NCBI RefSeq assembly: GCF_001880325.1
Contig: NZ_CP016312.1
Coordinates: 496,001-560,000 of the forward strand
DNA length: 64,000 nt
DNA from: Thermus brockianus
Lineage (GTDB): Bacteria > Deinococcota > Deinococci > Deinococcales > Thermaceae
Direction: 5' to 3'
Part shown: positions 1-64,000 of the stretch, piece by piece
Numbering within the stretch: position 1 is the first letter of the stretch
Layout of the letters: each line of letters starts with the position of its first letter
Notes under the pieces: generated by a model
What the model saw: the letters and a program-made list of their open reading frames with translations, nothing else
Told to the model about the DNA's origin: nothing
The model's database searches: none
Program-made: the position numbers and the translations under genes

Positions 1-518
1 AGGCGGTGAGCGAAAACCCCTACCTGGAGGACTTCTACCGGGACATGGGGGCCTACGCCTTCCCCTCCCAGGTCTTCTTCCTGGCCAGGCGGGTGCGGCA
101 ACACCTCCTGGAGGTGAACGGAAGCCCCCGCGTGGTCCAGGACCGCACCCTCTACGAGGACGCCTTCGTCTTCGCGCAGAACCTCTACCTTGAAGGCCAC
201 CTCTCCGAGCGGGACTGGCGGACCTACCTGGAGCTTTTCCACGGCGTGGCCCCCGCCCTGCGCAAGCCCGACCTCCTCATCTACCTCCGGGCAAGCCTCC
301 CCACCTTAAGGAGGCGCATCGCCAAGCGGGGCCGCCCCTATGAGCGGGGCATCCCCGACGGCTACCTCCTCGCCCTCAACCGCCTTTACGAGGAGCTCGT
401 GGCCTCTTGGGAACTCTCCCCGGTCCACGTGGTGGACGGGGACCAGGTGGACTTCGTGGAGGATGAGGGGGCCAAGGAGGCCCTCCTCAGCGCCCTAAGC
501 CCCCTCTTGCGGCCATGA
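1..518 (+). CDS. Deoxynucleoside kinase, 5' end missing
   Basis: Only the C-terminal part of a P-loop deoxynucleoside kinase (dNK/dGK-dAK family) is present. The reading frame is open from base 3, so the GTG at 6 is only an internal codon and the Walker A region lies upstream of the window. Visible family signatures are the DFYRDMGAYAFPSQ segment, QDRTLYEDAFVFA (substrate pocket and ERS-like arginine region) and the lid segment RRIAKRGRPYERG. The enzyme phosphorylates deoxynucleosides for dNTP salvage in the cytosol. Its stop overlaps the start of the MurE-like gene by four bases (ATGA), which suggests translational coupling. Substrate preference, dAdo or dGuo, cannot be read from this fragment. 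Confidence 0.85.
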   Translation, partial: AVSENPYLEDFYRDMGAYAFPSQVFFLARRVRQHLLEVNGSPRVVQDRTLYEDAFVFAQNLYLEGHLSERDWRTYLELFHGVAPALRKPDLLIYLRASLPTLRRRIAKRGRPYERGIPDGYLLALNRLYEELVASWELSPVHVVDGDQVDFVEDEGAKEALLSALSPLLRP

Positions 519-1955
519 CCCTGAAGGAGCTCTTCGCCCCCTTTGGCCTCGAGGCCCCGCCCCAGGAGGTGCGGGGCATCACCCTGGACTCCAGGCGGGT
601 GGCCCCCGGCTTCGTCTTCGTGGCCGTCCCCGGGGTGCCCCTCCCCCACCGCAAGCCCCTGGACGGGCACGCCTTCATCCCCGAGGCCCTGGCCCGGGGG
701 GCCATCGCCGTGGTGGGGGAAAAGGACCTATCCCTGCCCGTGCCCTACCTCCGGGTGAAAGACGCCCGCCTGGCCATAGCCCTCCTCGCCCGGCGCTTTT
801 ACCGCGAGCCCGACGCCCTCCTCGCCCTCTTCGGCGTCACCGGCTCCAAGGGCAAGAGCACCACGGCAAGCCTCCTCCACCACCTCCTCCAGGCGGGAGG
901 GGTGAAGGCGGCGCTCCTCTCCACCGTGGGCCTGAGGCTGGGGAGGAAGCAAGGCCCCCCTTGGGCCACTTCACCACCCCCGAGGCCCCCGAGGTCTACG
1001 CCTTCCTCCGGGAGGCGGCGGACCGGGGGCTAAAGGCGGCGGTGCTGGAGGTTTCCAGCCACGCCCTGGCGCTCAAACGGGTGGAGGGGCTTGCCTACCG
1101 GGTGGGGCTTTTCGTGAGCTTCTACCCCGACGACCACCTGGACCTCCACGGCACGGCGGAAAACTACTTCCGGGCCAAGGCCCTTTTGGTGGAGCGCTCG
1201 GAGGTGGCGGTGCTCCACACGAGCCTCCCCCACCTGGAAGCCCTAAGGAAGCGGCCCCACCTCCTGGTGGGCCCCGGGGGGAGGTGTGGGCGGAAGGCGT
1301 AAGGGAGGAGGCAGAGGGGCTTCGCTTTCGCCTCCAAAGCCCCTGGGGCCAGGGCGAGGCCTTCCTGCCCCTCCTGGGGCCCTACAACGTGGACAACGCC
1401 CTCATGGCCCTGGCGGCGGCCCTCCACTTTGGGATTTCCCTGGAAGAGGCCCTAGCGGGCCTTGCCACCTTCCCCGGGGTGCCGGGAAGGATGGAGGTGG
1501 TGCAGAAGGCCCCCTTCCGGGTGGTGATAGACTTCGCCCACACGGGGAAAAGCCTGGAAGAGGCCCTCAAGACCCTAAGGCGCACCACCCGGGGAAGGCT
1601 TCTCCTCGTGGTGGGGGCGGCGGGGGAGCGGGACCCGCAGAGGCGGGAGGACATCGGCCGGGTGGCGGCCCGCCTCGCCGACCTCACCTTCTTCACCGAG
1701 GAGGACCACCGCACGGAGCCCCTGGAGGCGATCCTTAGCGCCCTGGCGGAGGCGGCCCGGCGGGAAGGGGGGAGGTTCCGGATCGTGCCGGACCGCCGGG
1801 AGGCCATTCTCCAAGCGGTCCTCGAGGCCCAGGAGGGGGACACCGTCCTCCTCGCCGGCAAGGGGCACGAGAACAGCTTAGAAAGGGGCCAAGAAGCCCT
1901 CCCCTGGAACGAGCGGGAGGTGGCGGAGGAAGCCCTCAGGATGCGGGGGCTTTAG
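515..1955 (+). pseudogene. murE: MurE-like Mur ligase, two frameshifts as assembled
   Basis: Three consecutive reading frames (515 to about 958, about 961 to 1280, about 1280 to 1955) together encode one complete Mur ligase. The N-terminal domain begins MTLKELFAPFG. The ATP-binding loop reads GVTGSKGKSTT, the central domain contains GHFTTPEAPE and EVSSHALA, and the C-terminal domain ends with GKGHEN. MurE adds the third residue to UDP-MurNAc-L-Ala-D-Glu in peptidoglycan synthesis. Frame is lost at a C6 run (955-960; a G run at 940-943 is the alternative) and at a G6 run (1276-1281). One extra base in each restores the family sequence. The usual DNPR motif of diaminopimelate-adding enzymes is replaced by an EEDHRTEP segment, which fits the ornithine-containing Thermus wall but leaves specificity open. 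Confidence 0.8.
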
Positions 1956-3263
1956 CGGGCAGGGGGGGCGTGAGGGCCTGAAGCCAGCGGGCGAAGGCGG
2001 AAAGGCCCCGCTGGTACATGGCCTCCCGCTTTTCCCGCTTCCCCATCCGCCCCTCCACGGGGGGCACCAGGCCCCAGTTGGCGTACATGGGCTGGAAGCC
2101 CTCGGGGTTGGCCGTGGCCAGGTAGCGGACCAGACCCCCCAAGAGGCTTTCCTCGGGCGGGGCCACGGGGGAAAGGCCTAGGGCCCGCCTTGCGGCGTTG
2201 AGCCCCGCCAGAAAACCGGTGGCGGCGCTTTCCAAGTACCCCTCCACCCCGGCGAGGACCCCAGCGGCGAAGAGGCCCTCCGCCCCCTGGAACTCCAGGG
2301 TCTCCCGGAGGAGCCTCGGGGCGTTGAGGTAGGTGTTCCGGTGCATCACCCCGTAGCGCACGATCTCGGCGTTTTCCAGGCCGGGGATCATCTGGATGAG
2401 GCGCTTTTGCTCCGGCCACTTGAGCCCCGTCTGGAAGCCCACCAGGCTCCAAAGCCGCCCCGCCTTGTCCTCCTGGCGGAGCTGCACCACGGCGAAAGGC
2501 TCCTTCCCCGTGCGGGGGTCCTTGAGCCCCACGGGCTTCAGGGGGCCAAAGAGAAGGGTCTGGTACCCCCTTTGGGCCAGCTCCTCCACCGGCACGCAGG
2601 CCTCAAAGAACTGCAGGTTCTCCCACTCGTGGGGCACGTGCCGCTCCGCGGCCACCAAGGCCTCGTAAAAGCGGCGGTACTCCTCCTCCGTCATGGGGCA
2701 ATTCAGGTAGTCAGCGCTTTGGCCGTAGCGCCCGGCGCGGAAGCACTTGCTGAGGTCAACGCTCTCGTAGAGCACCACGGGGCTTGCGGCGTCGTAGTAG
2801 GAGAGGAAGTGGTCCCCGAAACGGCGCTTCAGGGCCTCGGCCAGGGGCTCGGCGGTGAGGGGCCCCGTGGCCAAGACGGTGAGGCCTTCCGGGATCTCCC
2901 TCACCTCCTCCCGCACCAGTTCCAGCAGGGGGTGGCGGGAAAGCCTTTCCGTGATGAAGTGGCCAAACTCCTCCCGGTCCACGGCCAAGGCCCCCCGGCG
3001 GGGACCCGGGCCCTTTCCGCCGCCTCCATGACGAGGCTTCCCGCAAGGCGCATCTCCGCCTGCAAAAGCCCCTTGGCGTTGGCCATGCCCTCCCCGCCCA
3101 GGGAGTTGGAGCAGACGAGTTCGGCCAGAAGCCCCGTGGCGTGGGCCGGGGTCATGCGCTTCGGGCGCATCTCGTAAAGCCGCACGGGGATGCCCAGGCG
3201 CAAAAGGGTCCAGGCGGCCTCGCTTCCCGCAAGGCCCCCGCCCACCACGTTCACCCGTTCCAT
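1936..3263 (-). pseudogene. trmFO: TrmFO, folate-dependent tRNA U54 methyltransferase, frameshifted as assembled
   Basis: The N-terminal part (3263 to about 2997) starts [16 protein letters not shown], a Rossmann FAD-binding GxGxxG motif. The rest (about 2990 to 1936) continues with VLATGPLTAEPL, FFEACVPVEELA and GVLAGVEGYLESAATG, all typical of TrmFO, a flavoprotein that makes 5-methyluridine at position 54 of tRNA using methylenetetrahydrofolate. The two parts join at a C6 run on the plus strand (2991-2996). A seventh C gives RVPAGGALAVDR, the expected sequence. The combined length is about 442 residues, normal for the family. The 3' end overlaps the convergent MurE-like gene by 20 bases. 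A TAGCAT box lies seven bases before the ATG. Confidence 0.9.
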
Positions 3264-3270
3264 CCTTTAG

Positions 3271-3318
3271 ATGCTACCACCCAAGCGGGGAAGGGAAAAG
3301 TGGCCTATACTGGCCCCG
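3271..3318. promoter_or_regulatory. Divergent leaderless promoters for trmFO (-) and hisF (+)
   Basis: On the plus strand TATACT (3306-3311) lies seven bases before the hisF ATG at 3319. On the minus strand TAGCAT (3276 to 3271) lies seven bases before the trmFO ATG at 3263. Both spacings match leaderless transcription, with the message starting at or next to the start codon. No good -35 hexamer is visible for either. Confidence 0.55.
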
Positions 3319-4077
3319 ATGAGCCTCGCCAAACGCATCGTCCCCTGCCTGGACGTCCACGCCGGCCGGGTGGTCAAGGGGGTGAACTTCGTGAACCTGA
3401 GGGACGCCGGGGACCCCGTAGCGGCGGCCCAGGCCTACGACCAGGCGGGAGCGGACGAGCTCGTCTTTTTGGACATCTCCGCCACCCACGAGGAGAGGGC
3501 CATCCTCCTGGACGTGGTGGCCCAGGTGGCGGAAAGGGTCTTCATCCCCCTCACCGTGGGCGGGGGGGTGCGCTCCTTGGAGGATGCCCGGAGGCTCCTC
3601 CACGCCGGGGCGGACAAGGTGAGCGTGAACTCCGCCGCCGTGAAAAGGCCCGAGCTCATCCAGGAGCTCGCCGACCACTTCGGCGCCCAGGCGGTGGTCC
3701 TGGCCATTGACGCCCGCTGGCGGGGGGATTTCCCCGAGGTCTACATCGCGGGGGGAAGGGTGCCCACGGGCCTCCACGCCGTGGAGTGGGCGGTGCGGGG
3801 GGCAGAGCTTGGGGCCGGGGAGATCCTCCTCACCAGCATGGACCGGGACGGGACCAAGGAGGGGTACGACCTAAGGCTCACCCGCCAGGTGGCCGAGGCG
3901 GTGAACGTGCCCGTGATTGCGAGCGGCGGCGCGGGGCATATGGCGCACTTCCTCGATGCCTTCCAGGCGGGGGCGGAGGCCGCCTTGGCCGCCAGCGTCT
4001 TCCACTTCGGCGAGATCCAAATCCCCGAGCTCAAACGCTTCCTGGCGGAAAAGGGCGTGCGGGTGCGGCTAGACTAG
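3319..4077 (+). CDS. hisF: Imidazole glycerol phosphate synthase, cyclase subunit
   Basis: HisF is the TIM-barrel cyclase that, with the glutaminase HisH, turns PRFAR and ammonia into imidazole glycerol phosphate and AICAR in histidine synthesis. The 252-residue protein starts [21 protein letters not shown], with the first catalytic aspartate at about residue 12. AIDARWRG carries the second catalytic aspartate, and LTVGGGVRS and ASGGAG are the phosphate-binding loops. I chose the ATG at 3319 because it follows a TATACT box and matches the family N-terminus; the upstream 16 codons are not conserved-looking. hisIE follows four bases later. An intact run of seven G (3562-3568) lies inside the gene. 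Confidence 0.97.
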
Positions 4078-4081
4078 GGGC

Positions 4082-4705
4082 ATGGACCTGGAGGTGCGCT
4101 TTGACGAGCGGGGCCTCGTCCCGGTGGTGGTGCAGGACGCCCGCACGGGGGAGGTCCTCACCCTGGCCTACGCCAACCGGGAAGCCCTGGAGGAAACCCT
4201 AAGGACGCGGCGGAGCACCTTCTATAGCCGAAGCCGCCAGGCCCTCTGGCGCAAGGGGGAGACCTCGGGGCATTTCCAGGAGGTGGTGGAGGTCCTCCTA
4301 GACTGCGACGGGGACGCCGTGGTCTACAAGGTCCTCCCCAAGGGCCCCGCCTGCCACACGGGGGAAAGGAGTTGCTTCCACCGCCCCCTCCTCCAGGAGA
4401 AAGCCACCCCTAGCCTCGGGGAGGTGCTGGAACGGGTCTACGCCACCATAGGAGAAAGGCTAAGGACCCTCCCCGAAGGGAGCTACGTGGCGAAGCTTCA
4501 CCGGGCGGGCCTGGACCGCATCCTGAAGAAGATTGGCGAGGAAGCGGGGGAGGTGATCCTGGCCGCCAAAAACCACGACAAGGCCGAACTCCGCCACGAG
4601 GCGGCGGACCTCCTTTTCCACCTCCTCCTCACCCTGGCGGAGGAGGGGGTGGGGTTAGAGGACCTGGCCGAAACCCTCTGGGAGCGGCACAAACCCCGGG
4701 AATAG
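4082..4705 (+). CDS. hisIE: Bifunctional phosphoribosyl-AMP cyclohydrolase / phosphoribosyl-ATP pyrophosphatase
   Basis: A two-domain histidine biosynthesis enzyme of 207 residues. The N-terminal HisI half has LAYANREAL, the WRKGETSGH motif and the metal-binding segment LDCDGDAV followed by [11 protein letters not shown] with its zinc cysteines. The C-terminal HisE half, from about residue 115, has the [16 protein letters not shown] helix of the MazG-like PRA-PH fold. The protein acts on phosphoribosyl-ATP and phosphoribosyl-AMP, the second and third steps of the pathway. It lies four bases after hisF and is almost certainly co-transcribed with it. Confidence 0.96.
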
Positions 4706-4718
4706 GCCCCTGGGCCCT

Positions 4719-4724
4719 TATGAT
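4719..4724 (+). promoter_or_regulatory. Leaderless-type -10 box of glpX
   Basis: TATGAT ends six bases before the glpX ATG at 4731, the same geometry as many other genes in this window. No ribosome-binding site lies between the box and the start codon. Confidence 0.5.
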
Positions 4725-4730
4725 GGAACC

Positions 4731-5699
4731 ATGGAAATTGAGCGCAGGCTCGTCCTGGAAGTGGTGCGGGTGACGGAACAGGCGGCCTTGGCGGCGAGCC
4801 GTTTCGCCGGCAAGGGGGACAAGGAGGCGGTGGACGAGGCGGGCACCGAGGCCATGCGCCGGGTCTTAAACGAGCTCCCCATCCGGGGCACCGTGGTCAT
4901 CGGTGAGGGGGAGATGGACGAGGCCCCCATGCTCTACATCGGGGAGGTCCTGGGGCAGGGGGGCCTGGAGGTGGACATCGCCGTGGACCCCGTGGAGGGC
5001 ACCACCACCGCCGCCAAGGGCCTGCCCAACGCCGTGACCGTCATCGCCTTAAGCGAAAAGGGCGGGCTTTTCCACGCCCCGGACATGTACATGGAAAAGC
5101 TCATCGTCCCCCCGCCCGCCGCCGGGCTCGTGGACCTCACCTGGCCCGTCTCCGCCAACCTGAAGGCCTTGGCCCTGGCCCTGCAACGCTCGGTGGAGGA
5201 CCTGGTCATCGTGGTCCTGGACCGGCCCCGGCACGAAAGGCTCATCCGGGAGATCCGGGAAGCGGGGGCCCGGGTCAAGCTCATCTCCGACGGGGACGTG
5301 ATCGCCGCCCTGGCCGCCGCCATACGGGGAACCGGGGTCCACGCCGTCATGGGCATCGGCGGGGCCCCGGAAGGGGTCTTGGCCGCCGCCGCCCTCAAGT
5401 GCCTGGGCGGGGAGATCCAGGCCCGCTTCGTGCCGCAAAACGAGGAGGAGCGGGCGCGGCTTAGGGCCATGGGCGGGGACGAGAACCGGGTCTACCGCAC
5501 GGAGGACCTAGCCCCGGGCAAGGAGATCGTCTTCGCCGCCACGGGCATCACGGACGGGGACATCCTGGAGGGGGTGCGCTTCTTCGGCGGGGGGGCCAGG
5601 ACCCACTCCATCGTCATGGGCCACGCTACCCGGGTGGTGCGCTTTATAGACTCCATCCACCTCTTTGAAACCGGGGCCCGGGTCACCATACGGGTGTGA
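4731..5699 (+). CDS. glpX: Class II fructose-1,6-bisphosphatase
   Basis: A 322-residue GlpX-type phosphatase that hydrolyses fructose 1,6-bisphosphate to fructose 6-phosphate in gluconeogenesis. The metal and substrate motifs are [24 protein letters not shown] near residue 85 and [16 protein letters not shown] in the second half. The length matches the family. The C-terminus ends ARVTIRV only a few bases before the right end of the tnpB element, so the insertion sits immediately downstream without damaging the gene. A run of seven G (5589-5595) is intact. Confidence 0.95.
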
Positions 5700-5704
5700 C
5701 GACT

Positions 5705-5724
5705 CCCCGCTCTTCAGAGCGGGG
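5705..5724 (-). ncRNA. Right-end hairpin, probable 3' scaffold of the TnpB omega RNA
   Basis: CCCCGCTCT is followed, after a two-base TC loop, by AGAGCGGGG. The hairpin sits about ten bases beyond the ancestral tnpB stop (5734-5736). In IS605-family elements the omega RNA comes from the tnpB 3' end plus the right end and runs into flanking DNA. Here it would run leftward into the 3' end of glpX, so the resident guide would be drawn from the glpX coding region. The family knowledge is established; the exact RNA ends are inference. Confidence 0.45.
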
Positions 5725-5733
5725 CTTCTCAGT

Positions 5734-6871
5734 TCAGAACGCGAGGGCATCCCTCCCCGAAGGCCCCGTCCAGGCCTTCGCCAGGATGTTCCGCGCAGCG
5801 GCCACATGGCCACATCCCGGTGCAGGGAAGTCCCACAAGCGGGACAGGTGAACTCCCTGACCCACAAGGGTCGCCTCTCCCTGTGGCCGCACACCGGGCA
5901 GTCCTGGCTGGTGTACTTAGGGTCTACCGTTATCACTCGCCTACCAGCCTCCTCCGCTTTGTAGGCAAGGATCCGCAAAAACTGAGCCCAACCAGCGTCA
6001 TGTACGCCCTTAGCCACGTGGCTACGGCTCAGACCTAGGATGTTCAGGTCTTCGTGGACGATGGTTCCATAGCGGTTCACCAACCCCCGGGCCACCTTGT
6101 GGTGAAAATCCAGCCGTTGCCGGGCTACCTTCCGGTGAAGCCGGGCAAGCTCCTCTTTTGCCTTGTCGTACCGGTTGCTACCCCGTTTCTTACGGGAAAG
6201 CTCCCTCTGCTTCCTAGCTAGTTTGTTTTGAGCCTTTTGATAATACCTGGGGGCTTCTATCTTCTCCCCCTCCGAGGTGATGAGAAAGTGAGGGTTGGTC
6301 CCCAGGTCAATGCCCACCGCCTCGCCAGAAGGGGAAAGGGGTTTGGGCTCCACCTCGCAGATAAGTATCAGGTACCATGCATCCCCTTCCCGCTTGACCG
6401 TGGCGGTCTTGAGTTGCCCCTCTAAGGGTCGGTGAAGCTTCACCTTTACCGAACCAACGCCGTGGATGAGCACCCGCTTCCCCCCTCCTGGAGTTTGACC
6501 CCGGTGGCGTAGGCTTGGGGGAAGGTGAAGGAGTCGTAGCGTCCCTTTCCCTTGAACCGGGGATAACCGGCTTTTCCCCCTTTGGCCCTAACCCGACGGA
6601 AGAAGCCTTGAAAAGCCCGGTCTACCCTTTGGAGAACGTCTTGCAGGACCTGGGAGTGGACCCTTTGGTACTCGGGCAGGTCAGCCCGTATCTCGGGGAG
6701 CCATCGCTTTTGCTCGTGGAGGGAGAGGCTTTTCTTCGCCTTCTTGTAGGCCTCCCTCCTCTCCTGAAGGGCGGCGTTGTAGAGCTGGCGGCAGAGTTCC
6801 AGGGTGCGTTCTAGGTCTTTTTGTTGGGGCTTGGTGGGATAGAGGCGGTATTTGAAGGCTCTACGCGCCAC
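5734..6871 (-). pseudogene. tnpB: TnpB RNA-guided nuclease, decayed by two frameshifts
   Basis: The N-terminal part (GTG start at 6871, MARRAFKYRLYPT) and the middle part are out of frame. A seventh C in the C6 run at 6480-6485 joins them as KLQEGGKRVLIHGVG. RuvC motifs are present: AVGIDLGTN (first Asp), TIVHEDLNI (Glu) and LHRDVA (last Asp), with a CPVCG / CPACG zinc finger. Just after the last catalytic Asp an 8-bp tandem duplication, GGCCACAT twice at 5800-5815, shifts the frame again and replaces the expected AARNILAKAWTG tail. As assembled, that frame then runs on into glpX antisense sequence. The GTG start is preferred over the ATG at 6892 because family proteins begin at this point. 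Confidence 0.85.
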
Positions 6872-7000
6872 CTGTCTACCATGACAGGGCATCTGGCGCC
6901 CACGATGCTCTGTCTGCCTCCAGAGGGCGGGGGGGAGGCCATGTATCCCAGGGGCGGAAAGTCCGGGGGATTATGGCTCCTCCACGCCCACTCTCTTCTG

Positions 7001-7006
7001 TAAAAT
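7001..7006 (+). promoter_or_regulatory. Leaderless-type -10 box of apgM
   Basis: TAAAAT ends six bases before the apgM ATG at 7013. It lies just outside the tnpB element. Confidence 0.5.
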
Positions 7007-7012
7007 GGCCCC

Positions 7013-8230
7013 ATGGACCTCTTTCCCATCCTCCAGGAACTCCACCAACCCGGCGGCAAAATCCTCCTCGTGGTCCTAGACGGCGTGGGGGGGCTTCCCT
7101 TAGAGCCAGGAGGCCCCACGGAGCTGGAGGCGGCCCAAACCCCTAACCTAGACCGCCTGGCCGCGGAGAGCGCCCTAGGCCTCCTCACCCCCGTCCACCC
7201 GGGCCTTGCCCCCGGCTCGGGCCCTGGGCACCTGGCCCTCTTCGGCTACGACCCCTTCCGCTACGTGGTGGGCCGAGGGGCCTTGAGCGCCTTGGGGCTG
7301 GGGGCGGACTTCCGGGAAGGGGACGTGGCCCTAAGGGGCAACTTCGCCACCTTGGATGCGGAAGGGAAGGTGGTGGACCGCCGGGCAGGGAGGCCCTCCA
7401 CCGAGGAAAACCAACGGGTGATCGCCAAGCTCAAGGAGGCCATCCCCCGGATAGAGGACGTGGAGATCCACTTCTACACGGAAAGCGAGCACCGCTTCTT
7501 GGTGATCCTAAGGGGCGAGGGCCTGGGGGACGGGGTGACGGACACCGACCCGCAGAAGGCGGGCCTTCCCCCCTTGGAGGCTAGGCCCCTGGACGAGGCC
7601 TCCCGGAAGACCGCCCACATCCTTAACCTCCTCGCCGAGCGCATCCGGGCGGTCCTTAGGGACGAACCCCGCCTCAACGGGGCCCTCTTCCGGGGGGCCT
7701 CCCAAAAGCCCCGGTTCCCCAGCTTCCAGGAGGTCTACAGCTTAAGGGCAGCGGCCGTGGCCAGCTACCCCATGTACAAGGGCCTCGCCGCCTTGGTGGG
7801 GATGGAGGTCCTCCCCGTGGAAGGGGAAGGGGACGCCCACGAGGGGAAGCTCAAGGCCCTGCGGGAGAACTGGGATCGGTACGAGTTCTTCTACCTCCAC
7901 TTCAAGAAGACGGACGCCAAGGGGGAGGACGGGGACTTCCTTGGCAAGGTGCGGGAGATTGAGCGCTTTGACGCCTTCCTGCCCGAGCTCCTCGCCCTAA
8001 AGCCCGAGGTCCTCGCCCTCACCGGGGACCACTCCACCCCTGCGGCCTTGAAGGCCCACTCCTGGCACCCCGTGCCCCTCCTCCTCAAGGCCCCTTACCT
8101 GCGGCGGGACGAGGCGGGGCGCTTCACGGAGGCCGAGGCCCTCAAGGGAAGCCTCGGGCACCTGCGGGGGGTGGAGCTCATGCCCCTCCTCCTCGCCCAC
8201 GCCGGAAGGCTTTTAAAGTACGGGGCCTAG
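7013..8230 (+). CDS. apgM: Cofactor-independent phosphoglycerate mutase, archaeal type
   Basis: A 405-residue metalloenzyme of the alkaline-phosphatase superfamily that interconverts 3- and 2-phosphoglycerate in glycolysis. It shows the metal-binding start [12 protein letters not shown], the nucleophile region [25 protein letters not shown] and the late metal-binding motif [20 protein letters not shown]. The archaeal-type length and motif order separate it from the longer GpmI. It ends on the CTAG at 8227-8230, shared with the stop of the convergent nrnA. Confidence 0.93.
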
Positions 8231-9213
8231 AGGTACCCCGCCCGCCTAAGCTCCTCCTGGACCGCCTCGAGGACGAGCTCGTAAGCCCGGTCCAGGTCCA
8301 CCCCCTTCAGCGTGGCCCCGGCGGCGGGCACGTGCCCGCCGCCCCCGAGCTTCAGGGCGATATTCTGGGCGGAAACCCCGCCCCGGGAGCGGATGGACAC
8401 CTTCACCCCCTCCTCCCGCCTGCGCAGGAAGACGGAGACCACGCTCCCCTCCACGTAGCGGATAAGGCCCACGAAGTCGTCGGAGTCCTCCTCCTCCCGC
8501 TTGGCCTCCTCGGGCAGGTGGGCGGTGACGAGAAGCCCCCCGAAGTGGAAGGCCACGGTGGAGAGCACCTGGCCCATGAGGCGGAAGTAGGAGGGGGGGC
8601 GGAACTGGAGGCGGTCGGTGAGCTCGGCGAGCCTCACCCCGTAGCCCACGAGCTCCGCCGCCACCCGAAGCACCTCGGGGGTGGTGTTGGCGAAGCGGAA
8701 GTTGCCGGTATCCGTGAGGATGCCGGTGAGCACGGGGGTAGCGATCTCCTCCGTCCAGGCCACCCCCAGGAGGTCAATGAGGTCCTTGACCATCTGGGCC
8801 GTGGCCGCCTTGGAGGGGTCCACCACGTGGAGGTGGCCGAAGCGGGGATTGGTGCCGTGGTGGTCAATGTTGATGACGAAGCCCTCCACCGGCACCCCCA
8901 CCACCCTCGAGGGCTCGGCGCTGTCCAAGGCCACCAGGGTGGCCCCAGGGGGAAGCTTCTCCACGGGGTCGGAGTACTCTTCCTCCTTGGGGAGGAAGCG
9001 GAGGAAGCGGGGAGGCTCGGCCACCCAGCGGGCGTCCTTGCCCAAAGCCTTGAGCGCCCGGTAAAGGCCCAAGGAGCTCCCGATGGCGTCCCCATCGGGG
9101 TCCACGTGGGTGGCGATGTAGATGGGGCCCTCCACCGCCTTGAGCACCTCGGCCACGAGCCGCATCTTTTCCCAGTACTTGGGGTCAGGGGCGTTCCCGT
9201 CCACGAAGCCCAT
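8227..9213 (-). CDS. nrnA: DHH-family nanoRNase / pAp phosphatase
   Basis: A 328-residue DHH/DHHA1 phosphoesterase, probably degrading short RNA oligonucleotides and 3'-phosphoadenosine 5'-phosphate. Motifs in order are [14 protein letters not shown] near residue 35, [10 protein letters not shown], the signature [20 protein letters not shown], and the DHHA1 glycine loop [14 protein letters not shown] near the C-terminus. It is the last gene of the leftward aroA-cmk operon, one base after the SDR gene. Thermus NrnA-type enzymes with these activities are known; assignment here rests on motifs. Confidence 0.9.
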
Positions 9214-9214
9214 C

Positions 9215-9919
9215 CTACAGGTTCCACCCCCCCGCCACCTCCAGGACCTGCCCCGTGAGGTAGGGCTCCCGGACGAAGAAGAGCACCGCCCGGGCCACCT
9301 CCTCCAGGAGGGCGAGCCGCCCCATGGGGATTTCCTGAAGGGGTTTGGAGACGGAGTTCTCCGCCACCCCGGGGGCCACCACGTTGGCGGTGATCCCCGC
9401 CTGGGCGAAGCGCTTGGCGATGGCCTTGGTGTAGAGGACCACCCCCATCTTGGCGATGGCGTAGGGGGTGATGTGGGGCCTGGCGATGGGGTTGGTGGCC
9501 CCGGCGTAGCCCAGGTTCACGATGCGCCCGTAGCCCTGGGCCACCATGAGGGGGAGGACCCTTTGGGTGAGGAGGAAGGTGGCGGTGAGGTTGGTGTCCA
9601 TAATCCAGCGCCACTCCTCGAGGCGCACCTCCTCAATGGGCTTGTAGAGGTAGTCCCCCACGTTGTTCACCAGAACGCCAATCCCCCCCAGGTGGTAGCG
9701 CACCTCCTCCACCAGGCCCGCCACCTCCTCCTCCCGGGTGAGGTCCGCCCGCACCTTGATGGCCTTCACGCCCAGGGCCTCCGCCTCTTGCCTCGTGGCC
9801 TCCGCCAGGCCCTCGGAGGTGCGGTAGTGCACGGCCACGTTAAACCCCTCCTTGGCCAAGGCCAGGAGGATGGCCCGCCCAATCCCCTTGGCGCTTCCCG
9901 TGACCAGGGCTACCCGCAT
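9215..9919 (-). CDS. SDR-family oxidoreductase, FabG-like
   Basis: A 234-residue short-chain dehydrogenase/reductase. The cofactor loop TGSAKGIG starts at about residue 7, NNVGDYL is the structural NNxG motif, and YAIAKMG supplies the catalytic Tyr-x3-Lys. The substrate is unknown; a 3-oxoacyl-ACP reductase role is possible but the operon gives no fatty-acid context. I chose the ATG at 9919 because MRVALVTG is the canonical start; it overlaps the end of the Nudix gene by ten bases. An intact run of seven C (9227-9233) lies near the 3' end. Confidence 0.85.
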   Translation of the reverse strand: MRVALVTGSAKGIGRAILLALAKEGFNVAVHYRTSEGLAEATRQEAEALGVKAIKVRADLTREEEVAGLVEEVRYHLGGIGVLVNNVGDYLYKPIEEVRLEEWRWIMDTNLTATFLLTQRVLPLMVAQGYGRIVNLGYAGATNPIARPHITPYAIAKMGVVLYTKAIAKRFAQAGITANVVAPGVAENSVSKPLQEIPMGRLALLEEVARAVLFFVREPYLTGQVLEVAGGWNL

Positions 9920-10326
9920 GGCCCCTCCAGGTATTTTTCCAAAAGCCTCCGGGTGAAGGTGTTGAGGGGGTAGGCGAGGGCCGCCTCGGGGCTCAGCCAG
10001 GCCCATTCCAGGATCTCCTCGCCCGGCCGCACCTCCCCCTCCCCCTGAGCAACATAGTTGAAGAGGAGCATGTGGGTAGGCTTATGGAACTCCGGGCTAA
10101 AGAGGGCTTCCTGCACGAAGAGGAAGCGGACCGCCTTGAGGGCTAGCCCCACCTCCTCCAGAATCTCCCGCCTTAAGGCCTCCTCCAGCCGCTCCCCCCA
10201 GGCCACCTTTCCCCCCGGCACCCCCCATAGCCCCCGCCACTTGGCGGTGCGCACCAGGAGCACCTTGTCCCCTTGCACCACTAAGGCCCCCACCGTGGGG
10301 ATGGGATACTGCGGGCGATCCTCCAT
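9910..10326 (-). CDS. Nudix hydrolase
   Basis: A 138-residue Nudix protein with a complete Nudix box, GGKVAWGERLEEALRREI followed by LEEVGL, matching GX5EX7REUXEEXGU. Such enzymes cleave nucleoside diphosphates linked to another moiety; substrate cannot be told. The start at 10326 overlaps the upstream CDP-alcohol transferase by 46 bases, unusually long. A shorter version would lose part of the first beta strand (TVGALVVQGDKVLLVRT), so I keep the long form. Confidence 0.88.
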   Translation of the reverse strand: MEDRPQYPIPTVGALVVQGDKVLLVRTAKWRGLWGVPGGKVAWGERLEEALRREILEEVGLALKAVRFLFVQEALFSPEFHKPTHMLLFNYVAQGEGEVRPGEEILEWAWLSPEAALAYPLNTFTRRLLEKYLEGPCG

Positions 10327-11063
10327 ACGTACCCAAGGCCAAGATACAGGGCCTGGAGGAGGACAAAGGTGAGGTACGCTGCAGGCTGGTGGAAGAGGAG
10401 GAAGACCCCGAGGAAAAAGAGCTGCGTGCTAAGCCCTAGGTTCACCACCCCTGCCAAGGCCCACTCGTCAAAGAAGCGCAAGGGGTCCAGGCCCAAGCGC
10501 CTCTGCAGGGAAACCTCCAGGGCCCGGATGGCGCGGTCCTGGGGGAGGAAGAGGAGGGCGTACACGCCCTTTAGGAGGCGGAGGATAGGGGTTTCCGGGC
10601 CCTCGGGCTCCTTGGGGAGGGGAAGCCCCCGCACCTCCCGGTAAAGCCTTTCCAGGTTGAAGTCAAAAGACTGGACCAGGGTGAAGACGAAAAAGGCAAC
10701 GACGGCTCGCTCCACCTCCCCCGTGTGCAGGGCCAGGGCGAGAAAGAGGGCGAGGTTGCCCAGGAAGTCCATCTCCGTGTCCAAATAGCGGCCCAAAGCG
10801 CTCACCTCCCCCCTAAGCCGGGCGAGCTGCCCGTCGGCGTTGTCCAGGACGGTCTTGAGCTGGAGGAGGAGGGCGGCATAGAGGTCCTCGCCCCGGTGGA
10901 GGAGCCAGGCGGCCAGGAGGACGAGGCCCGTGTGGAGGAGGACCAGGTGGTGGGGGCGCACGGGGGTGGGGAGGAGGAGGCGGACCAGGAGGTGGGCCAA
11001 GGGGCGGAAGAGGAGGGCGTTTAGGAACTCCTGTACCGGCCTTTCCTTCGCCCCCGGCACCAT
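10281..11063 (-). CDS. CDP-alcohol phosphatidyltransferase family membrane protein
   Basis: A 260-residue integral membrane enzyme with the family motif DGX2ARX8GX3DX3D, seen as ADGQLARLRGEVSALGRYLD followed by TEMD near residue 80. Several hydrophobic helices precede and follow, including LVLLHTGLVLLAAWLL and LFFLGVFLLFHQPAAYL. These enzymes swap CMP of a CDP-alcohol for another alcohol in phospholipid synthesis. The acceptor (glycerophosphate, inositol phosphate or other) is not evident. It starts two bases after cmk, within the same operon. Confidence 0.85.
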   Translation of the reverse strand: MVPGAKERPVQEFLNALLFRPLAHLLVRLLLPTPVRPHHLVLLHTGLVLLAAWLLHRGEDLYAALLLQLKTVLDNADGQLARLRGEVSALGRYLDTEMDFLGNLALFLALALHTGEVERAVVAFFVFTLVQSFDFNLERLYREVRGLPLPKEPEGPETPILRLLKGVYALLFLPQDRAIRALEVSLQRRLGLDPLRFFDEWALAGVVNLGLSTQLFFLGVFLLFHQPAAYLTFVLLQALYLGLGYVWRIARSIPSPRWGP

Positions 11064-11065
11064 GG

Positions 11066-11689
11066 CTAGTCCTTAAGGCGCTCCAAGACCCAGGCCACCA
11101 CCTCGTCCAGGGTCATGCCGCTGGTGTCCAGCACCAGGGCGTCCGGGGCGGGGGCGCTTTGCGCCTTGTCCTTCTCGTCCCGCTCCAAGAGGTCCTTGAG
11201 CACCGCCTCGTAGGTCTCGGGCCGCTCCTTGGCCCGCCGTCTCGCCCTAACCTCGGGGCTTGCCGTGAGGTAGAACTTGTGGGGGGCGTGGGGAAAAACG
11301 GCGGTGCCCATGTCCCGCCCTTCGGCCACGAAGGGCGGGGGCACCTCCCGAAGCCTCGCATTCACCCAGGCCCTCACCCCCGGGTGGCGGGCCACCTCCG
11401 AGACCACCCGGTCCACCTCGAGGGTGTGGAGGAAGGGCGTGAGGTCCTCCCCGTCCGCCAAAACCCGGTTTTCCCGCCCCGGGACGAGACGCACCCTATG
11501 GGCCTGGAGAAGCCGAAGGAGCCCCTCCTCGTCCCTAGGGTCCACCCCGGCCCTCAGGGCCAAAAGGGCCGCCCCCCGGTAGAGGAGGCCGCTACTCAGG
11601 TAAGGCACCCCCAACGCCTCCGCCACCCGCTTGGCCACGGAACTCTTTCCGGAGGCGGAAGGCCCGTCTAGGGTCACGATCCCCCGCAT
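11066..11689 (-). CDS. cmk: Cytidylate kinase
   Basis: A 207-residue kinase phosphorylating CMP and dCMP with ATP. The P-loop GPSASGKSS is at residues 9-17, followed by [16 protein letters not shown] (NMP-binding) and [18 protein letters not shown]. The lid has [10 protein letters not shown] chose the ATG at 11689 because [17 protein letters not shown] is the family start; it overlaps aroA by 16 bases. The aroA-cmk pairing is common in bacteria. Confidence 0.95.
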
Positions 11690-12963
11690 AGCCCAAGGAG
11701 GTCCCGGAAGAAACCGGGGTAGGAGATTTCCGCCCACTCGGGCTCGTGGACCCGCACACCCACGGGGAGGCCCGCCACGGCGAAGGCCATGGCGATGCGG
11801 TGGTCGTGGAAGGGCTCCACCTCCCCCCTCCGCACCCCGCCCCCCCGGATGCGGAGCCAGTCCGGGCCCTCCTCCACCTCTACCCCCAAGGCCCGCAGGT
11901 TGTGGGTGATGGCCCGCACCCGGTCCGACTCCTTCACCCTGAGCTCGGAAAGGTTGGGAATAAAGGTCTCCCCCTCCGCCCAGGCGGCGGCGGCGGCCAG
12001 GATGGGCACCTCGTCCACCATAAGGGGAATGAGGCCAGGGTCCACGGAAACCCCCTTGAGGGGGCTATACCGGGCCCGCACGTAGCCCACGGGCTCGCCG
12101 TCTTCGCCCTCCAGGACCCGCCATTCCAGGTCGGCCCCCATGGCCAGGAGAACCTGCAAAAGCCCCGTGCGGGTGGGGTTCAGGCCCACCCCCTCCACCA
12201 CCACCTCCGAGCCCGGGACGATGAGGGCCGCCACCAGGAAGAAGGCGGCAGAGGAGAAATCCCCCGGGACCAGGAGGTCCTTGGCGGGGAAAGGGGAGGC
12301 TTTCTCGGTCCGGATCCGGTTCCCTTCCACCCGAAGGGGCAGGCCAAAATGGCGGAAGAGCCTTTCCGTGTGGTCCCGGGTGGGGACGGGCTCCTCCACC
12401 TCGGTGACCCCCTCGGCGAAGAGGCCCGCCAGGAGGAGAGCGCTTTTCACCTGGGCGCTGGGCACGGGTAGGGTGTAGCGGATGCCCCGCAGAGGAGCCC
12501 CCCGCACCCCCAAGGGGGCCCTTTTCCCCCCCTCCCGCCCGTCCACCTGGGCCCCCATGGCCCGCAAAGGCTCCACCACCCGGCCCATGGGGCGGCGGCG
12601 GAGGGAGCTATCCCCGGTCAGGACGGCAAAGACCCCCTCCTGCCCCGCCAGGATGCCCAGGATGAGGCGCATGAGGGTGCCGGCGTTTCCGCAGTCCAGG
12701 ACGTCCTCGGGCTCCTTTAGGCGAAGGCCTTGGCCCCGCACGCGGAAGTGCGGGCCTTCCTCCTCTATCCCCGCCCCCAAGGCCCTTAGGACCCGGGCGG
12801 TGGAAAGGGTGTCCCCGGCCTTCAAGGGGTAAAAAAGCCTCCCCTCCCCTTCCGCCAGGGCGAGGAGCATGAGGCCCCGGTGGGTCACGGACTTGTCCCC
12901 GGGCACCCGCAAAACCCCCCGCAAGGGGCCGCAGGGCGCGAGGTCCAGGTGGGTGCGGTCCAT
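11674..12963 (-). CDS. aroA: 3-phosphoshikimate 1-carboxyvinyltransferase (EPSP synthase)
   Basis: A 429-residue EPSP synthase, the sixth step of the shikimate pathway, joining shikimate 3-phosphate and phosphoenolpyruvate. PGDKSVTHR near residue 22 is the substrate-binding loop, [12 protein letters not shown] is the signature, and the C-terminal half has [10 protein letters not shown] and [14 protein letters not shown]. It is the first gene of the leftward operon ending with nrnA. The ATG at 12963 has no clear TANNNT box nearby. Confidence 0.96.
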
Positions 12964-13043
12964 GCCCCCTAGTCTTGGGCGGGAAGGGGCCTTCGGTCAA
13001 GGCTTGGAAGAAAAGGGGGGCTTTTCTAGAATAGGGGACAAGC

Positions 13044-15656
13044 ATGGCCCTGGCCTGGCAAAGCCCGGTGTACCTAGAAAGGGCCCGCCTTTTGGACCAG
13101 CTCCCCGAGGCGGTGGGCTTTGCCGTCCTCCTCCAGGCCCCGGCGGGGTTTGGCAAAAGCGTCTTGGCCGGGCAGCTTTCCGCAAGGCTTGGGATGCGCA
13201 CCCTCTGGGGAAGCGCCCTCCTCGGGGAGCCCCGGGCCCTCTTGGCGAAGGGCCTGGGCCTGCCCGAGGAGGCCCCCTGGGGGGTCATCCTGGAGGCCCT
13301 AAAGGCCGAGCCCACCTTGGTGGTCCTCGAGGACCTCACCGGGGAGGAGGCCCTCTCCCCCCTTCTCCGCACCCTCCCCTGCCTCCTGGTCCTGGCGAGC
13401 CGCAAGGCCCTCCCCTACCCCGAGCTCCCCAAGCTCCTGGCCGAGGGGAGGCTTCTCCGCTTGGGGCCGGAGGATCTGGCCTTCACCCTGGAGGAGGCCA
13501 AGGCCCTCTTTGGGGGCCGCGGACCCTGGGAGGAGGCCCACCGGGCCACGGGGGGGTGGCCCCTGCCCCTTTTCCTCTCCGCCCTCACGGGAAAGCCCCC
13601 GGAGGCCCAAGCCCTCCTCCAGGGCCTCCGGGAAAGCTTAAGCGAAGGGGAGTTCCGGGAAGGGCTTCTCATGGCCGCCCTCCCCTTCCTCCCCCAAGCC
13701 CACGCCACCCCCGAGACGGAAAGCCTCTTCCAAAAGGGGCTTTTGCGCCTCACCCCCGAGGGGTTCCGCCTGCACGGCCTCATGAAGGAGATGGCCCTGC
13801 GAAGCCTCCTCCCCGAGGTGAGAGAGGCGGTGCGGGGGGCGGAGGGTAGGCTTCCCCCGGAGCTTCTGGCGGAGGCCTACTCCGCCAGCGGCCTCACGGA
13901 GGACCTCCTCGCCCTCCTGGAAAAGCCCATCCAGATAAGTATCCCGGCGGAACGCCTCCTCGCCTGGGAAGGGCTTTTGCGAAAAGGAGGGCCGAGGGCT
14001 AGGCTACGCCTCGGGGAGGCCCTCCTGCAGTGCGGCCGGAAGGAGGGGTTTCCCCTTTTGGAGGCGCTCGTGGAAGCCGAGGACCCCAGGGTCGCCCTCA
14101 CCGCCCTGGGCCACCTGGCCTACTACCTGGCCGAGCCCCTTCTCGGGAAGGACCTCCCCCGGGCACGGGCCTATCTGGAAAGGGGCCTCGCCCTTCTGGA
14201 AAGGGTGCCCGGGGAGCTTGCGGGGCGCTTCCTGAACGATGCGGCCCGCGTGCCCTACGAGGAGGGAAGGCCCGAGGAGGCCCTGGGGCTTTTGGAAGAG
14301 GCCCTAAGGCGCCTTCCCCCGGAAAGCCCTTACCGCATCGCCCCCCTTAGCAACCTGGCCTTCCTGCGCTTTGAGCTCCAAGGGGACCTCCTGGGGCGCT
14401 TCGCCGCCCTGGAGGAGGCCTTGGAAAAGCTCCAGTACACCCACGCCAACCGCCCCGGCCATCTCCGGGACCTGGGGCGGCTTTACCTCCTCCTAGGGGA
14501 AAGGGAAAGGGCCAAGGGCTACCTCCGCCAAGCGGCGGAGGCCCCAGGAAACCCCTTGGCGGCCCTCGAGGCCCAGATGCTCCTCGCCCACCTGGAAGGG
14601 GATGGGGAAACCCTAGCCCGCCTGGTGGCACAGGCGGAGCTATGGGAAAACCCCTACCTAGTGGCCCGGGGAAGGGCTTTCCAGGCCGAACTAACGGGGG
14701 ATGCCAGCCTGGTGGAGGGCCAGGAGGGCTTCCTCCCCCGCCTCACCCTGGCCCTCCTGAAGGGGGAAGCCCGCCTCCTCCCCCCCTACCCCGAGGAGCG
14801 GGAAGAAAGGCTTTACTGGCACGCCGCCCGCTACCGCCTTTTGGGGGAGGAAAAAGACCTGGAAGCCCTCCTCACCCTCACCAACGCGGGAAAGCGCATC
14901 CTTCCCGGCCTCATCCCCCTGCACCTCCTCCCCCGGTCCAGGCCTGAACTCAGCGTGGCCTACCCCCTGGCGGAGGTCCTCCGCTCGGGGTGGAAGGAGG
15001 CCATCCTCCTCCGCCACGCCGAGATTCCCCCCGTGCGGGTGGAGGTCCTGGGAAGGTTCCGCATAGAAGGCCCCTTGGGGCCGGTGGAGCTCAAGGGCAA
15101 GGCCAAGGAGGTTTTCGCCCTCCTCCTCCTCGGGCTTCCCCGGGAGGAGGTGGCCTTTGCCCTCTGGCCTGACCTTTCCGAGGAGGCCGCCCTGAACAAC
15201 CTCTACGTGTGGCTTGCCCGGCTTCGTAAGGCCCTGGAGCCCTGGGGGGTGCCCACCTACCTCCAGGAGGAGGGCCTCGCCCGGGTGGAAGCGGACCTCC
15301 TCGCCTTGGAAAGGGCGCTGGAAACGGAAGGGGCTGAGGCGGCCCTGCGCCTCTACCAAGAACCCCTCTTCCCCGGCCTGGACCACCCCCTCTTGGACCG
15401 GAAGCGGGAAGAGGTGTTCCATCGGGTGCGGGCCCTTTTCCTCCAAAGGGGCGAGCCCCCTTACCTGGAGCGCCTCCTGGAGCTGGACCCCTTGGACGAG
15501 GAGGCCCTTATCCCCCTGGTGGAAGCCTGCCTCCGAAGGGGGCAGAAGGCCCGGGCCCTAAGGTTTTTGGAGGGCTACCGCAAACGGCTATGGGAGGAGC
15601 TTGGCGAAAGGCCATCCCCCCGCCTTCAGGCCCTCCTCAGCCGCCTTTCGGGCTAG
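13044..15656 (+). CDS. Large ATPase transcriptional regulator with C-terminal winged helix and BTAD domain
   Basis: An 870-residue protein. The N-terminal STAND-type ATPase has Walker A APAGFGKSVLAGQL (residues 30-43) and Walker B LVVLEDL. A long middle section is rich in TPR-like helices (EEALRRLPPESP, KGYLRQAAEAPGNPLAALEA). From about residue 662 a winged-helix region starts VRVEVLGRFRIEG and contains ALWPDLSEEAALNNLYVWLARLR, followed by a bacterial transcriptional activation domain with repeated LDPLDEEAL helices. It probably activates transcription in response to a ligand held by the ATPase/TPR part. The target is unknown. A TAGAAT box lies 11 bases before the ATG. Confidence 0.8.
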   Translation: MALAWQSPVYLERARLLDQLPEAVGFAVLLQAPAGFGKSVLAGQLSARLGMRTLWGSALLGEPRALLAKGLGLPEEAPWGVILEALKAEPTLVVLEDLTGEEALSPLLRTLPCLLVLASRKALPYPELPKLLAEGRLLRLGPEDLAFTLEEAKALFGGRGPWEEAHRATGGWPLPLFLSALTGKPPEAQALLQGLRESLSEGEFREGLLMAALPFLPQAHATPETESLFQKGLLRLTPEGFRLHGLMKEMALRSLLPEVREAVRGAEGRLPPELLAEAYSASGLTEDLLALLEKPIQISIPAERLLAWEGLLRKGGPRARLRLGEALLQCGRKEGFPLLEALVEAEDPRVALTALGHLAYYLAEPLLGKDLPRARAYLERGLALLERVPGELAGRFLNDAARVPYEEGRPEEALGLLEEALRRLPPESPYRIAPLSNLAFLRFELQGDLLGRFAALEEALEKLQYTHANRPGHLRDLGRLYLLLGERERAKGYLRQAAEAPGNPLAALEAQMLLAHLEGDGETLARLVAQAELWENPYLVARGRAFQAELTGDASLVEGQEGFLPRLTLALLKGEARLLPPYPEEREERLYWHAARYRLLGEEKDLEALLTLTNAGKRILPGLIPLHLLPRSRPELSVAYPLAEVLRSGWKEAILLRHAEIPPVRVEVLGRFRIEGPLGPVELKGKAKEVFALLLLGLPREEVAFALWPDLSEEAALNNLYVWLARLRKALEPWGVPTYLQEEGLARVEADLLALERALETEGAEAALRLYQEPLFPGLDHPLLDRKREEVFHRVRALFLQRGEPPYLERLLELDPLDEEALIPLVEACLRRGQKARALRFLEGYRKRLWEELGERPSPRLQALLSRLSG

Positions 15657-16398
15657 CCCCGAGGAGAAGCCCTTTTCCCTCCAAAGTAGCCTCCTCCCCC
15701 GCCTCCAGGAGGAAGGTGGCGGGGGGCTTCAGGACCTCTCCCTCAAGCCTCGCCTCCCCCTCCAAGAGGGTGAGGACCAGGGGGGCCTCCGCCCCCAAGG
15801 CGAGCCGCCCCGCCAAGGGGTAGCGGAAGAGGTCAAAAAAGGGCGTGGAAAGAAGCTTCTCCCCCCCTTCCACGGGTTCGGGCTGCACCTCCGGCAGGGG
15901 AAGGGGCTCCAAGCGGGCCACGGCCAGGGCCTTCTCCAGGTGGAGTTCCCGGGGGCGGCCGTAATCGTAAAGCCGGTAGGTCAGGTCCGAGGGGGTCTGG
16001 ACCTCGTAGACCCGCACCCCGGGCCCCAGGGCGTGGACCAGGCCGGCGGGGAGGTAGACCACCTGCCCCGGCCTCACCGGCAACCGGTTCAGGACCTCGT
16101 CCAGGGTACCCTCCTTAGCCCTTGCCACCACCTCCTCCGGGGTCACGGGGCGGCGGAAGCCGTAGACGATCTCCCCCGGAGCGAGCACGTACCAGGCCTC
16201 GTACTTGCCGGGCTTCCCCTCCACCTGGAGGGCGTAGGCGTGGGGGGGGTGCACCTGGACGGAAAGCCAGTCCCTGGGGTCCAAAAGCTTCACCAAAAGG
16301 GGGGCTTGGCAAAGCCAGACCTCGCCGATGCCGGGACCAAAGCCCAAGGCGCTTCCCCCCCAGATGCGGGCCACGGGTTTGGGCGGGCAAGGCCGCAT
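15637..16398 (-). CDS. manA: Mannose-6-phosphate isomerase, type I
   Basis: A 253-residue zinc-dependent cupin isomerase interconverting fructose 6-phosphate and mannose 6-phosphate. Metal ligands appear in SVQVHPPHAYAL and GKYEAWYVL, and the catalytic segment reads VHALGPGVRVYEVQTPSDLTYRLYD. The short form lacks the extra helical domain of E. coli ManA. I chose the ATG at 16398 (MRPCPPKPVARIWGG) over the one at 16410 because it is the usual N-terminus and sits eight bases after a TATGCT box. The 3' end overlaps the regulator gene by 20 bases. A run of eight G (16242-16249) is intact here. Confidence 0.9.
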   Translation of the reverse strand: MRPCPPKPVARIWGGSALGFGPGIGEVWLCQAPLLVKLLDPRDWLSVQVHPPHAYALQVEGKPGKYEAWYVLAPGEIVYGFRRPVTPEEVVARAKEGTLDEVLNRLPVRPGQVVYLPAGLVHALGPGVRVYEVQTPSDLTYRLYDYGRPRELHLEKALAVARLEPLPLPEVQPEPVEGGEKLLSTPFFDLFRYPLAGRLALGAEAPLVLTLLEGEARLEGEVLKPPATFLLEAGEEATLEGKGLLLGASPKGG

Positions 16399-16404
16399 GG
16401 GGGT

Positions 16405-16412
16405 TAGCATAA
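16405..16412. promoter_or_regulatory. Overlapping divergent -10 boxes for manA and the SIS-domain gene
   Basis: TAGCAT (16405-16410, plus strand) lies seven bases before the ATG at 16418. TATGCT (16412 to 16407, minus strand) lies eight bases before the manA ATG at 16398. The two boxes share four base pairs, so polymerase can serve only one direction at a time. Confidence 0.5.
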
Positions 16413-16417
16413 GGGGT

Positions 16418-17290
16418 ATGCGCGACCTGGACCGCGAGGAAACCTATCTGGTGGACCGCCAGGGGCTCGCCCTGGAGCTTAGGGACCTGGTGGGCTCCGG
16501 GCCCGTGCCCCAGGAGGCCTACCCCGCCCCCTTCGCCGCCCTCGCCTACGGGGAAGGCCACTTCGCCGCCAAAGCCCTGGGCCTGCCCGACTGGACGGAA
16601 ACGGGCACCCTTTTCCTCTTGGAAGGCGGCTACGACCTAGGGGAGGCCTCGGCCATGGGCCTTTTGGCGGAGTCGGGGCGGGTTAGGGTGGTGCGGGTGG
16701 GGTTCCGCCCGGGGGTGGACGTCTACCTCCCCCCAAGCCCCTTGAGCCCCTACCGCTACCTGCGCTTCCTCCTCCTCGCCATGGGGGAGGAGAAGGCCTT
16801 AAAGGAGGTGGACGAGGCCCTCTTGGCGGAAAGGCGCCGCCTCACCCCCGAGGTGCCCCTGGAGGAAAACCCCGCCAAGTTCCTGGCCTATACCCTCTTG
16901 GAAAGGCTTCCCCTCTTCTATAGCCCCTTCTTCCGCCCCCTGGAGGAGGCGGCGCAAAGCCTCTTCGCCCGCATCGGGAAAAGCCTCTCTCTAACCCCGC
17001 CCTTTAGCGCCCTGGAGTTCTTCCTTACCGGCCTCGAGGCCCGCCACGAGCAGGGAGACCCCTTAGCGGCGGTCCTCCTGGGGGGCGGGGAAGCGGCAAG
17101 CCTGGCCAAGGAGATCCTGGAAACCCGGGTGGACGCCATCGCCGAGGTGCCCCTCCCCGAGGGAAGCCGCCTGGCCCAGGCCATGGCCCTCTGGTACCGC
17201 CTGGCCTGGACCGCCTACTACCTCGCCCTCCTCTACGGCACCGACCCCTCGGACCAGGAGGTCCTGGAAAGGCTTCGGGAGATCACCTGA
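16418..17290 (+). CDS. SIS-domain phosphosugar isomerase-like protein
   Basis: A 290-residue protein resembling bacterial bifunctional phosphoglucose/phosphomannose isomerases of the SIS fold. Supporting features are LPLFYSPFFRPLEEAAQSLFARIGKS and a C-terminal half with EVPLPEGSRLAQAMALWYRLAWTAYYLALLYGTDP, typical of the PGI/PMI C-terminal domain. The usual N-terminal glycine-serine sugar-phosphate loop is weak, so activity is uncertain. It lies head-to-head with manA, which fits hexose phosphate metabolism. I chose the ATG at 16418 over an upstream 30-codon extension because of the -10 box spacing. The stop overlaps nfi (TGATG). Confidence 0.6.
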   Translation: MRDLDREETYLVDRQGLALELRDLVGSGPVPQEAYPAPFAALAYGEGHFAAKALGLPDWTETGTLFLLEGGYDLGEASAMGLLAESGRVRVVRVGFRPGVDVYLPPSPLSPYRYLRFLLLAMGEEKALKEVDEALLAERRRLTPEVPLEENPAKFLAYTLLERLPLFYSPFFRPLEEAAQSLFARIGKSLSLTPPFSALEFFLTGLEARHEQGDPLAAVLLGGGEAASLAKEILETRVDAIAEVPLPEGSRLAQAMALWYRLAWTAYYLALLYGTDPSDQEVLERLREIT

Positions 17291-17970
17291 TGGAGGTGCC
17301 GCCTTTCCCCAGGCCGGAGAGCCCAAAGGCGGCCCTGGCCCTGCAACGGGCCCTCGCTAAACGGGTGGTCCTCTCCGGAAGCCTGGAGGGCAAGAGGCTC
17401 CTCGCCGCCTTGGACGCCTCCCACAAACGGGGCAAGCCCCTGGTGGCCGTGGCCCTCCTCTATCACCTGGAAAAAGGGCCCCTTTTCGTGGGCCAGGCCC
17501 GGGTCCCAGAAGAAGCGCTATTCCCCTACGTGCCCGGCCTCCTCTCCTTCCGTGAGGCCCCCGCTTACCTGGAGGCCCTAAAAACCCTCCCCGAGGCCCC
17601 CGAGGTCCTCCTGGTGGATGGGCAGGGGATCGCCCACCCCCGGGGCCTGGGCATCGCCAGCCACCTGGGGGTCCACCTGGACCTGCCTAGCGTGGGCGTG
17701 GCCAAAAGCCTCCTCTTTGGTCGCCCGGAGGGCCCCCTTCCCCAGGAAGCGGGAAGCGCCGTGCGCCTCCTCGCCCCCGATGGCCGCCCCTTGGGCTACG
17801 CCTACCGGAGCCGCACCGGGGTAAAGCCCCTTTACGTCTCCCCAGGCCACCGCGTGGGCCTGGAAGAGGCTTTGGCCTTCGTGCGCCGCCTGCCCACCCG
17901 CTTCCGCCTGCCCGAGCCTTTGCGGCTTGCCCACATAGAGGCGGGCCGGGCCCTGGCCGCCTTAGACTAA
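17290..17970 (+). CDS. nfi: Endonuclease V (deoxyinosine-specific)
   Basis: A 226-residue repair nuclease that nicks DNA near deoxyinosine. Conserved elements are LLAALDASHKRGKPLVAVAL, whose Asp is the first metal ligand, FPYVPGLLSFREAP with the YVPG wedge, and the metal site VLLVDGQGIAHPRGLGIASH. A final YRSRTGVKPLYVSPGHRVG segment is typical. It overlaps the preceding gene by one base. In a hot environment deamination of adenine is fast, which explains retention of this enzyme. Confidence 0.95.
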   Translation: MEVPPFPRPESPKAALALQRALAKRVVLSGSLEGKRLLAALDASHKRGKPLVAVALLYHLEKGPLFVGQARVPEEALFPYVPGLLSFREAPAYLEALKTLPEAPEVLLVDGQGIAHPRGLGIASHLGVHLDLPSVGVAKSLLFGRPEGPLPQEAGSAVRLLAPDGRPLGYAYRSRTGVKPLYVSPGHRVGLEEALAFVRRLPTRFRLPEPLRLAHIEAGRALAALD

Positions 17971-17976
17971 GGCCCT

Positions 17977-18612
17977 GTGGAAGCCTCTAAGCCCAACCCC
18001 GTTTACCGAGCCACCTGGTACCTCGCCCGCTTCCTGCTCCACCTTCTTTTCGGCTTTCGGGTGGAAGGTGCCGAAAACGTGCCAGAGGAGGGCCCCGTGA
18101 TCCTGGCCTCCAACCACCTCTCCATCCTGGACCCCATCGCCATCGGGGCCGGGGTGCGGCGGCCCGTGAGCTTCCTGGCCCGGGCCGATGTCTTCCGGCT
18201 CCCCTTCCTTTCCTGGCTTCTTCCACGGCTTTACGCCATCCCCGTGGAACGGGGGCAAAGCGACCTCTCCGCCATCAAAAGCGCCCTCCGCGCCCTAGGG
18301 AGGGGCATGGCCTTTGGCATCTTCCCCGAAGGAACCCGAAGCCGCACGGGCAAGCTCCAGCCCTTCAAGACCGGGGTAGCGGCCATCGCCCTGAGAACTG
18401 GAAGCCCCGTGGTGCCCGTGGCGGTCATCGGCACGGACCGGGCCTGGCCTGTGGGGCGGAAGCTCTTTCGCCTGCGCCGGCCCATCCGGGTGGTTTACGG
18501 CAAGCCCATTCCCGTTCCAAGGGCCGAGCGGATTTCCCACCGGGAGCTAGAAAACCTCACCCGGGAGATAGAGGCTAGGGTACGGGAACTTCTCCCCCCC
18601 GAGTACCGCTAG
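17977..18612 (+). CDS. plsC: 1-acyl-sn-glycerol-3-phosphate acyltransferase
   Basis: A 211-residue membrane-associated acyltransferase making phosphatidic acid. The catalytic NHLSILD (NHX4D) lies near residue 47, the substrate-binding FPEGTRSRTGKL near residue 110, and VPVAVIGTDRAW is motif IV. A hydrophobic N-terminal stretch, WYLARFLLHLLFGF, would sit in the membrane. The start is GTG, seven bases after nfi, in the same transcription unit. Confidence 0.92.
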   Translation: MEASKPNPVYRATWYLARFLLHLLFGFRVEGAENVPEEGPVILASNHLSILDPIAIGAGVRRPVSFLARADVFRLPFLSWLLPRLYAIPVERGQSDLSAIKSALRALGRGMAFGIFPEGTRSRTGKLQPFKTGVAAIALRTGSPVVPVAVIGTDRAWPVGRKLFRLRRPIRVVYGKPIPVPRAERISHRELENLTREIEARVRELLPPEYR

Positions 18613-18638
18613 AGCCAATGCTTTCGTTATCACACATT

Positions 18639-18650
18639 GCTATACATAGC
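18639..18650. promoter_or_regulatory. Palindrome upstream of hup
   Basis: GCTAT-AC-ATAGC lies in an AT-rich patch about 20 bases before the hup -35 box. It could be an operator or a second promoter region. Nothing in the window identifies a binding protein. Confidence 0.3.
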
Positions 18651-18670
18651 GATAGAAATAGGTCAGGCTA

Positions 18671-18700
18671 TTGCGCAAAAGCTTTGAGGCGTGATATAGT
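18671..18700 (+). promoter_or_regulatory. Promoter of hup
   Basis: TTGCGC (18671-18676) and TATAGT (18695-18700) are separated by 18 bases. A strong Shine-Dalgarno sequence, GGAAGGAGGTG, precedes the ATG at 18735, so this mRNA has a leader, unlike many others here. Confidence 0.65.
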
Positions 18701-18734
18701 CCCTGCGGAAGGGAAAAGAGGAAGGAGGTGAAGA

Positions 18735-19028
18735 ATGGCGGCAAAGAAAACGGTGACCAAAGCGGATCTGGTGGACCAGGTGGCCTCGGCCACGGGCCTC
18801 AAGAAAAAGGACGTAAAGGCGGCGGTGGATGCCTTCTTGACCAAGGTGGAAGAGGCGCTCTCCGCCGGCAACAAGGTGCAGCTCACCGGCTTCGGCACCT
18901 TTGAGGTGCGCAAGCGGAAGGCCCGCACCGGCGTGAAGCCCGGCACCAAGGAAAAGATCAAGATCCCCGCCACCCAGTACCCTGCCTTCAAGCCAGGGAA
19001 GGCCCTTAAGGAGAAGGTCAAGAAGTAA
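18735..19028 (+). CDS. hup: DNA-binding protein HU
   Basis: A 97-residue HU/IHF-family nucleoid protein. KKTVTKADLVDQVASATGL forms the helical dimer core, and the GFGTFEVRKRKARTGVKPGT segment is the family signature leading into the DNA-binding arm. It bends and wraps DNA. It is a single-gene unit with its own promoter and is closed by a strong bidirectional terminator. The lysine-rich ends are usual for Thermus HU. Confidence 0.96.
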   Translation: MAAKKTVTKADLVDQVASATGLKKKDVKAAVDAFLTKVEEALSAGNKVQLTGFGTFEVRKRKARTGVKPGTKEKIKIPATQYPAFKPGKALKEKVKK

Positions 19029-19040
19029 GTATTCCCTTCC

Positions 19041-19064
19041 CCCAGGGGGCTTTAGCCCCCTGGG
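19041..19064. terminator. Bidirectional terminator between hup and ftsH
   Basis: CCCAGGGGGC and GCCCCCTGGG form a perfect 10-bp stem with a TTTA loop, followed by TTTATCCTTT for hup. The ftsH stop lies nine bases beyond on the other strand. This is one of the few convergent pairs here with a gap rather than overlapping stops. Confidence 0.85.
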
Positions 19065-19072
19065 TTTATCCT

Positions 19073-20947
19073 TTACGCCCCGCCCAGGGCTCCGCCCGGC
19101 TTGATCTTGGGTACCACCCTGGGCGTTTCCTTCTCCTCCCGTTCCTGGGGCTTTTCCTCCTCCAGGGGCAGGCCCTCCACCACCTTCTGGAATTCCTCGG
19201 CGGTGAGGGTTTCCCGCTCCAAGAGGGTTTCCGCCACCCGCTCCAAGACCTCCCGCTTCTCCTCCAGAAGGCGCTTCACCCGCTGGTACTCCTCCTCTAT
19301 CAGGCGGCGCACCGCCTCGTCAATGCGCTTGGCGGTCTCCTCGGAGTACTGGCGGACATCGTACCCCCCCAGGTAGGTATCCTCCCGCACGGCGTAGGCC
19401 ACGGGCCCGAACTCGGGGTGCATGCCCCATTCCGTGATCATGCGCCGGGCCAACTCCGTGGCCTGGCGGAAGTCGTTCTCCGCCCCGGTGGTCACGTCCT
19501 CAAAGACGAGTTCCTCCGCCGCCCGCCCCGCCAGGGCCACGGCGATCTGGTCCAGAAGCCGCTTCCTGGACCAATGGAGCATGTCCTCCCGCCTGGGCAT
19601 CATGAAGCCCAAGGCCCGCCCCCGGGGGACGATGGTCACCTTGTGCACCCCATCGGCGTGCTCCAGGAAGTGGGCGGCCAGGGCATGCCCCGCCTCGTGG
19701 TAGGCGGTGATCCGCCGGTCCCGGGGCGTGAGGACCAGGCTCTTCTTGGCCGGGCCCATCATCACCCGGTCCGCCGCCTCCTCGAGGTCCTTCATGGTGA
19801 TCTTCTTCCGCCCTTCCCGGGCGGCCAGGAGGGCCGCCTCGTTCAAGAGGTTCTCCAAATCCGCCCCCACGAAGCCGGGGGTGCGCTTGGCCAAAAGGGC
19901 CAGGTCCACGTCCTCCGCCAAGGGCTTACCCCGGGCGTGGATGCGCAGGATCTGTTCCCGCCCCCGCACGTCCGGGGCGTCAATGGCCACCTGCCGGTCA
20001 AAGCGGCCCGGGCGCAGAAGGGCGGGGTCCAGGACGTCCGGGCGGTTGGTGGCCGCCATGACGATGATGGTGGAGTCCTTCTCAAAGCCGTCCATCTCCA
20101 CCAGGAGCTGGTTTAGGGTCTGTTCCCGCTCGTCGTTGCCCCCGCCCACCCCGGCTCCCCGCCGCCGGCCCACGGCGTCTATCTCGTCAATGAAGACGAT
20201 GCAGGGGGCGTGGCGCTTGGCCGTTTCAAAGAGGTCCCGCACCCGGGCCGCCCCCACCCCCACGAACATCTCCACGAAGTCGGACCCGGAAGCGGTGATA
20301 AAGGGCACCTTGGCCTCGCCCGCCACCGCCCGGGCGATGTGGGTCTTCCCCACCCCGGGCGGCCCCACCAGGAGGACCCCTTTGGGGATGCGGGCCCCCA
20401 TCTCGTGGAAGCGGCCCGGGTTTTTCAGGAACTCCACGATCTCCTTGAGCTCCTCCTTGGCCTCCTCCGCCCCGGCCACGTCCTTGAAGGTCACCTTGGG
20501 GGCCTCGGTGAGCACCTTGGCCCGGCTTTTGGTGAAGCTAAAGGCGGAATCGGAAGGCCCCGCCCTTCCCGTGCGGGAGAAGTAGAAGAGCGCCCCGATG
20601 AGAAGGCCCACCAAAAGGAGGGGCCAGAGGAAGCCCAAGGGGCTTTGCCCTTGGGGGGGTTCCACCCGCACGCTCACCCCCCGCTTGGTCCAAGCCTCCA
20701 AAGTGGCGTTGTCGGGAGGGCTTGCGGCGTAGGTGGTGAAGGTGGACCCGTCCACCAGGGTGCCCTGGATGCGGGTGTCGCCCGCCCGCACCACCACCTC
20801 CTTGACCCGGCCCGCCTGGAGGTCCTCGAGGAAGGTGGTGTAGTTCACCGCCCCCCCCGAACTGGTGGTGCCCGCCAAGCTAAACGCCCAAGCCAGAAGG
20901 AGCAAGCCCAGGACGAAAACCAGGAAATTCAAAGGAAGCCGGGACAT
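19073..20947 (-). CDS. ftsH: ATP-dependent membrane zinc metalloprotease FtsH
   Basis: A 624-residue AAA+ protease degrading damaged membrane and regulatory proteins. Two transmembrane segments flank a periplasmic loop: [18 protein letters not shown] near residue 7, and [20 protein letters not shown] near residue 105. The AAA module has Walker A GPPGVGKT and Walker [13 protein letters not shown]; the zinc site is [12 protein letters not shown] chose the ATG at 20947 (MSRLPLNF), preceded by AGGAGA. The reading frame continues 125 codons upstream into dnaK antisense sequence, which is not part of the protein. Confidence 0.97.
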
Positions 20948-21023
20948 GTCTTCTCCTAGGGTACACGCAAGGCCCGGCCTCAGGGTAGCCCGCGGCACTA
21001 TGACATAACCTTGCTCAACTCTC

Positions 21024-21052
21024 TTGACTGAAAAATGCGGAGGCCTTATGCT
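21024..21052 (+). promoter_or_regulatory. Promoter of the dnaK operon
   Basis: TTGACT (21024-21029) and TATGCT (21047-21052) are spaced by 17 bases, an excellent housekeeping sigma match. A small palindrome, TCAA-N5-TTGA (21016-21028), overlaps the -35. No CIRCE element and no full HAIR element is visible here. Confidence 0.75.
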
Positions 21053-21071
21053 TGAGGCTGAGAGGTGAGCT

Positions 21072-22919
<1,848 letters not shown>

Positions 22920-22933
22920 GGGGAAAGCCGCTA

Positions 22934-22958
22934 GGCCCCGCCCCGTATGGGCGGGGCC
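22934..22958 (+). terminator. Intercistronic hairpin between dnaK and grpE
   Basis: GGCCCCGCCC and GGGCGGGGCC pair in a 10-bp stem with a CGTAT loop. It has no T-run, so it is more likely an attenuator or mRNA-stabilising element that keeps dnaK in excess over its co-chaperones than a full terminator. Confidence 0.5.
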
Positions 22959-22977
22959 CCCTACCCCGGGAGGCATA

Positions 22978-23511
22978 ATGGAAGAGCGGAAGGAAAATAC
23001 TCTAGAGCAAGACCTCCAGGCGATGGAGAAGGAGGCGGAAGCTTTGGAAAGCCGCCTCCAAGCGGCGGAGGAGGAGCTTAAGCGCTTCAAGGACCAGTAC
23101 CTCCGCCTCCTCGCCGACTTTGACAATTACCGCAAGCGCACGGAGGAGGAGCTTAGGCTTCGGGAGCGGGAAGGGGTTTTGAAGGCGGTACGGGCGCTCC
23201 TCCCCATCCTGGACGATCTGGAAAGGGCTCTGGAGTTCGCCGAGGCCAGGCCGGAAAGCATCCTCCAAGGGGTGAAGGCCGTGCGGGAAGGCTTCTTCCG
23301 TATCCTGGCCGGGCTTGGCGTGGAGGAAGTACCTGGGGAAGGCGAGCGCTTTGACCCCCGGTACCACGAGGCCATTGGCCTCCTGCCCGGGGAGCCGGGC
23401 AAGGTAGCCCGGGTCTTCCAGCGGGGCTTCCGCCTAGGGGAGGCCCTGGTACGCCCGGCCCGGGTGGCGGTGGGGGAGGAGAAAAGCCCGGAGGAAGAGG
23501 GCCTGGAGTAA
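22978..23511 (+). CDS. grpE: Nucleotide exchange factor GrpE
   Basis: A 177-residue GrpE. The N-terminal 60 residues form a long coiled coil (QDLQAMEKEAEALESRLQAA and following), and the signature LRLLADFDNYRKRTEEE leads to the beta domain that docks on DnaK. It releases ADP from DnaK. I chose the ATG at 22978 because it follows an AGGAGG-like site (GGGAGG) and gives the usual acidic N-terminus; the upstream 29 codons run through the hairpin. dnaJ begins three bases after its stop. Confidence 0.95.
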   Translation: MEERKENTLEQDLQAMEKEAEALESRLQAAEEELKRFKDQYLRLLADFDNYRKRTEEELRLREREGVLKAVRALLPILDDLERALEFAEARPESILQGVKAVREGFFRILAGLGVEEVPGEGERFDPRYHEAIGLLPGEPGKVARVFQRGFRLGEALVRPARVAVGEEKSPEEEGLE

Positions 23512-23514
23512 GCC

Positions 23515-24342
23515 ATGAAGGACTACTACGCCATTTTGGGCGTCCCCAGAAACGCCACGCAGGAGGAGATCAAAAGGGCCTACAAGCGCCTGGCCCGACA
23601 GTACCACCCCGACGTCAACAAAAGCCCCGAGGCGGAGGAGAAGTTCAAGGAGATCAACGAGGCCTACGCCGTCCTGTCCGACCCCGAAAAGCGCAAGCTT
23701 TACGATACCTACGGCACCACCCAAGCCCCCCCACCCCCACCTCCTGGCGGATACGATTTCTCGGGCTTTGACGTGGAGGACTTCTCCGATTTCTTCCAAG
23801 AACTCTTCGGTGGGGGGCTCTTCGGCCGTAGGGGCCGCAGGCGGGGCCGGGACGTGCGGGCCGAGCTTCCCCTGACCTTGGAAGAGGCCTTTCACGGCGG
23901 GGAGAGGGTCTTGGAGGTGGGTGGGCGCCGGGTTTCCGTGCGCATCCCCCCCGGGGTGCAGGACGGGGCCGTGCTCCGGGTCCCGGGGATGGGCGGCCCT
24001 GGAGAGCCTCCGGGGGACCTCCTGCTTCACGTGCGCCTTCTTCCCCACCCCCACTTCCGCCTCGAGGGCCAAGACCTCTACGCCACCCTGGACGTGCCCG
24101 CCCCCATCGCCGTGGTGGGGGGTAAGGTGCGGGCCCAGACCCTGGAAGGCCCCGTGGAGGTCACCATCCCCCCAAGGACCCAGGCGGGCCGGAAGCTACG
24201 GCTAAGGGGCAAGGGCTTCCCGGGCCCTTCGGGCCGGGGGGACCTCTACCTGGAGGTGCGCCTCACCATTCCCGAGCGCCTTACCCCAGAGGAAGAAGCT
24301 CTTTGGAAAAAGCTAGCGGAGGCGTACTATGCTCGTGCGTAG
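23515..24342 (+). CDS. dnaJ: Chaperone DnaJ without zinc finger
   Basis: A 275-residue Hsp40. The J-domain covers about residues 1-68 with the invariant HPD ([15 protein letters not shown]). A proline/glycine/phenylalanine-rich linker ([20 protein letters not shown]) follows, then two C-terminal beta domains ending in [14 protein letters not shown]. The four CXXCXGXG zinc-finger repeats of E. coli DnaJ are absent, as known for Thermus DnaJ, which forms a stable complex with DnaK and DafA. The gene overlaps dafA by 14 bases. Confidence 0.96.
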
Positions 24343-24565
24343 CGGGTGGCTTTCCCTGGACGCCTTGGCCGAGTACGGCCTTGCCCTAAGCGCCGTGCAG
24401 GCCTACGTGGAGATCGGCTTCGTGGAGCCTTTGGTGGTGGGGGACACCTGGTACTTCCGCCAAGAGGACCTTCTGCGCATGGCCAAGGCCGAGCGCATCC
24501 GCAAGGACCTCGGGGCCAACCTCATCGGGGCCGCCTTGGTGGTGGAGATTCTGGAAAAGCGGTAA
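24329..24565 (+). CDS. dafA: DnaK-DnaJ assembly factor DafA
   Basis: A 78-residue protein between dnaJ and clpB, the size and place of Thermus DafA, which tethers DnaK and DnaJ in a stable trimeric complex. The sequence looks like a reduced MerR-type winged helix: [20 protein letters not shown] resembles the [19 protein letters not shown] the wing and linker helix, and [20 protein letters not shown] resembles the DLGVNLAGV region of HspR and CbpM. Translation should be coupled to dnaJ. The DafA identification is strong from context; the HspR likeness is my reading of the sequence. Confidence 0.93.
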
Positions 24566-24605
24566 GCCCGCCGGGACATCCTTACCTCCCCTTCCCTGTT
24601 AAACT

Positions 24606-24615
24606 CCTTATAAGG
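24606..24615. promoter_or_regulatory. Palindrome in the dafA-clpB gap
   Basis: CCTTATAAGG is a perfect 10-bp palindrome about 70 bases before the clpB promoter, in the 173-base gap. Its role is unknown; it could belong to an extra promoter. Confidence 0.25.
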
Positions 24616-24686
24616 CGCTCCCTTCCTCCCAATGCTCTGGCGTCCAGCTTGCCTTCTCGCTAATGCGGCCTATTGTCTCAATTAAG

Positions 24687-24715
24687 TTGACATCTTCAAT
24701 ATCAAGTGATATGCT
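24687..24715 (+). promoter_or_regulatory. clpB promoter with HAIR-like operator
   Basis: TTGACA (24687-24692) and TATGCT (24710-24715) are 17 bases apart. TTGA (24687-24690) and TCAAG (24702-24706) are separated by 11 bases, the geometry of the HspR operator HAIR (CTTGAGT-N7-ACTCAAG). A further repeat, ATATCA-AG-TGATAT, spans the spacer. clpB can therefore be transcribed separately from dnaK. Confidence 0.6.
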
Positions 24716-24738
24716 TGGATTAGCAGGAGGTAAGGGGC

Positions 24739-27303
24739 ATGAACCTGGAACGCTGGACGCAAGCTGCCCGCGAAGCCCTGGCCCAGGCGCAGGTCCTGGC
24801 CCGGGAGATGAAACACCAGGCCATTGACCTGCCCCACCTTTGGGTGGTTCTCCTCAAAGACCCCAAGGGCCTGGCTTGGCGCCTCCTGGAACGGGCGGGG
24901 GCCGACCCCAAGGCCCTCAAAGAGCTCCAGGAAAGGGAGCTCGCCCGGCTACCCAAGGTGGAAGGGGCGGAAGGAGGGCAGTACCTCACGAGCCGCCTCT
25001 CCGGCGCCTTCAACCGGGCCGAGGCCCTGATGGCGGAGCTCAAGGACCGCTTCGTGGCCCTGGACACCCTGGTCCTGGCCTTGGGCGAGGCCACCCCCGG
25101 GCTTCCGGGCCTAGAGCCCCTGAAAAAAGCCTTACAAGAACTCAGAGGAGGTAAGACCGTGCAGACGGAACATGCGGAAAGCACCTACAACGCCCTGGAA
25201 CAGTACGGCATTGACTTAACCCAAATGGCCGCCGAGGGGAAGCTGGACCCCGTGATCGGCCGGGACGAGGAGATCCGGCGGGTCATCCAGATCCTCCTTC
25301 GGCGGACCAAAAACAACCCCGTCCTCATCGGCGAGCCCGGCGTGGGGAAGACCGCCATCGTGGAGGGGTTAGCCCAGCGCATCGTCAAGGGGGACGTGCC
25401 CGAAGGCCTCAAGGGCAAGCGCCTCATCTCCTTGCAGATGGGCTCCCTCCTGGCGGGGGCCAAGTACCGGGGCGAGTTTGAGGAGCGCCTGAAGGCGGTG
25501 ATCCAGGAGGTGGTGCAGTCCCAAGGGGAGATCATCCTCTTCATTGACGAGCTCCACACCGTGGTGGGGGCGGGCAAGGCGGAGGGCGCCGTGGACGCCG
25601 GGAACATGCTCAAACCCGCCTTGGCCCGGGGAGAGCTCAGGCTCATTGGGGCCACCACCCTGGACGAGTACCGGGAGATTGAGAAGGACCCCGCCCTGGA
25701 GCGGCGCTTCCAACCCGTTTACGTGGACGAGCCCAGCGTGGAAGACACCATCTCCATCCTCCGGGGCATCAAGGAGAAGTACGAGGTGCACCACGGGGTG
25801 CGCATCTCCGACCCCGCCATCGTGGCGGCGGCGGTCCTCTCCCACCGCTACATCACGGAAAGGCGCCTCCCGGACAAGGCCATTGACCTCATTGACGAGG
25901 CGGCGGCAAGGCTCCGCATGGCCTTGGAAAGCGCCCCTGAGGAGATAGACGCCCTGGAGCGGAAAAAGCTCCAGTTGGAGATAGAAAGAGAGGCCCTGAA
26001 AAAGGAGAAGGACCCCGACTCCCTGGAGCGCCTCAAGGCCATTGAGGCGGAGATCGCCGAGCTCACCAAGGAGATAGAAAAGCTCCGGGCGGAGTGGGAG
26101 GCGGAGCGGGAAATCCTGAAGAAGCTCCGCGAAGCGCAGCAGCGCCTGGACGAGGTGCGGCGGCAGATAGAGCTTGCGGAAAGGCAGTACGACCTGAACC
26201 GGGCGGCAGAGCTCCGCTACGGGGAGTTGCCCCGCCTCGAGGCCGAGGTGGAGGCACTTTCCGAGAAGCTCCGGGGCGCCAGGTTCGTGCGCTTGGAGGT
26301 GACGGAGGAGGACATCGCCGAGATCGTCTCCCGGTGGACCGGCATCCCCGTGGCCAAGCTCTTGGAGGGCGAGCGGGAAAAACTCCTCCGGCTTGAGGAG
26401 GAGCTCCACAAGCGGGTGGTGGGGCAGGAGGAGGCCATAAGGGCCGTGGCCGACGCCATCCGCCGCGCCCGGGCCGGCCTCAAGGACCCCAACCGCCCCA
26501 TCGGGAGCTTCCTCTTCCTGGGCCCCACGGGGGTGGGCAAGACGGAGCTCGCCAAGACCCTGGCCGCCACCCTCTTTGACACCGAGGAAGCCATGGTGCG
26601 CATAGACATGACGGAGTACATGGAAAAGCACGCCGTAAGCCGCCTCATCGGGGCCCCGCCGGGGTACGTGGGCTACGAGGAGGGGGGCCAGCTCACCGAG
26701 GCAGTGCGGCGCAGGCCCTACACCGTCATCCTCTTTGACGAGATTGAGAAGGCCCACCCCGACGTCTTCAACATCCTCCTGCAAATCCTGGACGATGGCC
26801 GCCTCACGGACAGCCACGGGCGCACCGTGGACTTCCGCAACACGGTCATCATCCTCACCTCCAACCTGGGCAGCCCCCTTATCCTCGAGGGCATCCAGAA
26901 GGGCCTGCCCTACGAGAGGATCCGGGAAGAGGTCTTCGGGGTCTTGCAGAAGCACTTCCGCCCCGAGTTCCTGAACCGCCTGGACGAGATCGTGGTCTTC
27001 CGGCCCCTTTCGCAAGAGCAAATCCGGGCCATCGTGGAGATCCAGCTGGGGAACCTCAGGGCCCGGCTTGCGGAGAAGCGCATCACCCTGGAGCTCACCG
27101 AGGCGGCCAAGGACTTCTTGGCCCAAAGGGGTTACGACCCCGTCTTCGGCGCCAGGCCCCTGAAGCGCGTGATCCAGCGGGAGCTGGAAACCCCCTTGGC
27201 CAAGAAGATCCTGGCGGGAGAGGTGAAGGAGGGGGACCGGGTGGTGGTGGACGCCGCGCCCGAGGGCCTGGTGTTCCACACTGCCACCCGGGTAGAGGCT
27301 TAA
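24739..27303 (+). CDS. clpB: ATP-dependent disaggregase ClpB (Hsp100)
   Basis: An 854-residue hexameric AAA+ unfoldase that threads aggregated proteins for refolding by DnaK. The N-terminal Clp domain covers about residues 1-140. The first AAA module has Walker A GEPGVGKT near residue 200, the coiled-coil middle domain spans about 400-520, and the second module has GPTGVGKT near residue 597 and [13 protein letters not shown] strong Shine-Dalgarno sequence, AGAGGAGGT (25144-25152), lies six bases before an in-frame GTG at codon 141 (25159). This predicts a second, shorter protein lacking the N domain, as in E. coli. Confidence 0.98.
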
Positions 27304-27315
27304 AGGAGGGAAGGC

Positions 27316-27705
27316 ATGGACGTGTTGGAGGTTTTGCGGCGGGCTTACCAGGACGAGCTCCTGGACGCCCTAAGGGCCGAGCGGGCGGCGGAAGGCGTCC
27401 CTTACCCCCACATCCGGGCCCTCCTCCAGGAGGTGGCCTCCCGGGAGCGGGCCCACGCCGAAGCCCTGGCCGAAGCCCTGAGGAAGCGGGGGGCCTCCCT
27501 GCCCCCCGCCCCCAAGGCCGGGGAGGAGGGTTGGGAAGCCATGCTCCGCCTCCTCTCCGAGGAGGGGTTTGACCGGGCCTACTACCTGGAGAGCACCTTC
27601 CCCGACCCCGAGCTGGAAACCCTCTTCACCCGTCTCGGCCAGGAGGAAAGACTCAACCAAGAAGCGGTCCGGAAAGCGGTGGCGCTTATCGGAGGTACCC
27701 TATGA
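27316..27705 (+). CDS. Ferritin-like (rubrerythrin-type) helical protein
   Basis: A 129-residue, almost fully helical protein. RAYQDELLDALRAERAAEG and EVASRERAHAEALAEAL place Glu and ExxH residues as in ferritin-like di-iron sites, and a second pair (AYYLESTF, RLGQEERLNQEAV) offers further Glu residues. It may bind iron or act in oxidative stress. Its place directly after clpB and four-base overlap (ATGA) with the next gene suggest it belongs to the stress regulon. The family assignment is moderate. Confidence 0.55.
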   Translation: MDVLEVLRRAYQDELLDALRAERAAEGVPYPHIRALLQEVASRERAHAEALAEALRKRGASLPPAPKAGEEGWEAMLRLLSEEGFDRAYYLESTFPDPELETLFTRLGQEERLNQEAVRKAVALIGGTL

Positions 27706-28886
27706 TCAGCAAGGAAGAGGTCAAACGACTACGCGAGGCCATCGGCAAGGCGGAAGGTCCCGTGCTCTCCCTGTACCTGGACGTGAACCCGGCCAAGCCG
27801 GAAAACGCCTCCAGGGCCTACGCCCTGAGGGCCAAGGACGCCATGAAGGCCCTTAAAGTCCCCGAGGACCTGGCGGAGAAGGTGCTGGAAGTCCTAAAGA
27901 ACCAGGTCCTGGAAGCCAAGACCGCCGTCTTCTTCGCCGGGGAAGACCTCTTTGAGGTCCTTCTCCTGCAAGTGGAACTCCCCCTGGTGAGTGCGGTCAA
28001 GGCGCACTTCCAGGAGGAAAAGGAAAGCCGCCTCCTCACCGACGGGGCCTTGGCCCACTACGGCCCTCCCTTCCTCCTCCCCTTGGTCTACGCCCTGGAC
28101 GAGTACGAGCGCTACGGGGTGGTCTACGTGGACCAGGAACGCTGGCGGGTCTTTGAGGTCTTCCTGGGAGAAATTGAGGAGGTCCAGGACGCCTTCCTGG
28201 CCCTGGACACCGAGGCCTGGCGCCGCCTCAGCCTGGACGCCCCGGGCCGCCGCTTCAACCTAGGGGGCATCGCCCGGGGTGGGGCCGGGCAGGACCTTTT
28301 CGCCAAGCGCCTGGAGGCCTGGGAGGAGCGGTTTTACAAGGCCCTGGCCCATGAGCTGGAAAAGCTCGTGGAGGCCAGGGGCTTCACCCGCCTCCTCCTC
28401 ATGGGCCCCGAGGAGCACACCAAGCTTTTCTTGGGCTACCTGCCCAGGCGGCTGAAGGAGAAGGTGGCGGGCCTCCTCCCCTCCCTTCCCCACCCCGGGG
28501 CCACCCCCGGCCAGGTCCTCAAGCGCCTGGAGCCGGAACTTTCCGCCATTGAACGGGCCAAGGAGGTGGAACTCCTCAAGAGCCTAGAAGAAGCCTATCC
28601 CAAGGCGGTCTTTGGCCCCGAGGTGCTAGAGAGGGTCCAGGAGGGGCGGGTGGAGCTCTGGGTCCTACCCTGGACCCTGGACCAGGGGGTCTACGCCTGC
28701 GATGGCCTTTACTTCGCCGAGGAGGCCAAGGCCCTGGCCTTCTGCGGGCACTCAGAGAGCAAGCCCTTGGCCGTGGTGCTGCCCGAGCTCGCCACAGGCT
28801 ACGCTACCAAGCTGGAGTTCGTGCGTGGCGAGGCCGAGCAAAGGCTTCTAGAGCGTGGCGGTATGGCTGCGCTCTTGAGGTGGTAA
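27702..28886 (+). CDS. baeRF-like (archaeo-eukaryotic release factor 1-type) protein
   Basis: A 394-residue protein resembling bacterial eRF1-like families (baeRF/VLRF1). The N-terminus has the typical VLSLYLDVNPAKP, the centre has YGVVYVDQERWRVFEVFLGEIEE and a TRLLLMGPEEHTKLF segment, and the end has an LPWTLDQGVYACDGLYF region and ELATGYATKLEFVRGEAEQRL. Relatives are thought to act at stalled ribosomes or as peptidyl-tRNA hydrolases; function here is untested. No eukaryotic-type GGQ motif is visible. It lies between clpB and hsp20, which suggests a role under heat stress. Confidence 0.6.
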   Translation: MISKEEVKRLREAIGKAEGPVLSLYLDVNPAKPENASRAYALRAKDAMKALKVPEDLAEKVLEVLKNQVLEAKTAVFFAGEDLFEVLLLQVELPLVSAVKAHFQEEKESRLLTDGALAHYGPPFLLPLVYALDEYERYGVVYVDQERWRVFEVFLGEIEEVQDAFLALDTEAWRRLSLDAPGRRFNLGGIARGGAGQDLFAKRLEAWEERFYKALAHELEKLVEARGFTRLLLMGPEEHTKLFLGYLPRRLKEKVAGLLPSLPHPGATPGQVLKRLEPELSAIERAKEVELLKSLEEAYPKAVFGPEVLERVQEGRVELWVLPWTLDQGVYACDGLYFAEEAKALAFCGHSESKPLAVVLPELATGYATKLEFVRGEAEQRLLERGGMAALLRW

Positions 28887-28900
28887 GGAGGTGATGGGAA

Positions 28901-29317
28901 ATGATCCGGTTTGATCCCTTTAGGGAACTGGAGGAGCTGCAGGAAAGGTTGGCGCGGGCCTTCGTTCCCCCGGCCCAGCAGGGCCCCAGGGTCTACGCCC
29001 CGCCGGTGGACGTGATGGAGGACGGGGAGGGCCTCCACCTCCTCGTCTACCTCCCCGGGGTGGACCCCGGGCGGGTGGAGGTGGTGGCGGAAGAGGGCGT
29101 CCTCTCCGTGAAGGCGGAGCGGCCCTTGGAAAAGCAAGAGGGCGTGGCGTACCACCGGCTGGAGGGCCCCTACGGCACCTTCGCCCGGAGCTTCAATGTG
29201 CCCAGCACCTACGATCTCTCCCGGGTGCAGGCCCGGTTCCGCCACGGGGTCCTGCACCTCCTCGTGCCCAAAGCGGAGGCCACCAAGCCCAAGAAGATCC
29301 AGGTCCAGGTGGAGTAG
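28901..29317 (+). CDS. Small heat-shock protein, Hsp20/alpha-crystallin family (first copy)
   Basis: A 138-residue ATP-independent holdase. It begins MIRFDPFRELEELQERL, carries the alpha-crystallin domain from YAPPVDVMEDGEGLHLLVYLPG onward, and ends with GVLHLLVPKAEATKPKKIQV, containing the GVLxLxxPK signature; an IXI-type tail is lacking. The Shine-Dalgarno sequence AAGGAGGTGATGGG is strong. A second copy follows at 30450. The two are only moderately similar, so they probably make different oligomers. Confidence 0.92.
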   Translation: MIRFDPFRELEELQERLARAFVPPAQQGPRVYAPPVDVMEDGEGLHLLVYLPGVDPGRVEVVAEEGVLSVKAERPLEKQEGVAYHRLEGPYGTFARSFNVPSTYDLSRVQARFRHGVLHLLVPKAEATKPKKIQVQVE

Positions 29318-29328
29318 GGAGGTGAGGT

Positions 29329-30015
29329 ATGCGGCGCACGGTAAGGTACATCCTGGCCACCTCTAACCCCATGGGCGACCTCGAGGCCCTGGAGAAGTTC
29401 GTCAAGGTGGCCCCGGACACGGGGGCGGACGCCATCGCCGTCATCGGCAACCTCATGCCCAAGACGGCCAAAAGCCGCGACTACGCCGCCTTCTTCCGCA
29501 TCCTGTCCGAGGCGCACCTCCCCACCGCCTACATCCCGGGCCCGGAGGATGCCCCCATCTGGGAATACCTGCGGGAGGCGGCCAACATTGAGCTCGTACG
29601 CCCGGAAATGCGGAGCGTCCACGAAACCTTCACCTTCTGGAAGGGCCCCTACCTGGTGGCGGGGGTGGGCGGGACCATCACCGAGGATGGGGAGCCCGAG
29701 GAGCACGAGGCCTTGCGCTACCCCGCCTGGGTGGCGGAGTACCACCTGAAGGCCCTTTGGGAGCTTAAGGACTACCCCCGCATCTTCCTCTTCCACACCG
29801 CCCCCTACCACAAGGGCTTGGGCGAGGCGGGCTCCCACGAGGTGGCCCACCTCATCAAGACCCATAACCCCCTCCTCGTCATCGTGGCCGGTAGGGGCCA
29901 GAAGCACGAGATGCTGGGGGCAAGCTGGGTGGTAGTCCCCGGAGACCTCTCCGAAGGGGAGTACAGCCTCCTAGACCTCCGCGCCCGCAAGCTGGAAACG
30001 GGCAACGTGCGCTAA
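29329..30015 (+). CDS. Calcineurin-like metallophosphoesterase family protein
   Basis: A 228-residue protein matching the size and sequence type of the structurally solved Thermus protein TT1561. Metallophosphoesterase motifs are only partly kept: GDLEALEKFVK at the start, DAIAVIGNL in place of GDxxD/GN, and HTAPYHKGLGEAGSHEV with GRGQKHEMLG in place of the late histidine motifs. Some metal ligands seem changed, so catalytic activity is uncertain. It sits between hsp20 and a thioredoxin, and its stop overlaps the next start by one base. Confidence 0.7.
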   Translation: MRRTVRYILATSNPMGDLEALEKFVKVAPDTGADAIAVIGNLMPKTAKSRDYAAFFRILSEAHLPTAYIPGPEDAPIWEYLREAANIELVRPEMRSVHETFTFWKGPYLVAGVGGTITEDGEPEEHEALRYPAWVAEYHLKALWELKDYPRIFLFHTAPYHKGLGEAGSHEVAHLIKTHNPLLVIVAGRGQKHEMLGASWVVVPGDLSEGEYSLLDLRARKLETGNVR

Positions 30016-30437
30016 TGGACAAGGTGGTGGTCTGCCCCAACTGCGGCGCCAAGAACCGGCTCAGGACGCCCCCGCCCGGCCAGGTGCCCGTCTGCGGGGC
30101 CTGCAAAGCCCCCCTGCCCTGGATCGTGGAGGCGGACGAGAAAAGCTTCCAGGAAGAGGTGGCGGGGGCGCCCTTGGTGCTGGTGGACTTCTGGGCGCCC
30201 TGGTGCGGGCCCTGCCGGATGGTGGCCCCGGTGTTGGAAGCCCTGGCCCAGGAGTACGCGGGCAAGCTCAAGGTGGTAAAGGTCAACACGGACGAGAACC
30301 CGGGGCTTGCCGCCCGCTATGGGGTGATGAGCATCCCCACCCTGGTCCTCTTCCAGCGGGGCCACCCGGTGGCCACCTGGGTGGGGGCAAGCCCGAAGCG
30401 GGTTTTGGAGGAGCGCCTTAGGCCCTACGTGGCCTGA
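30015..30437 (+). CDS. trxC: Thioredoxin with N-terminal zinc ribbon
   Basis: A 140-residue thioredoxin of the TrxC/Trx2 type. CPNCG (C7, C10) and CGAC (C27, C30) form a zinc ribbon, followed by a thioredoxin domain with VDFWAPWCGPCRMVAPVL and active-site cysteines at 64 and 67. The cis-proline segment is MSIPTLVLF. It reduces disulfides; the zinc ribbon in TrxC senses oxidation in E. coli. It lies between two chaperone genes, which fits redox protection of proteins. Confidence 0.9.
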   Translation: MDKVVVCPNCGAKNRLRTPPPGQVPVCGACKAPLPWIVEADEKSFQEEVAGAPLVLVDFWAPWCGPCRMVAPVLEALAQEYAGKLKVVKVNTDENPGLAARYGVMSIPTLVLFQRGHPVATWVGASPKRVLEERLRPYVA

Positions 30438-30449
30438 AGGAGGTGGAAG

Positions 30450-30860
30450 ATGTTGGAGAAGCTTTGGCCCTTCGGCAGAAATCGGGTGCGCAAAGCCTTT
30501 GAAGAGGCCCTGGAAAGGGCCTTTGGGGAAGCCGAGGTCCTAGAACCCCTCTCCGAGCTGGAGGAGCACGAGGACCACTACCTCCTCCGGGTGGAAGTGC
30601 CTGGGCTCGGCCCGGAGAACCTGGAGGTGCGCCTGGAAGGGGATCAGCTGGTGGTGGAGGGCGAAAAGCGGGAGGAAAAGCGCACCAAGCACCTTTCGGA
30701 AATCGTCTACGGGAAGATTTACCGCGCCTACCTCCTGCCCAAGGACGCCAAGAAAGAGGGCCTTGAAGCCCACCTGCGCAAAGGGGTCCTGGAGGTAAGG
30801 ATTCCGCGGGAAAAGCGCCCCGCCGAACCCCCGGTGAGGATCCCGGTGAAGGAGGCCTAA
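30450..30860 (+). CDS. Small heat-shock protein, Hsp20/alpha-crystallin family (second copy)
   Basis: A 136-residue holdase. A short N-terminal arm (MLEKLWPFGRNRVRKAFEEAL) leads to the crystallin domain with HYLLRVEVPGLGPENLEVRL and LRKGVLEVRIPREK. The C-terminal RIPVKEA contains an IXV/IPV anchor, missing in the first copy, that would bind neighbouring subunits. A hairpin without a T-run follows. AAGGAGGTGG provides a good ribosome-binding site. Confidence 0.92.
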   Translation: MLEKLWPFGRNRVRKAFEEALERAFGEAEVLEPLSELEEHEDHYLLRVEVPGLGPENLEVRLEGDQLVVEGEKREEKRTKHLSEIVYGKIYRAYLLPKDAKKEGLEAHLRKGVLEVRIPREKRPAEPPVRIPVKEA

Positions 30861-30861
30861 A

Positions 30862-30890
30862 GGGGGCCCCGCCCCGGTAGCGGGGCCCTC
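30862..30890. terminator. Hairpin at the end of the chaperone block
   Basis: GGGGCCCCGC and GCGGGGCCCT pair around a seven-base loop (CCCCGGT region). No T-run follows on the plus strand, so termination may be weak or factor-dependent. It separates the second hsp20 from the DUF1931 promoter. Confidence 0.45.
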
Positions 30891-30903
30891 AAGTATCAAG
30901 CAT

Positions 30904-30934
30904 CTTGACAATGAGATACTCAATTCTTTAGCAT
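30904..30934 (+). promoter_or_regulatory. Promoter of the DUF1931 gene with HAIR-like operator
   Basis: TTGACA (30905-30910) and TAGCAT (30929-30934) are 18 bases apart. CTTGACA-N7-ACTCAAT (30904-30924) is close to the HspR site CTTGAGT-N7-ACTCAAG. An outer repeat, AGTATC ... GATACT, surrounds the -35. The same TTGA-N11-TCAA geometry occurs at the clpB promoter. Confidence 0.6.
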
Positions 30935-30953
30935 TGCAGATGGGGGGATAGGT

Positions 30954-31400
30954 ATGCTGATGAAGGTAGCAGAGTTTGAGAGGCTTTTCCGCCTGGCCGC
31001 AGGCTTAGACGTGGACAAAAACGACCTCAAGCGGCTTTCCGACTTCCTCAGGAACAAGCTCTACGACCTCCTGGTGGTGGCCGAGCGGAACGCTAGGTAC
31101 AACGGACGGGACATCGTCCTCGAGCCCGACCTGCCCGTGACCAAGGGCCTCCAGGAAACCCTTAAAGAGTTCCGCCAAATGGACACCCAGCTGGAGCTTA
31201 AGCCTGTCCTAGACGCCTTGTCCGCCTTGCCGCCTTTGGACCTGGCGGTTTCGGAGGACGTGCAGAACCTCCTCCCCGAGCTCGCCGGGGCCTTGGTGGT
31301 GGCCTACGCCCGGGTGCTCAAGGAGCTGGACCCGGCCCTCAAGAACCCCCAAACCTCCCATCACGAAAGGGCCGAACGGGTCTTCAACCTCCTTCTCTAA
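30954..31400 (+). CDS. DUF1931 family double-histone-fold protein
   Basis: A 148-residue all-helical protein of the DUF1931 family, for which Thermus and Aquifex structures show two histone-fold units in one chain. The first half reads VAEFERLFRLAAGLDVDKNDLKR with ARYNGRDIVLEPDLPVTKG, and the second half SALPPLDLAVSEDVQNLLP with AYARVLKELDPALKN, giving an internal two-fold repeat. Function is unknown; DNA binding has been proposed from the fold. The net charge is near neutral, unlike HU. It has its own strong promoter and leads the psiE-khtTU unit. Confidence 0.85.
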   Translation: MLMKVAEFERLFRLAAGLDVDKNDLKRLSDFLRNKLYDLLVVAERNARYNGRDIVLEPDLPVTKGLQETLKEFRQMDTQLELKPVLDALSALPPLDLAVSEDVQNLLPELAGALVVAYARVLKELDPALKNPQTSHHERAERVFNLLL

Positions 31401-31401
31401 C

Positions 31402-31820
31402 ATGAGCCAAGACGCCCTCCTCGCCCTTTACCGGAGGGCCACCCGCCTGGTCTTCAACCTGGTGGTGGTGGCCCTCTTGGTGGGCCTTTTTGTGGGGGTA
31501 GGGCGCACCTTCCTGGAACTCGGCCTCACCCTGAGCGAGCCCACGGTGCGCTTGGGCCTGAAGGAACTCGTTACCAACGTCCTAAGCCTTATTATCGTTC
31601 TGGAGCTGGTCCGGGTTTTTGTGGAATATTTTGAGTTTGAGCGGGTGCGCCTCGAGGTCCTCCTGGAAATCGGCGTGGCCCTAGCCCTACGGGAACTCCT
31701 TCTCCTGCTGTTTGCGGAGAAGGTGGGGGGCTAGACCTCTTCTTCTGGAGCCTAGGGATCCTCGCCCTGGTGGCGGGGCGCACCCTGGCTGTGCGGTTTC
31801 CCCCAAGGAGGGCAGAATGA
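31402..31820 (+). CDS. PsiE-like membrane protein, frameshifted near its C-terminus as assembled
   Basis: A small membrane protein of the phosphate-starvation-inducible E family. Hydrophobic segments are LVFNLVVVALLVGLFVGV and ELVTNVLSLIIVLELVRVFVEY, followed by the family-typical VRLEVLLEIGVALALRELLLLLF. The uncorrected frame stops at 31734 after EKVGG. A seventh G in the G6 run at 31725-31730 continues it as LDLFFWSLGILALVAGRTLAVRFP up to a stop at 31818-31820, which supplies a further membrane helix and overlaps the next ATG (ATGA). I regard the longer form as the true gene. Function is unknown. Confidence 0.75.
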
Positions 31821-32290
31821 AGGTAGAGGAAGTGGTTTTGCCCGGCGTGGGCCGGAAGTTTACCATCACCGTGGGGAGTGGGGACCGGCTCGTCATCGTG
31901 GTCCACCACTCGGGCAAGCGGGAACTCCAGTACTTTGAGGCGGGAGAGGAGGACGAGCCCCAGGCCACCCTGGACCTCACCGACGAGGAGGCCCGGGAGG
32001 TTGGGGCTATCCTGGCCGGGGTTCTTTTCCACCCCGAGGCGGTGGGGGACACCCAGAGCAAGCTGGGGGCCAAGGTCATTGAGTGGATCAAGGTCCTCCC
32101 CGGCTCGAGGCTTGCGGGCCGCACGGTAGGGGAGCTTCCCTTGCCTCCCGGGGCCCACCTCCTGGCCGTGGACCGGCCCGGGGCCCCTCTAATCCCCAAC
32201 CCGGGCCCTGAAGTGGTGTTGGAGGTGGGGGACACCCTGGTGGTGGCGGGAAGCCGCGAGGCGGTGGAAGCCCTGAAGAGGAGCCTCTGA
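31817..32290 (+). CDS. khtT: KhtT-like regulatory subunit of a K+/H+ antiporter (TrkA-C domain)
   Basis: A 157-residue cytosolic protein. The N-terminal half begins MKVEEVVLPGVGRKFTITVG as in KhtT, and the C-terminal TrkA-C/RCK domain has GSRLAGRTVGELPLPPGAHL and GDTLVVAGSREAVEAL. In Bacillus KhtTU, KhtT binds a dinucleotide and gates K+ efflux. I chose the ATG at 31817 because the upstream frame is the psiE tail. The stop overlaps the antiporter start (TGATG), which indicates tight coupling. Confidence 0.85.
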   Translation: MKVEEVVLPGVGRKFTITVGSGDRLVIVVHHSGKRELQYFEAGEEDEPQATLDLTDEEAREVGAILAGVLFHPEAVGDTQSKLGAKVIEWIKVLPGSRLAGRTVGELPLPPGAHLLAVDRPGAPLIPNPGPEVVLEVGDTLVVAGSREAVEALKRSL

Positions 32291-33426
32291 TGCACCCCTC
32301 GGTGGAGGCCTTCGCCCTAGCCGCAGGGCTTCTGGCCCTGGGGGCAGCCCTGGTGCACCGCTTCGGCTTCCCTCCCCTTCCCGTTTACCTCCTCACGGGG
32401 CTTGCGGTAGGGGAAGGGCTTCCCGTGGAGGAGCTAGAACCCCTGCCTTCCTTGGGGCTTTTGCTCCTCCTCTTCTCCGTGGGCCTAGAGTTTGGCCCAG
32501 ACCGCCTAAAGGAGCTTTCCGGCAAGGCCACCCGGGCTGGGCTGTACGATGCCTTGGCCCTGCCCCTGGGCTTCCTCCTGGGCCTCCTCGCCGGGCTTGA
32601 CCTGCGGGGGGCTGCCCTTTTGGCGGGGGTCCTCTACGTAAGCTCCAGCGCCGTCATCGTCAAGCTCATCATTGACCTGCGCCGGGCCGCCAACCCGGAA
32701 AGCGAGGTGGTCCTGGGGGTCTTGGTGCTGGAGGACCTGGTGGTGGCCCTCCTCCTCGCCCTCTTGGGCGGGCACGGGGCGGGAGGCTTCCTGGGCGGGA
32801 TCGCCCTGGCCGCCCTCTACCTCCTATTCGCCCGTTACTTGGGCCCGAGGCTTGTCCGGTTTATGGAAGGGCTTTCCGATGAGCTCGTCCTCCTCCTGGG
32901 CGCCGCCTTCACTGCCGGTACCGCCCTCCTCTTCCACGCCGTGGGAGCTTCCGAGGGCGTGGGGGCCTTCCTCTCCGGGGTGATCGCCGCCGGACTCGGC
33001 CTGAGGGCACGGCTTGAGCACCTCTTTGGCCCCGTGCGGGACCTAGGGGTGGCCCTTTTCTTCCTGGTGGTGGGAGCCGAGGCCCTAAAGCTCCTCAAGG
33101 GCCTGAGCCCCTTGGCGGTGGGGCTCGTGGTCCTGGGCCTTTTCCTCAAGCTCCCCCTTAACCACCTGGGCGGGGGCCAGGCCGGGCTTGGCCGCAAGCG
33201 GCGGCTCTATAGCGCCCTCTACCTGGTGCCCCGGGGCGAGTTCAACCTGGTCCTGGGAAGCCTGGCCTTGGCCCAGGGGTACCCTTTGGTGGCCCAGGTG
33301 GCGGTGCTTTTGGTCCTCCTCTCCATCCCCTTGGGGGCCCTTCTCATCCGCTACGCCCCCGAGCTGGGCGAGCGCCTTTACCCTAGGGCCCCAAGGCCTA
33401 GGCGGGTGGGGTCCTCGAGGGCCTAA
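32290..33426 (+). CDS. khtU: KhtU-like cation/proton antiporter, CPA2 family
   Basis: A 378-residue protein with 10-12 predicted membrane helices, starting SVEAFALAAGLLALGAALVHRFG. The LLLLFSVGLEFGPDRLKEL segment, SSSAVIVKLIID and VLVLEDLVVALLLAL (in place of the DD motif) are CPA2 family features, and ALFFLVVGAEAL is the late conserved helix. Together with the upstream KhtT it forms a K+ efflux system. A C-terminal basic tail replaces any NAD-binding domain. Confidence 0.85.
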   Translation: MHPSVEAFALAAGLLALGAALVHRFGFPPLPVYLLTGLAVGEGLPVEELEPLPSLGLLLLLFSVGLEFGPDRLKELSGKATRAGLYDALALPLGFLLGLLAGLDLRGAALLAGVLYVSSSAVIVKLIIDLRRAANPESEVVLGVLVLEDLVVALLLALLGGHGAGGFLGGIALAALYLLFARYLGPRLVRFMEGLSDELVLLLGAAFTAGTALLFHAVGASEGVGAFLSGVIAAGLGLRARLEHLFGPVRDLGVALFFLVVGAEALKLLKGLSPLAVGLVVLGLFLKLPLNHLGGGQAGLGRKRRLYSALYLVPRGEFNLVLGSLALAQGYPLVAQVAVLLVLLSIPLGALLIRYAPELGERLYPRAPRPRRVGSSRA

Positions 33427-33476
33427 GGGCTTCGCCCACCGGCTACGTCGTAGTAGACTCCATCCTGGAGGTAAGT

Positions 33477-34313
33477 ATGGACATCTTTTTCCAGCTCTTC
33501 TGGCTCTTTTTCATCCTTTCCGCCCTCTCTCCCTACTTCCAGCAGCAGATGCTTTTGGGGGCTAGGGCCCGCAAAATCGCCGAGCTGGAGAGGAAGCGGG
33601 GTAGCCGGGTCATCACCCTCATCCACCGCCAGGAGGCGGTGAGCTTCCTGGGCATTCCCATAAGCCGCTTCATCAACATTGACGATTCCGAGCAGGTCCT
33701 CCGGGCCATCCGCCTCACGGACAAGAACATGCCCATTGACCTCATCCTCCACACCCCAGGAGGCCTGGTCCTGGCGGCGGAGCAGATCGCCGAGGCCCTT
33801 TTACGCCACCCGGCCAAGGTGACCGTCTTCGTGCCCCACTACGCCATGTCGGGGGGCACCCTCATCGCTTTGGCCGCCGACGAGATCGTCATGGATGAAA
33901 ACGCGGTGCTGGGCCCCGTGGACCCCCAGCTGGGCCAGTACCCGGCGGCGAGCATCCTCAAGGTCCTAGAGAAGAAGCCCATCTCGGAGGTTGACGACCA
34001 GACCCTCATCCTGGCGGACGTGGCGGAAAAGGCCCTCAAGCAGGTGAAGGCCACGGTGAAGAACCTCCTCCTCAAGCACATGCCCGAGGAGAAGGCGGAG
34101 GAGGTGGCCCACATCCTCTCCCAAGGCACCTGGACCCACGACTACCCCATTGACGTGGCCCAGGCCAGGGCCTTGGGGCTCAACGTCTCCACGGACATGC
34201 CCCTGGAGGTCTACGAGCTCATGGACCTCTACCCCCAAGCCCAGGGCGGCAAGCCCAGCGTCCAGTACGTGCCCCTCCCCTACCGCCAGGAGCCCAAAGT
34301 CGGGAGGCCCTAA
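33477..34313 (+). CDS. SDH-family Clp-fold serine proteinase, membrane anchored
   Basis: A 278-residue protein of the serine dehydrogenase proteinase family (SDH_sah). A single N-terminal membrane segment, FFQLFWLFFILSALSPYF, is followed by the Clp/crotonase fold with DLILHTPGGLVLAAEQIAEAL, and the nucleophile in HYAMSGGTLIALAADEI (Ser near residue 125). DENAVLGPVDPQLGQ is also typical. The neighbouring rhomboid and FtsH nearby suggest membrane protein quality control. The substrate is unknown. Confidence 0.87.
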   Translation: MDIFFQLFWLFFILSALSPYFQQQMLLGARARKIAELERKRGSRVITLIHRQEAVSFLGIPISRFINIDDSEQVLRAIRLTDKNMPIDLILHTPGGLVLAAEQIAEALLRHPAKVTVFVPHYAMSGGTLIALAADEIVMDENAVLGPVDPQLGQYPAASILKVLEKKPISEVDDQTLILADVAEKALKQVKATVKNLLLKHMPEEKAEEVAHILSQGTWTHDYPIDVAQARALGLNVSTDMPLEVYELMDLYPQAQGGKPSVQYVPLPYRQEPKVGRP

Positions 34314-34315
34314 GC

Positions 34316-34948
34316 TTGTTCCCCCTTTACGACCTGAACCACGCCCGCAGACCCGCCCTGGTGGTCAAGGGCCTGGTCCTGGCCAACGCCCTGGCCTTCC
34401 TTTGGCAGCTCTCCGTGGGCTTAGAGGAGAGCGCCTACGCCCTAGGCTTCATCCCCGCCCGCTTCTTCGCCGACCCCGTGGGGGAAGGGTACCGCCTCCT
34501 CACCAGCATGTTCCTCCATGGGAGCTTTTTTCACATAATTTCCAATATGTGGTTCCTCTGGGTCTTCGGGGACAACGTGGAGGACCGTATGGGCCACGGG
34601 CGCTTCCTCCTCTTCTACCTCCTGGGCGGGGTGGCCGCCGCCCTGGCCCAGGGGCTTTTCACCCCCTTCTCCCCCGTTCCCATGATCGGGGCGAGCGGGG
34701 CCGTTTCGGCGGTGCTCGGGGCTTACTACGTGCTCTTCCCCAGGGCCTACGTGGTTTCCCTGGTCTTCTTCCTCTTTCCCCTTTTCGTCACCTTCCCCGC
34801 GGGGATTTACCTGGGATACTGGGCCTTTCTCCAGCTCCTCCAAGGGCTTTTGGGCCTCCCCGGGGTCGCCTGGTGGGCCCACCTGGGGGGCTTCCTTTAC
34901 GGGGTCTTCCTGGCCCCCCGCTTGGCCCGGCGGTGGCGGCGCTGGTAA
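34316..34948 (+). CDS. Rhomboid-family intramembrane serine protease
   Basis: A 210-residue rhomboid starting from TTG two bases after the SDH gene. Six hydrophobic helices are visible. The first loop contains MFLHGSFFHIISNMWFLWVFGDNVED, the nucleophile is in MIGASGAVSAVLG (Ser near 127) and the catalytic His is in WWAHLGGFLYG (near 189). It cleaves transmembrane helices within the membrane. The short spacing suggests it is translated with the SDH protease. Confidence 0.93.
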   Translation: MFPLYDLNHARRPALVVKGLVLANALAFLWQLSVGLEESAYALGFIPARFFADPVGEGYRLLTSMFLHGSFFHIISNMWFLWVFGDNVEDRMGHGRFLLFYLLGGVAAALAQGLFTPFSPVPMIGASGAVSAVLGAYYVLFPRAYVVSLVFFLFPLFVTFPAGIYLGYWAFLQLLQGLLGLPGVAWWAHLGGFLYGVFLAPRLARRWRRW

Positions 34949-34958
34949 ACTCGGGCCC

Positions 34959-35411
34959 ATGAAGGTAGCCGAGCTCATGACCCCAAGCCCGGATACCCTC
35001 GGGCCCGAGGCCACCCTCGAGGAGGCCGCCCGGCGCATCCTAGAAAAGCGCTACGGGAGCCTACCGGTGGTGGACCGGGAGGGACACCTCCTGGGGCTTC
35101 TCCAGGTGGAGGAACTCCTACCCCGGCCCGAAAACATCCCCTTCTCCGACGTGGAGGCGTTGCAGCTCTTTGGGGAGTGGGTGGACGAAGGCTTCCTGGA
35201 AGAGATCTACCGCCGCTACCAAAAAACCCCGGTAAAGGCGGTCATGCGCACGGACATCCCCCGGGTTCACCCAGAGGACCCCGCCGGCAAGGCCCTAGAG
35301 GTCCTCCTCTCCACCGAGGTACGCCACCTCCCCGTGGTGGACCGGGAGAACAAGGTGGTGGGCATCCTCACCCGGAGCGACTTCCTCAAGCTTTTCCTCA
35401 GGAGGGGCTGA
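34959..35411 (+). CDS. Tandem CBS-domain protein
   Basis: A 150-residue protein made of two CBS domains. The first is MKVAELMTPSPDTLGPEATL with YGSLPVVDREGHLLG; the second is VKAVMRTDIPRVHPEDPAG with VRHLPVVDRENKVVGILTRSD. A pair binds adenosine nucleotides and usually senses energy state or ionic strength. The stop overlaps the napA start by one base (TGATG). I infer that it regulates NapA. Confidence 0.9.
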   Translation: MKVAELMTPSPDTLGPEATLEEAARRILEKRYGSLPVVDREGHLLGLLQVEELLPRPENIPFSDVEALQLFGEWVDEGFLEEIYRRYQKTPVKAVMRTDIPRVHPEDPAGKALEVLLSTEVRHLPVVDRENKVVGILTRSDFLKLFLRRG

Positions 35412-36574
35412 TGCACGGGGCAGGGCACCTTCTGGAAGTCTTCTACCTCCTCCTGGCCGCCCAGGTCATGGCCTTCCTCTTTCGGCGGCTCAACCAGCCC
35501 GTGGTCATCGGGGAGGTGCTGGCGGGCGTATTGGTGGGCCCCTCCCTCTTGGGCCTGGTGCACGAGGGGGAGATCCTGGAGTTCTTGGCCGAGCTTGGGG
35601 CCATCTTCCTCCTCTTCATGGTGGGCCTGGAAACCCGGCTACGGGATATCCTCGCCGTGGGCAAGGAAGCCTTCCTGGTGGCCGTCTTGGGCGTGGCCTT
35701 TCCCTTTGTGGGGGGCTACCTTTTCGGGCTCCAAATCGGCTTCGCCACCCTCCCCTCCCTCTTCCTGGGCACCGCCTTGGTGGCCACCAGCGTGGGCATC
35801 ACCGCCCGCGTGCTCCAGGAGCTTGGGGTGCTCTCCCGCCCCTACGCCCGCATCATCCTGGGGGCAGCGGTGATCGACGATGTCTTGGGCCTCATCGTCT
35901 TAGCGGTGGTGAACGGGGTGGCCCGGACCGGGCAGGTGGAGACAGGGGCTATCCTGGAACTCATCCTCCTCTCCATCCTCTTCGTGGGGGCAGCCGTCCT
36001 CCTCTCCACCCTCTTCGTCCGGCTTCCCCTGGAGCGCCTGCCGGTGGGAAGCCCCCTGGGCTTCGCCCTGGCCCTCGGGGTAGGCATGGCTGCCCTGGCC
36101 GCCACCATTGGCCTGGCCCCCATCGTGGGGGCCTTCCTGGGGGGGATGCTCCTTTCCGAGCTTCGGGAGAAGTACCGCCTGGAGGAGCCCATCTTCGCCG
36201 TGGAAAGCTTCCTCGCCCCCATCTTCTTCGCCATGGTGGGGGTGCGGTTGGAGCTTTCCGCCCTCTTTTCCCCCGCCGTTTTGGTGGCGGGAAGCGTGGT
36301 CACGGTCATCGCCATCCTGGGCAAGGTCCTGGGGGGGTTCCTGGGAGCCCTCACCCAGGGGGTGCGGAGCGCCCTCACCGTGGGGGTAGGCATGGCCCCC
36401 CGGGGGGAGGTGGGCCTCATCGTGGCCGCCTTGGGCTTGGCGGCGGGGGCGGTGAACGAGGAGGAGTACGCCATCGTCCTCTTCATGGTGGTCTTCACCA
36501 CCCTCTTCGCCCCCTTCGCCCTGAAGCCCCTGATCGCTTGGACCGAGCGGGGGCTTCGCCAGGCTAAGGAATAG
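35411..36574 (+). CDS. napA: Na+/H+ antiporter NapA
   Basis: A 387-residue CPA2 antiporter exchanging Na+ for protons across the membrane. Ion-binding D156 and D157 (AAVIDDVLGLIVL) and K305 (AILGKVLGGFLG) fall exactly at the numbering of the structurally characterised T. thermophilus NapA, and the whole sequence is very close to it. The start MHGAGHLLEVFYLLLAAQVM at 35411 is supported by this match; the open frame upstream overlaps the CBS gene and is not real. The 3' end overlaps the lytic transglycosylase gene by 11 bases. Confidence 0.96.
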   Translation: MHGAGHLLEVFYLLLAAQVMAFLFRRLNQPVVIGEVLAGVLVGPSLLGLVHEGEILEFLAELGAIFLLFMVGLETRLRDILAVGKEAFLVAVLGVAFPFVGGYLFGLQIGFATLPSLFLGTALVATSVGITARVLQELGVLSRPYARIILGAAVIDDVLGLIVLAVVNGVARTGQVETGAILELILLSILFVGAAVLLSTLFVRLPLERLPVGSPLGFALALGVGMAALAATIGLAPIVGAFLGGMLLSELREKYRLEEPIFAVESFLAPIFFAMVGVRLELSALFSPAVLVAGSVVTVIAILGKVLGGFLGALTQGVRSALTVGVGMAPRGEVGLIVAALGLAAGAVNEEEYAIVLFMVVFTTLFAPFALKPLIAWTERGLRQAKE

Positions 36575-38177
36575 CCTGGTAGGCGGCATAGGCGGAAAGG
36601 ACCTTGCTCACGTACTCCCGGGGCTCGTCCCGTTCCTGGAAGCGGAGGAAAGCCCAAAGGCTTCCCTCCCGGGCGATGCCCCGGGAGGTGTAGCCGATAC
36701 CCCCGTTGTAGGCGGTGACGGCGCAGGCGAGCCGCTCCACCCCCTCTAGCCCCAAGGCCTGGCAACGTTCCATAAGCCAGCGCAGGTAGCGGGCGGCGTA
36801 GCGGATGGCGCTTTCCGGGTCAAAGGGGTCGGCGGGGGGTTCCCCAAGCATCCGGGCCACGTCGGCCCAGGTGCTCCTTAAAAACTGGGCCAGGCCCAAG
36901 GCCCCCGTGGGGCTCACCGCCCGGGGGTCAAAGCGGCTTTCCACGTGGAGGAGGGCGAAAAGAAGGTTCGGGTCCAGGCCCTCCCCCTGGGCGTAGCCCT
37001 CCACCCAGGCCCGGTACGCCCGGGGGTAGGCCAAGGCGGTGGGCCAGGCGGCGCGGATTCCCTCCCGGTACATCCCCAGGCGGTAGAAGAGGGGGACGAG
37101 CCCGGGCCAGGCCTCGGGCCGTCGCCAAAGGAGGTAGCGCGCCTCCCCCCGGGCCCAGGCCTCCTGGCCCCCCTGAAGGAGGGCCTCCACCCGCAAGGCC
37201 TCCGCCAGGGGGGGCGAAGGGGGTGGAGAAGGGGGCGGGCCTGGGCGCTTGCCCAGTAGGAGCCCCAAGCCCCCTTGCAGAAGGGCCAAGGCCGTCTCCT
37301 GTGCCCCTATTTCGCCCAGCGTTCCCGCAAGGAAATGGGCCCGCAAGGCGGCGTCGTCGGCGTAAGGGCTTTCCGTGCGGGCAAGCTCTAGGTAGAGGGG
37401 AAGGGCTTCTCCTTTGCGCCCAAGCCGTTCCAGGAGGGCCGTGGCCCGCCAAAGGCCCTCGGGGGTGCTTTCCCGATAAAGGGCCAAGGCCTCCTCCACC
37501 CGGCCCATCTCCTCCAGAACCCTTCCCTGGGCGTAGCGGGCCTCGGGATGGGGGTAACGGGCAAAGGCCTCCAAGGCCTCCTCCCGCCGCCCAAGACGCC
37601 AAAGGGCGTAGCCCAGACCCAAAAACCCCCGGGGCTCCGCCTCCGCCCAAGCCCGGTAATGGGGCAATGCCTCCCGGTATCGGCCCAAGCGATAAAGGGC
37701 CTGGGCCCAAAGGTCCCGCCTCGTCCCGGGAGGGAGAACCTCCAGGAGGGCCTCGTAAGCCCGGCCCCGGAAAAGGGCTTCCCAAAGCCTCTCCCCCTCC
37801 CCAAGGCGCAAAAGGGCCGCCACCGCCTCATCCTCGGGCAGAAGCCTCTCCCAAGCGGAAAAGGCCCTGGGGTCCTGGGCGGCCTCCAGAAGAGGCGCCG
37901 CCACCCGCCAGGCGGCCTTGGCCTCCCAGCCCGGCTCAAAGGCCCTCGCCCCCTCCAAAAAGAGGGCGTAGCGCCAAGCGAACTCCGCCCGCTCCGCCAA
38001 GGGCACCGCTTCCTCCCCCACCAGGCGCCAACCGGCCAGCATCCGGGCATACCCTTCCCCCGCTAGGGCCACCTGCCGGAGCTCGGCCACGCCCCCCCGC
38101 GCCAAGAGGGCGTAGTCCGGGGGAAGCCCCTGGGCCCGGCAGGCGCCGAGGAGGAACAGGAGGATAAGCCAGCGCAC
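36564..38177 (-). CDS. Lytic transglycosylase lipoprotein with SLT domain
   Basis: A 537-residue protein starting with a lipoprotein signal (WLILLFLLGAC, Cys near residue 13). A long helical superhelix of TPR-like repeats follows (LGYALWRLGRREEALEAFARY, RVLEEMGRVEEALALYRES), as in Slt70. The C-terminal SLT domain has the catalytic Glu in FALLHVESRFDPRAVSPTGA, then GLAQFLRSTW and VTAYNGGIGY. It cleaves peptidoglycan glycan strands, making anhydro-muramic ends, at the cell envelope. Confidence 0.9.
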   Translation of the reverse strand: MRWLILLFLLGACRAQGLPPDYALLARGGVAELRQVALAGEGYARMLAGWRLVGEEAVPLAERAEFAWRYALFLEGARAFEPGWEAKAAWRVAAPLLEAAQDPRAFSAWERLLPEDEAVAALLRLGEGERLWEALFRGRAYEALLEVLPPGTRRDLWAQALYRLGRYREALPHYRAWAEAEPRGFLGLGYALWRLGRREEALEAFARYPHPEARYAQGRVLEEMGRVEEALALYRESTPEGLWRATALLERLGRKGEALPLYLELARTESPYADDAALRAHFLAGTLGEIGAQETALALLQGGLGLLLGKRPGPPPSPPPSPPLAEALRVEALLQGGQEAWARGEARYLLWRRPEAWPGLVPLFYRLGMYREGIRAAWPTALAYPRAYRAWVEGYAQGEGLDPNLLFALLHVESRFDPRAVSPTGALGLAQFLRSTWADVARMLGEPPADPFDPESAIRYAARYLRWLMERCQALGLEGVERLACAVTAYNGGIGYTSRGIAREGSLWAFLRFQERDEPREYVSKVLSAYAAYQAIP

Positions 38178-38284
38178 ACCCCTACCCTACCCCGCCCCCC
38201 TGAGAGGCGGAAAAGAGGCAATCCTTCCCCCAAGGAAAGCCCCCTGGCATCCTGCGGGGGGTTGGGCGTAGCCTGGTAAGGCTT

Positions 38285-39640
38285 ATGGGCCAGTTGCCGG
38301 GTTATCCCGAAGGGCGTATTCCACCCCATAGCCTCGAGGCCGAACAGAGCGTCCTCGGGGCCATCCTCCTGGACTCGGACGTCCTGGACGAACTGGAAGG
38401 CCTTCTCCCCTCTCCCGAGGCCTTCTACACCGAGGCCCACCGCAAGATCTACACCGCCATGCAGGCCCTAAGGGGACAGGGGAAGCCCGTGGACCTGGTC
38501 ACCTTGGCCGAGGAGCTCTCCCGCCGGAACGAGCTGGAGGGGGTGGGGGGGCTAAGCTACCTGGTCCAGCTTTCCGAGGCCACCCCCACCGCCGCCTACG
38601 CCGAGCACTACGCCCGCATCGTGGCGGAGAAGTGGACCTTGCGCAAGCTCATCCAGGCGGCGGGGGAGGCCATGCGCCTGGCCTACGAGGAGGCGGGGAG
38701 CCTGGACGAGATTTTGGACACCGCCGGGAAGAAGATCCTCGAGGTGGCCCTCACCCAGACGGACACCGAGGCCCGGGCCATGCGGGAGCTCGTCCACGAA
38801 ACCTTTGAGCACATTGAGGCCCTCTTCCAGAACAAGGGGGAGGTGGCGGGGGTGCGTACGGGCTTCAAGGAGCTCGACCAGCTCATCGGCACCCTCTCCC
38901 CGGGCTCCCTAAACATCATCGCCGCCCGCCCCGCCATGGGCAAAACCGCCTTCGCCCTCACCATCGCCCAACACGCCGCCCTGAAGGAGGGGGTAGGGGT
39001 GGGCATCTACTCCCTGGAGATGCCCGCCGCCCAGCTCACCCTGCGCATGATGTGCTCCGAGGCCCGCATTGACATGAACCGGGTGCGCCTCGGGCAGCTT
39101 TCCGACCGGGATTTTTCCCGCCTGGTGGACGTGGCGGGCCGCCTTTCCGAAGCCCCCATCTACATTGACGACACCCCCGACCTGACCCTTATGGAACTCC
39201 GCGCCCGCGCCCGGCGGCTCAAGAGCCAGCACGGGGTGGGCCTGCTCATCATTGACTATCTGCAGCTCATGTCCGGGCCCGGGGGCGGCAAACAGGGGGA
39301 AAACCGCCAGCAGGAAATCGCCGCCATCTCCCGCGGGCTCAAGGCCCTGGCCCGGGAGCTCAACGTGCCCGTGATCGCCCTAAGCCAGCTTTCCCGGGCG
39401 GTGGAGGCCAGGCCCAACAAGCGCCCCATGCTCTCGGACCTCAGGGAGTCGGGCTCCATTGAGCAGGACGCCGACCTGGTGATGTTCATCTACCGGGACG
39501 AGTACTACAACCCCCACTCGGAGAAGGCGGGGGTGGCGGAGATCATCGTGGGCAAGCAGCGAAACGGCCCCACGGGCACGGTGGAGCTCCAGTTCCACGC
39601 CCAGCACGTCCGCTTCAACGACCTGGCCAAGGAGCCCTAG
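38285..39640 (+). CDS. dnaB: Replicative DNA helicase DnaB
   Basis: A 451-residue hexameric helicase of the replication fork. The N-terminal domain begins PPHSLEAEQSVLGAILLDSD. The RecA-like domain has Walker A AARPAMGKTAFAL near residue 220, H1a GIYSLEMPAAQLTLRM, Walker B LLIIDYLQLMSG, and arginine-finger region KRPMLSDLRESGSIEQDADLV. No intein is present. It ends on a CTAG shared with the convergent protoglobin gene. An intact run of seven G (38545-38551) lies inside. Confidence 0.97.
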   Translation: MGQLPGYPEGRIPPHSLEAEQSVLGAILLDSDVLDELEGLLPSPEAFYTEAHRKIYTAMQALRGQGKPVDLVTLAEELSRRNELEGVGGLSYLVQLSEATPTAAYAEHYARIVAEKWTLRKLIQAAGEAMRLAYEEAGSLDEILDTAGKKILEVALTQTDTEARAMRELVHETFEHIEALFQNKGEVAGVRTGFKELDQLIGTLSPGSLNIIAARPAMGKTAFALTIAQHAALKEGVGVGIYSLEMPAAQLTLRMMCSEARIDMNRVRLGQLSDRDFSRLVDVAGRLSEAPIYIDDTPDLTLMELRARARRLKSQHGVGLLIIDYLQLMSGPGGGKQGENRQQEIAAISRGLKALARELNVPVIALSQLSRAVEARPNKRPMLSDLRESGSIEQDADLVMFIYRDEYYNPHSEKAGVAEIIVGKQRNGPTGTVELQFHAQHVRFNDLAKEP

Positions 39641-40182
39641 GAGAGCAGGGCCGCCGCCCCTTGGGACAAGGCCTCCTTGAGGTCCCGGTAGCCCAGGGAA
39701 AGCCCCAGGGAGAGGGCCTCGAGGTAGCTCTCCTCAATCAGCCCAATCTCTATGGCAATGATCTTCTCAAAGGCCTCCACGGCGCTAAAAACCTCGGGAC
39801 CCCTAAGGGCGGTGCGCAGGTGCTCCAGGGAAAGCTCCTGCACGATGCCCATGGCAGGGATCATGGCCCTTGGGCCAATCCCCAGCCGGGCGTGGACCAG
39901 GCCGATGCGCCGACGCCTTTCCGCATAGGCCCCGTCATACACCCCCGAGAAGAGGTCGCCATACCAGCGGGCGAAGGTGCCGTAAAGCCTTTCCACCCTC
40001 CCCGGCACGGCATGGAGGATCTCCGAAAGCTCGGGGTCCCGCCCCAGGTAATCGTAAAAGGCCAAGGCCACCTCGGGGGCGATGGGGGTCATCACCCGGC
40101 CCAGCTCGGCGAGGAGCCGGGCGTGGGCCTCGGTAAAGCCGGTGCGGCGTTTCAGGAGGTCCAAGAGCGCCCCAGGATGCAC
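39637..40182 (-). CDS. Protoglobin-type heme protein
   Basis: A 181-residue single-domain globin of the protoglobin / globin-coupled sensor type, with no output domain. The family segment RRRIGLVHARLGIGPRAMIPAMG holds the probable proximal histidine (near residue 97), and FYDYLGRDPELSEIL and YGTFARWYGDLF precede it. It should bind heme and O2, NO or CO; role unknown. It lies downstream of gltB in the same direction after a hairpin. Confidence 0.85.
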   Translation of the reverse strand: MHPGALLDLLKRRTGFTEAHARLLAELGRVMTPIAPEVALAFYDYLGRDPELSEILHAVPGRVERLYGTFARWYGDLFSGVYDGAYAERRRRIGLVHARLGIGPRAMIPAMGIVQELSLEHLRTALRGPEVFSAVEAFEKIIAIEIGLIEESYLEALSLGLSLGYRDLKEALSQGAAALLS

Positions 40183-40226
40183 GGGACAAATGTACCTCTT
40201 TGGAGACCCCCCTGTCCATAAGGCGA

Positions 40227-40248
40227 GGCCCCCGGGGTTCCGGGGGCC
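40227..40248 (-). terminator. Probable terminator of gltB
   Basis: GGCCCCCGG and CCGGGGGCC pair around a GGTT loop between the gltB stop and the protoglobin start. On the minus strand it is followed by TCGCCTTATGG, a weak T-tract. Confidence 0.55.
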
Positions 40249-40273
40249 TGGCCTTCTAGGCTTGCGAGGCCCG

Positions 40274-43200
40274 CTACTCCGTGCTCACCCCTTGCTCCAC
40301 CTGCTGGCTCACGGGCTCCACCATCCGGAAGTGGGTCGCCGGGTCTTCCAAGAGCTTCGCCAACCGGTTCGCCTTCTCCTCCCGCTTGGCCTCCCGAAGG
40401 ACGGCGATGTAGGCGGAAAGGAGTTCCCGTACGTCCTCCACCCCCCGAGCGTCCAAGGGCTTCACCGCCACCTTGGCCCCCTTGGCCAGCCGGCGCTTCA
40501 TGGCCTCCTCGGTGAGGCCCATTTCCGGCCAGTGGCGCAGGTAAACCCTTCCCCCCGTCATCCCCGAGCAGATCCAAGGCCCAGGGTCCCCCAGGACCAA
40601 GGCCCGGCCCCGGGTCATGTACTCAAAGGCGAAGCCCTTGGCCTGCGCCCGGGCGGCCAGGTTGCCGAGGTCGTCCCTGAGGGGGCGCTCGGGCTCCCCG
40701 CCCAGGATCACGTCCGCACCGGAAAGCCGGATGCAGAAGCGGCTATCCGCCACCCCCTCCACGATGAGGAGGCCGCCGATGGCCCCGTAGGCAAAGCTCT
40801 TGCCCACGGAACCGTCCACGTAGGCCCCGTAGGGGTTGCGCCCTTTCAGAACGGCCACGGTGCCGCCGAAGGCGCTCTTGGCCACCCCGTCTTGGGCCCC
40901 GCCCTCCACCACCACCTTCATCCCGTCCACGTTGAAGGCGGCAAGGCCGTTCCCGGCGATGCTCCCGGCGTCAAAGCGGAGCTCCACCTCCGCCTCAAAG
41001 CCCTTGCCGTAAAGCCGCCTGCGGGCGATCTCCCCGGCCAAATGGGCGCCCAAGGCCCGGTCCGTGGAGTCCACCGGCCCCTCCTGGAACAAAAGCCGCC
41101 TCCCCCCTTCCGCGTAGGCCCCCATGACCACCTCGGTGATGGTGCGGGTAAGCTGGTTCAGAGGCTTCCGGAGCACGTGGGCCGAGGTGTCCTTGAGCCA
41201 CTCGGGCTCCTCCACGGGGGCGAAGAAGTAACTTAAGTCCAACTCCTCCAGGTGGTCCCGCTGGTAGAGGAGGTCCGAGCGCCCCCGAAGCTCCCTTAGG
41301 GAACGGGCCCCCAAGGCCGCCACCAACTCCCTAAGGGCCTCGCCCATGGCCCCGAAGAAGCGGGTAAGGTGCTCCACCGCCCGCTCCAGGTCCTGGGGCA
41401 CGAAGCGCTTGAGGCCGTGGGCCAAGGCCTCCTCCACCGTTTCTATCTGCGTGGTGATGCCCACGTGGCAGGTGTCCAGCTGGCAGCCGCGGCAGATGGT
41501 GCAGCCGATGGCCACCATGGCCATGGTGGCCATGCCCACCCTATCCGCCCCCAAGAGGACCATCCGGAGCACGTCGTAAGCGGTCTTGAGCCCCCCGTCG
41601 GCCCAGATCTCCACCTTGTCCCGCAAGCCCGCCCGCACCAGGGCCCGGTGGGCCCGGCGCACCCCCAGTTCCACGGGAAGCCCGGCGTACTTGAGGGCGT
41701 GGAGCCTTGCTGCCCCCGTGCCCCCCTCAAAGCCGGAAAGGGTGATGACATCCGCCCCCGCCTTGGCGATGCCCACGGCGATGGTGCCGATGCCGGGAAT
41801 CACGGGCACCTTTACGGAAACCAGGGCCTTGGGGTTCACCGTCTTGAGTTCCTCTATGAGCTGGGCCAGGTCCTCAATGGAGTAGAGGTCGTGGTTGTTG
41901 GAGGGGCTGATGAGGTCCACCCCGGGCACGGCGTTGCGGGCGGCCGCCACCTTGGGGGAGACCTTCTTGCCGGGCAGGTGGCCGCCCTCCCCGGGCTTGG
42001 CCCCCTGGCCGATCTTGATCTCAATGACGCTGGCGGAGTTCAGCATGTAGGCGTGGACGCCGAAGCGGCCCGAGGCCACCTGCTGCCCCCGCCAGTGGGT
42101 GTACTTGCCGAGCATATCGGGGATCTCCCCACCCTCCCCGTTGATGCAGAGCATGTTGAGGCGCTTGGCCGCCTCCACGTAAGCGCGGAAGGAGGCCTCC
42201 CCCTGGGAGCCGAAGCTCATGGCGCTGATGAGGAAGGGCAGGGAATGCCCCCCCACGGAGAGGTCCACCTCCTCCGGGGCCACGTCGCTCCTTTCGGGGA
42301 AGCGCACCTCCAAGAGCTGCCGGGCGGCCACGGGGCTTTCCCGCTCCAAGGAGTGCACCTTTTCCTGGAAGTGGCTGTAGGGGGCCTGGCCCGAGGCCAC
42401 CTCCTGGGCGGCCTTGTAAATCCTCGGGTTAAAGCGGAAGTCCTTGGCGGGCAGGACCTTTTCCGCCCGCAGGAAGCCCTCCCGCTCCAAAAGGGTGCGC
42501 TCCAATTCCAAAAAGCCGTAGCCTGCGGCTTCCGAGCCCAGGAAGTTCCGGGTGCCAAAATACTCCGCCAGCTCGGGCTTAAGCCCGATGGAGCTGAAGA
42601 TCCTCCCATACCCCCGGAGCTCGTGGATGCCCATGGTGGAGATGACCTTCTCCAGGCCCTTGCGAAGGGCCTCGAGGGCGTTCGCCACCCCCTTGCGCCC
42701 CTCCAAGGCCCTGGCCTTTTCCTCCAAAAGCCAGGGCGCCACCGCCTCCGCCCCCAGGCCCAGGAGGAAGGCCACGTCGTGCAGGTTGCGCACACCCCCG
42801 GAGTGGACGAGGAGGGAGGTACGCCGCCTTAAGGCGATCCCCTCGGCGTCCCGCTTGAGGAGGGCCCGGTTCACCGCCGCCACCGCCAAGCCGATGTCAA
42901 TCCACACGCCTCCCTGGAAGGCCTCCCGGTCGGAGAGGATGAGGACCTCGGCCCCCTCCTCCACCGCCTTTACCGCTTCCTCTTCCAGGCGCTTGAGCCC
43001 AGCGAGAAGCCCCTCCTCCACGGTGAACTGGGGCACCAGGGTGCGGGTCTTAAAGCGGGCGCGCACCTCGGCCAGGGTGAGGGTGCCAAAGGCCTCCGCC
43101 AGACCGGGGTCGGACTCCAGGACGATGGGGAGGAGGAGCTCCACCACCTCCCCCCCACCCCTTCCATCGGGCAAGGGGCGGCGGCCTAAGAGGGTGCGGG

Positions 43201-44752
43201 TGGAGAAGTGCTCAATCTCCCGCTCCCGGTCAATGGCGGGGTTGGTCACCACCGCCACGGTTTCCTTGAAGAACTCCGAGAGGTTGGGCTTCTCCGGGTT
43301 TAGGGCAGCCAAGGGGCCATCGTAGCCCAGGGAGCCGATGGGCTCGTTGCCCGTCTTGGCCAGGGCCTCCAGGTAGGCCCCGTCCCAGCGGTCCCAGCCG
43401 AAGGCCCTTTCCAGGCCCAAGGGAGGCGGGGCGGGCTTTTCCTCCACCTCCACCCCGCTTCCCCCCGCCACCGGGGGCGGCGCCTGGCGGATGGGCCCTT
43501 GCAGGTGAACCCGGTACCCCTGCACCGGGGTGCGGGCCAGGGTCCTCTCCAAGACCTGGCGCTGGTGGCGGTCAAAGGGCAGGACCTTGGGCCCTTCCGG
43601 GGTCAGGCGGAGGTAGACCTTCTCCCCCGGGGCCAGGGGCTTGGGCTCGGTGACGAACTCCTCGGCGTTGAAGACCCCCCGCTCCGAGGAGAAGACGATC
43701 TCGTAGGGGGTTTCAAACTGCCAAAGGGGCCTTAGGCCCATGGCGTCGGTGGCGAAGACCGCCTCGTCCCGGTGGCGGCTCACGATGGCGGCGGGCCCCT
43801 GGGCCAAGGGACCGAAGCGTTGCCTTAGGGCCAGGTAGAGGTCCTGGAGATCCTCCGGCAGGGCCTTGACCTCGCCCAGAACCGGGGGGAAGACCAGGTC
43901 CATGGCCTCGGGCAGGGAGAGGCCGTAGCGGTAGATGAGCCCCTCCAGCATGCGGTTCAGGTCCTGGGAGTCCGAGCCCCCGGTGCGGGGGATGCCCAGG
44001 TAGTCCATCTCCCGCCTCAGGCGCTCAATGGTGTTGATTTCGCCGTTGTGGCCCAGGAGGCCAAAGGGCTGCACCTGTTCAAAGGTGGAAAGGGTGTTGG
44101 TGGAGTAGCGGTTGTGCCCCAGGGCGATGGTGCTCTTGAACTCGGGGCGGGAAAGCTCGGGGTAGTAGCGCTTCAAAAGCTCCGCCGCCCCCCGCACCTT
44201 GTAGACCACGCTGTGGGTGGAAAGGGAAACCACGTGCACGGGGAAGAGGGCCTCGAGGCGAAGCCCTAGCTCCCAAAGAGGCCCGTCCCCATCCGGGCTA
44301 AGCCCCGCCACCTGGAGGAAGATGGGCTCGGTGCGCCGCCCCACGGGGCCCAAGACCCCGCTCACCACCTCCCCCCGGCGGAAGTGCACGGGGCGCACGC
44401 CAAGCCGTTGCCCCTCCCGCCTGAGGAGGGCGAAAAACTCCTCCACCCGGGCCTCTTCCCCCTTGGGCAGGAAGAAGTGGCCCACGAAGAAGCGGGGGTT
44501 GAAGGCCAGCTCGGGCTCTAGCCCCGCCTCCTCCAGGAAGCGGGCCCAAAGCTCCCGGGGGATGTCGGTTTGGATTCCCGTGCCATCCCCTTCTCCTCGG
44601 ATGGCCCCCGCCCGGTGGGCCATGCGGTAGAGGCTCTCCAAGGTCCGCCGCACGATGCGGTGGGAGGGCTTGCCGCTCTTCTCCGCCATGGCGATGATGC
44701 CACAGGCGTCCTGGCCTAAGGGGATATCCGGGTAAGCTTCCTTCCAGGTCAT
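40274..44752 (-). CDS. gltB: Glutamate synthase, large subunit
   Basis: A 1492-residue enzyme that makes two glutamates from glutamine and 2-oxoglutarate. After a 16-residue propeptide the nucleophile Cys17 (QDACGIIAMAE) starts the Ntn glutaminase domain. The central and FMN domains include SAMSFGSQGEASFRAYVEAA and GGHLPGKKVSP. The 3Fe-4S ligands lie in CTICRGCQLDTCHVG, and the C-terminal GXGXG domain ends the protein. No gltD gene is near, so the electron-donating partner lies elsewhere or is ferredoxin. A perfect TTGACC-N17-TATAAT promoter precedes the gene. Confidence 0.95.
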   Translation of the reverse strand: MTWKEAYPDIPLGQDACGIIAMAEKSGKPSHRIVRRTLESLYRMAHRAGAIRGEGDGTGIQTDIPRELWARFLEEAGLEPELAFNPRFFVGHFFLPKGEEARVEEFFALLRREGQRLGVRPVHFRRGEVVSGVLGPVGRRTEPIFLQVAGLSPDGDGPLWELGLRLEALFPVHVVSLSTHSVVYKVRGAAELLKRYYPELSRPEFKSTIALGHNRYSTNTLSTFEQVQPFGLLGHNGEINTIERLRREMDYLGIPRTGGSDSQDLNRMLEGLIYRYGLSLPEAMDLVFPPVLGEVKALPEDLQDLYLALRQRFGPLAQGPAAIVSRHRDEAVFATDAMGLRPLWQFETPYEIVFSSERGVFNAEEFVTEPKPLAPGEKVYLRLTPEGPKVLPFDRHQRQVLERTLARTPVQGYRVHLQGPIRQAPPPVAGGSGVEVEEKPAPPPLGLERAFGWDRWDGAYLEALAKTGNEPIGSLGYDGPLAALNPEKPNLSEFFKETVAVVTNPAIDREREIEHFSTRTLLGRRPLPDGRGGGEVVELLLPIVLESDPGLAEAFGTLTLAEVRARFKTRTLVPQFTVEEGLLAGLKRLEEEAVKAVEEGAEVLILSDREAFQGGVWIDIGLAVAAVNRALLKRDAEGIALRRRTSLLVHSGGVRNLHDVAFLLGLGAEAVAPWLLEEKARALEGRKGVANALEALRKGLEKVISTMGIHELRGYGRIFSSIGLKPELAEYFGTRNFLGSEAAGYGFLELERTLLEREGFLRAEKVLPAKDFRFNPRIYKAAQEVASGQAPYSHFQEKVHSLERESPVAARQLLEVRFPERSDVAPEEVDLSVGGHSLPFLISAMSFGSQGEASFRAYVEAAKRLNMLCINGEGGEIPDMLGKYTHWRGQQVASGRFGVHAYMLNSASVIEIKIGQGAKPGEGGHLPGKKVSPKVAAARNAVPGVDLISPSNNHDLYSIEDLAQLIEELKTVNPKALVSVKVPVIPGIGTIAVGIAKAGADVITLSGFEGGTGAARLHALKYAGLPVELGVRRAHRALVRAGLRDKVEIWADGGLKTAYDVLRMVLLGADRVGMATMAMVAIGCTICRGCQLDTCHVGITTQIETVEEALAHGLKRFVPQDLERAVEHLTRFFGAMGEALRELVAALGARSLRELRGRSDLLYQRDHLEELDLSYFFAPVEEPEWLKDTSAHVLRKPLNQLTRTITEVVMGAYAEGGRRLLFQEGPVDSTDRALGAHLAGEIARRRLYGKGFEAEVELRFDAGSIAGNGLAAFNVDGMKVVVEGGAQDGVAKSAFGGTVAVLKGRNPYGAYVDGSVGKSFAYGAIGGLLIVEGVADSRFCIRLSGADVILGGEPERPLRDDLGNLAARAQAKGFAFEYMTRGRALVLGDPGPWICSGMTGGRVYLRHWPEMGLTEEAMKRRLAKGAKVAVKPLDARGVEDVRELLSAYIAVLREAKREEKANRLAKLLEDPATHFRMVEPVSQQVEQGVSTE

Positions 44753-44774
44753 CTTCGGCTCCTTCGTTTAGGCT

Positions 44775-44844
44775 GGGGAAACGGTGTAGGCAAAGATATG
44801 CACGTTGTTCCCCGGATTATACACGCCCCGAGGGTATGGGTCAA
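44775..44844 (-). promoter_or_regulatory. gltB promoter and leader hairpin
   Basis: On the minus strand TTGACC (44844 to 44839) and TATAAT (44821 to 44816) are 17 bases apart, the best promoter in the window. In the leader, TTCCCC (44808-44813) can pair with GGGGAA (44775-44780) across about 27 bases, forming a large hairpin just after the start of transcription. It may be a nitrogen-responsive element, but no known riboswitch is recognised. Confidence 0.6.
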
Positions 44845-44864
44845 GAACCTCGGGAAAAGAAGCA

Positions 44865-45326
44865 CTAAACCCCCGGCACCCGGTGGAAGGCGTTGAGGAA
44901 AAGGGGAAGCTCCCTTTGCCGCTCCTCCTGCTCCCTCAGGGCCTCCTCAAAGGCCCTGGGGTCCATGAGGAGGGCGGGCAGGCGGAGCCAACCCAGGTAA
45001 TAGGCCCCCGCCTGGCCCGGGTAGCAAAGCCTCCCCTGCTCCTCGGGGTACAGGAGGGCCTCAAAGGCCAAGGGGCTTTCCAGGTAGGGGGCATCCCCAA
45101 GCCAGCGCAAGGCCTCCTTGAGGCGCAAGGGGTTGCTCCAGAAGCCAAAGCGGAGCCTCTGGTCCAGGTGCTCTAGCGCCCAAAGCCTTCCCGAGGCGGC
45201 AAGCTCCAGGCGCTTCAAGCGCAGCCTGGCATATTGGGAAAGGCCAAGCACCTCCCGGGAAAGGCCCCGGGCGATGAGGAGCCTCGAGGCCATCACGTAG
45301 TCCTGGTACTCCCGGTAAGGGTCCAT
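44865..45326 (-). CDS. Hypothetical protein, 153 residues
   Basis: I do not recognise this family. It starts MDPYREYQDYVMASRLLIARG and is rich in arginine, leucine and aromatic residues, with YYLGWLRLPALLMDPRAFEEA near the C-terminus. No membrane helix or clear motif is seen; several amphipathic helices suggest a soluble helical protein. Coding is supported by Thermus-like third-position GC and by a CATCCT box six bases before the ATG. It is divergent from the small winged-helix gene, 39 bases away. Confidence 0.6.
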   Translation of the reverse strand: MDPYREYQDYVMASRLLIARGLSREVLGLSQYARLRLKRLELAASGRLWALEHLDQRLRFGFWSNPLRLKEALRWLGDAPYLESPLAFEALLYPEEQGRLCYPGQAGAYYLGWLRLPALLMDPRAFEEALREQEERQRELPLFLNAFHRVPGV

Positions 45327-45353
45327 GGCCCCAGGATGCCACGCAGGCCGGGG

Positions 45354-45359
45354 TAGGAT
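45354..45359 (+). promoter_or_regulatory. Leaderless-type -10 box of the winged-helix gene
   Basis: TAGGAT ends six bases before the ATG at 45366. Confidence 0.45.
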
Positions 45360-45365
45360 GGTGCC

Positions 45366-47233
<1,868 letters not shown>

Positions 47234-47311
47234 TCAGCCTTTTGAAGGGTAGCACGGCCCAGGGAAACCTGTCAAGCAAAGGGCTTGACCGTGCCCTGAC
47301 ACGGCCCGGGC

Positions 47312-47317
47312 TAGACT
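47312..47317 (+). promoter_or_regulatory. Leaderless-type -10 box of the response regulator gene
   Basis: TAGACT ends six bases before the GTG start at 47324. A TTGACC at 47285-47290 is 21 bases upstream, too far for a classical -35. Confidence 0.4.
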
Positions 47318-47323
47318 GAAGGC

Positions 47324-47995
47324 GTGGCCACGGTGCTCCTGGTGGAGGACGAGCGGGCGGTGCGGCTTGGGGTCCGCCTCGCCCTGGAGCGGGCCGGGCA
47401 CCGGGTGCTGGAGGCGGAAAACGCCCGGGAAGCCTGGCCCCTCCTCAAGGAAGCGGAGGCCGTGATCCTGGACTGGATGCTCCCGGACGAGCCGGGAATA
47501 AAGCTCCTGGAAAGGATGCGCCAAGGCGCCTTCGCCGAGCTTCCCGTCCTCCTCCTCACCGCCCGCTCGGAGGTGCGGGACCGGGTGGAGGGCCTGAGCC
47601 AGGGGGCGGACGATTACCTGGTGAAGCCCTTCGCCACGGAAGAACTTTTGGCCCGCCTCGAGGCCCTCCTGCGCCGCGCCGGCAAGCGCAAGGTCCTCCG
47701 CCGCGGGCCCCTCCTCCTGGACCTGGAAAGGATGGAGGCGAGCCTCGAGGGCAAGCCCCTCCCCCTCACCCGGCGGGAGTTCGCCCTTTTGGCCTTCTTG
47801 GCCCAGCATCCGGGCCGGGTCTACACCCGGGAGGAACTTTTAGAAGCCGTGTGGGGACCCGAGTACTGGGGAACGCCTAGAACCGTGGACCAGCACATCC
47901 TGCAGCTACGGGAAAAGCTGGGCGAAGACCCCAAAACCCCCCGCTTTTTGGAAACGGTACGGGGGCTTGGGTACCGCTTCAAGGAGGTGGGGTGA
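47324..47995 (+). CDS. PhoB/OmpR-family response regulator
   Basis: A 223-residue DNA-binding response regulator. The receiver domain has acidic residues at VEDE, the phospho-acceptor Asp near residue 50 (AVILDWMLPD), the LTAR threonine and the DDYLVKPF lysine. The C-terminal winged helix has LTRREFALLAFLAQHPGRVYTRE and TVDQHILQLREKLG. The start is GTG. It overlaps the kinase gene (GTGA). With PhoU next door it probably controls the phosphate response. Confidence 0.92.
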   Translation: MATVLLVEDERAVRLGVRLALERAGHRVLEAENAREAWPLLKEAEAVILDWMLPDEPGIKLLERMRQGAFAELPVLLLTARSEVRDRVEGLSQGADDYLVKPFATEELLARLEALLRRAGKRKVLRRGPLLLDLERMEASLEGKPLPLTRREFALLAFLAQHPGRVYTREELLEAVWGPEYWGTPRTVDQHILQLREKLGEDPKTPRFLETVRGLGYRFKEVG

Positions 47996-48882
47996 AGGAG
48001 CTAGAGGCCGCTTGGGAGGAGGCCTTGGAGGGGCTTGTCCTGCACCGGGAAAGGCAGGTGGTCTACCTCAACCCCAAGGCGGAGGAGCTTTTGCAGGTGC
48101 GCCGGGAAAAGGTGGTGGGCCGCCCCCTCCTCCTCACCCTACGGGACCACCGCCTGGAGGCCTTGGCCCTCCACGGGGGGGAAAGGCGCCTGGAGGTGCG
48201 GGGCCGCCTCCTTTGGGTCAAGGCCCTTCCGGGAAGGCTCTACCTCCTAGACGAAACGGAGCTAAAGGGGCGGCTAGAGGCCCTCGAGGAGGCCACCCTC
48301 ACCCTGGCCCACGAGCTCAGGACCCCCCTGGCGGGGATGGGCCCCCTCCTGGAGGCCCTCACGCCCAGAACCAAGCAGGAGAAGGAGGTCCTGGACCTCC
48401 TTAAGGGGGAGGTGGCCCGCCTCGCCCGCCTGGCCCAAAGCCTCTCCTTCACCCAACCCGGGCCCAGGCGCACCTTCCCCCTGGAGGAGCTTTGGCCCCG
48501 TCTGGAAAGGCTGCTGCACGAGCGGCTCCGGGGAAGACGGGTGGAGGTCCACCTCCCCCACACCGCCCGCACCGACCCCGACGCCCTCTTCCAGATCCTC
48601 CTAAACCTCCTGGACAACGCCCTCAAATACGGCCAAGACCCCATCCGCCTCCGTTCCCGCCTAGGGGAAGACCACCTCCACCTGGAGGTGCGGGATGCCG
48701 GCCCCCCCCTCCCCGACTACGAGACCCTCTTCCTCCCGGGGCGCCGGGGGTTCCAGGGGGGCCTGGGGCAGGGGCTTGGCCTATACCTGGTGCGCCGCCT
48801 GGCCCGGAGCCTGGGAGGAGAGGCCTATGCTGGACGGGAGGGGGAAGAGAACGTTTTCGGCGTCCGCCTTCCCCTAGACTGA
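47992..48882 (+). CDS. Soluble PAS-type sensor histidine kinase (PhoR-like)
   Basis: A 296-residue histidine kinase. About residues 1-90 form a PAS-like sensor (VVYLNPKAEELLQVRREKVVGRP). The DHp helix has the phospho-acceptor His near 107 (TLTLAHELRTPLAGM), and the ATPase domain has the N-box ILLNLLDNALKYG, the G1 box EVRDAGPPLPDYE and the G2 loop GQGLGLYLVRRLA. No transmembrane segment is present, unlike E. coli PhoR, so the signal must be cytoplasmic or delivered by PhoU. Confidence 0.9.
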   Translation: MKELEAAWEEALEGLVLHRERQVVYLNPKAEELLQVRREKVVGRPLLLTLRDHRLEALALHGGERRLEVRGRLLWVKALPGRLYLLDETELKGRLEALEEATLTLAHELRTPLAGMGPLLEALTPRTKQEKEVLDLLKGEVARLARLAQSLSFTQPGPRRTFPLEELWPRLERLLHERLRGRRVEVHLPHTARTDPDALFQILLNLLDNALKYGQDPIRLRSRLGEDHLHLEVRDAGPPLPDYETLFLPGRRGFQGGLGQGLGLYLVRRLARSLGGEAYAGREGEENVFGVRLPLD

Positions 48883-48897
48883 GGCGAGGAGGAACCC

Positions 48898-49560
48898 ATG
48901 CGGGAAGCCCTAGACCAAGCGCTCAACCAGCTTCTGGAGGAAACCCTAAGGATGCTTTCCCTGGTGCGGGAGATGACCCAGGAGGCCACCGAGGCCCTCG
49001 TCCAGCAGGACGCCGCCCGGGCCCAAGCGGTTATCGCCAAGGACAAGGAGGTGGACGCTTTAGAGCTCAAGATTGAGAACCAGGCCATCGCCGTCATCGC
49101 CCGCCACCAGCCCGTGGCCACGGACCTCAGGCTCATCTTCACCATCATCAAGGCGCTCACCGACCTGGAGAGGGCGGGGGACTACGCCATGCACGTGGCG
49201 GAAGACGCCCTTCTCCTGAGCAAAGAACCTCCCTTGAAGCGCTACGTGACCCTGCCGGAGATGGGCAGGCGCCTTTTGGAGATGATGGACACCTTGGGCC
49301 AAAGCGTGGCCGAGCGGGACACCGCCTTGGCCCGCAAGGTCCTGGAACTGGACGACCAGGTGGACGGGCTTTACGAGGAGGTAACCCGGGAGCTCATCAC
49401 CTACATGATGGAAGACCCCAGGACCATCACCAAGGCCCTCACCCTCATGCGGGTGGCCCGCAGCTATGAGCGGCTTGGGGACCATTTGGAAAACGTGGCG
49501 GAGCGGGTCATCTACTGGCTCACGGGGGAAATCTACAAGGCCCCGGAGGACGCTTACTGA
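48898..49560 (+). CDS. phoU: Phosphate signalling protein PhoU
   Basis: A 220-residue, all-helical protein with two PhoU three-helix repeats. Each repeat contains a metal-binding ExxxD-type helix: [21 protein letters not shown] in the first and [22 protein letters not shown] in the second. PhoU links phosphate transport to PhoR activity. No pst transporter genes are in the window, so the module is separated from the transporter. Confidence 0.93.
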
Positions 49561-49561
49561 C

Positions 49562-49903
49562 ATGGCCGGCGCCCAAGACCCAGAGGCGGTGCTGGCGGCC
49601 ATCGCCCTTTGGCCCGAGCCCGACCGCTCCTTGGCCCTCCGCCTCCACGCCCTCGTCCAGGAAGCGGCCCCCCACCTCACCCTGCGGCTTTGGTACGGCA
49701 TGCCGGCCTACGCCCTTAAGGGCAAGGTGGTTTGCTTCTTCCAGCCCGCCCACCGTTTTAAAACCCGCTACGCCACCTTGGGTTTCACCGACCAGGCTCG
49801 GTTGGACCAGGGGAGGATGTGGCCGGTGGCCTTCGCCCTAAAGGACCTGGGCCTCGAGGAGGAGGCCCAGGTCCAAGCCCTTCTGCGCCGGGCCGTGGGC
49901 TAG
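49562..49903 (+). CDS. DUF1801-like small protein
   Basis: A 113-residue protein of the YdhG/DUF1801 type: [27 protein letters not shown], with [20 protein letters not shown] beyond. Relatives include a proposed iron chaperone; function is not established. I chose the ATG at 49562, one base after the phoU stop. It ends on a CTAG shared with prfB on the other strand. Confidence 0.7.
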
Positions 49904-50998
49904 TCCGCTTCCACCTCCTCCGCCGCCTGGCGGCGGCCCGCTTTCCATTCCAGCCCCGCCCAGATAAAGTCCAAGAGGTCCCCGTCCAGGACGTTTTGCG
50001 GGTCAAAGCGCATGAGGCCGGTGCGGTGGTCCTTCACGTACTGCTTGTCCAGGACGTAGCTACGGATCTGGCTTCCCCACTCAATGGGCCGCACCTCCCC
50101 CTTGAGCTTGCGAAGCTCCTCCTGCTTCTTCTTCCACTCCAGCTCAAAAAGCCGGGAGCGGAGGACCTTCATGGCCAGTTCCTTGTTCTTGATCTGGCTC
50201 CGGGTGGCCTGGCAGGTGACGGTGATGCCCGTGGGCAGGTGAACGATGCGCACCGCCGAGTCCGTGGTGTTCACCCCTTGGCCCCCGTGGCCTTGGGAGC
50301 GGAACACGTCAATGCGCAGGTCCTCGGGGCGGATCACCACCTCCACGGTATCGTCCACCTCCGGCATCACCTCCACCCCGGCGAAGGAGGTGTGGCGGCG
50401 GCCCGAGGCGTCAAAGGGGGAGGGGCGCACCAGGCGGTGGACCCCCGCCTCGGGGGAAAGGAGGCCGTAGGCGTTCTCCCCCTTGATGAGGAGCTGGGCG
50501 TAGTCAATCCCCGCCTCCGGCCCCGGGGTGAGGTCCACCACCTCCACCTGGAAGCCCTGGCGCTCGGCGAAGCGGGTGTACATCCTTAGGAGCATCTCCG
50601 CCCAGTCGCAGGCTTCCGTGCCCCCCGCCCCGGGCTGGATAGTGAGGATGGCGTTCTTCTCGGCGTGGGGGAAGGCGAGGAGGGTTTCGTGGTAGAGGTC
50701 CTCTAGCTTTCCGGCCGCCTCCTCCAGCTCGGGCCTTAGGGCCTCCCGCTCCTCGGCGGGAAGCTCCTCCCAAAGCTCCAGGAGGCCCTGGAGGTCGCTT
50801 TCCAGCTGGCGGAAGGTGTCCACCACCCGCCGGTGGCGGGCTGCTTCCTGGCTTATCCGGCGGGCCTCCTCCGGGTTCTGCCAGAGGGTGGGGTCCTCGA
50901 GGCGCTGGTTTAGCTCTTTGAGCCGGGCTTCCTTTCCGGGGATGTCAAAGATACCCCCGGAGGCTCTCTAGGCGTTTGGCGAGAAGGTCCAGGTCCAT
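49900..50998 (-). CDS. prfB: Peptide chain release factor 2 with programmed +1 frameshift
   Basis: RF2 releases peptides at UGA and UAA codons. The first 17 codons from the ATG at 50998 end in CTT followed by an in-frame TGA (50947-50945). Skipping one T gives [17 protein letters not shown] and the full protein. The classical site is present: an SD-like AGGGGG just upstream, then TAT CTT TGA C. Beyond it are ADI-type domain II elements, the [13 protein letters not shown] loop with GGQ, and the LDGDLLDFI tail. The frameshift is autoregulatory: low RF2 lets the ribosome slip. The TATACT box (51013 to 51008) lies nine bases before the ATG. Confidence 0.96.
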
Positions 50999-51007
50999 AC
51001 CGCTTTC

Positions 51008-51057
51008 AGTATACCGCAAAACCCCCTCTTGATAATACCTCGCGCAACATTTATTAT
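51008..51057. promoter_or_regulatory. Divergent promoters for prfB (-) and the 51079 gene (+)
   Basis: On the plus strand TTGATA (51029-51034) and TATTAT (51052-51057) are 17 bases apart. On the minus strand TATACT (51013 to 51008) serves prfB with a possible TTATCA -35 (51035 to 51030) at 16 bases. The two -35 boxes overlap almost completely. Confidence 0.5.
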
Positions 51058-51078
51058 AAGTAAACCGGAGGTGGTAGC

Positions 51079-51525
51079 ATGGAGCTCGGGGAACTCGTTC
51101 AAAGGCTTCGTCAAGACTACCCCAAGGGGCTTTCCGGGGAGCGGGACGCCCTGGTGACCCTCTTGGTCCAGCGGGGCTACCCCCACGCCGAGGCGGTGCG
51201 CCTGGCCCAGGCCCTCGAGGCCCAGGGCTACGCCCACTTCCTCCCCGGGGCCAAAAGCCGCTGGTTCTTCACGGAAAAACCCTTAGACCTCCAGGCCCTG
51301 ATGCGGGCTTTGGACCAGGAGTACCGGGAGTTCGTGGGCGAAGGGGACGAGGAGGAAGAAGCCCTCGCCTTCCTCACCGCCCAGCTGGAAGGGGACCGGG
51401 CAGTGGCCCGGGAGGTGCTGGAGGCCCTCCGCCTGGCGGGCTACGTGGAAACCGCCTACAGTCCCGAGCTGGAAAGGAACCGGCTTTTCTTCCGGTTCCC
51501 CGAAGCCTTAAGGCTTTGGGGCTAG
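51079..51525 (+). CDS. Hypothetical protein, 148 residues
   Basis: I do not recognise this family. It begins MELGELVQRLRQDYPKGLSG and has two winged-helix-like or UBA-like helical units: LVTLLVQRGYPHAEAVRLAQALEAQGYAHF and a later AREVLEALRLAGYVETAY. The middle is acidic (EGDEEEEALAFL). The arrangement suggests a soluble adaptor or DNA-binding-like protein. GGAGGTGG precedes the ATG and a good promoter is present. It ends on CTAG shared with murA. Confidence 0.6.
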   Translation: MELGELVQRLRQDYPKGLSGERDALVTLLVQRGYPHAEAVRLAQALEAQGYAHFLPGAKSRWFFTEKPLDLQALMRALDQEYREFVGEGDEEEEALAFLTAQLEGDRAVAREVLEALRLAGYVETAYSPELERNRLFFRFPEALRLWG

Positions 51526-52811
51526 TCTGCCGCCTGGGCCAAGACCATCTCCGCCGTGCTCACCCGGGCTCCCAGGGCCTTGAGGCGCTCCTCCAGGTGC
51601 TCGTACCCCCGCTCCAGGAAGTAGACCCCCTCAATCTCCGTGGTCCCTTCCGCGCTCAAGGCCGCCACCACCAAGGCCCCGCCAGCGCGGATGTCCAGGG
51701 CCTTCACCTGGGCCCCGTGGAGGCGCCGGCCGTGGACCAAAAGCGTCCGGTCCCGGAGGTAGAGCTCCGCCCCCATGCGGGCCAGCTCCCCCACGTGGGT
51801 GAAGCGGTCGGGATAAACCCGGTCGCTCACGGCGCTTTGCCCGGGCACCGTGGCCAGGTAGGCGGTCACAATGGGCTGCAGGTCCGTGGGGAAACCGGGG
51901 TACTCCCGGGCCTCCACGGAAAAAGGCGCGGGCTCGGGGGTGGCCGCGAAACGGATCCAGTCGGGCCCCACCACCAGGCGGTGCCCCGCCTGGTGGAGCT
52001 TGTCCAAAAGGGCGTCCAGGTGGTCGGGCCGCACCTCCCGCAGGGTAATGGACCCCCGGGTGGCCGCCGCCGCCAGGAGGTAAGTGCCCGCCTCTATGCG
52101 GTCCGGGATGATGCGGTAGCGCCCCCCCCTTAGGCGGCTTGCCCCTTTCACATGCACAATGGCGCTCCCCAGGCCCCGAACCTCCACCCCCAGCATGGAG
52201 AGGAAGCGGCCGAGGTCCTCCACCTCCGGTTCCATGGCCGCCTGGACCAAGGTGGCCTCGCCCCCCAAGGCCACGGCCAGCATGGCCTGCTCCGTTCCCC
52301 CCACCGTGGGCAGGTCAAAGACCACCCGCCCCGAAAGGGGGCGCAGGCGCCGGGCGTAGAAGGTCCCTTCCTCCTCCACCACCTCGGCCCCCAAGGCCCG
52401 GAGGGCCTTCACGTGCTGGTCCACGGGGCGGGCGCCGAAAGCGCACCCCCCGGGCAGGGAGATCCTGCCCTCCCCTACCCGGGCCAAGAGGGCACCCCAG
52501 ACGATGAAGCTCGCCCGCATCTGCCCCACCAGCTCGTAAGGGGCGTGGGTGTTGCGGATCTCGGGGGTGTGGAGGTGCAGGGTACGCCCTTCCCACTGGT
52601 AATGGGTCCCCAGGTGGGCGAGAAGCTCCAGCATCACCTCCACGTCCCGAAGCCTGGGCACCTCCACCAGGGTGATGGGTTCCGGGGTGAGGAGGCTTGC
52701 CGCCAGAATGGGCAAGGCGGCGTTTTTAGCCGGGTAGACCCGAAGCTCCCCGGACAGGGGAGATCCCCCTTCAATCCGCAGAATCCGCCTCCCCGTGTCC
52801 GTGAGCATCAT
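51522..52811 (-). CDS. murA: UDP-N-acetylglucosamine 1-carboxyvinyltransferase
   Basis: A 429-residue enzyme adding enolpyruvate to UDP-GlcNAc, the first committed step of peptidoglycan synthesis. The substrate loop reads YPAKNAALPILAASLL, the catalytic cysteine is near residue 123 in LPGGCAFGARPVDQH, and YPDRFTHVGELARMGAEL is near the C-terminus. The Cys makes it fosfomycin-sensitive in principle. I chose the ATG at 52811 (MMLTDTGRR) because a TTGACA-N17-TATCCT promoter lies directly upstream and would not include the longer start at 52859. Confidence 0.94.
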   Translation of the reverse strand: MMLTDTGRRILRIEGGSPLSGELRVYPAKNAALPILAASLLTPEPITLVEVPRLRDVEVMLELLAHLGTHYQWEGRTLHLHTPEIRNTHAPYELVGQMRASFIVWGALLARVGEGRISLPGGCAFGARPVDQHVKALRALGAEVVEEEGTFYARRLRPLSGRVVFDLPTVGGTEQAMLAVALGGEATLVQAAMEPEVEDLGRFLSMLGVEVRGLGSAIVHVKGASRLRGGRYRIIPDRIEAGTYLLAAAATRGSITLREVRPDHLDALLDKLHQAGHRLVVGPDWIRFAATPEPAPFSVEAREYPGFPTDLQPIVTAYLATVPGQSAVSDRVYPDRFTHVGELARMGAELYLRDRTLLVHGRRLHGAQVKALDIRAGGALVVAALSAEGTTEIEGVYFLERGYEHLEERLKALGARVSTAEMVLAQAAD

Positions 52812-52830
52812 ACTCACCTTACTCAAGATG

Positions 52831-52882
52831 AGGATATACAGGGGCATGTGCATTGTCAAGGCGATGCGGTTTTTGCTACACT
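52831..52882. promoter_or_regulatory. Divergent promoters for murA (-) and the RHH gene (+) with one shared -35
   Basis: ATTGTCAA (52852-52859) contains TTGTCA on the plus strand (52853-52858) and TTGACA on the minus strand (52859 to 52854). The plus -10 is TACACT (52877-52882), 18 bases away. The minus -10 is TATCCT (52836 to 52831), 17 bases away. Confidence 0.65.
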
Positions 52883-52899
52883 ACCCGCCAAGGAGCGGT

Positions 52900-53121
52900 A
52901 TGCCCAAGAAGGAGAAGAAGCGGCTACAGGTGGTCATCTCCGAGGAACAGGACGCCCTCTTGACCCGGGCGGCCTACGCCCTCTCCAGCCCCGAGCGCCT
53001 GGTTTCCAAGTCGGAGGTGGTGCGCCTGGCCATCGCCAAAATCGTCCAGGAACTGGAGCAAGGGAAGGAGGAGCTGGCCGAACTCCTGAAACGCCTGGAA
53101 CCCGAGGAAGAAACCTCCTAA
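52900..53121 (+). CDS. Small ribbon-helix-helix-like protein
   Basis: A 73-residue protein starting MPKKEKKRLQVVISEEQDALL. A basic strand (KKRLQVVIS) followed by two helices (EEQDALLTRAAYALSS, SKSEVVRLAIAKIVQELEQG) fits the ribbon-helix-helix (Arc/CopG) fold, with a Glu-rich C-terminal helix. It could be a repressor of the divergent murA or of itself and the kinase gene. I chose the ATG at 52900, preceded by AAGGAG and a promoter. The kinase follows two bases after its stop. Confidence 0.65.
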   Translation: MPKKEKKRLQVVISEEQDALLTRAAYALSSPERLVSKSEVVRLAIAKIVQELEQGKEELAELLKRLEPEEETS

Positions 53122-53122
53122 A

Positions 53123-54940
53123 ATGACCCGGATGCTCCTGGCCGGGCGGTACCGCCTCGAGGCCCCCCTGGGTTCCGGGGGTATGGCCGAGGTTTGGCAA
53201 GCCCTGGACGAGCGCTTGGGGCGCCGGGTGGCGGTCAAGCTCCTCCACCCCCGCGCCTTGCCTCCCGAGCGGGAGCGGTTTCTCCTGGAGGTACGGGCCC
53301 TTTCCCGCCTCTTCCACCCCGGCATCGTCCAAGTGTTGGACCTGGGGGAGGAGGAGGGGCGGCCCTACTTCGTCATGGAGCTGGTGGAAGGGGGCACCTT
53401 TGACCGGCTGGGCCCCTTTGAGGAGGGGCCGGAAGGGGATCGCATCCTCCTGGCGGCCGCCCAGGTCATGGAGGCCCTGGCCCACCTCCACGCCCAGGGC
53501 ATCCTCCACCGGGACCTCACCCCCAAAAACATCCTCCTCACCAAGGAGGGCTACCCCAAGGTGATGGACTTCGGCCTCGCCTACCTCCTCCAGGAAAGCC
53601 GCCATCTGACCCGCACGGGCTATACCCTGGGCACCCCCACCTACATGGCCCCGGAACAGGCCAAAGGCCTCCCCCTCACCCCCAAGGCCGACCTCTACAG
53701 CCTAGGGGCCGTCCTCTACCGCACCCTCACGGGCCGCCCCCCCTTTGAGGGGGAGAACGACCAGGCGGTGCTCTACCAGCACGTGTACGAGGAGCCCAAG
53801 CCCCCGGAGGCCCTTAACCCCGCCATCCCCAAAGGGGTGGGACAGGCGGTCCTGGGCCTTTTGGCCAAACACCCCGAGGAGCGCCCCGCCCACCCCGACC
53901 TCTTCCACAGCGCCCTGAGGGAGTTCCAGGCCTTGCGCCTAGCCACTCCCCGGGCGGGCGCCAGCCGCTCCGGCCACTACCCCTTGGCCCCCGACCCCCG
54001 GCGGCTGGCCCTCAAGGGGAAGCTGGACCTAGGGGGGGAGGCCGCCTGGCCCGGGGAGATGGTCCATGCCGGGGGCAGGGTTTACCTGGGGGTAGGGCGG
54101 GGCCTGGTGGAGGTGGACCTCCTCACGGGAGAGGTGCGCCGGGAAGCCCTCCCCGAGGAGGTCACCGCCCCCCCGGTGGTGCGGGGCGGGGTCTATGTGG
54201 GCAGCTGGGACGGGAAGGTGCGGCGCTTCCGCGGCCGCCACCTGGAGTGGTTCATGGAAACGGGGGCGGAGGTGACCGCCGCCCCTTTGGCCTTGGGCGA
54301 GCGGGTCTATGTGGCGAGCCGCGACGGCACCCTGTACGCCTTCCACAAGGACGCCCCCCTTTTCCGCTTCCGGGCCGGGGGGCACCTTTCCGCAAGCCCC
54401 ACCTTCTACCGGGGGCTTCTCTTCGTGGGCTCGGAGGACGGGTGGCTTTACGCCCTAGACCCGGAAACGGGCGCCCTCCGCTACAAGGTGCGCACGGGCC
54501 CCATCCACGCTCCGGTGGCGGCGGGGCGGGGCCTCCTTTTCATCCCCACCTGGGAAGGGGAGGTGTACGCCTTTGACCCCCTGAGCCGGGAAACCCTCTG
54601 GAACGCGGCGGTGGAAGGCGAGATCTGGGGAGGCCTCGCCCTGGATGGGGAGCGGGTTTACGTGGCCGCCTGGGATGGGGTCCTCCGGGCCTTGGACGCC
54701 GCCACGGGGGAGGAGGTGTGGAGCCTCGAGGTGGGCAAGGTGACGGCGGGGCTTTCCTACGCCTCGGGGCACGTCTTCGTGGCCACGGAGGAGGACCGCT
54801 TCCTGGCGGTGGACCGGCGGGGCCAGGTGGTCTTTGAGGCCACGGGGCTTGGTGCGGTGCAGGTGCCTCCCCTCCCCTTGCCGGGAGAGGTCCTGGTGGC
54901 AAGCCTCTCGGGCAAGCTCTACCGCTTCGCCGTAGGATAG
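53123..54940 (+). CDS. Ser/Thr protein kinase with C-terminal PQQ-type beta-propeller
   Basis: A 605-residue protein. Residues 1-270 form a Hanks-type kinase: glycine loop LGSGGMAEVW, VAVK lysine near 39, catalytic loop HRDLTPKN near 129-136, MDFG near 148-151, and APEQAKG. The HRDLKPEN lysine is replaced by Thr. From about residue 310 at least six blades follow, such as VYVGSWDGKVRRF, VYVASRDGTLYAF and YALDPETGALRYKV. No transmembrane helix is present. The architecture recalls AfsK of Streptomyces; signal and substrates are unknown. It is likely co-expressed with the RHH protein. Confidence 0.85.
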   Translation: MTRMLLAGRYRLEAPLGSGGMAEVWQALDERLGRRVAVKLLHPRALPPERERFLLEVRALSRLFHPGIVQVLDLGEEEGRPYFVMELVEGGTFDRLGPFEEGPEGDRILLAAAQVMEALAHLHAQGILHRDLTPKNILLTKEGYPKVMDFGLAYLLQESRHLTRTGYTLGTPTYMAPEQAKGLPLTPKADLYSLGAVLYRTLTGRPPFEGENDQAVLYQHVYEEPKPPEALNPAIPKGVGQAVLGLLAKHPEERPAHPDLFHSALREFQALRLATPRAGASRSGHYPLAPDPRRLALKGKLDLGGEAAWPGEMVHAGGRVYLGVGRGLVEVDLLTGEVRREALPEEVTAPPVVRGGVYVGSWDGKVRRFRGRHLEWFMETGAEVTAAPLALGERVYVASRDGTLYAFHKDAPLFRFRAGGHLSASPTFYRGLLFVGSEDGWLYALDPETGALRYKVRTGPIHAPVAAGRGLLFIPTWEGEVYAFDPLSRETLWNAAVEGEIWGGLALDGERVYVAAWDGVLRALDAATGEEVWSLEVGKVTAGLSYASGHVFVATEEDRFLAVDRRGQVVFEATGLGAVQVPPLPLPGEVLVASLSGKLYRFAVG

Positions 54941-54944
54941 GGGC

Positions 54945-55319
54945 ATGAAGGCCATCCAGACCGACAGAGCCCCTCAGGCCATCGGTCCCTACAGCCAGGC
55001 GGTGCGGGCTTTGGGCTTCGTCTTCGTTTCCGGCCAGATCCCCCTCACCCCCGAGGGCACCCTGGTGGAAGGGGACATCCGCGCGCAGACCGAGCGGGTG
55101 ATGGAAAACCTCAAGGCCATCCTCGAGGCGGCGGGCTCGGGGCTTGACCGGGTGGTCCAAACCACCTGTTTCTTGGCCGATATGGAGGACTTTCCCGGCT
55201 TCAACGAGGTCTACGCCCGCTACTTCGCCCCTCCCTACCCCGCCCGGGCCACGGTGGCGGTCAAAGCCCTGCCCCGGGGGGTACGGGTGGAGGTGGCCTG
55301 CGTGGCCCTGGCGGAATGA
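54945..55319 (+). CDS. ridA: RidA/Rid family enamine deaminase
   Basis: A 124-residue trimeric protein hydrolysing reactive enamine/imine intermediates such as those from threonine and serine dehydratases. The family pattern is complete: PQAIGPYSQAVRALGFVFVSGQIPL, VMENLKAILEAAGSGLDRVV, and the active-site arginine in YPARATVAVKALPRGVRVEV. It starts four bases after the kinase stop. Confidence 0.94.
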   Translation: MKAIQTDRAPQAIGPYSQAVRALGFVFVSGQIPLTPEGTLVEGDIRAQTERVMENLKAILEAAGSGLDRVVQTTCFLADMEDFPGFNEVYARYFAPPYPARATVAVKALPRGVRVEVACVALAE

Positions 55320-55339
55320 TGCGTCCCTGCAAAAAAGCG

Positions 55340-55345
55340 TAGAAT
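55340..55345 (+). promoter_or_regulatory. Leaderless-type -10 box of meaB
   Basis: TAGAAT ends six bases before the ATG at 55352. Confidence 0.45.
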
Positions 55346-55351
55346 AGCGCC

Positions 55352-56296
55352 ATGGCGCACGAAGCCCACCTGGAGGATCTGGAAGGCCGCTTTCGCGCGG
55401 GAGACGTGCGGGCTTTGGCCCGGGCCCTCACCCTGGTGGAGGCGGGACACCCCCTGGGCCAGGCCCTCCTCAAACGGGTGCGGGGCCAAGGGAGGGCCAA
55501 GGTGGTGGGCATCACGGGAAGCCCGGGGGCGGGGAAGAGCACCCTCACCGACCGCCTCATCCTCGAGGCCCGCAAGCGGGGCGAGAAGGTGGGGGTGCTG
55601 GCCGTAGACCCCAGCAGCCCTTTTACCGGCGGGGCCATCCTGGGGGACCGGATCCGCATGATGCGCCACCACCAAGACCCTGGGGTCTACATCCGCTCCC
55701 TGGCCTCCCGGGGCGCCCTAGGAGGGCTCGCCGGGGCCACGGTGGCCGCCTTGGCCCTCCTGGAGGCCTTCGGTTTTGACCGCATCTTCGTGGAAACCGT
55801 GGGGGTGGGCCAGAGCGAGGTGGACATCGCCCGGGTGGCGGACACCACCCTCCTCGTCCTCACCCCAGCGGCGGGGGATGCGGTACAGGCCTTCAAGGCG
55901 GGGGTCATGGAGATCGCCGACCTCTTTGCCGTGAACAAGTTTGACCTTCCGGGCGGGGAGCGGCTCATCCAGGAGCTCAAAAGCGCCCTGGAACTCTCGC
56001 CCCCAAGGCCCGGGGGCTGGCGCCCCCCCATCTACCCCACGGTGGCGGCCACGGGGGAGGGGGTGGAGGAGCTCTTTGAGGGCCTCGAGGCCCACCACCG
56101 CCACCTCCTGGAGCATGGCCTCCTGGAAGGCCACCGCCTGGAGCGGGCCCGGTTTGAGGTGGAAAGCGTCCTCCAAGAATGGGGCCGGCGCCGCACGCAA
56201 AGCGCCGGGGAACTGGTCCGGCGCGTGGCCCAAGGCGAGCTCTCCCCCGAGGAGGCCGCCCTCGCCCTCCTGGACCCCAGCGCCAAGCCGGCCTAG
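55352..56296 (+). CDS. meaB: Methylmalonyl-CoA mutase-associated GTPase MeaB
   Basis: A 314-residue G3E-type GTPase protecting and loading the B12-dependent methylmalonyl-CoA mutase. Motifs: Walker A GSPGAGKSTL near residue 57, LAVDPSSPFTGGAILGDRIRM, ETVGVGQSEVDIA with the G3 region, and the NKFD guanine motif. The mutase subunits are not in this window. The stop lies on a CTAG shared with the Nudix gene. The TAGAAT box gives a leaderless message. Confidence 0.95.
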   Translation: MAHEAHLEDLEGRFRAGDVRALARALTLVEAGHPLGQALLKRVRGQGRAKVVGITGSPGAGKSTLTDRLILEARKRGEKVGVLAVDPSSPFTGGAILGDRIRMMRHHQDPGVYIRSLASRGALGGLAGATVAALALLEAFGFDRIFVETVGVGQSEVDIARVADTTLLVLTPAAGDAVQAFKAGVMEIADLFAVNKFDLPGGERLIQELKSALELSPPRPGGWRPPIYPTVAATGEGVEELFEGLEAHHRHLLEHGLLEGHRLERARFEVESVLQEWGRRRTQSAGELVRRVAQGELSPEEAALALLDPSAKPA

Positions 56297-56726
56297 CCCC
56301 TAGGGTAGCGCAACAGGGCCTTGCGCAGCATCTCCCGCTCGTTGGGGTAGGAAAGCCGGTTCAAGGCCTCGGCCACCGGCAAGAAGTAGGCAGCCTCCAC
56401 CTCGGAAAGCTGGGGCCGAGGCTCCCCACCCCGGTAGGCCATGAGGAAGTAGTGCACTTCCTTGCTCACCGTTACCGGGACGTCCCCATCCTTCACCGTG
56501 AAGTAGTAACGCACCTTTCCCAGGGGGGAGAGCACCGCCGCCTCCACCCTGGTTTCCTCCCGTACCTCCCGCACCGCGGTCTCCGGGTAGCGTTCCCCCG
56601 GCTCCACCTGGCCCTTGGGCAAGGTGACCACCTTTCCTCCTTTTAGGGACACCACCAGGACCTCGGGAGGATCCCCCCGGAGGACCACCCCCCAGCGGAA
56701 ACCACCCGCTTCCTGGCTGTCCGCAT
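56293..56726 (-). pseudogene. Nudix hydrolase, frameshifted near its N-terminus as assembled
   Basis: The downstream frame contains a full Nudix box, KGQVEPGERYPETAVREVREET, and ends RYPRG. Its only upstream codons run into the 16S terminator and the 16S 3' end, so the open frame up to 56853 is not real. An ATG at 56726 in another frame reads MRTARKRVVSAGG; adding a seventh C to the C6 run at 56688-56693 joins it to VVLRGDPPEVLVV, the expected first strand of a Nudix fold. The corrected protein has about 144 residues. It lies 38 bases beyond the 16S terminator. A GTG at 56688 is the fallback start if no frameshift exists. Confidence 0.75.
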
Positions 56727-56763
56727 CTGCCGCTTCCTGCGCAAGGCCCCGCTCCTCAGCAAC

Positions 56764-56787
56764 AAAAAAGGGCGCCCGAAGGCGCCC
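56764..56787 (-). terminator. Terminator of the 16S rRNA gene
   Basis: On the minus strand GGGCGCC-TTCG-GGCGCCC is followed by TTTTTT. A UUCG tetraloop closes the 7-bp stem, an unusually stable design for a hot cell. It ends the transcript about 45 bases after the 16S 3' end. Confidence 0.92.
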
Positions 56788-56825
56788 CCAAGGATCCGAA
56801 AAGGGGAAAGCAGAGGCCCTATGCT

Positions 56826-58351
<1,526 letters not shown>

Positions 58352-58370
58352 AAAACGCCACTAGGGCGTT
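58352..58370 (-). promoter_or_regulatory. Leader stem-loop before 16S
   Basis: On the minus strand AACGCC-CTAG-TGGCGTT can fold and is followed by TTTC, directly at the 16S 5' end. It may be a processing or antitermination element rather than a stop. Confidence 0.4.
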
Positions 58371-58449
58371 GGTTGCGTGTTTGCTTGGACCTCTGCTCTC
58401 CCCTTTTCAAGATCCCCCTGCTTGGGCTTTCGCCCGCGCAGCAAAAGCT

Positions 58450-58478
58450 ATGCTATCAACCTTCCCCCTTCTTGTCAA
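58450..58478 (-). promoter_or_regulatory. Promoter of the 16S rRNA gene, inside the nrdR 3' end
   Basis: On the minus strand TTGACA (58478 to 58473) and TAGCAT (58455 to 58450) are 17 bases apart. The -35 lies within the nrdR coding region and the -10 begins one base after the nrdR stop. The leader to 16S is about 95 bases. Confidence 0.75.
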
Positions 58479-58917
58479 CACCCCCTAGGCGGCGGATCTC
58501 CTCAATGAAGCGCTCCACGGAGTCAAACTCCCGGCAGACGGAGGCGAAGCGGATGTAGGCCACGTGGTCCAACTCGCGCAGGAAAGCCATGGCCTTAAGG
58601 CCGATTTCCTCCGAGGAAATCTCTGGGCCCGCCACCTGGTCCTCAAAGGTGTAGGCGAAACGCCGCAAGGCCTCCTGGTCCACGGGGCGCTTCTCGCAGG
58701 CCAAGAGGAGGCCCCGGAGGAGCTTGTCCGGGTTGAAGGGTTCCTTACGCCCATCCCGCTTCACCACCATCAGGGGCTCTAGCTGCGTGCGCTCGTAGGT
58801 GGTGAAACGGCGGCCGCAACCGGGGCACTCCCGGCGGCGGCGGATGGCCGCCCCCTCGTCGGAGGGGCGGGAGTCCACCACCCGCGTGTCGGGATGGCCG
58901 CAGTAGGGGCATTTCAT
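58456..58917 (-). CDS. nrdR: Transcriptional repressor NrdR
   Basis: A 153-residue regulator of ribonucleotide reductase genes. The N-terminal zinc ribbon has CPYCGHPDTRVVDSRP and CPGCGRRF with four cysteines, and the ATP-cone follows (VVKRDGRKEPFNPDKLLRGLLLA). It senses ATP/dATP and binds NrdR boxes. The 3' end overlaps the 16S promoter. It follows the SDR gene (58914) with four bases of overlap, in the same direction. Confidence 0.95.
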   Translation of the reverse strand: MKCPYCGHPDTRVVDSRPSDEGAAIRRRRECPGCGRRFTTYERTQLEPLMVVKRDGRKEPFNPDKLLRGLLLACEKRPVDQEALRRFAYTFEDQVAGPEISSEEIGLKAMAFLRELDHVAYIRFASVCREFDSVERFIEEIRRLGGVDKKGEG

Positions 58918-59621
58918 GGGACTTCCCGCAGGAGCTCGTACACCTCAGGGGAGGTGGGGGGCTCGGGGAGCTGCACCTCCAGCACCACCCCCCGGATGCC
59001 CTCGGACACCATGGACCCAAGGCCCAAGGCGGCCCGCACCAAGGCCTGGTCGTAGGCCTCCCCCACGGGGTCGCGGGAGGGCACCACCCCGTTCACCCGC
59101 ACCCCGGGGAAGGTGCGGCTGGCCCCCTCAATGAGCCCCTCCACCGCCTTGCGCACGGAAAGGGTGTGGGGCTCCATGCGGGCGGAAGGGGGCAGGACCA
59201 AGGTGACAAACCCCCCACCCGCCAGGTGCCGGAGGCCGTGTTGCAGGACGTAGAGGCTACTCTTCACGTCCTGGCTCATGAGGTCGTACCACTCCCCTTC
59301 CAAAAGCTCCACGAAGGGGGTCTTGCTCTCGGCGGTGGTCACGTGGACGATGCCGTCCAAAAGGCCGAAGAGCTCCTCCACCTTCTCAAAGGTGTTGGTC
59401 ACGTCCAAGACCACGCTCATATCCCCCCGGATGGGGATGGCCGTGGCCCCCAAGGCCTCCACCTCGGAGGCCACGGAGGTGGCCAGCTCCACGTCCGGGT
59501 CCACGGCGATGACCGTGGCCCCGTTCCGCCCGTAGCCGTGGGCGATGGCCCGCCCGAAGCCCCGGCCGGCCCCGGTCACCATGACGATCCGCCCCTCGAG
59601 GCCCAACAGGTCCCGTGACAT
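58914..59621 (-). CDS. SDR-family oxidoreductase
   Basis: A 235-residue short-chain dehydrogenase-like protein. The cofactor loop is [13 protein letters not shown], but the usual Tyr-x3-Lys catalytic motif is absent in this reading: the region holds [16 protein letters not shown] instead. It may therefore be a catalytically altered member or use another residue. I chose the ATG at 59621 ([10 protein letters not shown]) because TACAAT (59634 to 59629) lies seven bases before it; the ATG at 59630 is an alternative. It is divergent from the macrodomain gene. Substrate unknown. Confidence 0.75.
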
Positions 59622-59628
59622 CAGGCCC

Positions 59629-59643
59629 ATTGTAAGGGAAAAT
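59629..59643. promoter_or_regulatory. Divergent leaderless promoters for the SDR (-) and macrodomain (+) genes
   Basis: GAAAAT (59638-59643) ends six bases before the plus-strand ATG at 59650. TACAAT on the minus strand (59634 to 59629) ends seven bases before the ATG at 59621. Confidence 0.45.
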
Positions 59644-59649
59644 GAAGGC

Positions 59650-60129
59650 ATGGCCCGAATCCGCGTGGCCCAAGGGGACATCACCGAGTTCCAGGGGGAC
59701 GCGATCGTCAACGCCGCCAACAACTACCTGAAGCTGGGGGCAGGGGTGGCGGGGGCCATCCTGCGCAAAGGGGGCCCCTCCATCCAGGAGGAGTGCGACC
59801 GCATCGGCAAAATCCGCGTGGGGGAGGCGGCGGTCACGGGGGCGGGGAACCTCCCCGTCCGCTACGTGATCCACGCCGCCGTCTTGGGAGACGAGCCGGC
59901 GAGCCTGGAAACGGTGCGCCAGGCTACCCAAAGCGCCCTAGCCAAGGCGGTGGAGCTCGGCCTAAAGACCGTGGCCTTTCCCCTTTTGGGCACCGGGGTG
60001 GGGGGGCTTCCCGTGGCGGAGGTGGCGCGGGTGATGCTGGAGGAGATCAAGAAGGCCCCGGACACCCTCGAGGTCACCCTCTACGGCTACCGGGAAGAGG
60101 ACGCCGAGGCCATCCGCCGGGCCCTCTAG
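59650..60129 (+). CDS. Macrodomain protein (ADP-ribose or O-acetyl-ADP-ribose processing)
   Basis: A 159-residue single macrodomain, starting [20 protein letters not shown]. The signature [23 protein letters not shown] holds the catalytic/binding asparagines, and [23 protein letters not shown] is the phosphate loop. Such proteins hydrolyse ADP-ribosyl esters or deacetylate O-acetyl-ADP-ribose. The stop lies on a CTAG shared with the GNAT gene. I chose the ATG at 59650 by its box spacing and the family N-terminus. Confidence 0.93.
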
Positions 60130-60554
60130 AGGGGTTTGCGGAAGCAGACGATGCGCTCCACCTCTTCGTAGCCCAGGTGGCGGTGGGCCTCCTGGCCGAG
60201 GAGGTTCGCGAGCGCCGCATCCGAGGCCATCTCCCGACACCCCTTGGCCCTGGCCCAGGCCTCGGCCGCCTCCACCAAGGCCCGCCCCACCCCCCGGCGC
60301 CTCCAGGAGGGCAGCACATACCACCCCTCCAAATACCCCACGGGCCGGGTTTCGCATCCTTCGGCGTAGGGGCGGAGGGAAACCTCCACGAAACCCACCA
60401 AGCGCCCTTCGGCTTCCGCCACGAAAGCCATCGCTTGGGGATCCCGCAGGAGGGCTTCCACCTCCTCCGCCTCGTCCCCGCCCTCGGGCCAAAGCTGGAC
60501 CCGCAAGGCCAGGTAGTCCGCCAGCTCCTCCCGCCTTAGGGGCCGGATCCTCAC
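60126..60554 (-). CDS. GNAT N-acetyltransferase, AAC(6')-like
   Basis: A 142-residue acetyltransferase of the GCN5 fold. The acetyl-CoA loop is [17 protein letters not shown] (Q/RxxGxG/A), and [11 protein letters not shown] and [27 protein letters not shown] closely follow the pattern of aminoglycoside 6'-acetyltransferases. Whether an aminoglycoside or a metabolite is the substrate cannot be decided. The start is GTG, overlapping the lipoprotein stop (GTGA). Confidence 0.87.
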
Positions 60555-61402
60555 GGCGCCCGCTCCTCTTCTTGGCCAGGGGAGGCCTTGGGGAAGTACC
60601 CCTCGGCCAAGGCTTTCAGGTCCTCCCCGTCCACCTTGCCGTCCCCGTTTTGGTCCCCCTTAAGGCCCTCGCCCTCCTTGCCCAGGTTCTGCGCCACCTC
60701 CCAAAGGGCGGCGAAGGGCTTGCCCCGGGGCAAGGGCTGGCCTAGGGGCTTTCCTTCCTTGTCATAGAGGACCACCTTGGGGGAAAGCCTGGGGGCGAGG
60801 GGCTTCGCAGGGGTGAGGAGGAGGCGGAAGGCCTCCTGGTCCTTGAGGGGCTTGGCGAAGGCCATGTCCAGGCGCAGGAGGCTAGAGGCGGGGTCAAAGT
60901 CCAGGAGGTAGGCGGGGCTTAGGGCCTTAAGGCTTTCCAGGGCGGGGGTGAGGTCCTTCAGGGGAAGCTCCAGCTGGAAGCCCACCGCCTCCCTTACCTC
61001 CACCCGCCCAAGGAGGAGGAAGGGGGCCTCCACCTGGGCCTGGGGAGCCACCAGGGTAAGCCTAGGCAGGGGCGGGTCGGAAACGGTGAGGGTGAGCTTC
61101 TGGGCCCGGCTGTTCTTGGCCCCGTCCTCCACGGTGAGGATGAGGGAGAACTGGCCCTTTTCCTTGGGCACCCCGCTAAGCCGCCCCCCTTGGAAGACGA
61201 GGCCCTGGGGGAGCCTACCCTCCAGGCTGAAGCTGTAGGGCCTCACCCCCCCTTCGGCGCTGAAGGCGGCGCTATAGGGCTCGCCCAAGTAGGCGGGGGG
61301 AAGGGTGGTGGCGGTGAGGCGGAGGGCCTCGAGGCCCGTCCCGCCCGGGTCCTGGGTGCCGCAGGCGGCCAGGAGGAGGAGAAGGGGCCAGGCCTTGCGC
61401 AT
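60551..61402 (-). CDS. Lipoprotein with Ig-like domain and dockerin-like calcium motif
   Basis: A 283-residue lipoprotein. The signal [11 protein letters not shown] carries a lipobox with Cys near residue 14. An Ig-like (He_PIG type) domain follows: [21 protein letters not shown] and [21 protein letters not shown] second beta region resembles a cohesin-type domain ([14 protein letters not shown]). The end holds [22 protein letters not shown], one EF-hand calcium loop like half a dockerin repeat. It is displayed on the cell envelope; function unknown. TAGGCT lies six bases before the ATG. Confidence 0.8.
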
Positions 61403-61408
61403 AGGAAA

Positions 61409-61425
61409 AGCCTAACCGCTATAGT
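61409..61425. promoter_or_regulatory. Divergent leaderless promoters for the lipoprotein (-) and dcd (+)
   Basis: TATAGT (61420-61425) ends seven bases before the dcd ATG at 61433. TAGGCT on the minus strand (61414 to 61409) ends six bases before the lipoprotein ATG at 61402. Confidence 0.5.
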
Positions 61426-61432
61426 TGAAGGC

Positions 61433-61978
61433 ATGATTAAGCCGGACTGGTGGATCCGGGAGATGGCCAAAAAGGGGATGATAGAGCCCTTTGAGGAGAG
61501 GCTCGTGCGGGAAGGGGTCATCAGCTACGGCCTTTCCTCCTTCGGCTACGACCTAAGGGCCGCCCCGGAATGGAAGATCTTCACCAACGTTTTCTCCACC
61601 GTGGTGGACCCCAAGAACTTTGACGCGCGGAGCTTCGTGGAGTACGAGGGCGAAGAGGTCATCATCCCCCCCAACTCCTTCGCCCTCACCCGGAGCATAG
61701 AGTACATCCGCATGCCGGAAAACGTGATCGCCATTGCCTTGGGCAAGAGCACCTACGCCCGGTGCGGCATCGTGGCCAACGTGACCCCCTTGGAACCGGG
61801 CTGGGAAGGCCACGTGACCCTGGAGATCTCCAACACCACCCCCCTCCCCGCCAAGGTCTACGCCGGGGAGGGCATCGTGCAAATCCTCTTCCTGGAAGGC
61901 CCTAGGCCCGAAACCACTTACAAGGACCGCAAGGGCAAGTACCAGGGGCAAAGGGGCATTACCCTGCCCCGGGTGTAG
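61433..61978 (+). CDS. dcd: dCTP deaminase
   Basis: A 181-residue trimeric deaminase giving dUTP from dCTP for thymidylate synthesis. Start [20 protein letters not shown], nucleotide motifs [37 protein letters not shown] with the catalytic Glu region, and [14 protein letters not shown]. The family start and the TATAGT box support the ATG at 61433. A dUTPase function (bifunctional Dcd-Dut) cannot be excluded. Confidence 0.94.
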
Positions 61979-61981
61979 GCT

Positions 61982-62584
61982 ATGGGGGTGCGCGTCCTCC
62001 TCCTTCTCCTCGTCCTCCTTAGCGCCTGCAAGGGTGAGAGCATGAAGCCCCTTCCCTACCTTTCGGAAAAGCCCGTGCGCTCCTTCAAGGCCCCTGAGCC
62101 GGTGCTAAAGCCCGGCAAGGACTACTACGCCCGCCTCAGGACCACCCAAGGGGATATCCTCTTGGACCTTCTGGAGAAGGAAACGCCCAACACGGTGAAC
62201 TCCTTCGTCTTCCTGGCCCTTCACCGCTACTTTGACGGGGTGGTCTGGCACCGGGTCATCCCCGGCTTCGTGGCCCAGACGGGGGACCCCACGGGCACGG
62301 GCCGGGGTGGGCCCGGCTACACCTTTGGCCTGGAGATCGTCCCGGGCCTGGCCTTTGACCGGGAGGGCCTGGTGGGCATGGCCCGCACCCAGGACCCCAA
62401 CTCCAACGGGAGCCAGTTCTTCATCACCCTGGCCCCCACCCCCCACCTCACGGGGCAGTACACCCTCTTCGCCAAGGTGGTGGAGGGGATGGAGGTGGTG
62501 CGCCGCCTGGCCCCCACGGAGGGCCCCGGGGCCAGGGCGACCCCGGACCGCATCCTCAGCGTGGAAATCCTCGTGAAGGAATGA
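61982..62584 (+). CDS. Cyclophilin-type peptidyl-prolyl isomerase lipoprotein
   Basis: A 200-residue protein with a lipoprotein signal ([13 protein letters not shown]) and a cyclophilin domain: [31 protein letters not shown], then [32 protein letters not shown]. The catalytic Arg is in WHRVIPGF. It probably helps fold envelope proteins outside the membrane. It starts three bases after dcd and overlaps hisZ by four bases (ATGA). Confidence 0.92.
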
Positions 62585-63659
62585 TCCCCGAAGGCACCCG
62601 CTTCCTCCTCCCCCCCGAGGCCCGGCTCAAGGCCGAGCTCCAAAGGCGGCTCCAGAAGCTCTTCTGGCAGCACGGCTACGAGCCCGTGGAGCTTCCCGCC
62701 CTCGAGGCCTTTGACCCTAGCCATCCCCTGGCGGAAAGGGCCTTCAAGCTGGTGGACAAGACGGGGGAGGTGCTCGCCCTAAGGAGCGAGTTCACCACCC
62801 TTCTCGCTAAGCTCCTAAGGCCCCACCTGAAGGAAGGGGCCCACCGCTTCCAGTACGCCGGGGCCCTTTGGCTACGGGAAGGGGATGCGGAGCTTGGGCG
62901 GCTTCGCGAGTACACCCAGGTGGGGCTAGAGCTCATCGGGGTCACGGGGCCCAAGGCGGACGCGGAGGTCCTCCACCTGGCCTTTGCCGCCCTCGAGGCC
63001 CTGGGCCTAGACGGGGTGGTGGAGGTGGGCCTGCCGAGCCTGGTGGGGGAGGTGCTCAAGGCCTCGGGCCTGCCGGAAGGGGCTAGAAGGGCGGCGCAGG
63101 CCGCCATCCACCGCAAAAACCTCCCCGAGCTTTCCGCCCTCCTCGCCCGCCACCCGGTGCCGGAAGGGGTGAAGAAGGCCCTCCTCGCCCTCCCTGACCT
63201 CTACGGGGAACCAGAGGTCCTAAAGGAGGCCAAGGCCCTGCCCCTCCCCCCAAGGCGCAGAAGGCCCTGGCCGACCTGGAGAGGACCCTGAAGCTTCTGG
63301 AAAGGCCCGTCCTCCTGGACCTGGGTATGGCCCGGCGGTACGAGTACTACTCGGGCATCTTCTTCCGGGCCTACACCCCGGGCTTCGGCCTGCCCCTCCT
63401 GGGGGGTGGGCGGTACGATGGGGCCCTTCTGCCCCAAGCGGCGGGCTTCGCCTTGGGGGTGGAACGGGCCCTGGAGGCCCTAAAGCTTCCCCAGGCGGAG
63501 GAACCCCCTGAGGTCTTGGCCCTGGACCTGAAGGCCCTCCGCCACTTCGCCCGGGAAAGGCGGGTGGAGCTTTACCACGGGGAAGACCCCGTGGCCTACG
63601 CCAAGGCCAAAGGCATCCCCTACCTGGCGGAAGGGGAGCGCATCTGGGAGGTGGTGTGA
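62581..63659 (+). pseudogene. hisZ: HisZ, regulatory subunit of ATP phosphoribosyltransferase, frameshifted as assembled
   Basis: The first part (62581 to about 63245) resembles a class II aminoacyl-tRNA synthetase-like His[37 protein letters not shown] and RYAG-like [17 protein letters not shown]. The second part (about 63250 to 63659) continues [19 protein letters not shown] and [12 protein letters not shown]. They join at the C6 run 63246-63251: with a seventh C the reading is [18 protein letters not shown]. HisZ with the short HisG forms the first, feedback-regulated enzyme of histidine synthesis. The stop overlaps the hisG start (GTGA). Confidence 0.9.
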
Positions 63660-64000
63660 AGCGCTACGCCCTCACCGTGGCCCTGCCCAAGGGAAGGATG
63701 TTCCAGGAGGCCTACGAGGCCCTCCGGCGGGCGGGCCTTCCCCTTCCCCCCATCCAGGACCCCCGGGCCCTCCTCCACGGGGAGGAAGGGGGCGTGGCCC
63801 TTCTGGAGCTCCGCAACAAGGACGTGCCGGTCTACGTGGACCTGGGCATCGCCGAGATCGGGGTGGTGGGGAAGGATGTCCTCCTGGACTCGGGGCGGGA
63901 CCTCTACGAGCCCGTGGACCTGGGCTTTGGCGCCTGCCGGCTCTCCCTCATAAGGCGCCCGGGGGACACCTCCCCCATCCGCCGCATCGCCACCAAGTAC
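63656..64000 (+). CDS. hisG: ATP phosphoribosyltransferase, short form, 3' end missing
   Basis: The gene starts at a GTG (63656) inside the hisZ stop and runs open to the window edge. The N-terminus [23 protein letters not shown] is the canonical HisG start; [26 protein letters not shown] follows with the dicarboxylate-binding-protein-like fold. It catalyses ATP plus PRPP to phosphoribosyl-ATP. The short form needs HisZ, which is present directly upstream. The his genes are split: hisF-hisIE lie about 60 kb away. Confidence 0.95.

Follow-up and report, generated by a model that had tools for sequence, protein, structure and literature searches.

The frame breaks in the published complete genome of Thermus brockianus GE-1 are very probably errors of the deposited sequence rather than features of the organism, and the genes concerned would then be intact in the cell. 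The stretch analysed here, referred to as the window, comprises bases 496,001-560,000 (64,000 nt) of contig C1 in an assembly of 2,388,273 bases in three contigs; the replicons are a chromosome of 2,035,182 bases and the plasmids pTB1 (342,792 bases) and pTB2 (10,299 bases) (PMC5292009). An earlier reading of the window from sequence alone had described seven frame breaks in six genes as single-base losses, all at C or G runs of six that need a seventh base, and had proposed undercalling of the consensus as the simplest explanation. The runs are present at the coordinates given below, and relative to related genomes there is a net loss of one base at all seven, but the details differ: one break lies at a run of four G, two are ambiguous as to which base has gone, and a further loss, at a run of four C, had been overlooked. 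The proposed explanation is borne out by the sequencing method, the same losses elsewhere in the genome, their one-sided direction, the damage to murE and murB, the contrast between two 16S rRNA genes and a precedent in Thermus.

The genome report gives PacBio RS II as the sole technology, with one SMRT cell at approximately 157-fold coverage assembled using HGAP2 and Quiver, and hence no short-read correction; its authors state a QV above 50 and 66 pseudogenes (PMC5292009). At QV50, 0.64 errors would be expected in 64 kb, and the Poisson probability of at least seven is 5e-6. The loss counts instead imply a QV of 39.6 to 42.8, such that the stated value is about ten-fold too good.

For the stretch containing murE and trmFO the search covered all 27 genomes of the genus, and for the remaining sites 14 chosen genomes. 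The murE gene (approximately 515-1955, forward strand) is broken twice. The C6 run at 955-960, previously preferred as the position of the first break, is unchanged in the nearest relative, G024, and was therefore rejected; the alternative that had been offered, a G4 run at 940-943, is G5 in G024, which around this point differs from the window by one base in 500. At the second break, the G6 run at 1276-1281 corresponds to G7 in G024, G021 and the pair G010 and G011, which are nearly one genome (43,253 of 43,257 columns identical). Over the approximately 820 bases spanning both breaks, the two lost bases are the sole differences between murE and its G024 counterpart; hence the further disabling changes expected beside a lost base in a pseudogene are absent from murE, the one gene in which they were sought. 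Of the 27 Thermus assemblies, 26 have the gene unbroken and GE-1 alone has it in three pieces; the next best match within GE-1 reaches 47.5 bits, the cut-off being 257.3, meaning that there is no second copy. A match to murB, which lies elsewhere on the chromosome, is present in 26 assemblies; the gene is whole in 24 of them and split in GE-1 and in G024. Both murE and murB are essential genes, present in single copy, and both appear truncated in the deposited sequence.

In trmFO, the family of which was read from the open frame of a relative, the C6 run at 2991-2996 on the reverse strand is C7 in G010, G011 and G024; G016 (87% complete) shares the C6, and G003 lacks one base at this point as well. 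The tnpB gene of an IS605-type element is divided on the reverse strand into open frames at 5508-6473 and 6446-6892, with a C6 run at 6480-6485. A second copy of the element in GE-1 itself, 98% identical (97% over 500 bases), has C7 at this position, and its tnpB frame is open over 401 aa. For two further genes, both on the forward strand, a pure change of run length is unproven because a neighbouring letter also differs from the closest relatives. One is psiE-like (first piece 31402-31734), where the G6 run at 31725-31730 aligns with an A plus G6: either the A may have been lost, or it may have mutated to G and the resulting G7 been read as G6. The other is hisZ (approximately 62581-63659, the family again taken from a relative's open frame), where the C6 run at 63246-63251 aligns with TT plus C6 in the closest relatives and with C7 in G006 and G026, such that a T may be missing or, following a T to C substitution, a C7 may have been read as C6. 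In a nudix gene, the C6 run at 56688-56693 (reverse strand), close to the gene start, is C7 in G010, G011 and G021. This is the weakest case, as it was missed by the codon-usage scan and a base is likewise missing nearby in two other assemblies, G016 and G024, the one absent from G024 being a T.

The eighth loss in the window was found by comparing run lengths with G024, and lies in the 16S rRNA gene at 56832-58351 (reverse strand), where a C4 run at 57700-57704 replaces C5. The two 16S copies of GE-1 are identical across 1,520 bases except for the C missing at 57700, and among relatives, every one of the 11 loci (from ten genomes) that aligned over at least 600 bases has one more base at this site, either as C5 or as CCCTC.

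Aligned to its relatives, the window has eight one-base losses, and none of its coding G/C runs shows a gain. A three-way scan for private one-base deletions, covering 49,172 columns for the window and for G010 and G011, 34,690 for G024 and 40,164 for G021, found seven in the window, none in G010 and G011, one in G024 (at 24587) and none in G021. The seven correspond to five of the places noted earlier plus 33419 and 33474, which fall in a divergent stretch; those in tnpB and nudix are not among them. A codon scan against G011 flagged four of the seven earlier places, these being both murE breaks, trmFO and hisZ. The codon scans also marked a 7-base insertion at 4708 and, relative to G024, base 28884, both at gene junctions. 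Local clustering of the losses, four of the seven being within 6 kb, was considered and set aside, being matched by 8% of shuffles.

In order to survey the rest of the chromosome, we fetched ten further stretches totalling 192,000 bases, of which 132,677 were aligned to G010 and scanned for codon usage. The scan found 12 coding losses of one base, spread over 11 genes and always at a G/C run; in three cases a substitution adjoins the loss. A few of the 12 may be real, since the reference is a different species at 93% identity. The affected genes include murB, rsmH, mnmE, truD and those for a DegV protein, an aminotransferase and a glycosyltransferase, as well as two that have no NCBIfam family. 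Excluded from the 12 were two paired changes (+1/-5) at positions 921 and 966 of L110, within divergent sequence, and a difference in dnaX at which G010 is out of frame. The same codon scan on pairs of other assemblies marked four places in 148,089 aligned bases, and at none of these has a long G/C run lost a base.

Run lengths were tabulated only for runs with three matching bases on each side. Of chromosomal G/C runs of at least six, 12 of 204 are one base shorter in GE-1 (2/56 in the window relative to G011, and 10/148 in the other stretches relative to G010) and none is longer. Two pairs of other assemblies, compared over the same window, had 0/43 and 0/32 short runs (0/75 together; p = 0.04 relative to GE-1). 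Losses were also found in stretches without coding signal, and one A/T run of four was one base shorter (1/202).

A comparison within the species was available for the megaplasmid. pTB1 was aligned over 267,757 bases with pTbrSNM4-1b of T. brockianus SNM4-1, the genome of which is described as a Nanopore and MiSeq assembly polished with Pilon (PMC9302132). Among 1,919 G/C runs of at least five in pTB1, 14 are one base shorter, while one run of seven is longer by one and one run of five is longer by two. The shorter ones comprise 3/1,448 runs of five, 6/373 of six, 4/85 of seven, 0/12 of eight and 1/1 of nine. The first 62,583 plasmid bases contained no losses, which had suggested an effect confined to the chromosome; this vanished once all 267,757 were compared. 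The loss rate is nevertheless higher on the chromosome (12/204) than on the plasmid (11/471; p = 0.03). Over the whole set of plasmid alignments, with divergent stretches and repeat arrays counted in, there are 45 one-base losses and as many gains. The asymmetry between loss and gain belongs to clean G/C runs.

The losses thus extend from the window to the ten further stretches of the chromosome and to the megaplasmid, at about one per 9,000 to 19,000 bases. Pooled over G/C runs of at least five, one-base changes amount to 27 losses and one gain (p = 2e-7), whereas runs of three and four go in the opposite direction, with one loss and four gains. The loss rate climbs with run length, from 4/2149 for runs of five through 12/520 for six and 9/140 for seven to 2/15 for eight or more. 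As so few runs of six or more are short, most would be expected to remain intact under a technical cause; the several intact runs of seven and the single intact run of eight, previously held to count against such a cause, carry no force. The 39 losses collected in total are divided between 20 G and 19 C runs. No strong flanking preference was evident when these 39 lost runs were compared with 1,030 others; a C two bases before the run accompanies 49% of the former and 32% of the latter, as raw percentages.

Very probably, the PacBio RS II chemistry and its consensus step omitted a base at a minor share of G/C runs, with dropouts becoming more frequent as the run lengthens and no second technology present to correct them. 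Accurate reads would then be expected to show the missing bases, and we infer that the cause lies with the instrument rather than with any oddity of the DNA. The latter reading, in which the dropouts mark base modification, or stable structure formed by G-rich sequence, in native Thermus DNA that leads the PacBio polymerase to skip a base, is very unlikely; were it true, the apparent errors would constitute a map of an undescribed modification.

It might instead be supposed that the bases have really been lost from GE-1, through a mutator lineage or slippage in laboratory culture, leaving true pseudogenes. Long G/C runs are generally mutable, and other indels do occur between Thermus genomes; single losses may be real, as the chromosomal reference is another species and a substitution adjoins three of the 12 losses on the wider chromosome and two of the eight in the window. 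As a general account, however, it is highly improbable, for it does not predict 27 losses to one gain, two hits in the essential, single-copy murE and one in murB, a murE otherwise identical to that of G024 over approximately 820 bases, or a change to one of two 16S copies with the remainder of the gene identical. The sequence-only reading had also allowed that the short runs are real and their products rescued by polymerase slippage; this we consider, together with rescue by ribosomal frameshifting, exceedingly improbable, and the data lend it no support. Rescue makes no sense for losses in 16S rRNA or in stretches without a coding signal. A mixture of six- and seven-base alleles, with the consensus taking the shorter, is conceivable given that Thermus is polyploid, and would fit viability despite broken murE and murB. 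Yet nothing would make the shorter allele prevail each time, and with the one-sided direction and the match to a documented instrument error (PMC7694296, PMC10832570) this too is extremely unlikely.

Slippage does have a genuine example in the genus, since transcriptional slippage at an A9 run is known in Thermus dnaX (PMC5009743), a homopolymer the effective length of which sets the reading frame, as would be the case here. This run is present in GE-1; of the 26 genomes with a match, 24 keep it as A9, and the other two, G010 and G011, have A10. Unlike this genus-wide tract, the short runs of GE-1 consist of G or C, are shorter (four to seven bases as deposited) and are mostly private to one assembly. 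Slippage would call for a long run kept in relatives; those in the window are of four to six G or C, most relatives differ in length or sequence there, and the short form is absent from most of them.

Consensus error of the kind favoured here has, by contrast, been documented directly in T. thermophilus NAR1. The account in PMC7694296 describes 2927 deletions and one insertion in a PacBio RS II and HGAP3 assembly relative to Illumina data, most of them within G/C homopolymers five to six bases long; the error was common to more than 90% of PacBio reads, made gyrA and gyrB look truncated, and had no sequence pattern that the authors could find. GE-1 shares with NAR1 the genus, the instrument and software of the HGAP and Quiver era, along with one-base deletions in G/C runs, near-zero insertions, false truncation of essential genes and the small share of runs affected (PMC7694296). 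The two cases differ in frequency, which was about one per 1,000 bases in NAR1 and so well above the rate in GE-1, and in the nature of the evidence, Illumina data providing proof in the former and relatives the basis of inference in the latter (PMC7694296). In Mycolicibacterium hassiacum, another high-G+C thermophile, PacBio sequencing missed one base in G/C tracts at 483 positions, the affected share growing with run length as in GE-1 (PMC10832570). The frequency there, as quoted in PMC7694296, is about one per 10,000 bases and hence near that of GE-1, although the genus is different and runs of four dominate, rather than those of five to seven (PMC10832570). GE-1 is not named as affected in the parts of PMC7694296 and PMC10832570 consulted; it is a further case of the PacBio RS II artefact already described in Thermus (PMC7694296).

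By rough extrapolation, there may be about 180 to 260 false frame breaks across the GE-1 genome, of which some affect essential genes and one a 16S rRNA gene. The record therefore needs correction before it is used to infer gene loss, pseudogenes or missing enzymes in T. brockianus. Other Thermus records may be in a similar position, as is suggested by G016, an example picked because its trmFO looked short, in which 7 of 77 runs are short and 13 one-base losses were found in 50,868 aligned bases.

The short-run signature seen in GE-1 also appears in another Thermus assembly, G016 (87% complete), when assembly G026 is taken as the reference. Comparison of run lengths over the G016 stretches L132 to L134 found that 7 of 77 G/C runs of at least six bases were one base shorter than in G026 and none was longer, and a codon-usage scan of the same pair of genomes detected 13 one-base coding losses in 50,868 aligned bases.

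Within the GE-1 stretch L114 (G000:C1:1912001-1928000), positions about 3,600-9,900 reach up to 99.8% identity with the assembly G010, against an average of 93%. This segment, which includes an excisionase-like gene, is probably mobile DNA; a large share of its few differences from G010 are single-base G/C losses.

The dnaX slippage run is A9 in 24 of the 26 Thermus genomes with a match, including GE-1 (L164), and A10 in the other two, G010 (L165) and G011 (L166), which are almost one and the same genome. In G010, a stop codon lies shortly past the A10 run, leaving an open frame of 455 aa; as the frame closes at this point, slippage would be required for the longer product, the opposite of the usual arrangement.

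The nudix gene starts immediately behind the 3' end of a 16S rRNA gene, both on the minus strand (window 56293-58351), an order common to the relatives aligned over the nudix region. In G024, a draft assembly of about 60 contigs, the nudix gene lacks one T, and murB is split (G024:C10:23782-24581), as it is in GE-1.
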